Made by a program: the position numbers and the translations under genes
Notes under the pieces: generated by a model
The model's database searches: none
The model's input: only the letters and a program-made list of their open reading frames with translations
What the model was told of the DNA's origin: nothing
Shown: piece after piece, positions 1 to 64,000 of the stretch
Layout: each line of letters starts with the position of its first letter
How positions within the stretch are numbered: position 1 is the first letter of the stretch
From: Pristionchus mayeri
Lineage: Eukaryota; Nematoda; Chromadorea; Rhabditida; Neodiplogasteridae
Reading direction: 5' to 3'
DNA: 64,000 nt
NCBI GenBank assembly: GCA_036245805.1
Contig: BTRK01000001.1
Location: forward strand, 13,144,001 to 13,208,000

Positions 1-696
1 ATTCTGAGAGATTGCATGAATGTTTGACAAAATGTTCAAAATGCTTCGATCTCTCCCATATTATCATGGTTGATGTGTCTGAAGATAAGAAACTTCCAGG
101 TTAAGTTTCAGAGCCGTAAAATCAAAATTGCCTAAAAGCCGGCTCTGGAATTTTCAAAATTTCAAAATTCTGTATAATCGTTCAACGTTGAGCTACAGTG
201 AAGTTAGAAAGTGTAAAATTACCAGCTCTACGAGCTGAACATCTTTCATATTGATAACTTTGATAAAGGAAAAAAAGAAAAAAAATGTTCCAACCAACCA
301 CGAGATTATTATAGATTCGAAATCTACGCCATTTTCTACCCCGGATAAGTTTTTTTCCTGATCAATCATGAATGGTATTCGTTCTCATTTTTCGCCTTGA
401 ATGTGCTAAATCTCAACTTTTCTCGTTATTTCCAAATTTTCCTTTGACTGTAACAACTAGTTAGAGCATCCAATCGCGTTTAAAGTTGGCCGAGGAGTCG
501 TACTGGAGCATATAAAGGTGTTCAATATCAATTCTGATAAAAATTTTGAAAATTCCAGAGCCGGCTTTCAGGCACATTTGATTTTACGGCTCTGAAACTT
601 AAACTGAAAGTTTCTTATCTTCAGGCACATCAACCACGATAATATGGTAGAGATCGAATCATTTTGAACATTTTCGATCTCTCAGAAGACCTGTGA
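1..696. mobile_element. Fold-back (long inverted repeat) element, family F1 copy 1, left tip cut by window edge
   Basis: The outer parts are inverted copies of each other: CTGAGAGATTGCAT near base 3 pairs with ATCTCTCAGAAG near 677-688, and the segment with GCCGGCTCTGGAATTTTC (about 138-160) recurs inverted at about 550-570. The right end, ...AGACCTGTGA, is followed by TA. The same sequence recurs as a longer copy at 15915-17127, where both ends abut TA. I infer a non-autonomous Tc1/mariner-type fold-back element. No protein-coding capacity is visible. Confidence 0.8.
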
Positions 697-1439
697 TAAG
701 AAGACTGCAAGTTTTGTAAAAGCATTTTAAAATGCACTTATAACAGGATCTGAGCGTCGGAATGGTAATGAGAGGACCGTTTTTTTTTCGAAACGAAGGA
801 TTTTCTGATTCTGCAATAACATAGACAAAATAACTACACAGGGTCTCAAAAGGAGAAGAGACCTTATTTGCGTGGCCCGACGAATCCCATTCATTTGTCG
901 ATTAACTAAATAATGGAGCGGTCTGAAATGCATACTTTGTTCAATCGTTTACGTATGCTACAGTTGAACGAGGCTCAAATCGAGGAAAAGCTCTTGGTTG
1001 ATTTGTGAGGAAAAGGTTCATGCATCTATCTACACAAACGCCGCATCCGTAGCTTCACTCCCCTATGTGAAGATGTCTTTTGAGTGGTCAAAAGAACCCA
1101 TTTTTACTCGATTGATATCGAATTGCATTATGTTTCACCCAATAATGAGGATTAATCTTTCAGATTTTCTACGAATTCTTTCAGAATCAAATAAGTAGGA
1201 TGTTTCAAGATAATTTTGTTGTCGGATCCTCTCATTTCACCCAAATGTTGTGAATTTTGACAGACCAACTCGAAAAATAGACACAGTGAGAGGGCGATTG
1301 TTCTCTGAGAATTACTGGGCCACGCAAATGAGCCTAATTCCCCATCTGACAGGCTGTGTACTACATAGTAGGTATGGATTTTTCGGTCCACAATTCGGAT
1401 TAAAAAGGAGATGACAAGTGTTGTTGCTTCAGACGACTG
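697..1439. other. Intergenic, no supported gene; weak inverted repeat
   Basis: No convincing exon is visible. Short matching segments in opposite orientation, such as TTTGCGTGGCCC near 868 and GGGCCACGCAAA near 1317, suggest a decayed inverted repeat. Open frames here are short and without recognisable similarity. Confidence 0.4.
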
Positions 1440-1583
1440 TTACTCTTGTTCGGGTTTAGCAGTGTAAGGCGTTGGCAACTTCGGCAAGTTCAAAAGGTTG
1501 GTAATTTCGTCAAATTCAGCAAGCGGCAAGTGAATTTTGGCACACCCTGGTCCTCGTACTTCTATCATTTCGGTCCTAACCTT
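1440..1583 (-). CDS. Possible 3' terminal exon of an unidentified minus-strand gene
   Basis: Read on the minus strand, an acceptor-like ATCAAG precedes 47 open codons and a TAA stop. The peptide is ordinary in composition, contains a segment LPLAEFDEITNLLNLPKLP, and ends PEQE. It looks more like protein than the repeat-derived frames around it. I found no upstream exon to join to it and do not recognise a family. It could be a chance open frame. Confidence 0.3.
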   Translation of the reverse strand, partial: KVRTEMIEVRGPGCAKIHLPLAEFDEITNLLNLPKLPTPYTAKPEQE

Positions 1584-1904
1584 CTTGATGAAAATAAAAA
1601 AATATATATATAAATAAATTCTTGCTGACGGCTGAGAGCTCTTCAGGGCTTTGTCCCCTTTTAGGGATTGAAAATTAGAGGGAACAGTATCAGTAGATAC
1701 TATTTCCAATCAGCTTGTTTCGAAATACTTTTAGGGATTTTAACAGAATTTTTAAAATCATTTAATTTTCATTTCACCACATCGATCGATTATCATGCGA
1801 TCCCTACCAAATAATAGACAAGGAAGGGGGAGAGCTGGAATCTTCCTTTATCGATGGATGACTCCGAGTACAGATCAATTGAATTGACCGACACGGGATC
1901 ATTA
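1584..1904. other. Intergenic, nothing recognised
   Basis: AT-rich sequence with a short TATATATA run near 1600-1615. I see no exon, RNA gene or repeat end here. Confidence 0.5.
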
Positions 1905-3654
1905 GAGAGGAATCGGGAGATACTCGATAACTCTGGGGCTTGCCGGGACGTAGGAATTCATGATTTTTAATTGGCTGCAAAATTTAAAAAAAAGTACTTC
2001 GAAATGAGCTCTTTTAAATGGCGTTGGTGTATTTCCCGAAAAAAAAATTTTTCGCCGTGGCATGCTCCGAAAGTCGATTTTTCGGCATTTTCCGATAAAG
2101 ATACGAACAAATTGTCAACAGACGAATGAAAGAGGAGTGTGAGAGGAACATTTTTCTTTCTTTGGATGGGTCGAAAACTCAAAAATTGCATCTAGTGTGC
2201 AACTTTGGCGAAGATTTTGAGAAAAATTGAAATACCGAAAAGTTCTGGTTGGCACTATGCGCGACTTATTAGCCCTCTTGGGTACTTTCATTCGTGTATA
2301 GATCATAGGAATCGAGTCATGCGTTGTAATGTAGCTCTCGTTTAAGTATAGACCAGATGTGGGGTGTTCAGTAGACGACATGTTTCCTAGATCACAGTAG
2401 GAGTCATTTGCCTCAGAATTACATGTATTCACAACAAAACATGTTTCCACTTCATTACCATGTAATTTTCAGGTCCATTTGGCTATAGACTCAATTTTAA
2501 GAATTTGCGAACTGCTTTCTGGGAAGACCCAAATAAACAAGTTTCAGGTGGTAATTGGCCTCAATTCAAAGGGAAATCCTCGTAATACCATGTAGGAACG
2601 ATAGAATTGGGCTAGAAACCACCTAGAGCGCGTGCTCTAACCACCTTGCGCTCTCGCCGCCTGACCTCCCTCACCCTCCCCTCGATTTATTGCTCTTCCG
2701 CGCGCCTCGGCCTTCGTTTTCTGCCAACTTCTAGCGTATGTTGCGTGCGTAAATGAAAATATAGAAATTTACTTTCAACAGATAAAATTTTCAGCTCTTC
2801 ATTCTCTATATTCTGGTACATATTACTTTGCGATATCTTGATTTCTGAATTACGTGCCGTATTTAAGCATGTTTCGTTTATAAAATTGAGCAAGTTACAT
2901 TTGAAGCATTACTTTCTTTCCAAAACGTTCTGAAAATTGTTCCTATATGGTATTACGAGGATTTCCCTTTGAATTGAGGCCAATTACCACCTGAAACTTG
3001 TTTATTTGGGTCTTCCTAGAAGGCAGTTCGCAAATTCTTAAAATTGAGTCTAAAGCCAAATGGGCCTGAAAATTACATGGTAATGAAGTGGAAACATGTT
3101 TTTGTTGTGAATACATGCAATTCTGAGGCAAATGACTACTACTGTGATCTAGGAAACATGTCGTCTGCTGAACACCCCACATCCGGTCTAAACCTAAACG
3201 AGAGCTACATTACAACGCATGACTCGATTCCTGTGATCTATACACGAAATGAAAGTACCCAAGAGGGCTAATAAGTCGCGCATAGTGCCAACCAGAACTT
3301 TTCGGTATTTCAATTTTTCTCAAAATCTTCGCCTAAGTTGCACCCTAGATGCAATTTTTGATTTTTCGACCCATCCAAAGAAAGAAAAATGTTCCTCTCA
3401 CACTCCTCTTTCATTCGTCTGTTGACAATTTGTTCATATCTTTATCGGAAAATGCCGAAAAAGCGAGTGAAAGACTTTTTCCGAAAAAATCGAAACTCCG
3501 CCCACTTCCGAAGCACGTCACGACGAGAAAAAATTTTTTCAGAGAGAACGGCCGATGCCAATTGAAAGAGCTCGTTTCGAAGTAATTTTAATCAATTTTG
3601 CAGCCAATTTAAAAATCATGAATTCCTACGTCCCGGCCTATCCCGATTCCTCTC
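1905..3654. mobile_element. Fold-back element, family F2 copy A (about 1.75 kb)
   Basis: The terminal sequences GAGAGGAATCGGGA (1905) and TCCCGATTCCTCTC (ending 3654) are inverted copies, and the arms stay similar inward almost to the centre near 2.78 kb. AATTCATGATTTTTAA near 1957 faces TTAAAAATCATGAATTC near 3609. A second copy with the same ends lies at 6539-8543 in an intron. The centre carries GGTTAGAGCAC on the minus strand, resembling a tRNA D-arm. The open frames inside are by-products of the repeat. Confidence 0.85.
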
Positions 3655-3838
3655 ATGAGTTCACACCCACTGGCAAAGGAGGGCGAAGGAGGACGAGGGA
3701 TGGCGAGGGAGGGCTAGGGGACGTTTTGGTAGGGGGTGTTTTGGTAGAGGGGACGTTTTGGTAGAGGGGTGACGTTTTGGTAAGGGGACGTTTTGGTAGT
3801 ACCCTTTTAGAGAGGGGGGACTTTTGGTATGGACCCGA
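3655..3838. repeat. Minisatellite built on GGGGACGTTTTGGTA
   Basis: Between about 3718 and 3806 the unit (GA)GGGGACGTTTTGGTA recurs about five times with small spacing changes. It follows a purine-rich stretch of GGCGAGGGAGG-like motifs. The minus-strand open frame through it encodes a low-complexity Pro/Lys/His peptide and is not taken as a gene. Confidence 0.75.
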
Positions 3839-4354
3839 TTACAGTACATGCTAATCGCATTTCCCGGCTGCCCGCGGCGGCCCACAGATTCCGCGGGATC
3901 GTTTTTGTGGGAACACGAGTAAGCTTCATGTAACGAGAAATCGATTTTCATATTCCTAACATCATTCTCATTTTTCCTACGAGGGTAGGATCGGGATCTG
4001 AAAATTCTCCAACACACGGAAATACAGTATACCCATCCGTCAATATGGCTTTTCATGAATCAAGAATCGCAAATGACATGTGCATTGCGTCTGATGATGA
4101 TAAGGAGCACGGATATTTGTTATCTGTGACTAGTTCATTGGGTCAACTATATTTCCGTGTGTCAGACAATTTTCATATCCCTATCATTCCCTCATAAATA
4201 AAAATACAAAATACATCTATTCGGGAATAATACGATGGACATGAGAATCGATGTCTCGTTGCATGAAACTTAGTCGTGTTCCCACAAAAGCGATCCGCGG
4301 AATCCGCGGGCCGCCGCGGCCGCAGATGTACAATGCGATTAGCATGTACTGTAA
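3839..4354. mobile_element. Fold-back/MITE-like element (about 0.5 kb)
   Basis: TTACAGTACATGCTAATCGC at the left end is mirrored by GCGATTAGCATGTACTGTAA at the right end. GC-rich blocks (CCCGCGGCGGCCC and GGGCCGCCGCGG) face each other inside. The arms are diverged. No coding capacity. Confidence 0.75.
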
Positions 4355-5320
4355 CATAACAAACTAGATATGGAATCAAATTTAACTAGTTGATGCGAAC
4401 TTCGGATATTTTTTTCAGTATCGATCCGAGATCAAAATGATGTCAACTCGAAATTTCGATGAAATCACAAAAACAACACTACAAACTCTAAAATGATAAG
4501 GGTCTCAACCGTCCGATTAATAGTATAGGCGTGATTGCAGATCGCCCCATTCCGGACACAAAAGTGGCACGCATTTTGGCACGCATTAAGCCACCGCAGA
4601 AGAAAAAAAACCAGTCCTCAAAACCATTCAACGCTCTCACGCAAAACTGAATACGAGATTCTCATACAAAAAAAATAGTGTCTGGATAGAGACAGCGTTT
4701 TGCATCAATGAACTCATTTTGATTTCGCCTAATCAGTTCACAATGTTAAAGTCACAAAATTTGCGCAAACAGCTCATTAACGGCATTAACACCCCGTAAA
4801 ATTGTATTCGCCCCATTGTGGAGTCAGTAAAACACCTCTTTTCCCGAAGATTAGGAAAGCGTGGAAATGTCCGATCAGAGCTCTAATCATCACGGGTGAC
4901 ACCTTATTATCCCCAAGATAATCTCTGGAAAAGGTTGAAAAGCAAAAGGCACACTCCAGAATGTGGAGTGTGCTTTTTGGAGTTAACACTGAACAAAAAA
5001 ACTTCTAAGTCGTCGGAGTAATATCTGTGATGAAGATCAGCCGTTTCCGGGTGTACATTACGCCAACACACAACTTTTCTTAACAAGCACTCAAAATGGT
5101 TTCCAAAAACAGAAAACTTGAAAATAATTTGTTGAGTTTGTGCCAGTGATTGAATCAATGAACTCATAATCGTTTTTGCTTGGCGTTGATTCTTCCGAAG
5201 ATTGAGAAGGCGTGGGCGTGTCCGACCTGGGCTCAAATCATCACGTCTGATCGCATAATCCCCGTGATTATCTTCAGAAATGGTTGAAAAGCCCATTCGA
5301 GAGCCCCGATAACATCAGAT
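4355..5320. repeat. Intergenic region with a 100-bp imperfect direct repeat upstream of the secreted-protein gene
   Basis: About 4844-4943 and 5194-5296 share the same order of motifs: CCGAAGATT, GCGTGG, TGTCCGA, ATCATCACG, ATCCCC and GGTTGAAAAGC. They are direct repeats roughly 350 bp apart. The second copy ends about 25 bp before the start codon at 5321, so the repeat may include promoter or 5' UTR sequence. No separate gene is supported. Confidence 0.55.
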
Positions 5321-8300
5321 ATGATCGCTTCTTCTCTTCTTATCTTATGTTTGGCGTCAATCGCCGAATCTCGGGTATCCTTCCCCTTCTCCGAAGTACT
5401 GCAACGGAATGATTTGCTAGGAGGCTTGGTATGTTTGCGATTTCACTATTTTCGCTATGCTGAACTTTTCCGAGAGGCTCTTTGGACAGCAGATACATAT
5501 TGATAGCATCAGTGGGGACCTCCTCTGGTTTCTACCAACCAGTTGCTGGGAACCCGTCAACAACTGGTCAGAGCGCTGGTTTACAACTGTTTAGCCTAAG
5601 CTATGCCCATTCTAATTGGTTAACCAGTTGCAAACCAGTTGCTGACTAGTTGTTAACCAGTTAGAGTGGGCGGAGATTAAAACAGTTGTAAACCAGTACT
5701 CTGACCAGTTGTTGACGGGTTCCCCAGCAACTGGTTGGGAGAAACCAGAATCCACGGTCCACGTAGTGTAGTCGTGTCATGACTACTGAATAATTGATTT
5801 TCATATTTTATTTTATTTACATTAGAAAATAAACGATTTGGCATTTAATTCATCCAATTTAAAACATTTTAGACGACTTTCCAATGCTATGCTGGGTGCA
5901 GGGTATACTCACCAAATGCAAACGATGAAATTATCATCCTTGACAAGACTGGGAGAGTGTATTACAGGTTCGTTTTTTAAACAATTCTTGTAAAGCAGTC
6001 GATACGATCCTGATGTGATGCTAAAAGCCATTTAACAGAACGGATCTTTGTCAGAAATTTCGCTGGAAAAATAGGCAAAAATCCTATCGTTACAGTATTT
6101 TTCTCGCCTCAGACAGAAACGACACCTAGCTCGAGTTAATTGTTTGGAGGGGTCAAGGCCTATGAACTATTCGCAAACCATAGATATGATTCTAAATTTC
6201 TTAATTTTTATCGTGATTTCAGTTTGAAACAACTGTCCGAACTGAAGCCGGGAGAGTATAACGATCTGCCCGTGAGTGCATGCAGTAATGAGCATTTTGA
6301 TTCATACTGAATCAAAATTCAAAAAAATGTTTTGAATCATCACTGACTTATTTTGAATCATCTTCAATCGATTAGGCCCGCCCCGATCCCTACACACTGA
6401 AGAAAACGGCAGCAGACCAGGGCAAAGACTTCGTCTTCTACGTCATCGAGAAGGGAGCGAGTGAGTAGGGCACTGGGTTGGATGAGAACTGTGACGTCAT
6501 ACTACTTTTGACATATTAAAGGCGGCATAACACCTTATGAGAGGAATCGGGAGATATTCGAGAACTCTAAAGCATGCCGGGACGTAGGAATTCATGATTT
6601 TTAGTGATTGAAAATCTGAGTAGAGGTACTTCGAATCGTGCTCTTTCGAATGGCCTTGGCCGTTTTTTCGAAAAAAAAATTTCTCGACGCGACGTGCTCC
6701 GGAAATGTACGGAGTCTCGTTTTTTTTGGAAAAAATCGATCTTTGACTCGATTTTTCGGCATTTTACGGTAAAGATACGAACAAATTGTCAACAGACGAA
6801 TGAAAGAGGAGTGTGAGATGAACATTTTTCTTTCTTTGGATTGGTCAAAAACTCAAAAATTTCATCTATGGTCCCACTTTAGCGAAGTTTTCGAAAAATC
6901 TGAAAATACCGAAAAGGTCTGGTTGGCACTATGCGCGATTTATTAGCACCCCTGGGTACTTTAATTTTTTGTATGTATCATAGAGATCGAGTCATGCGTT
7001 CTAATGTTGCACTCGTTTAAGCAAAATCGGTCATGTGAGTCGGGTATAGACATCATGTTTACTGTATGCAAACTAGGTTTTTTTGCATCATAATTGCATT
7101 AATACATTACAAAAAACATGTTTCCACTTCATTGCCATGTAATTTTCAGATCCATTTGGTCATAGACTCAATTTGAAGAAATTGCATACTGCCTTCTGGG
7201 AAGGTCCAAATTGCCAGGTTTTCGGTGGTAATTGGCGTCAATTCAAAGGGAAATCCTCAACATACCATGTAAGAACAATTTTCAGAACGTTTTGTAAAGA
7301 ATGTAATGCTTCAAATGTAACTTGCTCAATTTGATAATCGAAAAATGCCAAAATACGACACGTAATTCAGAAATTATGATATCGCAAACTGATTTGTACC
7401 AAAATATAGAGAATTAAGAGCTGAACATTTTATCTGTTGAAAGTAAGTTTCTATCGTTTCATTGAAGTGCGCTAGACAGCCTGGAATTTGGCCTGAAAGA
7501 GGCTAGAAACCACGGAGAGCGCGTGCTCTAACCACCTGACGCTCTCGCCGCCTGACCTCCCTCTCCCTCCCCTCTCTCTCCCGGGCGCGTTTTCCGTCGT
7601 TTCTGGCCAACTTCTAGGCGATGTGACGTGCGTAAATGAAAAGATAGAAACTTACTTTCAACAGATACAATGTTCAGCTCTTAATTCTCTATATTCTGGT
7701 ACAAATCAGTTTGCGATAATTCCTGAATTACGTGTCGTATTTTGGCATTTTTCGATTATCAAATTGAGCAAGTTACATTTGAAGCATTACTTTCCTTACA
7801 AAACGTTCTGAAAATTGTTCTTACATGGTATGTTGAGGATTTCCCTTTGAATTGACGCCAATTACCACCGAAAACCTGGCAATTTGGACCTTCCCAGAAG
7901 GCAGTATGCAATTTCTTCAAATTGAGTCTATGACCAAATGGACCTGAAAATTACATGGCAATGAAGTGGAAACATGTTTTTGTGATGTATTAATGTAATT
8001 ATGATGTAAAAAAACCTAGTTTGCATACAGAAAACATGTCTATACCCGACTCACATGACCGATTTTGCTTAAACGAGTTGCAACATTACAACGCATGACT
8101 CGATCCCTATGATATATACAAGAAATTAAAGTACACAGGAGTGCTAATAAATCGCGCATAGTGCCAACCAGACCTTTTCGGTATTTTCAGATTTTTCGAA
8201 ACTTCGCTAAAGTTGGACCCTAGATGCATTTTTTGGGTTTTTGACCCATCCAAAGAATGAAAAATGTTCATCTCACACTCCTCTTTCATTCGTCTGTTGA

Positions 8301-11300
8301 CAATTTGTTCGTATCTTTACCGGAAAATGCCGAAAAATTGAGTCAAAGATCGGTTTTTTCCGAAAAAATCGAGACTCCGCCCACTTTCGGAGCATGCCAC
8401 GGCGAAACAATTTTTTTTCGGGAAATCCGCCAACGCCATTTGAAAAAGCTCGTTTCGAAGTACTTTTTGTTAATTTTGCAGCCAATTTAAAAATCATGAA
8501 TTCCTACGTCCCGGCCTATGTAGAGTCTTTCCCGATTCCTCTCTTATTATAATTCTCATCCGACCTAGTGTCGTGAGAAGTCATCACTTTGTGATATTTC
8601 CCGTTCTGTTCAGTTTTGTTGACGCTTTCGCTTGCATAGTGATCGAAAAATTTGAAAATTGTTATTACAACTAACAAAAAACAAATCACTATAGTTAATT
8701 TCACCATAACTCAGTTTTACTATTTCAAAAAACCCATTAAGCCATTTCAGAGAATTACGATACAAGAGTTTACTACGTGATTGATGAGGAGACACGAACC
8801 CAGGCGTTCAGGGAGCCTCTATTTACTGTGCTGTCCACTACTGGGGCTATCTACATGAACTTCTACGGAGGTACATTTGAGGTAAATACAGTCTCGGTAC
8901 ACGAGCGGAGTTTTTGAATCCGTTCACATCGAATTTGATATAGATACATAGAGGGCTGTTTCGTGATTTTGTTCAGCCTGTGGAAAAAATATAAGCGCGA
9001 GGGACGCGCGCTCGCGAGAGGAGCACACTGACTTAACCGGGTTAGAGCGAGGGCGCTCTCACGCGTTGCGTGCATTGAAGGTTTGCCTTAATGAGCCGTG
9101 GAGTGCGATATTCGCCCAATCATACCTTCATTTAACGCACTACATAGACAATTATCCGACTTTGATCCGAAATTTTTAGGAGGGGTGCCCTACTGTGTAC
9201 GCTACTGGCTTCGACTCCTTCTCCGTATGCAGACCTGTATATACAGCGAGGTATGCATCTGTGATTACAAATCGGCTCTGTACCGCTTGGTGGACATATC
9301 GTTGATTCTTTCCCGTTCCGGGGGAAACAATTTCAGTGGGCATAACTAGGGCTGGCGAATGAAGGAAAAATCGAAGAATGAAGAGGCGATTTTCCCCTCC
9401 CTCTCATTTCTCCTTCTTGAAGAATGACCCGGTCGGTTTCGTCCTTCATGAAGGAATGATTTCGCAAAACTGGTTATATCTCAATTCAGGATCGAAACAA
9501 AAAGCCGATATTCCATATTAATCGTTCACGCAAAAAATACCCACCTGTTGTGCTTCGTTAAAGGAGGAGTAAACTCAAAATTTTGAAGCTATCATATGCA
9601 CTTCCTAGAGCTCCACAACGATAAGAAGCTCCGAAATTTTCACAATGATATCCATTCCGAACAGAGTTATAGCGATTTGGCTGGGAGCCAGATCAGGGAC
9701 AGCTCAGGGAAGGGGGCGAGATAACACGCGATTTGAAGAGAATGCGTCGCTAGGTGAAACATATTCCAACAGGGCGCGCGTTTGCATTTACTCCTCCTTT
9801 AATATGGTCTATCATAGGAAATGGGAGTATCCCGTCCAGAGATGGAAAACTAGATCGCGCGCAGGAGAAAAACAAGAGAGAAACAACACGCACACCCTCA
9901 GGAACCAAATAAAAAGGGAAAGGGTACTCAACTGACACTTTTTTGGTGAATATCGAGTAATGCGTTGGGATTTGTTGGATCATTTTCAATAGAAAGCATC
10001 AATGTACAATGATAGGTATAAGGAGGGGATACTCGGTGATTCCTGTCATGGCGCGTTCGTGTCCCCCATTTCGGCCTTACGAAGATTTCAAGCAATGATA
10101 TGCATACGCTTCTCACACGTACATATTACGATAGAATAACCACCCTGAACACGATCACCATAATACTTTCACATTTGAACCCTCTTCTGAGGCAACCCCT
10201 TCATGAAGGAAAGGCGTTCATTCATGAAGGAAACACCGCTCTCCTCCTCCCTTCAATGAAGAATGAAACCGCACCGCTCACCCGTTGAAATGAGAATGAA
10301 TTATTCATTTTAACTCTTCATTCGCCAGCCCTAGACATAACATAATTACTGTGGAAATATGATAATTATAGTTGACACATCAGAATTACAGCGGGCATTT
10401 GTCCCTCGAATTCCTGATTCTCCCCAAACGATACAGAGCCGACAAATCGATTTAAACCAAAACGTCGAATTTTAACCGGAATTTCACAATTTTTAAGATC
10501 AGCAGAATCTGCGCTTAACACTGTACACGGTTACGAATGGCATTTGACATGTAATTTTTGGCACAAAAAATTCGTCATTAGTCGTTGGTGGCGCCCTGTA
10601 AGAATTAGACAATAGCTATGACCATAGTTGCCCACGCCGCCGGCGACCCCCATGACCCCCATTCATGGATGAGCGGTGCCTCACTTGCCGCCGCCAGTGG
10701 TGGGAAACTATGGCTATGACAAATCGGGGCATGCTCTTTGCGTGACACGTACTATCGCTCTCTCTGTACTACAATACCGATAATATCGCTGCATCCTATC
10801 ACTACATTCATACTGTTGCTGAGTATACCGCAGTACACCACCTAGAATAGTGTTCTCAGCGTAGTCTTAATGTAAAATCGCTTGACATGGTTGCACCTTT
10901 TGTTTTGTTCTGTCGGACAGCCGATATATCATATGACACTTGAAGTAGCATGCGTCACTTGATGATATTTTTTTTAAATAAACAAAAAAACTTAAATCTG
11001 ATTGCGCTAAAGTGCGAGAATTTTATTTTTATAAAGTTTGTTTTACCAATATATCAAACTGTATTAGGAATTCCCCAGAAATAGAAAAACAAGAGATTTT
11101 TCTAAATATTGTTTTCCCCCCAGAAACAGTAATGTGCAGAGTAATTTCCAGGTCAGCTGAATCTGTGCTAAACACTGCTTTCCCGATCTATTCTCCGATT
11201 GCCACCGTTGACTTTAAGGATTCCTGGGGAACAAAGGTTTCGGACGTTTCCGGAAATCCAAGTATGGCTATCGCTAAATATATCGTTATTGAAAATCAAA

Positions 11301-14146
11301 ATGAAATCAATAAATTCAGATGGCGTGATTACTAGAGGCTTGAACACGACATCTGTGTTCACTTCTCCAGGTGAAACCTTACAGTAGTCAACAAACAAAT
11401 TTATTATTTCACCTGAAAATTGCATTGACTTGTTAAATCTCGGATATTATTTTTTTTTCTAAAAAACTATTCAGTGAAGCTGAAAATATAATCACTAATT
11501 ATTTTTGATTATTATTGCTAGGTTATGTCGGATGCGGAATCGACGCAAACACTGGAGGACCTGCGAGATACTATTTCGACAATAACTTGATCGGCTTTGA
11601 CAGCTCGTTTACTGTGCAAAGTGATTAGTAAGTTTATGCAAATTAAAGTTCCATCATCTACGATAATTGTGTGCACATTTTTTTCAGTGGGATGTCTGTT
11701 CACATCACTGGCGACTACTCAATCACTACCGTGAATGACGAAGTAACGCTCACCGTGAATGACATTGAGGAAACGTAAGACATCGACTTATGATACATTC
11801 CACGAGAAAACGTACCTTTTGGGAGGGGTCGACGGATGGTGAAGTCCCCATACCGAGTGCTGATATTTGGTCCAATATGAACGGTTCTGGTGCACTTTCC
11901 GAAAAATGCCAGAACAGGCCCAAAAAATCAAAATTTTCAAATTTTTGAAAAGTACGATATTATAGGTTTTCTAGGTTTATTGTTCGATGAAAATAACGAA
12001 AAACATACTTTGAATGCGATCAGATGCCGATAAAGAGTCGAAAACGTCGATTTTTGAAGATTTTTGCCCGTCCTGAAAATTGTGTCAACCAGTCTACCAA
12101 AACTGATTACATTTTCGGATCCCCGTGCAAAACTACGCATAAAACCCGAATTTGGCGAAATTGTATCCATGTGCTCTGAAGTTATGGTGTCCAGAATAAG
12201 GCTCACTTGGGGTGAGCACTTTGAGAAAAACCATCACAATATCTCCAAATCAGAATGGGCTCTTTTTTGCACCGAATCTTATTTTTTTTCCGAATCTAGA
12301 TTTGAAACCCTGTGATTTTCGGAAACGAATTTTCGTCAGATTGCTACCCAACCAACTGGAAATCATTATATGGGTTGAATATATTAATTCTGAGCGAAAT
12401 ATCATGCAGTTGAATTTCAAAACTGAGAGCGTCGCAAACTCTCAAAATTTCCAAAATTTCGAAAAAAATCGCATTTTCACAGGGTTTCAAATCATTAGTG
12501 CGTGTAATTGAGCGTGAAATACATAACAACAATGTAAATAAGCATGAGACATGAGTTTATGGCAAAATGAGAGATTTCGGATGATTGCAAACCTGATTTT
12601 AGCGGGAAAAAACCGCTCATTGTGAAATGAGAGAAATTCGGAATTTCCAAAAATGAAAATTTCACAATGAAGACTTCAAATTGCCTGACCATGACCTCAA
12701 ATTATTTGATTCGATTTAAAAATAAGATTCGGTACAAAAAAGAAACCATTCGGCATGATTTGGAGATATTGTGATGGTTTTGCTCAGAGACCTAACCCCA
12801 AGTGAGCCTTATTCTGGACACCAGAACTTCAGAGCACATGGATAAAATTTCGCCAAATTGGGGTTTTATGCGTAGTTTTGGCACGGGGAATCCGAACCTT
12901 TAATCAGTTTTGGTAGACTGGTTGAAAAACTTTTCAGGACGGGCAAAAATCTTCGAAAATCGACGTTTTCGACTCTTTATCGGCATCTGACCGCATTCAA
13001 AGTATGTTTTTCGTTATTTTCATCGAAAAATAAACCTGGAAAACCTATAATTTCGTACTTTTCGAAAATTAGAAAATTTCCATTTTTTTGGACCTGTTCT
13101 GGCATTTTTCGGAAAGTGCACCAGAACCGTTCATATTGGGCCAAATATCAGCACCCGGTATGGGAACTTCACCAGCGAAATATTGAGGAAGGTTGCAAAA
13201 AAGCCATCCGTGAGTTGGTACGTTTTCTCGTGGAATGTCTCTTATTACATCAGGATGTTAAACTCATTAAGATGATTTGCCCAACAATAACAAACATATC
13301 TGATATTAATTTATTAGTATTTTGTAATTTAATAATTTAATATGTATGTTCAATTCAACGTATTTATCATGCATTATTCGAAACAGGTCATGATAGTGAT
13401 TATGCAAAGATAGTAAAGTCTATCATTGCTTGTTTTGAATAATGCATGATTCTATAATTGAAACTGAAATTATCGTTGCAGGCTCAATGGAACCAATCAT
13501 GCTTACTCACTTTCGTACGAGCCACAGTTTAAGAGATCTCCGGTACAAATCGGGCTGAAGTGGCAGAAGCAACCCTTTACTCAGGACTCGTTCGCGATAC
13601 AGATTGATGTGAGCACCCAGTGAATTTAAAGACCCAGATTTCGAAAATCCATATTGTTTTATGCCTTCTTGTTCTGAATTAGACAACTCCCAAATTTCAT
13701 ATCTTCCGATTAAAGGAATAGGCCTTTTGAAGAAAAAAAATCCGTTAAGATATTTTAGGCATTATTTGCAGGTAATCGACAAGGCTCCTGTGATTGCAAC
13801 CACCACGACAAGGCCTGCGCAAATCATCCAAACTACAGTCGCACCTCGGTCAGATACCAAATCACAACCTGGAAATCTCATCACCACAACTGAAAAGAGC
13901 GCAGTTGACGTAAACACGAAAACGACAACAGCACCGATAGTTGATGCAAAAGCAACTATTGATACAACATCTACAGTTGATACAAAAGCATCTACGGATG
14001 ATATTCAGACCACATCAAGATCAGCGGAAACCGAGGAAACAATAACGACAAGTGGAGAGCACGAGATAACAACTTCTTCAAGCGCGCACATATTCACTGG
14101 TAGTATCCTAATGGTCACCAATTGTTTGCTGATTGTGAAATGGTGA
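5321..14146 (+). CDS. Nine-exon gene for a 383-residue secreted, probably GPI- or membrane-anchored protein
   Basis: Exons: 5321-5428, 5873-5967, 6223-6271, 6376-6460, 8751-8870, 11522-11627, 11688-11774, 13482-13608 and 13772-14146. All introns are GT...AG and all phases agree, giving 383 codons plus stop. Residues 1-17 (MIASSLLILCLASIAES) are a signal peptide. Residues 18 to about 260 form a globular ectodomain with few cysteines and an N-x-T site in exon 8. Residues 260-365 are a Thr/Ser-rich, probably O-glycosylated stalk. The C-terminus is hydrophobic (about 367-383), as in GPI-anchor signals. I do not recognise the ectodomain family. AATAAA signals follow at about 14171 and 14223. Introns 1, 4, 5 and 7 are swollen by transposable elements. 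It is convergent with the demethylase gene. Confidence 0.85.
5512..5762. mobile_element. Palindromic MITE in intron 1 of the secreted-protein gene
   Basis: About 80-bp arms in inverted orientation flank a short centre: CAACCAGTTGCTGGGAACCC near 5544 faces GGGTTCCCCAGCAACTGGTT near 5718. The outer tips are GTGGGGACC and GGTCCAC. The repeated AACCAGTTG motif makes the element internally redundant. No coding capacity. Confidence 0.85.
6468..6538. mobile_element. Left half of a ~100-bp hairpin MITE split by a fold-back insertion
   Basis: GGTTGGATGAGAACTGTGAC with TGACGTCAT resembles one half of the intact hairpin at 37466-37562. The other half, with ATTCTCATCCGACCTAGTG, appears at about 8544-8580, just beyond the 6539-8543 fold-back element. 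The short element was therefore present before the larger one inserted. Confidence 0.65.
6539..8543. mobile_element. Fold-back element, family F2 copy B, in intron 4 of the secreted-protein gene
   Basis: It has the same GAGAGGAATCGGGA ... TCCCGATTCCTCTC ends as copy A at 1905-3654. TTAT lies on both sides, a likely 4-bp target duplication. The arms converge near 7.54 kb, where GTGCTCTAACCACC and GC-rich sequence form the loop. It interrupts a smaller hairpin MITE. Confidence 0.85.
9347..10333. mobile_element. hAT-like non-autonomous element in intron 5 of the secreted-protein gene
   Basis: The terminal inverted repeats TAGGGCTGGCGAATGAA and TTCATTCGCCAGCCCTA are exact. The flanking 8-mers GGCATAAC (9339-9346) and GACATAAC (10334-10341) differ by one base, fitting an 8-bp hAT duplication. 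A separate TTAA-bounded MITE is nested inside at 9558-9802. No transposase is visible. Confidence 0.85.
9558..9802. mobile_element. TTAA-bounded MITE, family M1
   Basis: Ends are TTAAAGGAGGAGTAAA and TTTACTCCTCCTTTAA. The core shares blocks such as AACGATAAGAAGCTCCGAAA and CAGATCAGGGACAGCTCAGG with elements at 30017-30258, 38881-39144 and 40328-40580. TTAA at both borders suggests a piggyBac-type target (inference). The conserved short open frame in it follows from nucleotide conservation, not a gene. Confidence 0.8.
10620..10714. repeat. Short imperfect hairpin element in intron 5
   Basis: GACCATAGTTGCCCACGCC at the left is mirrored by GGTGGGAAACTATGG at the right around CATTCATGGATGAGCG. 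A related segment with CCACAGTTGCCCAGCACTGG lies near 37,300 in the duplicated region. Confidence 0.6.
11795..13238. mobile_element. Fold-back element in intron 7 of the secreted-protein gene (about 1.44 kb)
   Basis: ACATTCCACGAGAAAACGTA at the left is mirrored by TACGTTTTCTCGTGGAATGT at the right. Long arms match inward, for example AAATATCAGCACCCGGTATG near 13143 against its complement near 11850. The centre lies at about 12.5 kb. No coding capacity; the open frames mirror each other. Confidence 0.85.
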
Positions 14147-14316
14147 TGTTCACTTTGAGAGGTTCTTCTGAATAAATGCATTGTCAAATGGCTCGATGTT
14201 TTTGGCATACAAAACAAGCATGAATAAATGATACAATATCGTAACACAAAACGAAAATGTACGAACGATATCGAAAAAAAAAACCTATAACGGCGGTTTA
14301 TTCTTACATACTGCAT

Positions 14317-25945
<11,629 letters not shown>

Positions 25946-26035
25946 CGTTATCTGACACCTTTTACTATAATTGGATATGCGAGAGACGATTGATGAAGCT
26001 GAATTAAAACAAACAAATTTATCAAGATTATTCAC

Positions 26036-26924
26036 ATTTTAAATGCGAGAATTTCGGAAAAATTTGCGATTGAAATTGGATAAATCAAATCAAAATCCGG
26101 ATGAGATGTAATGCGGTTTTTGAATGGTGAGAACCTTATGAAAGTGAAATATCGGTTACGTTCGAATGTTATGCCAACCGAATTAATTGGACAAGAACTG
26201 GTAAAGTGTATGCAACTTTACATGCATGTTTTGGGGCCAGGCTAGGATCAACCTAATAAGGCTAGCAGCGGCAAAGAGGAGGGAAATAGAGAAAGAAAGA
26301 TTGCGAAGAGTACAGCGGGGATAGAGAGAGAAGGAGGGAAGTGAGAGGGAGAGAGGGAATTTGAGGGAAGGCGCCTTGGTTAGAGGAAGCGTTCAGCATT
26401 GAATGAGAGTAATTACCCGTGTCTTACTCAGGGCACGCGAAAGAAGGGGGAAATGAGAGAGAGTGTGGGAGAGAGGTCATCCATCTACCTAATGCGCACC
26501 TGCCCTAGAGATGGCATGCCGAGGATTCGTATCTTCGGTCTGACTAACCTGCTCTAAGCGATGAGAGAGAACACATCCCTACCTCTCGCAGATGGGGGGG
26601 CCTTCCCCCTGGAAAGAGAGGGAGCACCAACCTACGAGCGGATGATGATGAGCAGTGCCAGTGGGAATCTGTCCAGGGCGCGCGATGTGATCGCCCGGGA
26701 TTTTATCGCAGCTGTGGCATGCCCTCTGGCGGGGATCAAAAAGACAAGTTATGAGGGCATTGTCACCAGGGTGAGGCAGGGCATGTGAACAGGCTAGGAC
26801 GCTGGAGTGAAAGAAAGAAAGAAAAATAGTAAGAATTATTGGCTACAAGAACATCACGTCGGGGTCAAATTCAAAAATATACCTCTCCATATTCTGTAAA
26901 TATGCAAATCAATACCCACCTTGC
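26036..26924. other. Intergenic, upstream of the demethylase gene; purine-rich tract
   Basis: About 26270-26470 is GA-rich, with repeated GAGAGA, GAAAG and GGGAG motifs and no exon. A 75-codon open frame at 26561-26788 has no recognisable similarity and no splice context, so I do not call it a gene. The demethylase promoter should lie in the proximal part, but I see no clear core element. Confidence 0.5.
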
Positions 26925-27976
26925 ACAGGGTGGCTGATAAATATTGCGTCCACCTTTTGAATAATATCTCGCAAACAAATAAAAGGATAATTTTCATATT
27001 GCGTTTAAATATACCGTGCAAAACAATTACTAGACGCAGGCTTCATGGTATCGACTGGCCTCTTAGCATGGAGGAAAAAAGTAGTCTACATTTTTACTCA
27101 ATGCGCCGTTCACATTTTTCGATATATAAAATGATCTCAATGTCCATCGAAATTGCAACCGAGGTGAATATGAAGAGTAACCCTTCCACTAAGTGATAAT
27201 CTTGTCAAATGCGATATAGGGTCTCGGAAAACAGAGAGAGATAAATTTGATGACTTTCAGTCACGCATATGCAAAAAACTCACTTTTCGGAATTTCTTAT
27301 TCTGAATGTTGATACCGCCGTATAATGTTGCATAGCTATTAACAGAGTCGAGTTATGAAATAGTGTTGCATCAAATTGAATGTAAACGTTGCATTAATGG
27401 TAGAAGTAGGCACCTCAAAATATCGCTAAAAGCGGCGCTTCGCAGCATTTCGCAACTTATTCTGGTTCCGAATCAATATGCCCAAGCAAATGGAATGCAT
27501 TTTCACAATAAAAAATGATGCAGTATCATGCATAAAATAGAACAATTCCAATAGCTAATGTGTTCGAAGAATGCGGCTTCGAAATATTATTATTTTTTAT
27601 AGAGCGCCGTTCTTAATGAAATAATTTTAAAGCATTTCTGAGAAAGTTCCGAGGATGATAATATAATTGATCACATATTTATACGTGTAAATGATTGTTC
27701 TTATTAGGAATAAATGGATGAGTCCTGTATCTAATTCATTGCTGTAAGGCGGCATAAACTATCACATACGTTTATGTGCCCAGAAAAGTCCCAATTCCAA
27801 AACAAAATATTTCAGAAGTGATAACTCTTGAAATACTTGAACAATCCAGATAATATTTATAGGCTAATAACTTTTGTCCCTTACCAACATAGTTACCAAA
27901 TTTGATGCAATGGTGCCTACAGAGAATGGAGATTGAGAAACAAGAAAAGTGGCGCAATATTTATCAGCCACCCTGT
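26925..27976. mobile_element. DNA transposon remnant with 24-bp terminal inverted repeats; holds the left boundary of the palindrome
   Basis: ACAGGGTGGCTGATAAATAT (26925) and ATATTTATCAGCCACCCTGT (ending 27976) are exact inverted termini. The interior of about 1 kb has no transposase frame. The left end of the palindrome, base 27845, falls 131 bp inside its right end, so only that end is duplicated in the other arm (59625-59756). Confidence 0.82.
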
Positions 27977-28873
27977 ATTTGACATATTATTTAAATTTTG
28001 AGAAGAACAGTAATGTGATTGTAAATTTGATATTGCAAATTCTACGAAAGAAAAAAGTACGGCCTTATGATAATTATTTGTTTTAATATTTACATTAATT
28101 GTGGCTAAGTCTGACATTGCGAGCGGAAATGCTACTTGGATTTTAGGGAAACATTGATGATGGTCATGAACCAATTATGGGACTCTAACAAGAGAATTGT
28201 CAAAGATCTGCACAGAAACATGCAAAGTATGGTTCACGTTGTTGTTCGAAATAAGAAAAGTACCAGGATCTGTATCTGAACACAACATATATTACACTAA
28301 GACAGGAACGAACAATATATGACTATTCGTAACCGGGCTATTTACTCAACGAGAAGGGACAACAGATATATTGTGAAACTTGAGACAGGCGTAGGCATAG
28401 GTAGAGCCATTCTGGGACATTATCGGAATTGAGCGCTGTTTAATTCGTGCTATGACTGAGCCAGTAAACGCAATCTTTCAAATCATATGACACCACTAAA
28501 CACGAGCATTTTAATTAAAGATTAATAAACGTCCATTCATGTCATTCACAGAACTCGATATGTATGATAAATATTGCGAAGCGGAAATTGTTCCTCTCGT
28601 CGTTACCTGACCCATTTTCTGTCCTCCTTGAAGATTGAGATGCCTCTTTGATAATACATAATTTGAATGTTGTCTCATCACCCTCTAAATGTCGTTTTAA
28701 GCGTTACGCGATTAAGTGCACGTCGGATTCGAATTATTGCACGTCGGAATTATCATAATATGAAATGCGTGAGATTTTCCATGTTTGTTGCAATTTCCCT
28801 CCCTCTCCTTCTCCATTTTCCATTCATTCACTCCGATTCTTCTCGTCGCGCGCGGTCGGAGGCAGTCTTTGCC
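27977..28873. promoter_or_regulatory. 5' flank of the arm 1 DPP3-like gene
   Basis: No exon is seen here. About 0.9 kb upstream of the start codon at 28874 is included in the duplication, so both complete gene copies have the same proximal promoter. GC-rich TCGTCGCGCGCGGTCGG lies about 25 bp before the ATG. No TATA box or regulatory motif can be assigned. Confidence 0.4.
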
Positions 28874-31800
28874 ATGTGGAGCGTGAGTTGTTTTTGAATC
28901 ATTTTAATCTTTTGCACACATTTTCAACGCTTCGATCAATACACAATTTAAAAAAATATCTTTGATACGGTTTGAAAATGCAGGAGGGGTTTCTCGTCGT
29001 TGCCTCCATTCTGGTTGCGACTACCGTTCAATGGATTTGTGGTAGGAAGAGGGGCAAATATCGAACGAATGGATTGCCTGGAGAAAAGGCAAATAAGGTA
29101 TGCAATCTAATCAAGATATGTTATTGACACTTCCTTTTTAACACATTTTATCGCTAGCCAAACCATTAATCTACCTAATACAATATACCAGTGTTATAAT
29201 GTATTATAAGTTTCAGAATTTCGGTGGAGTTGGGAACGCTAAAGCCCAAAAAAAACCACTTAAATTCCGAGTTGTTCGCCTTGAATGCAATGACACCTTT
29301 AAATGTAAGTTTCTCTTATACTAATGGTGTGTCCAGAAAATTTTCTGATTTTTTTTGTATGAACATATTCTCCACATTAACGATTGTCCATCCCAAATTC
29401 CAATACTATTGAATTTAGTAACCATTGCCCAATCATAAGAATACAATATTGCTATGATTACAATACAATACAATATTTATCTGTTGTCGCTTTCTGACGA
29501 TGTGGGGTCAGAAAAGGTCGTTCTTCTCATTTCAAGATGGTCATTTGCGCTGTGCTTGCGAGAGGATCAACATCGGATCAACGATTTCATAGCATATGTA
29601 GAATCTCACTACATGTCGTAAACGAAGCCTTGCGTGTTCTCGAATATTCTTTGCTCGAATCCTCCAGACTCGATGATCAATCTTTCAACGATATGATCGA
29701 ATCTAGATTCTGAAGAAACAAACATCATGGTAGGTCATACCCATCACACGGTGACCACTCCGGCTTGGATTGAAATTCCTTTCTTGATGAGTCGACGGCG
29801 GAAGCGAGGGGAATTAGGGGAAACCACTCAAAATCACAGAGATATGAGAGGGACCGTCCGCGACGACTAACAAGGAATGGAATGGAATATTATGTTTCCT
29901 TCCAATCTGGCCAAAAGTACAAAGTAATATGAAGTACCACAAAATATCTCCAAGTTGCGCATATTCAAATTAGGGTTCGATTTTATCGCACAGAGAAAAA
30001 ACCTCTGCTTTTGTTGTTAAAGGAGACGCAAAGAGAAAATTCAATTTTTGAAGATTTGCATGGCTTAGTTCTCCCCAACGATAATAAGCTCCGAAATTTC
30101 CACATTGATATCTCCATTGCGAACAGAGCTAACGCTTGGCGGGGAGAAAAATCAGGGAAAGCTCAGGCAACGTGCGAGAGAGTGCGCGACTTGAAGGGAG
30201 TTCTCGTCAAATTGAAACATTTCAACCGGGCGTTCGTTTGCCTTTACTCCGGCTTTAAATGTGATCAGTAATGAGCGATCAATAAGTACACATGAGTGGC
30301 ACAAGTAAAGCCCACTTAAAGAATTATGTGATCTTGTATTTTAAAATTAGTAATTAGCGGTATCAAACCCATGCGTTCATGCGCAGCAAAAATATTATAG
30401 ACTAAAACGTTACGGTGGGTCAGTGAAGTACCAATAACATAAACTTGTTTAAAAAAAGGAAAACAGCTGATACAAATCTCATGAAATGTGTGTGATTGGG
30501 CAATGTTTGATCTATACAATAGTGTTGGTATTTGTGATTGACAATCGTTACTGTGGAGTATACTCCGAAAAAAAAATCGGAAAACTTTCTGGCCACCCCA
30601 ATATTCGTAGATTATATATTTTATATTTTAGGCCTCCCTTTGACTAAGCGAAAACAGATTCCAAATATGATAGAAATGTACTACAAGGAGCTATTCAATG
30701 AAGTCCTACAGGTGGATTTCACTTATAGAAATTACGTATAGAAAAAAAAACTTATAGAAAAAAAAACTTATAGAAATATCATTTTGACTGTTCTTACCAA
30801 TTCGAGGCATATTCCATCCACCTTTCACCATTCCCCACAAGGCATAATATTGATTTGATGGTTGTATAGTAACAGGGTTAAACTAGTGCAAAAGACCTTA
30901 CTATACAATATTACAGTACTTACCTGACGCAGCAGCCATAATCATTCTTCTCCATCGTATTTTCCACTCGGAATCAATCAAAGTGCTCAAGAAGAAAGCA
31001 AAACGAGTGGTGAGGCCAAAATCGCCAGTAAAATGTCTTCTAAACATACAGTCGCGCCGGAAAGTCACCAGGCACTGTTTGAACTTGTTGCAACTTTATG
31101 CACAGGAAAGGCATCATACTGGTACTAAGGTATGATGTACCTAATTCATCGGACAATATGGTCATGGTATTATGGCATGACGTCATTGCTTAGTTATTGC
31201 GTAGTGATGACACAATCAATCTTCACTTTTTCAAAACGACATTATTCTTACATAGATTTTTGTCTGCTTTCCAAACTTTCTGAGGTTGGATATATGACCG
31301 AGGGCTACCCAGAATATATTTTTGAATGAGCAGCGCGGTCGAAATTTGGCTGCAGTCGTGCTGCAAAAACAGGGTCCGAAATTCAGATCTCGGCATCTCG
31401 GCGACTAGCTGGAGAATCGTTCAATGCATCAAAGTGATCGTAATCACATTTCCAATTGATCCTGAGAATATTAAAATGGTCGGTCAACATTTGCCCTCAG
31501 GGCACCAAAAAATCACTTTTTTGCATGCTCATTTTTTGGACATTCATTACTTTGTGCGTAGTTTCTGGAAAAATCTGATTTTTATATGAGAATGTGCAAA
31601 ATGTATTACATATATGATGGCCAACTTTTTAGATTGTTTGGATATCTTTCCTGGCCGCTGCGAAAATTTTTCGCAGGGATACTCGGGTCTGGAGACACCT
31701 TATGTACCCCAATGGACGAGAGTGCGTAAACATGTTGTTTTCCGACCCTACCTCTGAAAAACGCACGCCGCGGCCAGGAAAGATATCCAAACAATCTAAA

Positions 31801-34800
31801 AAGTTGGCCTTCATATATGTAATACATTTTGCACATTCTCATATAAAAATCAGATTTTTCCATAAACTGTCCACAAAGTTATGAATGTCCAAGAAATGAG
31901 CATGTAAAAAAGTGATTTTTTGGTGCCCTGAGGGCAAATTTTGACCGATCATGTTCATATTCTGAGGATCATCTGGAATTGTGATTACTTTCATTTTGAT
32001 GCTTTGAACTAGTCTCCAGCTAGTCTAGAAGCCGAGATCTGAATTTCGGAGCCTGTTTTTTCAGCACGGCTGCAGCCAATGTGCGACCGCGAAAAAGTGC
32101 ATATTGATTGCGTCATCACTACGCAATAATTAAGCAATGACTATTGTGTAGTCGCCCTTGCCTTGTAGCCTTACTCAATTACCATACGTGTAGACTAGAC
32201 TCCCCTCTTCCCTCGTCTAGTGCAGACTGCACTCTCCCCTCCTCTCCCCATTGGCTATTAGCATGTCACCTGTTAATGACCTTGTCTCGATCATAGTCAC
32301 ATTCTTCCGATTGATTCCTCGTGAAGTGCGAGTGAATGCAGTGAAGAGGGACGACTCTTACGTGAAGTGGATTGAGAGGGAGTACAGTGACATCTGCAAG
32401 GAAGGACTGGGAACGTGTGAGAAGGCTAAGGCGAGGTTCCGCTTGAGAGAAGGATCGATTCCCGTCTTCTGCAAGAGAAGAGACATTCCCCTTGCCTTAC
32501 TTCCCAAAGTCGATGAAGAGATTGACAGACTTCTTGCGATGAATGCAATCGAGTCGGTGGAATACCTCGAGTGGGCAGCACCCATCCTGGTGGTTCCGAA
32601 GCCGAACGGGAAGTTGAGAGTGTGCGTAGACTTCTCAACTGGTCTGAACGCGAATCTCGAGCCGCATAATCACCCGTTGCCGGTTATGACAGAGATATTC
32701 ACTCGTCTGGAAGGATGCACTCTCTTCAGTCAGATCGATCTCAGTGATGCATATCTGCAAATTCCAGTGGAGGAGACGTGTAGAGATCTGCTTGGAGTGT
32801 GCACGCATAGAGGATTGTTCCGTTTCACGAGATTGCCATTCGGAGTGAGCGTAGCTCCTGGAATCTTTCAGAAGGCGATGGACACGATGCTTGCCGGTTG
32901 TAACAACGCCCAGGCGTATCTGGATGACATCGTGGTCGGTGGAAAGAACAAGGAAAGTCACGACATGAATCTGAAGAGAGTACTCGAGAGAATCAAAGAT
33001 TATGGATTCAGAATTCGACCAGAAAAGTGCTCATTCGGAATGAGTAAAATCAAGTACCTCGGATTCATTATTGATCAAGCTGGAAGAAGACCAGACCCAG
33101 CAAAGGTGAAGGCTGTGAGGGAAATGCCACCGCCACAAGATGTACACTCATTGAGATCTTTTCTCGGAATGGTATCCTACTACGGGTCTTTTATCGATGG
33201 GATGCAGAAGTTGCGATCACCTCTCGATTACCTGCTCAGAGATGGTGTTGAGTGGAATTGGTCGATAGAATGCGAGAAAGCATTCAAGGAAATTAGATCG
33301 ATTCTGGCATCAGATCTGAATTTGATTCACTACGATCCTCAGAAGGAATTGGTGCTAGCTGCTGATGCGAGTGAGAAAGGAATCGGAGGGATGATCGCCC
33401 ACCGAGTCATTGGAAGACTCGTGCCGATTGTACATGCATCAAGAGCCTTGAAATCAGCCGAGATCAAATACGCCCAGATCGAGAAAGAAGGACTGGCTTT
33501 GGTTTTCGGAGTGACGAAGTTCCATCGATACCTATTTGGAAGGAGATTTGTGATGCAAACGGATCATAAGCCCCTCCTGACGATATTCGGATCGAAGAAT
33601 GGAATACCGGTGCATACAGCGAGGAGACTGTATCACTGGGCGACGATCTTGTTGGGATATAACTTTACGATGGAACTTTACGATACGGAGGGTTTCGCTT
33701 ATGCAGATGCACTCTCTCGATTGATGGTTGATTCGAGAGATGGACAAGATGATGAGAATGTGCTCGAAGATGCAGAGACACTCATCGTGAGAATAATCAG
33801 AACCAGCATCGAGAAATTGCCTGTAACTTCTGAGGATATCAAATACGCGCTATCGGCGGACCAGCTGCTGTCTAGAGTCAGGAATTTCCATCTCACGAGA
33901 TGGCCGAATGAGAAGACTCTCCGTGAGGATAGTGAATTTGACCAACTGAAGCCATTTTACTCAAGGAGAATGGAGTTGGCGGTGGTTGACGATTGTCTAA
34001 TGGTGAACAATCGAGTCGTAATTCCCAGATCGCTCATCAAGGAAGTGCTGAAAATGCTGCGTGCAGGGCACCCAGGTGTTGTCAGAAAGAAGTCGATTGC
34101 TCGACAGGTGTGCTACTGGTATCGGATGTACGGAGACATTGAACAAGTTGTTCTTTCGTGCGATCAGTGTGCACAGGCACTCAAGAGACCGACGAAGGTG
34201 CCACTCGAACCATGGCCGAAGACGCGTGATCCATGGGAGAGAATCCACTTGGAATATTGCGGTCCTGTGGACGGTAAATGTCTCCTGGTCATAGTCGACT
34301 CATTGCCGAAATGGCCCGAAGTCGTGGTGACATCGTCGATGACTGCAGGTGCCACAATTCGTATTCTGAATGAATCGATCGCCAGGAACGGCCTCCCCAG
34401 AGTGATAGTGACAGATAATGGCCCGCAGTTCAATTCGGATGCGTTTAATCGTTACTGTCGTGAAAGTGGAATTATCCACATGAATACTCCTACGTACCAC
34501 CCCCAGAGCAATGGTCAGGCGGAGGGATTTGTCGATTCCGTGAAGAGAAGTTTGCTGAAGCAAAAGGGAGAGCGATCACTCGAGGAAGCTCTCCAGCTGT
34601 TTCTCTACAACTATCGGAAAACTCCAAATCCCCAGTGTGATGGGAAGACACCGAGTGAAATGATGTTCGGAAGGAACATTCGATCAGAGGTGGATCTCAT
34701 GAGTCCCATGAGAGTAATGACTGGAAACGATGAACGGATCGACCGAATGAGGGAGAGATTCGATCAGAAACACGGTGCGAAAGCACGATCGTTCAAGATT

Positions 34801-37800
34801 GGAGATAATGTCTTGTACGATATGCAAGTTTCCCCGAATGGTCGGAAGTGGACTAAAGGGATCGTGAATGGTCGAATCGGGAAGACCACGAAGTGACACT
34901 GGATGATCGAACAGTGAGGGCACATACCAATCAGCTGAGAATGAGAATGGACTCTGATCGAGAGATCGAGTATGTGACTAATCCAGTAAGGGATGATGAG
35001 GCACAAGTTGATGACGTTGATGTGACGGACACGAAGGCCGATGCCGAGCAGATCGCTGGCGACAAGAAACTCGAAGAAGACGAGTTTCTTGCCCCGTGCC
35101 GAGAAGATCTACAAGGACGAGTGCACCACCGAAGAGACTCAATGTCAGTTTCAAGAAAAAACGGTACGACGAAGAATGAGTTCCCGACCAAAAATTCTTC
35201 AATCGTGGCCCATTGATTATTGCATCGTCGTAATTGTCTATTTTTTTATCAGATTCACCCTCAGTTTGAATCTTGGAGGGAGGTGTTGTGTAAAGGCCCT
35301 TGCCTTGTACCCTTACTCAATTACCATACGTGTAGACTAGACTCCCCTCTTCCCTCGTCTAGTGCAGACTGCACTCTCCCCTCCTCTTAGCATGTCACCT
35401 GTTAATGGCATTGTCTCGCATATTCAAGACGAGTCCGCCCGACTCGTCTCTCGCCCTCTCTTCTTCCTTCTCCCCTGTTTCTCTTGTATTGAGCGGTTGC
35501 TCCTCCCTTGTCTGCGATAAAGCTTGGTTCCCTCTTCGCTCTTGGAGTACGGGACAGGCGACTACACAATAATGGCGTCATGTCATAATATCATGACCAT
35601 AATGTCCGATGAATTTGGTGCATCATACCTTACAATTAGTGTCAGTATGATGCCTTTCCTGGTCAAAAAGTTGCAATAAATTCAAAAAGTGTCCGGTGAC
35701 TTTCCGGCGCGACTGTACATTTGTGTGAAGCTATAATAAACGATGCAAAAAATCAAATTAATGCTAAGAAATTTTTTTGTAGTCACACACTTTTGAACAT
35801 ATGTTATGTAATCATAGACAAAGAAAATGATAGCAAGATAATTCGAAAAACACAACATCACACTCTTTTCATTCCCTTTACTAGCTCGGATTGGATGGTG
35901 CTCAAAATGAAAATTGAAATGATTCGATTTGAGGGTGTTTCGAATCGGGAGTGGAGGATTTTTCTCGCGTTTGCTGCCTCTCGTCTGACACTCACTGGAA
36001 ACAGGCACGGCCTCCACGAACTTCCACAAGTAATTTATATTTATCGCGGATATGGTTGCATGCTCACTAATATGAATTTGAAAAATACACAAAATGTATC
36101 TAAAGACAATTTGAACAGTCACTCTTCTTTGACATTATCTTTACAACATCACGAAAAGACCGCATGTTTGCATAAAATACGCTACACATGGTAATCAGGG
36201 CAGTATGTCGGATGATCACCGTCGGATGATAACCTACTGGATGATAACCAAAAATAAACCCCTCTGTAGAACTTTAACATAATCATTTTTGACACTTTGG
36301 GAACCTATTGTGAAAGTTCTTTTTTGGTTATTATCCGACCTGGTGCCGCAATCAGACAAAATCGTCAGGAGAAACTGCGAAAATTCGTTGCTTCAACTGA
36401 TGAAGCCCGATTCTCTGACCTCATGCAGCTGTATGATGCAGTCAAGGAGGAACTGTACCGGCCGATTAAACTGAGCAACACAATCCGTATTGTTAATTGT
36501 CAATAATCAATCTTCATCATTCTATCTCAGATTTCGGGCTACATGAATTGGCTTACGGAACAAACCCGACATATGCGAAACAATTCTCACTCCTGGTAAC
36601 AAGGGCATCTGAAATTTTCAAAAAGTGAGCAATTTAAGAACACAATCGAATATTTATAACACTACATGATTATATGTCAATGATTTAATTTGGTTTGGCT
36701 ATAAATTCTTTATACACATGCCTACGTAATAAATTTCAAATTATTTTTTACATGTTTATAGAATTTCCATATGGTATGTTTATTGTTCTTGTTTGCAGAC
36801 TACCATGGGATGAAGCGTATGGGAGAGATGAGACTATTCCCATGCCGAAATTTGAAATGATTGACGTTTTTGCCTATGGACCTGCTGATGTCGATGGCAT
36901 AAACAACAGTACATATATTATTTGTTTTATTTTAAATAAATGCAAACATACGTCTACAAATTTCCCTCTTTGATTTTTTTGCCTCTAAGATGGCAGGTGG
37001 AGCAAAACGTGCTACGGCATATCTAGTCTTTAGCCGTTAACGAAGTTGTTTGTCAAAGAATAACATAGTATTAATTTATTTAACATATTTTGTTTCTTTT
37101 CAGCATCGAGAGGATATTCGCTAATCTTAGCCAATGTGAACGCAACAGTTTGGAGCAGCTGTGTGATATTCCTTAGCAGAACCGATCAGGTGTGACCATA
37201 GTTGCGAGCAAAGGCCTCCCTCTCTTCAGATAACACACTATCTAGCAGATGAGAGACAGCGAGAGAGCACGCTAATTGGAGAGAGTCAGACACTTGACCA
37301 CAGTTGCCCAGCACTGGCGGCAGCTTGCCAGGACAGTGTTCATCCATGAACCCCTATGCCTGCCTTTTTATCAGGCAGTGCTCAACGACGTACAGGGGTT
37401 CATGGAAAAGTGTCAGGCAGTGTTCATCCATGAATAGGGCTCAAGGGGGTTGCCGTCGGTGTGGGTGGGCACTAGGTCGGATGAGAACTATGACGTCATT
37501 CCGCCTTTGATATATCAAAGGTTTCATGACGTCATAGTTCTCATTCGACCTAGTGCCCTATGGGTGTGACTAATAGGGTTCGACAATACCGTATGAGCAA
37601 TAAGCGCAGGCGTAAATACAAAAAAAAACTACATATCAGGCCTCTCACTAGAGAATCGGGACAAATGAGCATTTTCAGTTGACATTCAAATTTTAGGAAA
37701 TCTTGCAAATTATGTTTCCTCTTAGTACTTGACTAGACTAGACTAAAACTGAAGTTTCAGATTTATTATTTGCGCTGCAGCCGCAGCAGGCTGCCGCAAA

Positions 37801-40800
37801 CTTTAGACGTAGGTCATTGGTAATTGAAGTTTTGACCGATCAATGTGGTGATATTTGCTCGCAAAAGTGTTTCTATGATCAAATGATCGATTTTGGCGCA
37901 TGTTATTCATTTTTCACTTTTGCGACCGTTGCAGCAGACGCATAGTGGACCAGTTTTTAATTTCTAAGTTGAGGTTACATTTTTTGCTTCTCTCCAAACT
38001 TTCCCAGTTGTAGAGCTTGAAATTCTGCACATATCGGATTTTTTGTCGAATTTATCTCTGTGGTATTTGCACATTCCCAAGTCGGCGAAAACCTCATAAC
38101 GGGCTGCACGGTTCACAAGCAGTGGATCTCAGTTCGCCAAGTCGCAAGTTCGAACCCCAGCCAGAGCAGACAGGATTTTTGCCATGTGATTACATCGAAA
38201 AAGTAAGTCTGAGGGTGTTATAGGTCATTTAAATGATAAAAATAGATGGCAAAAAACTTGTCTGCTCTGGCTGGGGTTCGAACTTGCGACTTGGCGAACT
38301 CAGATCCACTGCAAGTGAACCGTGCAGCCCGTTATCAGGTTTTCGCCTACTTGGGAATGTGCAAAGACCACAGAGATAAAATCGACAAAAAATATGGCAT
38401 GTGCAGAATTTCAAGCTCTACAAACTGAAAAAGTTTGGAGAGAAGCAAAAAATGTACGCTCAGCTTAGAAATTAAAAACTAGTCCACCATGCGTCTGCTG
38501 CAACGGTCGCAAAAGTGAAAAATGAACAACATGCGCCAAAATCGTTCATTTGATCATAGAAACACTTTTGTGAGCAATTGTCGCCACTTTAATCGGTCAA
38601 ACCCTCAATACTCGATGAACTATGTCTAAAGTTTGCAGCAGCCTGCTGCAGCTGCAAGATGCAATTGGGCCAAACGGGACATGGACAATCTTCTAGACCT
38701 CATATCCGTACTAGAACACTTTAAAAAATAAATATTTGAATTTTCAATGTCAACTCGTTGTCCCGATTCTCTCGTGAGAGGCCTGATATTAGATTGGTTC
38801 AAACATTTAGCAGAATATTTTTATTGACAGTGAGCATATGACTAGATTTATGCGATATCGTCCTGCACCCCATTACACTCTTAAAGGAGGTGTAAAGGCA
38901 AACGAGCGTCCGGTTGAAATATGTTTCAATTAGAGGAGAGCTCTCTTCAAGTCGCGTGCTCTCTCGCTCGTTGCCTGTGCTTTCCCTGATTTGGCTCCCC
39001 GCAAACTACAGATAGCTCTGTTTGTAATGGAGATATCAATGTAAAAATTTCGGAACTTCTTATCGTTGGGGAGATCTAGGCCGTGCATATGAAAGCTTCA
39101 AAAATCAAAAATTAAATTGAATTTTGCCTTTGGTCCTACTTTAATACGAGTTAGTTGCTGCACAAAAATACGCATTTACTCATACTAACTATTAGTTGCG
39201 CGTCAAATATAACGGGAATACTCTAGAACAACGCGTATCTGAAAAGCGAACCATACGTTTCTATGCAAGCAATTTATAAACAAAATATACATTTATTTCT
39301 AGAAAATGATGCATCAGTATGCGAAGAGAGGCGATCTTTTGAGGATAGCGCTGCACGAATACTTCGGGCACAATAGCAGCAGAATGTTCATGGTAGGCGA
39401 AGCGGTCGAACAAAATTACAAATATTTGAGCAATTAACATTAGGGATAACCCAATGATGGTGATTCGATGAATTGCAAAGGGACGTGGATGGAAAATTCA
39501 ACTTCGACAAGGATAATACTGTGGACATTGTGACAGGAGGCGAAGTGGGTATTGCCCACTGGGTAACACTGCGACATTTCTTCGAATATTATTTATTTAT
39601 CTCCAAACGTACGCATCATGGATATCCAGATATACGATGACTACAAAATGTAGGAAACCAATAAAAAAAGATGCAAATTGCATGGCCAAATATCAAAGTA
39701 TTCTGGAGACATTTTGAAAGACATCTCGTGTTTCTTCTCACTCAATAAATTTTTAATCATTTGTACTGTACCTAGAAGTGGGAGGAGATAGATCATATAA
39801 TGGTGTGGTCAGTAATCCAGGAAATGCTGCAGGTCACTTCATGGTACGAATCAATCGATCCGTTGTGCGGACCGAGGAAGCTCTACACGACCGTCTTCGG
39901 GGAGCTTTCGAAACCTCTCGAGGAAGCTCGGACCATGGCAGTTACACTCGTCCTCTGTGCCGATCGAGACATTCTCGAGTGAGTTACGCTAGGCTTAGGT
40001 TAGGCTTAGGCTTAGGCGTATGCTCTGAGGTTATTTAGGTTTGTTAGGCTTAGGTTTTGGTCTGAGATTTTCTTGGGATGGGGATAAGGCTTAGGCTCAA
40101 AATACTTGTCCTCATTATACATGATGTGAATTAAAATCTGATAAATGAAACTACGATCTCTTAATTATACACAGCCTCTCGACCGATTGCGTTTCGAGAC
40201 AGTTTCCATTTTTTTTTAAAACTGTAATCAGTTCTTGCTTTCTCCATTAGACGGCGAATTCACCATGCATTTCGGCAATAAAATATGAATATTGCTTGCA
40301 AATGTCCTTTCAATGTCGATTTATGGTTTAAAAGAGGAGTAACCTCAAAATTCAATTGTTGAAGCTATCCTATGCACTGCCAAGAGCGCCCCAACGATAA
40401 GAAGCTCCGAGATTTTCACATTGATATCTCCATTCCGAACAGAGTTATAGCGAGCTGGCTGGGAGCCAGATCAGGGACAGCTCAGGGAAGGCGGCTAGAT
40501 AGCACGCGACTTGAAGAGAGTGCGTCCCTATGTGAAACATATTCCAACCGGGCACGCGTTTGCATTTACTCCTCCTTTATTGCACGATTCATTTCAGGAT
40601 GGCGGGTTACACAGGTGACAGCGGGCTGAGCGTGGCATACGCAATATGGTTGCGAAAGTTGTGGTTAGGAGTAATCGCACTCGACACGTACAGTGCCGAG
40701 AGCAAGAAGTGGGATGGTGTGAGTTTAGCCCTGCTTTGATATGTTTTGCTTTCGTTTATTTTAAAATTTTATAGACAAAAGCCTCTTTTTCGGAAAAAAA

Positions 40801-41994
40801 TTATTCTTGCAAAACCAATTTGCCGACCAATCATTTATCACTTATGTGTTCATGCGAATCATCGTGCCTCGGGCGACGAACTATTAATTATTGATTAATT
40901 ATTTAATTACGAACTATTAATTATTTTACAAACGATTATTTGCTAATGTATTGAATTGCAGCCGCATAGTTGGGCTCGCTTCCTGCTGGTCAGAGTGGTG
41001 CTCGAGGCCGGAGAGGGCTGTCTCACCGTAATCAAGGTACGGAATGATTTTTTAAAACTTACCGTTCTACCGGTCGAGCGAGCGTGTGTAATTATGAGGC
41101 AAAGTCCCGAATTACGTACACAACATGATTACATAGTACAGAACTGATGACAAATTATGGTAAATAAGCTATATGGTAGCAGAGAAATATGAATGATGAA
41201 AAATAGAGATATTGTAGACCATTGATTCGAGAGGAAAGGACGATTTGCTTGTAACTCTGGACAGAACCAAACTCGAGACAGTCGCTCTGCCTGCTGTGAG
41301 AAATTTCCTGAAGTTGCTGCAAGGATGCAAAGCGACTGCGAATGTGAAAGCAGCAACCGCACTATTCGAGAAGTAAGCGAGACGCAAAATATTTAACTCT
41401 CGTTTAGAGTTCGAGAAACTATTCCGGCCCCTGTTCATTATCGTTCTATGGACAACCATTTCGGAAATAGTGGTGTTGCCCCGATTTGTCTTATTTTCTA
41501 AAAAATGATCTCGTAAAAATGGTACTACAAAGTGAAACACAGTGCTGATCACCATTGCCAAGTGCTCACGATCGTTTGATTCGCGTCATAAGGCAGCATG
41601 TTTTCGCATTAAACAACAGTTGATGCCCTTTCAGATACGCTGTCGGACCAGTTCATCTGGAGTGGCGTAATGTATCCATGAAATGTCCAATCAAATTCGG
41701 CGCGCGACTGCTGGTGCAGCCAAGCATCGCGACTGTCAATGGTGAGACGAGACTGGTGACCTATCCGAAGTCCGTTGAAGGAGCCATTCGATCAGCCGTT
41801 GCTAGGTGAGCAGTTGCAGAGAATGTTGTGCGTGTTGGATATCTACTGATTATGTACGATGCCATCTTTCATAAGGCATAAACGAACGCTGGACCAGTTT
41901 AAGAATTCCGTTTTAAAGACTTTGATTCAGATACAGCCCTGATGTGATCGCAAATCTACACGAGGAATGGCAATTGAGACGCGGCTCATCCTAA
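28874..41994 (+). CDS. dpp3: DPP3-like dipeptidyl peptidase (peptidase family M49) with hydrophobic N-terminus, arm 1 copy
   Basis: Exons: 28874-28882, 28984-29097, 29217-29304, 30632-30711, 30917-31009, 35934-36029, 36369-36486, 36531-36624, 36799-36908, 37104-37189, 39303-39392, about 39482-39562, 39776-39978, 40598-40718, 40962-41036, 41218-41372, 41635-41805, 41931-41994; about 615 residues. M49 enzymes are zinc exopeptidases that release N-terminal dipeptides. The HEXXGH motif is HEYFGH (His314, Glu315, His319). The second motif EECRAE is reduced to EEARTM but keeps the Glu pair. PHSWARFLLVRVVLEAGEG matches the conserved C-terminal block, including its His. Residues 5-20 form a possible membrane anchor, unusual for this mainly cytosolic family. 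Some 150 residues between exons 7 and 8 relative to human DPP3 are absent. The junction 39392/39481 is one base out of phase with a canonical AG, so this may be a pseudogene. Confidence 0.82.
29324..30601. mobile_element. Tc1/mariner-like non-autonomous element in intron 3 of the DPP3-like gene (arm 1)
   Basis: About 115-bp terminal inverted repeats: ATGGTGTGTCCAGAAAATTT at the left and a diverged complement ending GGCCACCCCA at the right, with matching inner blocks AACGATTGTC and GACAATCGTT. TA lies at both borders. A TTAA-bounded MITE is nested inside (30017-30258). The arm 2 copy is 57000-58277. Confidence 0.75.
30017..30258. mobile_element. TTAA-bounded MITE, family M1 (arm 1)
   Basis: TTAAAGGAGACGCAAAG at the left, CCTTTACTCCGGCTTTAA at the right. 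The core shares AACGATAATAAGCTCCGAAA with the other family members. Mirrored at 57343-57584. Confidence 0.8.
32263..34896 (+). pseudogene. LTR-element pol remnant: reverse transcriptase, RNase H, integrase (arm 1)
   Basis: An open frame of about 877 codons starts in LTR-derived sequence. In order: reverse transcriptase with VVPKPNGKLRVCVDF and catalytic YLDD (about residues 219-222); RNase H with LAADASEKGIGG and TDHKPLL; an integrase zinc region with C-x2-C (CDQC) in which the first His of the usual HHCC appears to be Arg (LRAGHPG); and an integrase core with the Asp, Asp, Glu residues in IVDSLPKW, TDNGPQF and NGQAEGF. The frame ends early: a shift near 34.88 kb moves the C-terminal tail into another frame. 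With gag and protease absent and the tail broken, it is not an autonomous element. Similarity is to Metaviridae-type elements. Confidence 0.9.
35078..35098 (+). other. 8-bp net replacement with local inverted repeat, arm 1 only
   Basis: Arm 1 reads AAGAAACTCG, a short spacer, then CGAGTTTCTT, a 10-bp inverted repeat. Arm 2 at the mirrored site (about 52516-52530) has only the first half, followed by GACGGCCAGCCC. Arm 2 keeps the usual C-terminal frame of the element, so arm 1 looks derived. It is the only net length difference between the arms. Confidence 0.9.
37466..37562. mobile_element. ~97-bp perfect-hairpin MITE (arm 1)
   Basis: GGCACTAGGTCGGATGAGAA ... TTCTCATTCGACCTAGTGCC around a TTTGATATATCAAA centre, with TGACGTCAT in both arms. 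It lies in intron 10 of the DPP3-like gene. Mirrored at 50047-50143. Related to the split copy at 6468/8580. Confidence 0.85.
37636..38786. mobile_element. Fold-back element with tRNA-like arm segments (arm 1)
   Basis: TCAGGCCTCTCAC at the left and GTGAGAGGCCTGA at the right, TA on both sides. Each arm carries AAGTCGCAAGTTCGAACCCC (near 38140) or its complement (near 38275), resembling a tRNA T-arm/B-box. It also carries a CTGCAGC-rich segment. Centre near 38.21 kb. Mirrored at 48823-49973. Confidence 0.85.
38881..39144. mobile_element. TTAA-bounded MITE, family M1, inverted orientation (arm 1)
   Basis: TTAAAGGAGGTGTAAAGG at the left and GGTCCTACTTTAA at the right, with the family core in reverse orientation (TTCTTATCGTTGGGGAG). 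Mirrored at 48465-48728. Confidence 0.8.
39988..40097 (+). repeat. Interstitial degenerate telomere-type repeat (TTAGGC)n
   Basis: GGCTTAGGTTAGGCTTAGGC and related TTAGGC/TTAGGTT units scatter over about 110 bp, directly after exon 13 of the DPP3-like gene. TTAGGC is the canonical nematode telomere unit. Identical tracts occur at 47512-47621 (reverse strand) and 60045-60154. Confidence 0.85.
40328..40580. mobile_element. TTAA-type MITE, family M1, in intron 13 of the DPP3-like gene (arm 1)
   Basis: TTAAAAGAGGAGTAACCTC at the left and TTTACTCCTCCTTTAT at the right, with the family core AACGATAAGAAGCTCCGAGA. Mirrored at 47029-47281 and copied at 60385-60637. Confidence 0.85.
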
Positions 41995-42333
41995 ACTGCA
42001 AATTTATTTTCCCAAGGTTACTAACTCGATGAGTACACGAGAATAAACGCTTTCCAATGTGCACTTTTCCAAATCATGAAAAGCGAAAACGAGGAAGAGC
42101 TACTAGTAATAAAGGAAATAATCAAACGCCGCATTACATTTCATGCATCTGAGATATGATGTTGTAAGAAGCACACATTATTTGTTGAGTCACTGAATAT
42201 TTTAAGGAATATTATATTTACAAAATATAATAATTCGAATTAAACCATCGTTAGCATACACATTTGCATCGAATAAGAACGGTTTATCGATTTTGAGATG
42301 TGAGTTGTATGTGATCTACAATTTATCTTCTTC

Positions 42334-43798
42334 TCAAATAGAAAGAAGACCCGCGGTTATCACAACTGCGACCCACGAAGTAACGAAATGGGAAGAACCT
42401 CAATTATTTAGGCAATTATTTCAAGAAAAGTTCATATCATATGATGAATTCTAGATATAACTCAAAAGTGAGAAAATAATCAGCAAGTGTAATAATGGTA
42501 TATTAATGACAATGAATGCAGATCAATCGGGCCCTTTAATGCCAATCTATAGCTATCACAGCACATTTCCAATGTAGTAAATTGATGAATGCATGGATTT
42601 GCATCATGGTTCAAGACTCACCTCGGTTTTCCTGCGTTAGAACCGGTTTGTCGTTTCGCGGCGGAGGGTAAGGTCCGTCTAAAATGGTAACTTTGTTTAT
42701 TGAACCAACAGATATACTATCTTAATGGTAATCATAAACATAACTAACCATAGCAGCTGGCCATCTCGACGGGAACGTCTATTCCGTTGTCCACTATCAG
42801 CCGTTCGCCTTGTTGCCAGCGTGAGACTGCAACAGAATGCATGCATTAACATTTACCTAGACATGCTTAAAGTTGCCACCTTGCAAGTCAGATTCGAAGT
42901 CACCACACGGTCTCCGATATCCCAGCGATCATTCGGGCACTGCAACAAATTGCTCAATGAAATCAATGTTTGAACTCATAGCCTATTTTTGCTGTGGTCT
43001 GCCATCATTACGTTACCGTGGGTGTGCATCCATTCAATTTGTATCGAGCGCAAGTCGCGCAGTGCTTGTGCGAAATAGTACCGCAAAAATCGCAAACTGT
43101 AAAAATTTGCTTAAAATGATACGCGATTCGATGAATTAGAGAAACACAAATTAAATTCTGTCTACCATTTTCTAAATCTACAACATGGGACTTACATTGT
43201 CGATAGCATCCAACATGGAACGTTTGCTGTCCCAGATACTTGATGCTCAAAGATACGAGTAGCTGATGAACTTTTGACCCAGCTCACTCTGTAGTGCTAT
43301 CCTTCTTGTAAGCCCAGACTTGTCCAACGCACATCGCATCTTGCACTTTGATTCTCAACGTGTCAAGCGTAAAAACGCTGCAATTGGAATATTGAGGATA
43401 TTTCTTGGGAAAAAAGTTGTATACTATGAAAAACAGTTTTCTTCTAAACAAATCGCATATTTTTTCAGCAAACACAATTTCAGTTTTCAGTTTTATTCTT
43501 AGATTGTTCCATAGGGTTCTCTCATTGGAAAATTTTTGCATCATTTTCAGATATGTTTCAAACTTCGCTATACAGTCCATATGCATAGTGCACGTGAACC
43601 ATATCTGACAATGATACAAAAAATTTCCAATAAGAGAAACATACGTTCTACAGATGGGTAGACATCTTCCAACAACACCTCAATATTCCAAAATCTATTT
43701 ATGTCTACTGAGAAATTTAAGGTCGAAACGATTCTTGTGGGTAAAGTGCAGCATATTGCATGTACCGGAGAACCATAGTACGTCATAGAGTTTAAATT
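42334..43798 (-). CDS. 5'-truncated Cys-rich surface-protein gene, arm 1 copy (extends into the spacer)
   Basis: Exons on the minus strand mirror those described for 43978-45275. This copy alone has a further upstream exon in the spacer (about 43645-43798), open for about 50 codons and containing FWNIEVLLEDVYPSVE, with a GTATGT donor exactly at the arm edge. It joins in phase to the next exon (43564-43604). No start codon context or signal peptide is found, so the 5' end was lost at the palindrome breakpoint. Convergent with the DPP3-like gene, whose stop is only about 340 bp away. Confidence 0.55.
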
Positions 43799-43964
43799 TC
43801 TGGTTCAATATCAATACAATATCCATATGGGGTTAGCAATTCGAAGTCGGATTGCGAATTTGCAACGCCCCCCCCCCCTCTTCGGATTTCGCACTATGCT
43901 AGAGGAGGCGATTGCGAATTCACAAATTCGACTTCGTACTGCCAACCCTAGTACAGATTGAATG
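43645..43964. other. 320-bp asymmetric spacer at the palindrome centre
   Basis: The arms stop matching at 43644/43965. The left 183 bp belong to the surface-protein gene of arm 1. Bases about 43828-43950 form a small inverted-repeat element with an 11-C run. The last 14 bp touch arm 2. The third unit carries the same spacer in reverse (about 63702-64000). Confidence 0.9.
43828..43950. mobile_element. Small hAT-like MITE in the spacer
   Basis: TGGGGTTAGCAATTCGAAGT at the left is mirrored by GACTTCGTACTGCCAACCCTA-like sequence at the right; GATTGCGAATT recurs on both sides of CCCCCCCCCCC. I see no target duplication. Identification as hAT-like rests only on the GGGTTGGC-type tip. Confidence 0.55.
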
Positions 43965-43977
43965 GTATGTTTCTCTT

Positions 43978-45275
43978 ATTGGAAATTTTTTGTATCATTG
44001 TCAGATATGGTTCACGTGCACTATGCATATGGACTGTATAGCGAAGTTTGAAACATATCTGAAAATGATGCAAAAATTTTCCAATGAGAGAACCCTATGG
44101 AACAATCTAAGAATAAAACTGAAAACTGAAATTGTGTTTGCTGAAAAAATATGCGATTTGTTTAGAAGAAAACTGTTTTTCATAGTATACAACTTTTTTC
44201 CCAAGAAATATCCTCAATATTCCAATTGCAGCGTTTTTACGCTTGACACGTTGAGAATCAAAGTGCAAGATGCGATGTGCGTTGGACAAGTCTGGGCTTA
44301 CAAGAAGGATAGCACTACAGAGTGAGCTGGGTCAAAAGTTCATCAGCTACTCGTATCTTTGAGCATCAAGTATCTGGGACAGCAAACGTTCCATGTTGGA
44401 TGCTATCGACAATGTAAGTCCCATGTTGTAGATTTAGAAAATGGTAGACAGAATTTAATTTGTGTTTCTCTAATTCATCGAATCGCGTATCATTTTAAGC
44501 AAATTTTTACAGTTTGCGATTTTTGCGGTACTATTTCGCACAAGCACTGCGCGACTTGCGCTCGATACAAATTGAATGGATGCACACCCACGGTAACGTA
44601 ATGATGGCAGACCACAGCAAAAATAGGCTATGAGTTCAAACATTGATTTCATTGAGCAATTTGTTGCAGTGCCCGAATGATCGCTGGGATATCGGAGACC
44701 GTGTGGTGACTTCGAATCTGACTTGCAAGGTGGCAACTTTAAGCATGTCTAGGTAAATGTTAATGCATGCATTCTGTTGCAGTCTCACGCTGGCAACAAG
44801 GCGAACGGCTGATAGTGGACAACGGAATAGACGTTCCCGTCGAGATGGCCAGCTGCTATGGTTAGTTATGTTTATGATTACCATTAAGATAGTATATCTG
44901 TTGGTTCAATAAACAAAGTTACCATTTTAGACGGACCTTACCCTCCGCCGCGAAACGACAAACCGGTTCTAACGCAGGAAAACCGAGGTGAGTCTTGAAC
45001 CATGATGCAAATCCATGCATTCATCAATTTACTACATTGGAAATGTGCTGTGATAGCTATAGATTGGCATTAAAGGGCCCGATTGATCTGCATTCATTGT
45101 CATTAATATACCATTATTACACTTGCTGATTATTTTCTCACTTTTGAGTTATATCTAGAATTCATCATATGATATGAACTTTTCTTGAAATAATTGCCTA
45201 AATAATTGAGGTTCTTCCCATTTCGTTACTTCGTGGGTCGCAGTTGTGATAACCGCGGGTCTTCTTTCTATTTGA
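43978..45275 (+). CDS. 5'-truncated Cys-rich surface-protein gene, arm 2 copy
   Basis: Exons: 44005-44045, 44232-44321, 44364-44413, 44513-44592, 44670-44752, 44783-44860, 44931-44987, 45211-45275. The 44364-44592 part is cysteine-rich (CDFCGTISHKHCATCARYK), followed by CPNDRWDIGDRVV and WQQGERLIVDNGIDVPVEMA. The last exon ends in a hydrophobic tail, SWVAVVITAGLLSI and stop, as in GPI-anchored or type I membrane proteins. I do not recognise the family. Upstream lies the spacer MITE instead of a 5' exon. Two junctions (44045/44232 and 44752/44783) are out of phase, so either an exon is missed or the gene is damaged. Confidence 0.55.
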
Positions 45276-45614
45276 GAAGAAGATAAATTGTAGATCACAT
45301 ACAACTCACATCTCAAAATCGATAAACCGTTCTTATTCGATGCAAATGTGTATGCTAACGATGGTTTAATTCGAATTATTATATTTTGTAAATATAATAT
45401 TCCTTAAAATATTCAGTGACTCAACAAATAATGTGTGCTTCTTACAACATCATATCTCAGATGCATGAAATGTAATGCGGCGTTTGATTATTTCCTTTAT
45501 TACTAGTAGCTCTTCCTCGTTTTCGCTTTTCATGATTTGGAAAAGTGCACATTGGAAAGCGTTTATTCTCGTGTACTCATCGAGTTAGTAACCTTGGGAA
45601 AATAAATTTGCAGT

Positions 45615-48600
45615 TTAGGATGAGCCGCGTCTCAATTGCCATTCCTCGTGTAGATTTGCGATCACATCAGGGCTGTATCTGAATCAAAGTCTTTAAAACG
45701 GAATTCTTAAACTGGTCCAGCGTTCGTTTATGCCTTATGAAAGATGGCATCGTACATAATCAGTAGATATCCAACACGCACAACATTCTCTGCAACTGCT
45801 CACCTAGCAACGGCTGATCGAATGGCTCCTTCAACGGACTTCGGATAGGTCACCAGTCTCGTCTCACCATTGACAGTCGCGATGCTTGGCTGCACCAGCA
45901 GTCGCGCGCCGAATTTGATTGGACATTTCATGGATACATTACGCCACTCCAGATGAACTGGTCCGACAGCGTATCTGAAAGGGCATCAACTGTTGTTTAA
46001 TGCGAAAACATGCTGCCTTATGACGCGAATCAAACGATCGTGAGCACTTGGCAATGGTGATCAGCACTGTGTTTCACTTTGTAGTACCATTTTTACGAGA
46101 TCATTTTTTAGAAAATAAGACAAATCGGGGCAACACCACTATTTCCGAAATGGTTGTCCATAGAACGATAATGAACAGGGGCCGGAATAGTTTCTCGAAC
46201 TCTAAACGAGAGTTAAATATTTTGCGTCTCGCTTACTTCTCGAATAGTGCGGTTGCTGCTTTCACATTCGCAGTCGCTTTGCATCCTTGCAGCAACTTCA
46301 GGAAATTTCTCACAGCAGGCAGAGCGACTGTCTCGAGTTTGGTTCTGTCCAGAGTTACAAGCAAATCGTCCTTTCCTCTCGAATCAATGGTCTACAATAT
46401 CTCTATTTTTCATCATTCATATTTCTCTGCTACCATATAGCTTATTTACCATAATTTGTCATCAGTTCTGTACTATGTAATCATGTTGTGTACGTAATTC
46501 GGGACTTTGCCTCATAATTACACACGCTCGCTCGACCGGTAGAACGGTAAGTTTTAAAAAATCATTCCGTACCTTGATTACGGTGAGACAGCCCTCTCCG
46601 GCCTCGAGCACCACTCTGACCAGCAGGAAGCGAGCCCAACTATGCGGCTGCAATTCAATACATTAGCAAATAATCGTTTGTAAAATAATTAATAGTTCGT
46701 AATTAAATAATTAATCAATAATTAATAGTTCGTCGCCCGAGGCACGATGATTCGCATGAACACATAAGTGATAAATGATTGGTCGGCAAATTGGTTTTGC
46801 AAGAATAATTTTTTTCCGAAAAAGAGGCTTTTGTCTATAAAATTTTAAAATAAACGAAAGCAAAACATATCAAAGCAGGGCTAAACTCACACCATCCCAC
46901 TTCTTGCTCTCGGCACTGTACGTGTCGAGTGCGATTACTCCTAACCACAACTTTCGCAACCATATTGCGTATGCCACGCTCAGCCCGCTGTCACCTGTGT
47001 AACCCGCCATCCTGAAATGAATCGTGCAATAAAGGAGGAGTAAATGCAAACGCGTGCCCGGTTGGAATATGTTTCACATAGGGACGCACTCTCTTCAAGT
47101 CGCGTGCTATCTAGCCGCCTTCCCTGAGCTGTCCCTGATCTGGCTCCCAGCCAGCTCGCTATAACTCTGTTCGGAATGGAGATATCAATGTGAAAATCTC
47201 GGAGCTTCTTATCGTTGGGGCGCTCTTGGCAGTGCATAGGATAGCTTCAACAATTGAATTTTGAGGTTACTCCTCTTTTAAACCATAAATCGACATTGAA
47301 AGGACATTTGCAAGCAATATTCATATTTTATTGCCGAAATGCATGGTGAATTCGCCGTCTAATGGAGAAAGCAAGAACTGATTACAGTTTTAAAAAAAAA
47401 TGGAAACTGTCTCGAAACGCAATCGGTCGAGAGGCTGTGTATAATTAAGAGATCGTAGTTTCATTTATCAGATTTTAATTCACATCATGTATAATGAGGA
47501 CAAGTATTTTGAGCCTAAGCCTTATCCCCATCCCAAGAAAATCTCAGACCAAAACCTAAGCCTAACAAACCTAAATAACCTCAGAGCATACGCCTAAGCC
47601 TAAGCCTAACCTAAGCCTAGCGTAACTCACTCGAGAATGTCTCGATCGGCACAGAGGACGAGTGTAACTGCCATGGTCCGAGCTTCCTCGAGAGGTTTCG
47701 AAAGCTCCCCGAAGACGGTCGTGTAGAGCTTCCTCGGTCCGCACAACGGATCGATTGATTCGTACCATGAAGTGACCTGCAGCATTTCCTGGATTACTGA
47801 CCACACCATTATATGATCTATCTCCTCCCACTTCTAGGTACAGTACAAATGATTAAAAATTTATTGAGTGAGAAGAAACACGAGATGTCTTTCAAAATGT
47901 CTCCAGAATACTTTGATATTTGGCCATGCAATTTGCATCTTTTTTTATTGGTTTCCTACATTTTGTAGTCATCGTATATCTGGATATCCATGATGCGTAC
48001 GTTTGGAGATAAATAAATAATATTCGAAGAAATGTCGCAGTGTTACCCAGTGGGCAATACCCACTTCGCCTCCTGTCACAATGTCCACAGTATTATCCTT
48101 GTCGAAGTTGAATTTTCCATCCACGTCCCTTTGCAATTCATCGAATCACCATCATTGGGTTATCCCTAATGTTAATTGCTCAAATATTTGTAATTTTGTT
48201 CGACCGCTTCGCCTACCATGAACATTCTGCTGCTATTGTGCCCGAAGTATTCGTGCAGCGCTATCCTCAAAAGATCGCCTCTCTTCGCATACTGATGCAT
48301 CATTTTCTAGAAATAAATGTATATTTTGTTTATAAATTGCTTGCATAGAAACGTATGGTTCGCTTTTCAGATACGCGTTGTTCTAGAGTATTCCCGTTAT
48401 ATTTGACGCGCAACTAATAGTTAGTATGAGTAAATGCGTATTTTTGTGCAGCAACTAACTCGTATTAAAGTAGGACCAAAGGCAAAATTCAATTTAATTT
48501 TTGATTTTTGAAGCTTTCATATGCACGGCCTAGATCTCCCCAACGATAAGAAGTTCCGAAATTTTTACATTGATATCTCCATTACAAACAGAGCTATCTG

Positions 48601-51600
48601 TAGTTTGCGGGGAGCCAAATCAGGGAAAGCACAGGCAACGAGCGAGAGAGCACGCGACTTGAAGAGAGCTCTCCTCTAATTGAAACATATTTCAACCGGA
48701 CGCTCGTTTGCCTTTACACCTCCTTTAAGAGTGTAATGGGGTGCAGGACGATATCGCATAAATCTAGTCATATGCTCACTGTCAATAAAAATATTCTGCT
48801 AAATGTTTGAACCAATCTAATATCAGGCCTCTCACGAGAGAATCGGGACAACGAGTTGACATTGAAAATTCAAATATTTATTTTTTAAAGTGTTCTAGTA
48901 CGGATATGAGGTCTAGAAGATTGTCCATGTCCCGTTTGGCCCAATTGCATCTTGCAGCTGCAGCAGGCTGCTGCAAACTTTAGACATAGTTCATCGAGTA
49001 TTGAGGGTTTGACCGATTAAAGTGGCGACAATTGCTCACAAAAGTGTTTCTATGATCAAATGAACGATTTTGGCGCATGTTGTTCATTTTTCACTTTTGC
49101 GACCGTTGCAGCAGACGCATGGTGGACTAGTTTTTAATTTCTAAGCTGAGCGTACATTTTTTGCTTCTCTCCAAACTTTTTCAGTTTGTAGAGCTTGAAA
49201 TTCTGCACATGCCATATTTTTTGTCGATTTTATCTCTGTGGTCTTTGCACATTCCCAAGTAGGCGAAAACCTGATAACGGGCTGCACGGTTCACTTGCAG
49301 TGGATCTGAGTTCGCCAAGTCGCAAGTTCGAACCCCAGCCAGAGCAGACAAGTTTTTTGCCATCTATTTTTATCATTTAAATGACCTATAACACCCTCAG
49401 ACTTACTTTTTCGATGTAATCACATGGCAAAAATCCTGTCTGCTCTGGCTGGGGTTCGAACTTGCGACTTGGCGAACTGAGATCCACTGCTTGTGAACCG
49501 TGCAGCCCGTTATGAGGTTTTCGCCGACTTGGGAATGTGCAAATACCACAGAGATAAATTCGACAAAAAATCCGATATGTGCAGAATTTCAAGCTCTACA
49601 ACTGGGAAAGTTTGGAGAGAAGCAAAAAATGTAACCTCAACTTAGAAATTAAAAACTGGTCCACTATGCGTCTGCTGCAACGGTCGCAAAAGTGAAAAAT
49701 GAATAACATGCGCCAAAATCGATCATTTGATCATAGAAACACTTTTGCGAGCAAATATCACCACATTGATCGGTCAAAACTTCAATTACCAATGACCTAC
49801 GTCTAAAGTTTGCGGCAGCCTGCTGCGGCTGCAGCGCAAATAATAAATCTGAAACTTCAGTTTTAGTCTAGTCTAGTCAAGTACTAAGAGGAAACATAAT
49901 TTGCAAGATTTCCTAAAATTTGAATGTCAACTGAAAATGCTCATTTGTCCCGATTCTCTAGTGAGAGGCCTGATATGTAGTTTTTTTTTGTATTTACGCC
50001 TGCGCTTATTGCTCATACGGTATTGTCGAACCCTATTAGTCACACCCATAGGGCACTAGGTCGAATGAGAACTATGACGTCATGAAACCTTTGATATATC
50101 AAAGGCGGAATGACGTCATAGTTCTCATCCGACCTAGTGCCCACCCACACCGACGGCAACCCCCTTGAGCCCTATTCATGGATGAACACTGCCTGACACT
50201 TTTCCATGAACCCCTGTACGTCGTTGAGCACTGCCTGATAAAAAGGCAGGCATAGGGGTTCATGGATGAACACTGTCCTGGCAAGCTGCCGCCAGTGCTG
50301 GGCAACTGTGGTCAAGTGTCTGACTCTCTCCAATTAGCGTGCTCTCTCGCTGTCTCTCATCTGCTAGATAGTGTGTTATCTGAAGAGAGGGAGGCCTTTG
50401 CTCGCAACTATGGTCACACCTGATCGGTTCTGCTAAGGAATATCACACAGCTGCTCCAAACTGTTGCGTTCACATTGGCTAAGATTAGCGAATATCCTCT
50501 CGATGCTGAAAAGAAACAAAATATGTTAAATAAATTAATACTATGTTATTCTTTGACAAACAACTTCGTTAACGGCTAAAGACTAGATATGCCGTAGCAC
50601 GTTTTGCTCCACCTGCCATCTTAGAGGCAAAAAAATCAAAGAGGGAAATTTGTAGACGTATGTTTGCATTTATTTAAAATAAAACAAATAATATATGTAC
50701 TGTTGTTTATGCCATCGACATCAGCAGGTCCATAGGCAAAAACGTCAATCATTTCAAATTTCGGCATGGGAATAGTCTCATCTCTCCCATACGCTTCATC
50801 CCATGGTAGTCTGCAAACAAGAACAATAAACATACCATATGGAAATTCTATAAACATGTAAAAAATAATTTGAAATTTATTACGTAGGCATGTGTATAAA
50901 GAATTTATAGCCAAACCAAATTAAATCATTGACATATAATCATGTAGTGTTATAAATATTCGATTGTGTTCTTAAATTGCTCACTTTTTGAAAATTTCAG
51001 ATGCCCTTGTTACCAGGAGTGAGAATTGTTTCGCATATGTCGGGTTTGTTCCGTAAGCCAATTCATGTAGCCCGAAATCTGAGATAGAATGATGAAGATT
51101 GATTATTGACAATTAACAATACGGATTGTGTTGCTCAGTTTAATCGGCCGGTACAGTTCCTCCTTGACTGCATCATACAGCTGCATGAGGTCAGAGAATC
51201 GGGCTTCATCAGTTGAAGCAACGAATTTTCGCAGTTTCTCCTGACGATTTTGTCTGATTGCGGCACCAGGTCGGATAATAACCAAAAAAGAACTTTCACA
51301 ATAGGTTCCCAAAGTGTCAAAAATGATTATGTTAAAGTTCTACAGAGGGGTTTATTTTTGGTTATCATCCAGTAGGTTATCATCCGACGGTGATCATCCG
51401 ACATACTGCCCTGATTACCATGTGTAGCGTATTTTATGCAAACATGCGGTCTTTTCGTGATGTTGTAAAGATAATGTCAAAGAAGAGTGACTGTTCAAAT
51501 TGTCTTTAGATACATTTTGTGTATTTTTCAAATTCATATTAGTGAGCATGCAACCATATCCGCGATAAATATAAATTACTTGTGGAAGTTCGTGGAGGCC

Positions 51601-54600
51601 GTGCCTGTTTCCAGTGAGTGTCAGACGAGAGGCAGCAAACGCGAGAAAAATCCTCCACTCCCGATTCGAAACACCCTCAAATCGAATCATTTCAATTTTC
51701 ATTTTGAGCACCATCCAATCCGAGCTAGTAAAGGGAATGAAAAGAGTGTGATGTTGTGTTTTTCGAATTATCTTGCTATCATTTTCTTTGTCTATGATTA
51801 CATAACATATGTTCAAAAGTGTGTGACTACAAAAAAATTTCTTAGCATTAATTTGATTTTTTGCATCGTTTATTATAGCTTCACACAAATGTACAGTCGC
51901 GCCGGAAAGTCACCGGACACTTTTTGAATTTATTGCAACTTTTTGACCAGGAAAGGCATCATACTGACACTAATTGTAAGGTATGATGCACCAAATTCAT
52001 CGGACATTATGGTCATGATATTATGACATGACGCCATTATTGTGTAGTCGCCTGTCCCGTACTCCAAGAGCGAAGAGGGAACCAAGCTTTATCGCAGACA
52101 AGGGAGGAGCAACCGCTCAATACAAGAGAAACAGGGGAGAAGGAAGAAGAGAGGGCGAGAGACGAGTCGGGCGGACTCGTCTTGAATATGCGAGACAATG
52201 CCATTAACAGGTGACATGCTAAGAGGAGGGGAGAGTGCAGTCTGCACTAGACGAGGGAAGAGGGGAGTCTAGTCTACACGTATGGTAATTGAGTAAGGGT
52301 ACAAGGCAAGGGCCTTTACACAACACCTCCCTCCAAGATTCAAACTGAGGGTGAATCTGATAAAAAAATAGACAATTACGACGATGCAATAATCAATGGG
52401 CCACGATTGAAGAATTTTTGGTCGGGAACTCATTCTTCGTCGTACCGTTTTTTCTTGAAACTGACATTGAGTCTCTTCGGTGGTGCACTCGTCCTTGTAG
52501 ATCTTCTCGGCACGGGCTGGCCGTCTTCGAGTTTCTTGTCGCCAGCGATCTGCTCGGCATCGGCCTTCGTGTCCGTCACATCAACGTCATCAACTTGTGC
52601 CTCATCATCCCTTACTGGATTAGTCACATACTCGATCTCTCGATCAGAGTCCATTCTCATTCTCAGCTGATTGGTATGTGCCCTCACTGTTCGATCATCC
52701 AGTGTCACTTCGTGGTCTTCCCGATTCGACCATTCACGATCCCTTTAGTCCACTTCCGACCATTCGGGGAAACTTGCATATCGTACAAGACATTATCTCC
52801 AATCTTGAACGATCGTGCTTTCGCACCGTGTTTCTGATCGAATCTCTCCCTCATTCGGTCGATCCGTTCATCGTTTCCAGTCATTACTCTCATGGGACTC
52901 ATGAGATCCACCTCTGATCGAATGTTCCTTCCGAACATCATTTCACTCGGTGTCTTCCCATCACACTGGGGATTTGGAGTTTTCCGATAGTTGTAGAGAA
53001 ACAGCTGGAGAGCTTCCTCGAGTGATCGCTCTCCCTTTTGCTTCAGCAAACTTCTCTTCACGGAATCGACAAATCCCTCCGCCTGACCATTGCTCTGGGG
53101 GTGGTACGTAGGAGTATTCATGTGGATAATTCCACTTTCACGACAGTAACGATTAAACGCATCCGAATTGAACTGCGGGCCATTATCTGTCACTATCACT
53201 CTGGGGAGGCCGTTCCTGGCGATCGATTCATTCAGAATACGAATTGTGGCACCTGCAGTCATCGACGATGTCACCACGACTTCGGGCCATTTCGGCAATG
53301 AGTCGACTATGACCAGGAGACATTTACCGTCCACAGGACCGCAATATTCCAAGTGGATTCTCTCCCATGGATCACGCGTCTTCGGCCATGGTTCGAGTGG
53401 CACCTTCGTCGGTCTCTTGAGTGCCTGTGCACACTGATCGCACGAAAGAACAACTTGTTCAATGTCTCCGTACATCCGATACCAGTAGCACACCTGTCGA
53501 GCAATCGACTTCTTTCTGACAACACCTGGGTGCCCTGCACGCAGCATTTTCAGCACTTCCTTGATGAGCGATCTGGGAATTACGACTCGATTGTTCACCA
53601 TTAGACAATCGTCAACCACCGCCAACTCCATTCTCCTTGAGTAAAATGGCTTCAGTTGGTCAAATTCACTATCCTCACGGAGAGTCTTCTCATTCGGCCA
53701 TCTCGTGAGATGGAAATTCCTGACTCTAGACAGCAGCTGGTCCGCCGATAGCGCGTATTTGATATCCTCAGAAGTTACAGGCAATTTCTCGATGCTGGTT
53801 CTGATTATTCTCACGATGAGTGTCTCTGCATCTTCGAGCACATTCTCATCATCTTGTCCATCTCTCGAATCAACCATCAATCGAGAGAGTGCATCTGCAT
53901 AAGCGAAACCCTCCGTATCGTAAAGTTCCATCGTAAAGTTATATCCCAACAAGATCGTCGCCCAGTGATACAGTCTCCTCGCTGTATGCACCGGTATTCC
54001 ATTCTTCGATCCGAATATCGTCAGGAGGGGCTTATGATCCGTTTGCATCACAAATCTCCTTCCAAATAGGTATCGATGGAACTTCGTCACTCCGAAAACC
54101 AAAGCCAGTCCTTCTTTCTCGATCTGGGCGTATTTGATCTCGGCTGATTTCAAGGCTCTTGATGCATGTACAATCGGCACGAGTCTTCCAATGACTCGGT
54201 GGGCGATCATCCCTCCGATTCCTTTCTCACTCGCATCAGCAGCTAGCACCAATTCCTTCTGAGGATCGTAGTGAATCAAATTCAGATCTGATGCCAGAAT
54301 CGATCTAATTTCCTTGAATGCTTTCTCGCATTCTATCGACCAATTCCACTCAACACCATCTCTGAGCAGGTAATCGAGAGGTGATCGCAACTTCTGCATC
54401 CCATCGATAAAAGACCCGTAGTAGGATACCATTCCGAGAAAAGATCTCAATGAGTGTACATCTTGTGGCGGTGGCATTTCCCTCACAGCCTTCACCTTTG
54501 CTGGGTCTGGTCTTCTTCCAGCTTGATCAATAATGAATCCGAGGTACTTGATTTTACTCATTCCGAATGAGCACTTTTCTGGTCGAATTCTGAATCCATA

Positions 54601-57600
54601 ATCTTTGATTCTCTCGAGTACTCTCTTCAGATTCATGTCGTGACTTTCCTTGTTCTTTCCACCGACCACGATGTCATCCAGATACGCCTGGGCGTTGTTA
54701 CAACCGGCAAGCATCGTGTCCATCGCCTTCTGAAAGATTCCAGGAGCTACGCTCACTCCGAATGGCAATCTCGTGAAACGGAACAATCCTCTATGCGTGC
54801 ACACTCCAAGCAGATCTCTACACGTCTCCTCCACTGGAATTTGCAGATATGCATCACTGAGATCGATCTGACTGAAGAGAGTGCATCCTTCCAGACGAGT
54901 GAATATCTCTGTCATAACCGGCAACGGGTGATTATGCGGCTCGAGATTCGCGTTCAGACCAGTTGAGAAGTCTACGCACACTCTCAACTTCCCGTTCGGC
55001 TTCGGAACCACCAGGATGGGTGCTGCCCACTCGAGGTATTCCACCGACTCGATTGCATTCATCGCAAGAAGTCTGTCAATCTCTTCATCGACTTTGGGAA
55101 GTAAGGCAAGGGGAATGTCTCTTCTCTTGCAGAAGACGGGAATCGATCCTTCTCTCAAGCGGAACCTCGCCTTAGCCTTCTCACACGTTCCCAGTCCTTC
55201 CTTGCAGATGTCACTGTACTCCCTCTCAATCCACTTCACGTAAGAGTCGTCCCTCTTCACTGCATTCACTCGCACTTCACGAGGAATCAATCGGAAGAAT
55301 GTGACTATGATCGAGACAAGGTCATTAACAGGTGACATGCTAATAGCCAATGGGGAGAGGAGGGGAGAGTGCAGTCTGCACTAGACGAGGGAAGAGGGGA
55401 GTCTAGTCTACACGTATGGTAATTGAGTAAGGCTACAAGGCAAGGGCGACTACACAATAGTCATTGCTTAATTATTGCGTAGTGATGACGCAATCAATAT
55501 GCACTTTTTCGCGGTCGCACATTGGCTGCAGCCGTGCTGAAAAAACAGGCTCCGAAATTCAGATCTCGGCTTCTAGACTAGCTGGAGACTAGTTCAAAGC
55601 ATCAAAATGAAAGTAATCACAATTCCAGATGATCCTCAGAATATGAACATGATCGGTCAAAATTTGCCCTCAGGGCACCAAAAAATCACTTTTTTACATG
55701 CTCATTTCTTGGACATTCATAACTTTGTGGACAGTTTATGGAAAAATCTGATTTTTATATGAGAATGTGCAAAATGTATTACATATATGAAGGCCAACTT
55801 TTTAGATTGTTTGGATATCTTTCCTGGCCGCGGCGTGCGTTTTTCAGAGGTAGGGTCGGAAAACAACATGTTTACGCACTCTCGTCCATTGGGGTACATA
55901 AGGTGTCTCCAGACCCGAGTATCCCTGCGAAAAATTTTCGCAGCGGCCAGGAAAGATATCCAAACAATCTAAAAAGTTGGCCATCATATATGTAATACAT
56001 TTTGCACATTCTCATATAAAAATCAGATTTTTCCAGAAACTACGCACAAAGTAATGAATGTCCAAAAAATGAGCATGCAAAAAAGTGATTTTTTGGTGCC
56101 CTGAGGGCAAATGTTGACCGACCATTTTAATATTCTCAGGATCAATTGGAAATGTGATTACGATCACTTTGATGCATTGAACGATTCTCCAGCTAGTCGC
56201 CGAGATGCCGAGATCTGAATTTCGGACCCTGTTTTTGCAGCACGACTGCAGCCAAATTTCGACCGCGCTGCTCATTCAAAAATATATTCTGGGTAGCCCT
56301 CGGTCATATATCCAACCTCAGAAAGTTTGGAAAGCAGACAAAAATCTATGTAAGAATAATGTCGTTTTGAAAAAGTGAAGATTGATTGTGTCATCACTAC
56401 GCAATAACTAAGCAATGACGTCATGCCATAATACCATGACCATATTGTCCGATGAATTAGGTACATCATACCTTAGTACCAGTATGATGCCTTTCCTGTG
56501 CATAAAGTTGCAACAAGTTCAAACAGTGCCTGGTGACTTTCCGGCGCGACTGTATGTTTAGAAGACATTTTACTGGCGATTTTGGCCTCACCACTCGTTT
56601 TGCTTTCTTCTTGAGCACTTTGATTGATTCCGAGTGGAAAATACGATGGAGAAGAATGATTATGGCTGCTGCGTCAGGTAAGTACTGTAATATTGTATAG
56701 TAAGGTCTTTTGCACTAGTTTAACCCTGTTACTATACAACCATCAAATCAATATTATGCCTTGTGGGGAATGGTGAAAGGTGGATGGAATATGCCTCGAA
56801 TTGGTAAGAACAGTCAAAATGATATTTCTATAAGTTTTTTTTTCTATAAGTTTTTTTTTCTATACGTAATTTCTATAAGTGAAATCCACCTGTAGGACTT
56901 CATTGAATAGCTCCTTGTAGTACATTTCTATCATATTTGGAATCTGTTTTCGCTTAGTCAAAGGGAGGCCTAAAATATAAAATATATAATCTACGAATAT
57001 TGGGGTGGCCAGAAAGTTTTCCGATTTTTTTTTCGGAGTATACTCCACAGTAACGATTGTCAATCACAAATACCAACACTATTGTATAGATCAAACATTG
57101 CCCAATCACACACATTTCATGAGATTTGTATCAGCTGTTTTCCTTTTTTTAAACAAGTTTATGTTATTGGTACTTCACTGACCCACCGTAACGTTTTAGT
57201 CTATAATATTTTTGCTGCGCATGAACGCATGGGTTTGATACCGCTAATTACTAATTTTAAAATACAAGATCACATAATTCTTTAAGTGGGCTTTACTTGT
57301 GCCACTCATGTGTACTTATTGATCGCTCATTACTGATCACATTTAAAGCCGGAGTAAAGGCAAACGAACGCCCGGTTGAAATGTTTCAATTTGACGAGAA
57401 CTCCCTTCAAGTCGCGCACTCTCTCGCACGTTGCCTGAGCTTTCCCTGATTTTTCTCCCCGCCAAGCGTTAGCTCTGTTCGCAATGGAGATATCAATGTG
57501 GAAATTTCGGAGCTTATTATCGTTGGGGAGAACTAAGCCATGCAAATCTTCAAAAATTGAATTTTCTCTTTGCGTCTCCTTTAACAACAAAAGCAGAGGT

Positions 57601-58727
57601 TTTTTCTCTGTGCGATAAAATCGAACCCTAATTTGAATATGCGCAACTTGGAGATATTTTGTGGTACTTCATATTACTTTGTACTTTTGGCCAGATTGGA
57701 AGGAAACATAATATTCCATTCCATTCCTTGTTAGTCGTCGCGGACGGTCCCTCTCATATCTCTGTGATTTTGAGTGGTTTCCCCTAATTCCCCTCGCTTC
57801 CGCCGTCGACTCATCAAGAAAGGAATTTCAATCCAAGCCGGAGTGGTCACCGTGTGATGGGTATGACCTACCATGATGTTTGTTTCTTCAGAATCTAGAT
57901 TCGATCATATCGTTGAAAGATTGATCATCGAGTCTGGAGGATTCGAGCAAAGAATATTCGAGAACACGCAAGGCTTCGTTTACGACATGTAGTGAGATTC
58001 TACATATGCTATGAAATCGTTGATCCGATGTTGATCCTCTCGCAAGCACAGCGCAAATGACCATCTTGAAATGAGAAGAACGACCTTTTCTGACCCCACA
58101 TCGTCAGAAAGCGACAACAGATAAATATTGTATTGTATTGTAATCATAGCAATATTGTATTCTTATGATTGGGCAATGGTTACTAAATTCAATAGTATTG
58201 GAATTTGGGATGGACAATCGTTAATGTGGAGAATATGTTCATACAAAAAAAATCAGAAAATTTTCTGGACACACCATTAGTATAAGAGAAACTTACATTT
58301 AAAGGTGTCATTGCATTCAAGGCGAACAACTCGGAATTTAAGTGGTTTTTTTTGGGCTTTAGCGTTCCCAACTCCACCGAAATTCTGAAACTTATAATAC
58401 ATTATAACACTGGTATATTGTATTAGGTAGATTAATGGTTTGGCTAGCGATAAAATGTGTTAAAAAGGAAGTGTCAATAACATATCTTGATTAGATTGCA
58501 TACCTTATTTGCCTTTTCTCCAGGCAATCCATTCGTTCGATATTTGCCCCTCTTCCTACCACAAATCCATTGAACGGTAGTCGCAACCAGAATGGAGGCA
58601 ACGACGAGAAACCCCTCCTGCATTTTCAAACCGTATCAAAGATATTTTTTTAAATTGTGTATTGATCGAAGCGTTGAAAATGTGTGCAAAAGATTAAAAT
58701 GATTCAAAAACAACTCACGCTCCACAT
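45615..58727 (-). CDS. dpp3: DPP3-like dipeptidyl peptidase (M49), arm 2 copy
   Basis: Mirror of the arm 1 gene: start codon at 58727, stop ending at 45615, and the same exon set, HEYFGH (exon 48217-48306) and EEARTM (exon 47631-47833). The translated exons are identical to arm 1, and so are about 0.9 kb of 5' flank and the same phase conflict (48217/48128). If both are expressed, the copies would give a higher dose of one enzyme, not two enzymes. Transcripts of the arms could also pair with each other. Confidence 0.8.
47029..47281. mobile_element. TTAA-type MITE, family M1 (arm 2 mirror of 40328-40580)
   Basis: Identical in reverse complement to the arm 1 copy. Confidence 0.85.
47512..47621 (-). 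repeat. Interstitial telomere-type repeat, arm 2 copy
   Basis: GCCTAAGCCTAAGCCTAACC and related units; reverse complement of the arm 1 tract. Confidence 0.85.
48465..48728. mobile_element. TTAA-bounded MITE, family M1 (arm 2 mirror of 38881-39144)
   Basis: Reverse complement of the arm 1 copy. Confidence 0.8.
48823..49973. mobile_element. Fold-back element with tRNA-like segments (arm 2 mirror)
   Basis: Reverse complement of 37636-38786. Confidence 0.85.
50047..50143. mobile_element. ~97-bp hairpin MITE (arm 2 mirror)
   Basis: Reverse complement of 37466-37562. Confidence 0.85.
52043..55454 (-). mobile_element. gag-less Ty3/gypsy-like LTR element (arm 2 mirror)
   Basis: 3' LTR 52043-52320, truncated 5' LTR 55312-55454. 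The C-terminal reading frame around 52.44-52.53 kb is uninterrupted here (PRRSTRTSAPPKRL), unlike arm 1, so this arm holds the less altered version. Confidence 0.9.
52705..55338 (-). pseudogene. LTR-element pol remnant (arm 2 mirror)
   Basis: Same translation as the arm 1 frame over its whole length, including the YLDD, TDNGPQF and NGQAEGF motifs and the early stop. The tail beyond is in another frame here too, so that break predates the duplication. Confidence 0.9.
57000..58277. mobile_element. Tc1/mariner-like element with nested M1 MITE (arm 2 mirror)
   Basis: Reverse complement of 29324-30601; nested MITE at 57343-57584. Confidence 0.75.
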
Positions 58728-59756
58728 GGCAAAGACTGCCTCCGACCGCGCGCGACGAGAAGAATCGGAGTGAATGAATGGAAAATGGAGAAGGAGAGGG
58801 AGGGAAATTGCAACAAACATGGAAAATCTCACGCATTTCATATTATGATAATTCCGACGTGCAATAATTCGAATCCGACGTGCACTTAATCGCGTAACGC
58901 TTAAAACGACATTTAGAGGGTGATGAGACAACATTCAAATTATGTATTATCAAAGAGGCATCTCAATCTTCAAGGAGGACAGAAAATGGGTCAGGTAACG
59001 ACGAGAGGAACAATTTCCGCTTCGCAATATTTATCATACATATCGAGTTCTGTGAATGACATGAATGGACGTTTATTAATCTTTAATTAAAATGCTCGTG
59101 TTTAGTGGTGTCATATGATTTGAAAGATTGCGTTTACTGGCTCAGTCATAGCACGAATTAAACAGCGCTCAATTCCGATAATGTCCCAGAATGGCTCTAC
59201 CTATGCCTACGCCTGTCTCAAGTTTCACAATATATCTGTTGTCCCTTCTCGTTGAGTAAATAGCCCGGTTACGAATAGTCATATATTGTTCGTTCCTGTC
59301 TTAGTGTAATATATGTTGTGTTCAGATACAGATCCTGGTACTTTTCTTATTTCGAACAACAACGTGAACCATACTTTGCATGTTTCTGTGCAGATCTTTG
59401 ACAATTCTCTTGTTAGAGTCCCATAATTGGTTCATGACCATCATCAATGTTTCCCTAAAATCCAAGTAGCATTTCCGCTCGCAATGTCAGACTTAGCCAC
59501 AATTAATGTAAATATTAAAACAAATAATTATCATAAGGCCGTACTTTTTTCTTTCGTAGAATTTGCAATATCAAATTTACAATCACATTACTGTTCTTCT
59601 CAAAATTTAAATAATATGTCAAATACAGGGTGGCTGATAAATATTGCGCCACTTTTCTTGTTTCTCAATCTCCATTCTCTGTAGGCACCATTGCATCAAA
59701 TTTGGTAACTATGTTGGTAAGGGACAAAAGTTATTAGCCTATAAATATTATCTGGA

Positions 59757-59778
59757 AATATTGCCCTATAAATATTGC
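59757..59778. other. 22-bp filler at the palindrome/third-unit junction
   Basis: Between the end of arm 2 (ATCTGGA at 59756) and the start of the third unit (CATCTCGTG) lies a 22-bp segment. It contains CCTATAAATATT, which repeats the CCTATAAATATT located just upstream at about 59738-59749, and AATATTGC twice. The filler looks copied from nearby sequence. Confidence 0.85.
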
Positions 59779-60044
59779 CATCTCGTGTTTCTTCTCACTC
59801 AATAAATTTTTAATCATTTGTACTGTACCTAGAAGTGGGAGGAGATAGATCATATAATGGTGTGGTCAGTAATCCAGGAAATGCTGCAGGTCACTTCATG
59901 GTACGAATCAATCGATCCGTTGTGCGGACCGAGGAAGCTCTACACGACCGTCTTCGGGGAGCTTTCGAAACCTCTCGAGGAAGCTCGGACCATGGCAGTT
60001 ACACTCGTCCTCTGTGCCGATCGAGACATTCTCGAGTGAGTTAC

Positions 60045-60154
60045 GCTAGGCTTAGGTTAGGCTTAGGCTTAGGCGTATGCTCTGAGGTTATTTAGGTTTG
60101 TTAGGCTTAGGTTTTGGTCTGAGATTTTCTTGGGATGGGGATAAGGCTTAGGCT
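60045..60154 (+). repeat. Interstitial telomere-type repeat, third copy
   Basis: Same TTAGGC-type tract as at 39988-40097. Confidence 0.85.
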
Positions 60155-60384
60155 CAAAATACTTGTCCTCATTATACATGATGTGAATTAAAATCTGATA
60201 AATGAAACTACGATCTCTTAATTATACACAGCCTCTCGACCGATTGCGTTTCGAGACAGTTTCCATTTTTTTTTAAAACTGTAATCAGTTCTTGCTTTCT
60301 CCATTAGACGGCGAATTCACCATGCATTTCGGCAATAAAATATGAATATTGCTTGCAAATGTCCTTTCAATGTCGATTTATGGT

Positions 60385-60637
60385 TTAAAAGAGGAGTAAC
60401 CTCAAAATTCAATTGTTGAAGCTATCCTATGCACTGCCAAGAGCGCCCCAACGATAAGAAGCTCCGAGATTTTCACATTGATATCTCCATTCCGAACAGA
60501 GTTATAGCGAGCTGGCTGGGAGCCAGATCAGGGACAGCTCAGGGAAGGCGGCTAGATAGCACGCGACTTGAAGAGAGTGCGTCCCTATGTGAAACATATT
60601 CCAACCGGGCACGCGTTTGCATTTACTCCTCCTTTAT
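60385..60637. mobile_element. TTAA-type MITE, family M1, third-unit copy
   Basis: Identical to 40328-40580. Confidence 0.85.
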
Positions 60638-62390
60638 TGCACGATTCATTTCAGGATGGCGGGTTACACAGGTGACAGCGGGCTGAGCGTGGCATACGCA
60701 ATATGGTTGCGAAAGTTGTGGTTAGGAGTAATCGCACTCGACACGTACAGTGCCGAGAGCAAGAAGTGGGATGGTGTGAGTTTAGCCCTGCTTTGATATG
60801 TTTTGCTTTCGTTTATTTTAAAATTTTATAGACAAAAGCCTCTTTTTCGGAAAAAAATTATTCTTGCAAAACCAATTTGCCGACCAATCATTTATCACTT
60901 ATGTGTTCATGCGAATCATCGTGCCTCGGGCGACGAACTATTAATTATTGATTAATTATTTAATTACGAACTATTAATTATTTTACAAACGATTATTTGC
61001 TAATGTATTGAATTGCAGCCGCATAGTTGGGCTCGCTTCCTGCTGGTCAGAGTGGTGCTCGAGGCCGGAGAGGGCTGTCTCACCGTAATCAAGGTACGGA
61101 ATGATTTTTTAAAACTTACCGTTCTACCGGTCGAGCGAGCGTGTGTAATTATGAGGCAAAGTCCCGAATTACGTACACAACATGATTACATAGTACAGAA
61201 CTGATGACAAATTATGGTAAATAAGCTATATGGTAGCAGAGAAATATGAATGATGAAAAATAGAGATATTGTAGACCATTGATTCGAGAGGAAAGGACGA
61301 TTTGCTTGTAACTCTGGACAGAACCAAACTCGAGACAGTCGCTCTGCCTGCTGTGAGAAATTTCCTGAAGTTGCTGCAAGGATGCAAAGCGACTGCGAAT
61401 GTGAAAGCAGCAACCGCACTATTCGAGAAGTAAGCGAGACGCAAAATATTTAACTCTCGTTTAGAGTTCGAGAAACTATTCCGGCCCCTGTTCATTATCG
61501 TTCTATGGACAACCATTTCGGAAATAGTGGTGTTGCCCCGATTTGTCTTATTTTCTAAAAAATGATCTCGTAAAAATGGTACTACAAAGTGAAACACAGT
61601 GCTGATCACCATTGCCAAGTGCTCACGATCGTTTGATTCGCGTCATAAGGCAGCATGTTTTCGCATTAAACAACAGTTGATGCCCTTTCAGATACGCTGT
61701 CGGACCAGTTCATCTGGAGTGGCGTAATGTATCCATGAAATGTCCAATCAAATTCGGCGCGCGACTGCTGGTGCAGCCAAGCATCGCGACTGTCAATGGT
61801 GAGACGAGACTGGTGACCTATCCGAAGTCCGTTGAAGGAGCCATTCGATCAGCCGTTGCTAGGTGAGCAGTTGCAGAGAATGTTGTGCGTGTTGGATATC
61901 TACTGATTATGTACGATGCCATCTTTCATAAGGCATAAACGAACGCTGGACCAGTTTAAGAATTCCGTTTTAAAGACTTTGATTCAGATACAGCCCTGAT
62001 GTGATCGCAAATCTACACGAGGAATGGCAATTGAGACGCGGCTCATCCTAAACTGCAAATTTATTTTCCCAAGGTTACTAACTCGATGAGTACACGAGAA
62101 TAAACGCTTTCCAATGTGCACTTTTCCAAATCATGAAAAGCGAAAACGAGGAAGAGCTACTAGTAATAAAGGAAATAATCAAACGCCGCATTACATTTCA
62201 TGCATCTGAGATATGATGTTGTAAGAAGCACACATTATTTGTTGAGTCACTGAATATTTTAAGGAATATTATATTTACAAAATATAATAATTCGAATTAA
62301 ACCATCGTTAGCATACACATTTGCATCGAATAAGAACGGTTTATCGATTTTGAGATGTGAGTTGTATGTGATCTACAATTTATCTTCTTC

Positions 62391-63688
62391 TCAAATAGAA
62401 AGAAGACCCGCGGTTATCACAACTGCGACCCACGAAGTAACGAAATGGGAAGAACCTCAATTATTTAGGCAATTATTTCAAGAAAAGTTCATATCATATG
62501 ATGAATTCTAGATATAACTCAAAAGTGAGAAAATAATCAGCAAGTGTAATAATGGTATATTAATGACAATGAATGCAGATCAATCGGGCCCTTTAATGCC
62601 AATCTATAGCTATCACAGCACATTTCCAATGTAGTAAATTGATGAATGCATGGATTTGCATCATGGTTCAAGACTCACCTCGGTTTTCCTGCGTTAGAAC
62701 CGGTTTGTCGTTTCGCGGCGGAGGGTAAGGTCCGTCTAAAATGGTAACTTTGTTTATTGAACCAACAGATATACTATCTTAATGGTAATCATAAACATAA
62801 CTAACCATAGCAGCTGGCCATCTCGACGGGAACGTCTATTCCGTTGTCCACTATCAGCCGTTCGCCTTGTTGCCAGCGTGAGACTGCAACAGAATGCATG
62901 CATTAACATTTACCTAGACATGCTTAAAGTTGCCACCTTGCAAGTCAGATTCGAAGTCACCACACGGTCTCCGATATCCCAGCGATCATTCGGGCACTGC
63001 AACAAATTGCTCAATGAAATCAATGTTTGAACTCATAGCCTATTTTTGCTGTGGTCTGCCATCATTACGTTACCGTGGGTGTGCATCCATTCAATTTGTA
63101 TCGAGCGCAAGTCGCGCAGTGCTTGTGCGAAATAGTACCGCAAAAATCGCAAACTGTAAAAATTTGCTTAAAATGATACGCGATTCGATGAATTAGAGAA
63201 ACACAAATTAAATTCTGTCTACCATTTTCTAAATCTACAACATGGGACTTACATTGTCGATAGCATCCAACATGGAACGTTTGCTGTCCCAGATACTTGA
63301 TGCTCAAAGATACGAGTAGCTGATGAACTTTTGACCCAGCTCACTCTGTAGTGCTATCCTTCTTGTAAGCCCAGACTTGTCCAACGCACATCGCATCTTG
63401 CACTTTGATTCTCAACGTGTCAAGCGTAAAAACGCTGCAATTGGAATATTGAGGATATTTCTTGGGAAAAAAGTTGTATACTATGAAAAACAGTTTTCTT
63501 CTAAACAAATCGCATATTTTTTCAGCAAACACAATTTCAGTTTTCAGTTTTATTCTTAGATTGTTCCATAGGGTTCTCTCATTGGAAAATTTTTGCATCA
63601 TTTTCAGATATGTTTCAAACTTCGCTATACAGTCCATATGCATAGTGCACGTGAACCATATCTGACAATGATACAAAAAATTTCCAAT
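62391..63688 (-). CDS. 5'-truncated Cys-rich surface-protein gene, third copy
   Basis: Exact inverted copy of the arm 2 version, including the Cys-rich exon (63074-63153) and the hydrophobic C-terminus (62391-62455). Upstream is the reversed spacer with its MITE, as in arm 2, not the extra exon of arm 1. It has the same out-of-phase junctions. Confidence 0.55.
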
Positions 63689-64000
63689 AAGAGAAACATA
63701 CCATTCAATCTGTACTAGGGTTGGCAGTACGAAGTCGAATTTGTGAATTCGCAATCGCCTCCTCTAGCATAGTGCGAAATCCGAAGAGGGGGGGGGGGCG
63801 TTGCAAATTCGCAATCCGACTTCGAATTGCTAACCCCATATGGATATTGTATTGATATTGAACCAGAAATTTAAACTCTATGACGTACTATGGTTCTCCG
63901 GTACATGCAATATGCTGCACTTTACCCACAAGAATCGTTTCGACCTTAAATTTCTCAGTAGACATAAATAGATTTTGGAATATTGAGGTGTTGTTGGAAG

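Follow-up and report, generated by a model that had tools for sequence, protein, structure and literature searches.

A near-identical palindrome in Pristionchus mayeri forms the left edge of an array of inverted copies with an unusually readable history

A near-perfect palindrome with gene-bearing arms of 15.8 kb raises the question of whether it is a genuine part of the genome and, if so, through which events it arose. The window analysed, i.e. the whole stretch of 64,000 nucleotides (C1:13144001-13208000), belongs to contig C1 of the Pristionchus mayeri assembly, which comprises 290.8 Mb in 73 contigs, with about 287 Mb in six contigs of 39.7-57.3 Mb. The COX1 of the assembly, translated with the invertebrate mitochondrial code, has its best hit in Litoditis at 91% identity, which places the host among the rhabditid nematodes. 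The map covers the window with its surroundings on C1, 20 kb on the left and 100 kb on the right, together with the entire separate contig C13 (49,226 bp), and for C1 the numbering of the window is extended to coordinates above 64000. Self-comparison of the arms reproduced the palindrome as initially annotated, with its coordinates, 320 bp spacer and single 8 bp indel: arm A (27845-43644, plus strand, 15,800 bp) is the reverse complement of arm A' (43965-59756, minus strand, 15,792 bp) at 99.93% identity, and the differences are confined to one patch (35078-35092 versus 52517-52524, net 8 bp). Given the length of the arms, the inverted repeat is not due to chance.

The palindrome is, however, not self-contained, as further copies, missed in the initial annotation, follow past 59756. 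Arm A' is succeeded by a 22 bp junction insert (59757-59778) and then by a third, partial arm copy on the plus strand (A-tail, 59779-63701), which in the window self-comparison repeats 39722-43644 at 100%. A copy of the spacer in the canonical A-S orientation (63702-64000) continues beyond the window to 64021 and is followed by segment X, and 59779-64000 likewise equals 43666-47887 in reverse complement. The window thus ends inside an array of inverted and tandem copies that is larger than the palindrome and has the palindrome as its left edge. The order on C1 is left flank - A | J1 | S' - A' - 22 bp - A-tail - S - X - sp - X' - S' - partial A' | J4, with X at 64022-68926, sp of 717 bp, X' beginning at 69644 and the final partial A' reaching 78502, where junction J4 is located. 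One of the two A' copies of C1 follows J1, and the other ends at J4. Beyond J4, C1 contains a separate third palindrome (78503-84741 / 85488-91704) and after it the right flank. The palindromes with spacers of 320, 717 and 746 bp adjoin one another, each with a single-copy spacer between inverted arms. The spacer of the window palindrome (S', 43645-43964) is delimited on the right by the canonical A|S boundary and on the left by the one-off junction J1 (43644|43645), and S is ordinary arm-flanking DNA, as it adjoins X in four of the five other spacer copies, the fifth being in the noisy end of C13.

On contig C13, the segments follow one another in the same order as in the C1 unit A' - 22 bp - A-tail - S - X - sp - X' - S'. 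This repeating unit of ~30.9 kb, which includes arm A' of the window, is present once plus partially on C1 and as ~1.6 units on C13, where the two sites of the junction carrying the 22 bp insert (J3) are spaced 30,904 bp apart. On the map of C1 and C13, the array copies alternate in orientation at one locus, and in the C13 palindrome A-S-X-sp-X'-S'-A' one arm is full and the other is shortened by J3. Since the complete A' behind X'-S' on C13 can be neither of the two A' copies of C1, the assembly holds at least one copy more than C1. A spacer flip between the two contigs was also considered and rejected, C13 merely reading the unit on the opposite strand.

Junctions were counted genome-wide with up to 2 mismatches and no indels allowed. 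J1 occurred once; for J3 the count was three (one on C1, two on C13), and for S|X it was four (two on each contig). Within the C1 region and C13, the A|S boundary was found six times and J4 once. At J1, A and S' share a single base. J4 has an overlap of 0 bp, and its breakpoint falls in the last A' copy at an interstitial telomere-like motif of the arm, (TTAGGC)3, located in arm A at 40000-40017 on the plus strand. J3 joins arm ends that are 11.9 kb apart, and 12 of the 22 bases of its insert copy the adjacent arm start (27853-27864); flank matches as good as this also arose in 16 shuffled versions of the insert out of 20,000, and in 11 random 22-mers of the region, of which at most 20,000 were drawn. 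The junction of the left flank and arm A (J0, 27844|27845) is inside a dispersed repeat of 95-99% identity, which spans the site in 39 of the 41 matches listed (best 40 of 180 candidates scored, the A' copies not among them), the other two being the window itself and a fragment. As the repeat spans the boundary in at least 39 other places, the join of arm A to the left flank is native, and the ending of A' at 27845 is due to J3 alone.

Copies outside the noisy ends of C13 had 0-7 differences from a variant reference built from the C1 copies, which means that two of them, the left arm and C1 forward, were partly compared with themselves. The patch was in its long form (35078-35092) in the left arm only, and in its short form (52517-52524 in A') in all three other copies covering the site, i.e. 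A' of C1 and two copies on C13. The long allele contains an 11 bp inverted copy of its own flank, on account of which it is probably a derived change of the snap-back type in the left arm. In five other copies of the retroelement within which the patch is found, the sequence resembles the short allele plus about 36-39 additional bases. At sites 17937, 18103 and 21022 of segment X (reference numbering), the forward C1 copy has A, G and A, the reverse C1 copy and the full C13 copy have G, A and C, and the C13 partner copy has A, A and A. Sites 17937 and 21022 are thus phased alike on the two contigs; at 18103 this holds for X', whereas the forward copies of the two contigs differ. Near J4, four additional differences were seen in the reverse C1 copy. 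The first 5.7 kb of C13 contained 55 differences, and the last C13 copy 16, four of which constitute the patch, the remainder being mostly single-base indels that cluster toward the contig end. Both C13 ends are rich in such indels, which suggests noisy reads or a low-coverage consensus, and these differences were set aside as non-biological. Consensus polishing may, moreover, have raised the apparent similarity among the copies.

A very recent event, one of the explanations initially offered for arms so alike, fits one mutational patch between 15.8 kb arms and the few differences among the other copies. No single-base substitutions were present outside the patch in 15.8 kb of arm. At the C. 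elegans rate of about 2.7e-9 mutations per base and generation, the array would be at most roughly 35,000 generations old, a weak bound because polishing could have removed differences.

The metallopeptidase gene annotated in each arm was borne out by a Peptidase_M49 (PF03571) profile match at 41218-41373 (E 2.1e-09, 36.8 bits against a cut-off of 21), mirrored in arm A', and a second match at 41624-41806 was under the cut-off (E 0.014). The gene is a predicted divergent paralogue of dipeptidyl peptidase III (DPP III, M49), spanning 30923-41976 on the plus strand on the basis of exon-peptide matches, the profile and a motif scan, with its mirror copy at 45633-56678 on the minus strand as derived from the arm alignment. 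From the DPP III gene on contig C6, 11 of 17 exon peptides were colinear in arm A (matches at 30923, 35931, 36797, 39306, 39476, 39830, 40596, 40959, 41224, 41639 and 41926), two of them weakly (35931, E 0.008; 41926, E 0.005), and the DPP III peptides of contig C5 agreed where both were used. The motif HEYFGH is at 39354 within the 39306 match, and EEAR is in the match at 39830-39979; HExxGH and the EE motif form the zinc site of DPP III. No credible match in arm A was found for exon peptides e1, e4-e7 and e9, about five weak matches out of order (E 0.13-0.44) having been set aside, and with these six exons lacking a match the arm gene may be divergent or broken. Segment X contains the first half of a second DPP III paralogue, interrupted by the sp fold-back. 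Elsewhere, M49 matches were located in eight further C1 places outside the region and at single loci on contigs C4, C5 and C6. Among 8 exon pairs considered for Ka/Ks, e2 and e10 were dropped due to a one-codon offset, and the pooled value was left unused; e15 of arm A compared with the third palindrome gave about 0.07/0.54, and the e11 pair had no finite Ks.

Mobile elements are also carried by the arms. A retroelement pol frame with RVT_1, RNase H and integrase domains (32221-34896, plus strand; 52705-55380, minus strand, in arm A') lies within the DPP III gene between the first two matched exons, and the direct repeats flanking it (32144-32299 / 35286-35426) are probable LTR remnants. A self-inverted, multicopy element resembling foldback transposons is located at 37776-38656, with its mirror copy at 48953-49833. 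In the mapped 184 kb of C1, close repeats of at least 200 bp with a spacer below 1.5 kb gave 28 inverted and 1 direct entries, some of which represent one element in both arms. Fold-back as a single genome-wide mutational process was considered in this connection and rejected, as the small inverted repeats searched (three: L015:992-3236, 17433-19309 and 37776-38656) are multicopy transposon-like families.

The account that we regard as the most probable, with a modest degree of confidence, is a recent chromosomal amplification of an inverted dimer, in which the window palindrome would derive from a central deletion of the larger palindrome that is intact on C13. An ancestral stretch A-S-X-sp within a cluster of DPP III paralogues would have been copied in alternating orientation, the product being the unit A' - 22 bp - A-tail - S - X - sp - X' - S', as expected if an inverted dimer had closed to form a circle or a tandem. 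From the structure in the assembly we infer the order of events, the dimer intermediate and the repair pathway as follows. Fold-back at sp would first have produced the palindrome A-S-X-sp-X'-S'-A'; at the other end, A' would have been rejoined to A with the loss of 11.9 kb of one arm and the gain of the templated 22 bp insert; tandem repetition of the unit would have followed; and at the left edge a deletion of 10,847 bp (S-X-sp-X') with a 1 bp overlap would have left A|S'-A' with the native left flank retained. Counting against this amplification model are the single occurrences of J1 and J4, the noisy ends of C13, a duplicate of COX1 in the assembly, the lack of overlap at J4, the absence of short, closely spaced inverted repeats at J1 and J3, and the loss of the ancestral sequence beyond sp, where the first fold-back would have taken place.

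J1 could instead be the primary event, a broken end having folded back with a 320 bp loop, as happens in human fold-back inverted duplications or in breakage-fusion-bridge cycles. Fold-back inverted duplications in humans carry a spacer at the loop according to the cited portion of PMC3907307, and here three spacer-bearing palindromes stand side by side. However, 13 sequenced human fold-back junctions are given there with 2-8 bp of inverted microhomology, against the 1 bp overlap of J1; the C13 form A-S-X-sp-X'-S' yields J1 by a single deletion; and arm A is still attached to its native left flank. We consider this origin of J1 possible but doubtful, and the deletion model is preferred to direct fold-back because C13 has the undeleted centre and J1 shares only one base.

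An assembly artefact, in which fold-back reads, chimeras from whole-genome amplification or a tangled repeat graph made both the palindromes and C13, appears somewhat less likely still, even for just some essential part of the structure. As stated in the cited part of PMC12870357, about 0.55-0.6% of the genomic reads obtained with ONT are of the fold-back type, and such reads are able to tangle assemblies. In this assembly, C13 has noisy ends, J1 is unique genome-wide, and equal-scoring COX1 copies located 15.18 kb apart near the end of contig C2 possibly represent a misjoin. Both arms of a fold-back read would come from one molecule and share alleles as well as outer sequence, and here they share neither: the arms differ in their outer flanks, and the long allele is in the left arm only, with the short one in three copies. 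The initial argument against a simple hairpin-read chimera is strengthened by these observations. Moreover, J3 is present 3 times and S|X 4 times across two contigs, in exact form each time. Overlap-assembler misjoins require long shared sequence, for which the 1 bp overlap at J1 is too short.

It is improbable that C13 is a 30.9 kb extrachromosomal circle, formed by an inverted dimer and covered 1.6 times by the contig, beside integrated copies; if true, a natural amplicon would be seen in both free and integrated form. Least probable is an older ampliconic palindrome with arms held identical by gene conversion, perhaps for DPP III dosage: the arms are near identical and carry a gene, and a conversion tract could account for site 18103, at which one C13 copy departs from the corresponding copy on C1, but only three X/X' sites vary and would need no conversion if AAA were ancestral, two X/X' differences have kept their phase on the two contigs, and the allele of the left arm has escaped homogenisation. 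Gene conversion may have acted on the arms, although their identity does not require it.

Read as inverted amplification with a later central deletion, the array has parallels in several known systems. ODIRA is presented in the cited sections of PMC10766183 and PMC10766186 as producing inverted dimers with later rearrangement of palindrome centres, and the inverted triplications of yeast and inverted human CNVs described there share with the array alternating inverted copies, a unit like an inverted dimer, and altered centres. ODIRA in these sections yields one triplication, whereas the nematode array is a tandem of units. Short inverted repeats of the ODIRA type within about 100 bp were not found at the testable junctions J1 and J3, and J1 has a 320 bp spacer in place of such close repeats; the secondary deletion could have removed the original ones. 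The human fold-back inverted duplications, as far as they are described in the cited portion of PMC3907307, similarly have inverted copies around a single-copy spacer, but the nematode array is interstitial, in a contig that continues past it, and its J1 overlap is 1 bp.

Polymerase theta of C. elegans is characterised in the cited part of PMC5068794 by priming from a single base and by templated inserts. The 22 bp insert of J3, templated near the break, resembles such end joining, as would the single-base overlap of J1 and the snap-back allele of the arm; J4 is without overlap, and a theta-like mark is accordingly not present at every junction. The theta scars reported there are small deletions, whereas large inverted segments are joined in the array. 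Newborn gene duplicates in C. elegans are adjacent and in inverted orientation, as given in the cited passage of PMC2728529. The inverted copies here differ from these in having 15.8 kb arms in a higher-order array.

Inverted-repeat amplicons of Leishmania are inverted dimers, and mammalian sex-chromosome palindromes have gene-bearing, near-identical arms; the nematode array is like both, but with no known drug selection or sex linkage. Among the papers listed in a literature search, there was no nematode palindrome array of the inverted-amplification kind. Inverted amplifications are known best from tumours, patients and yeast under selection, and here one assembly contains the centre-intact form, the centre-deleted form and a templated end-joining scar, all of the same amplicon. 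If the array is real, it would allow the sequence of events following palindrome formation to be tested in a worm. The rearrangement is of a known kind, and its history can be read unusually well.

Divergent matches to dipeptidyl peptidase III (DPP III, peptidase family M49), a paralogue of which is carried in the palindrome arms, were dispersed along contig C1 at 26.40, 26.59, 26.86, 30.57, 30.59, 32.90, 35.86 and 37.62 Mb, whereas contigs C4, C5 and C6 contained one locus each, and the family thus appears to have expanded in the lineage on a single chromosome (C1).

Adjoining the array of ~30.9-kb units built of inverted copies, a third palindrome was located outside the window on C1 (78503–91704 in continued window numbering), with a 746 bp spacer and an arm-to-arm identity of 99.4%, and DPP III exons were present in it as well. 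The right edge of the array (junction J4, 78502|78503) coincided with an interstitial, telomere-like (TTAGGC)3 motif, which was found in each arm copy (40000–40017, 47592–47609 and 60057–60074).

The left edge of the window's palindrome was spanned by a high-copy dispersed repeat (27645–27977; copies of 95–99% identity). Inverted-repeat or foldback transposon-like families at 17433–19309, 37776–38656 and 992–5894 of working sequence L015 had numerous copies across the genome. Additionally, a LINE-like endonuclease/reverse transcriptase reading frame divided over two overlapping frames (21691–24652) and a minus-strand tRNA-Thr (CGT) gene (20182–20256) were identified.

Near the end of contig C2 (44,588,995), two equally scoring COX1 copies 15,181 bp apart (44.55–44.58 Mb; sequences L034–L036) and a degenerate third copy suggest a tandem mitochondrial genome, i.e. 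a misjoin or a nuclear concatemer.
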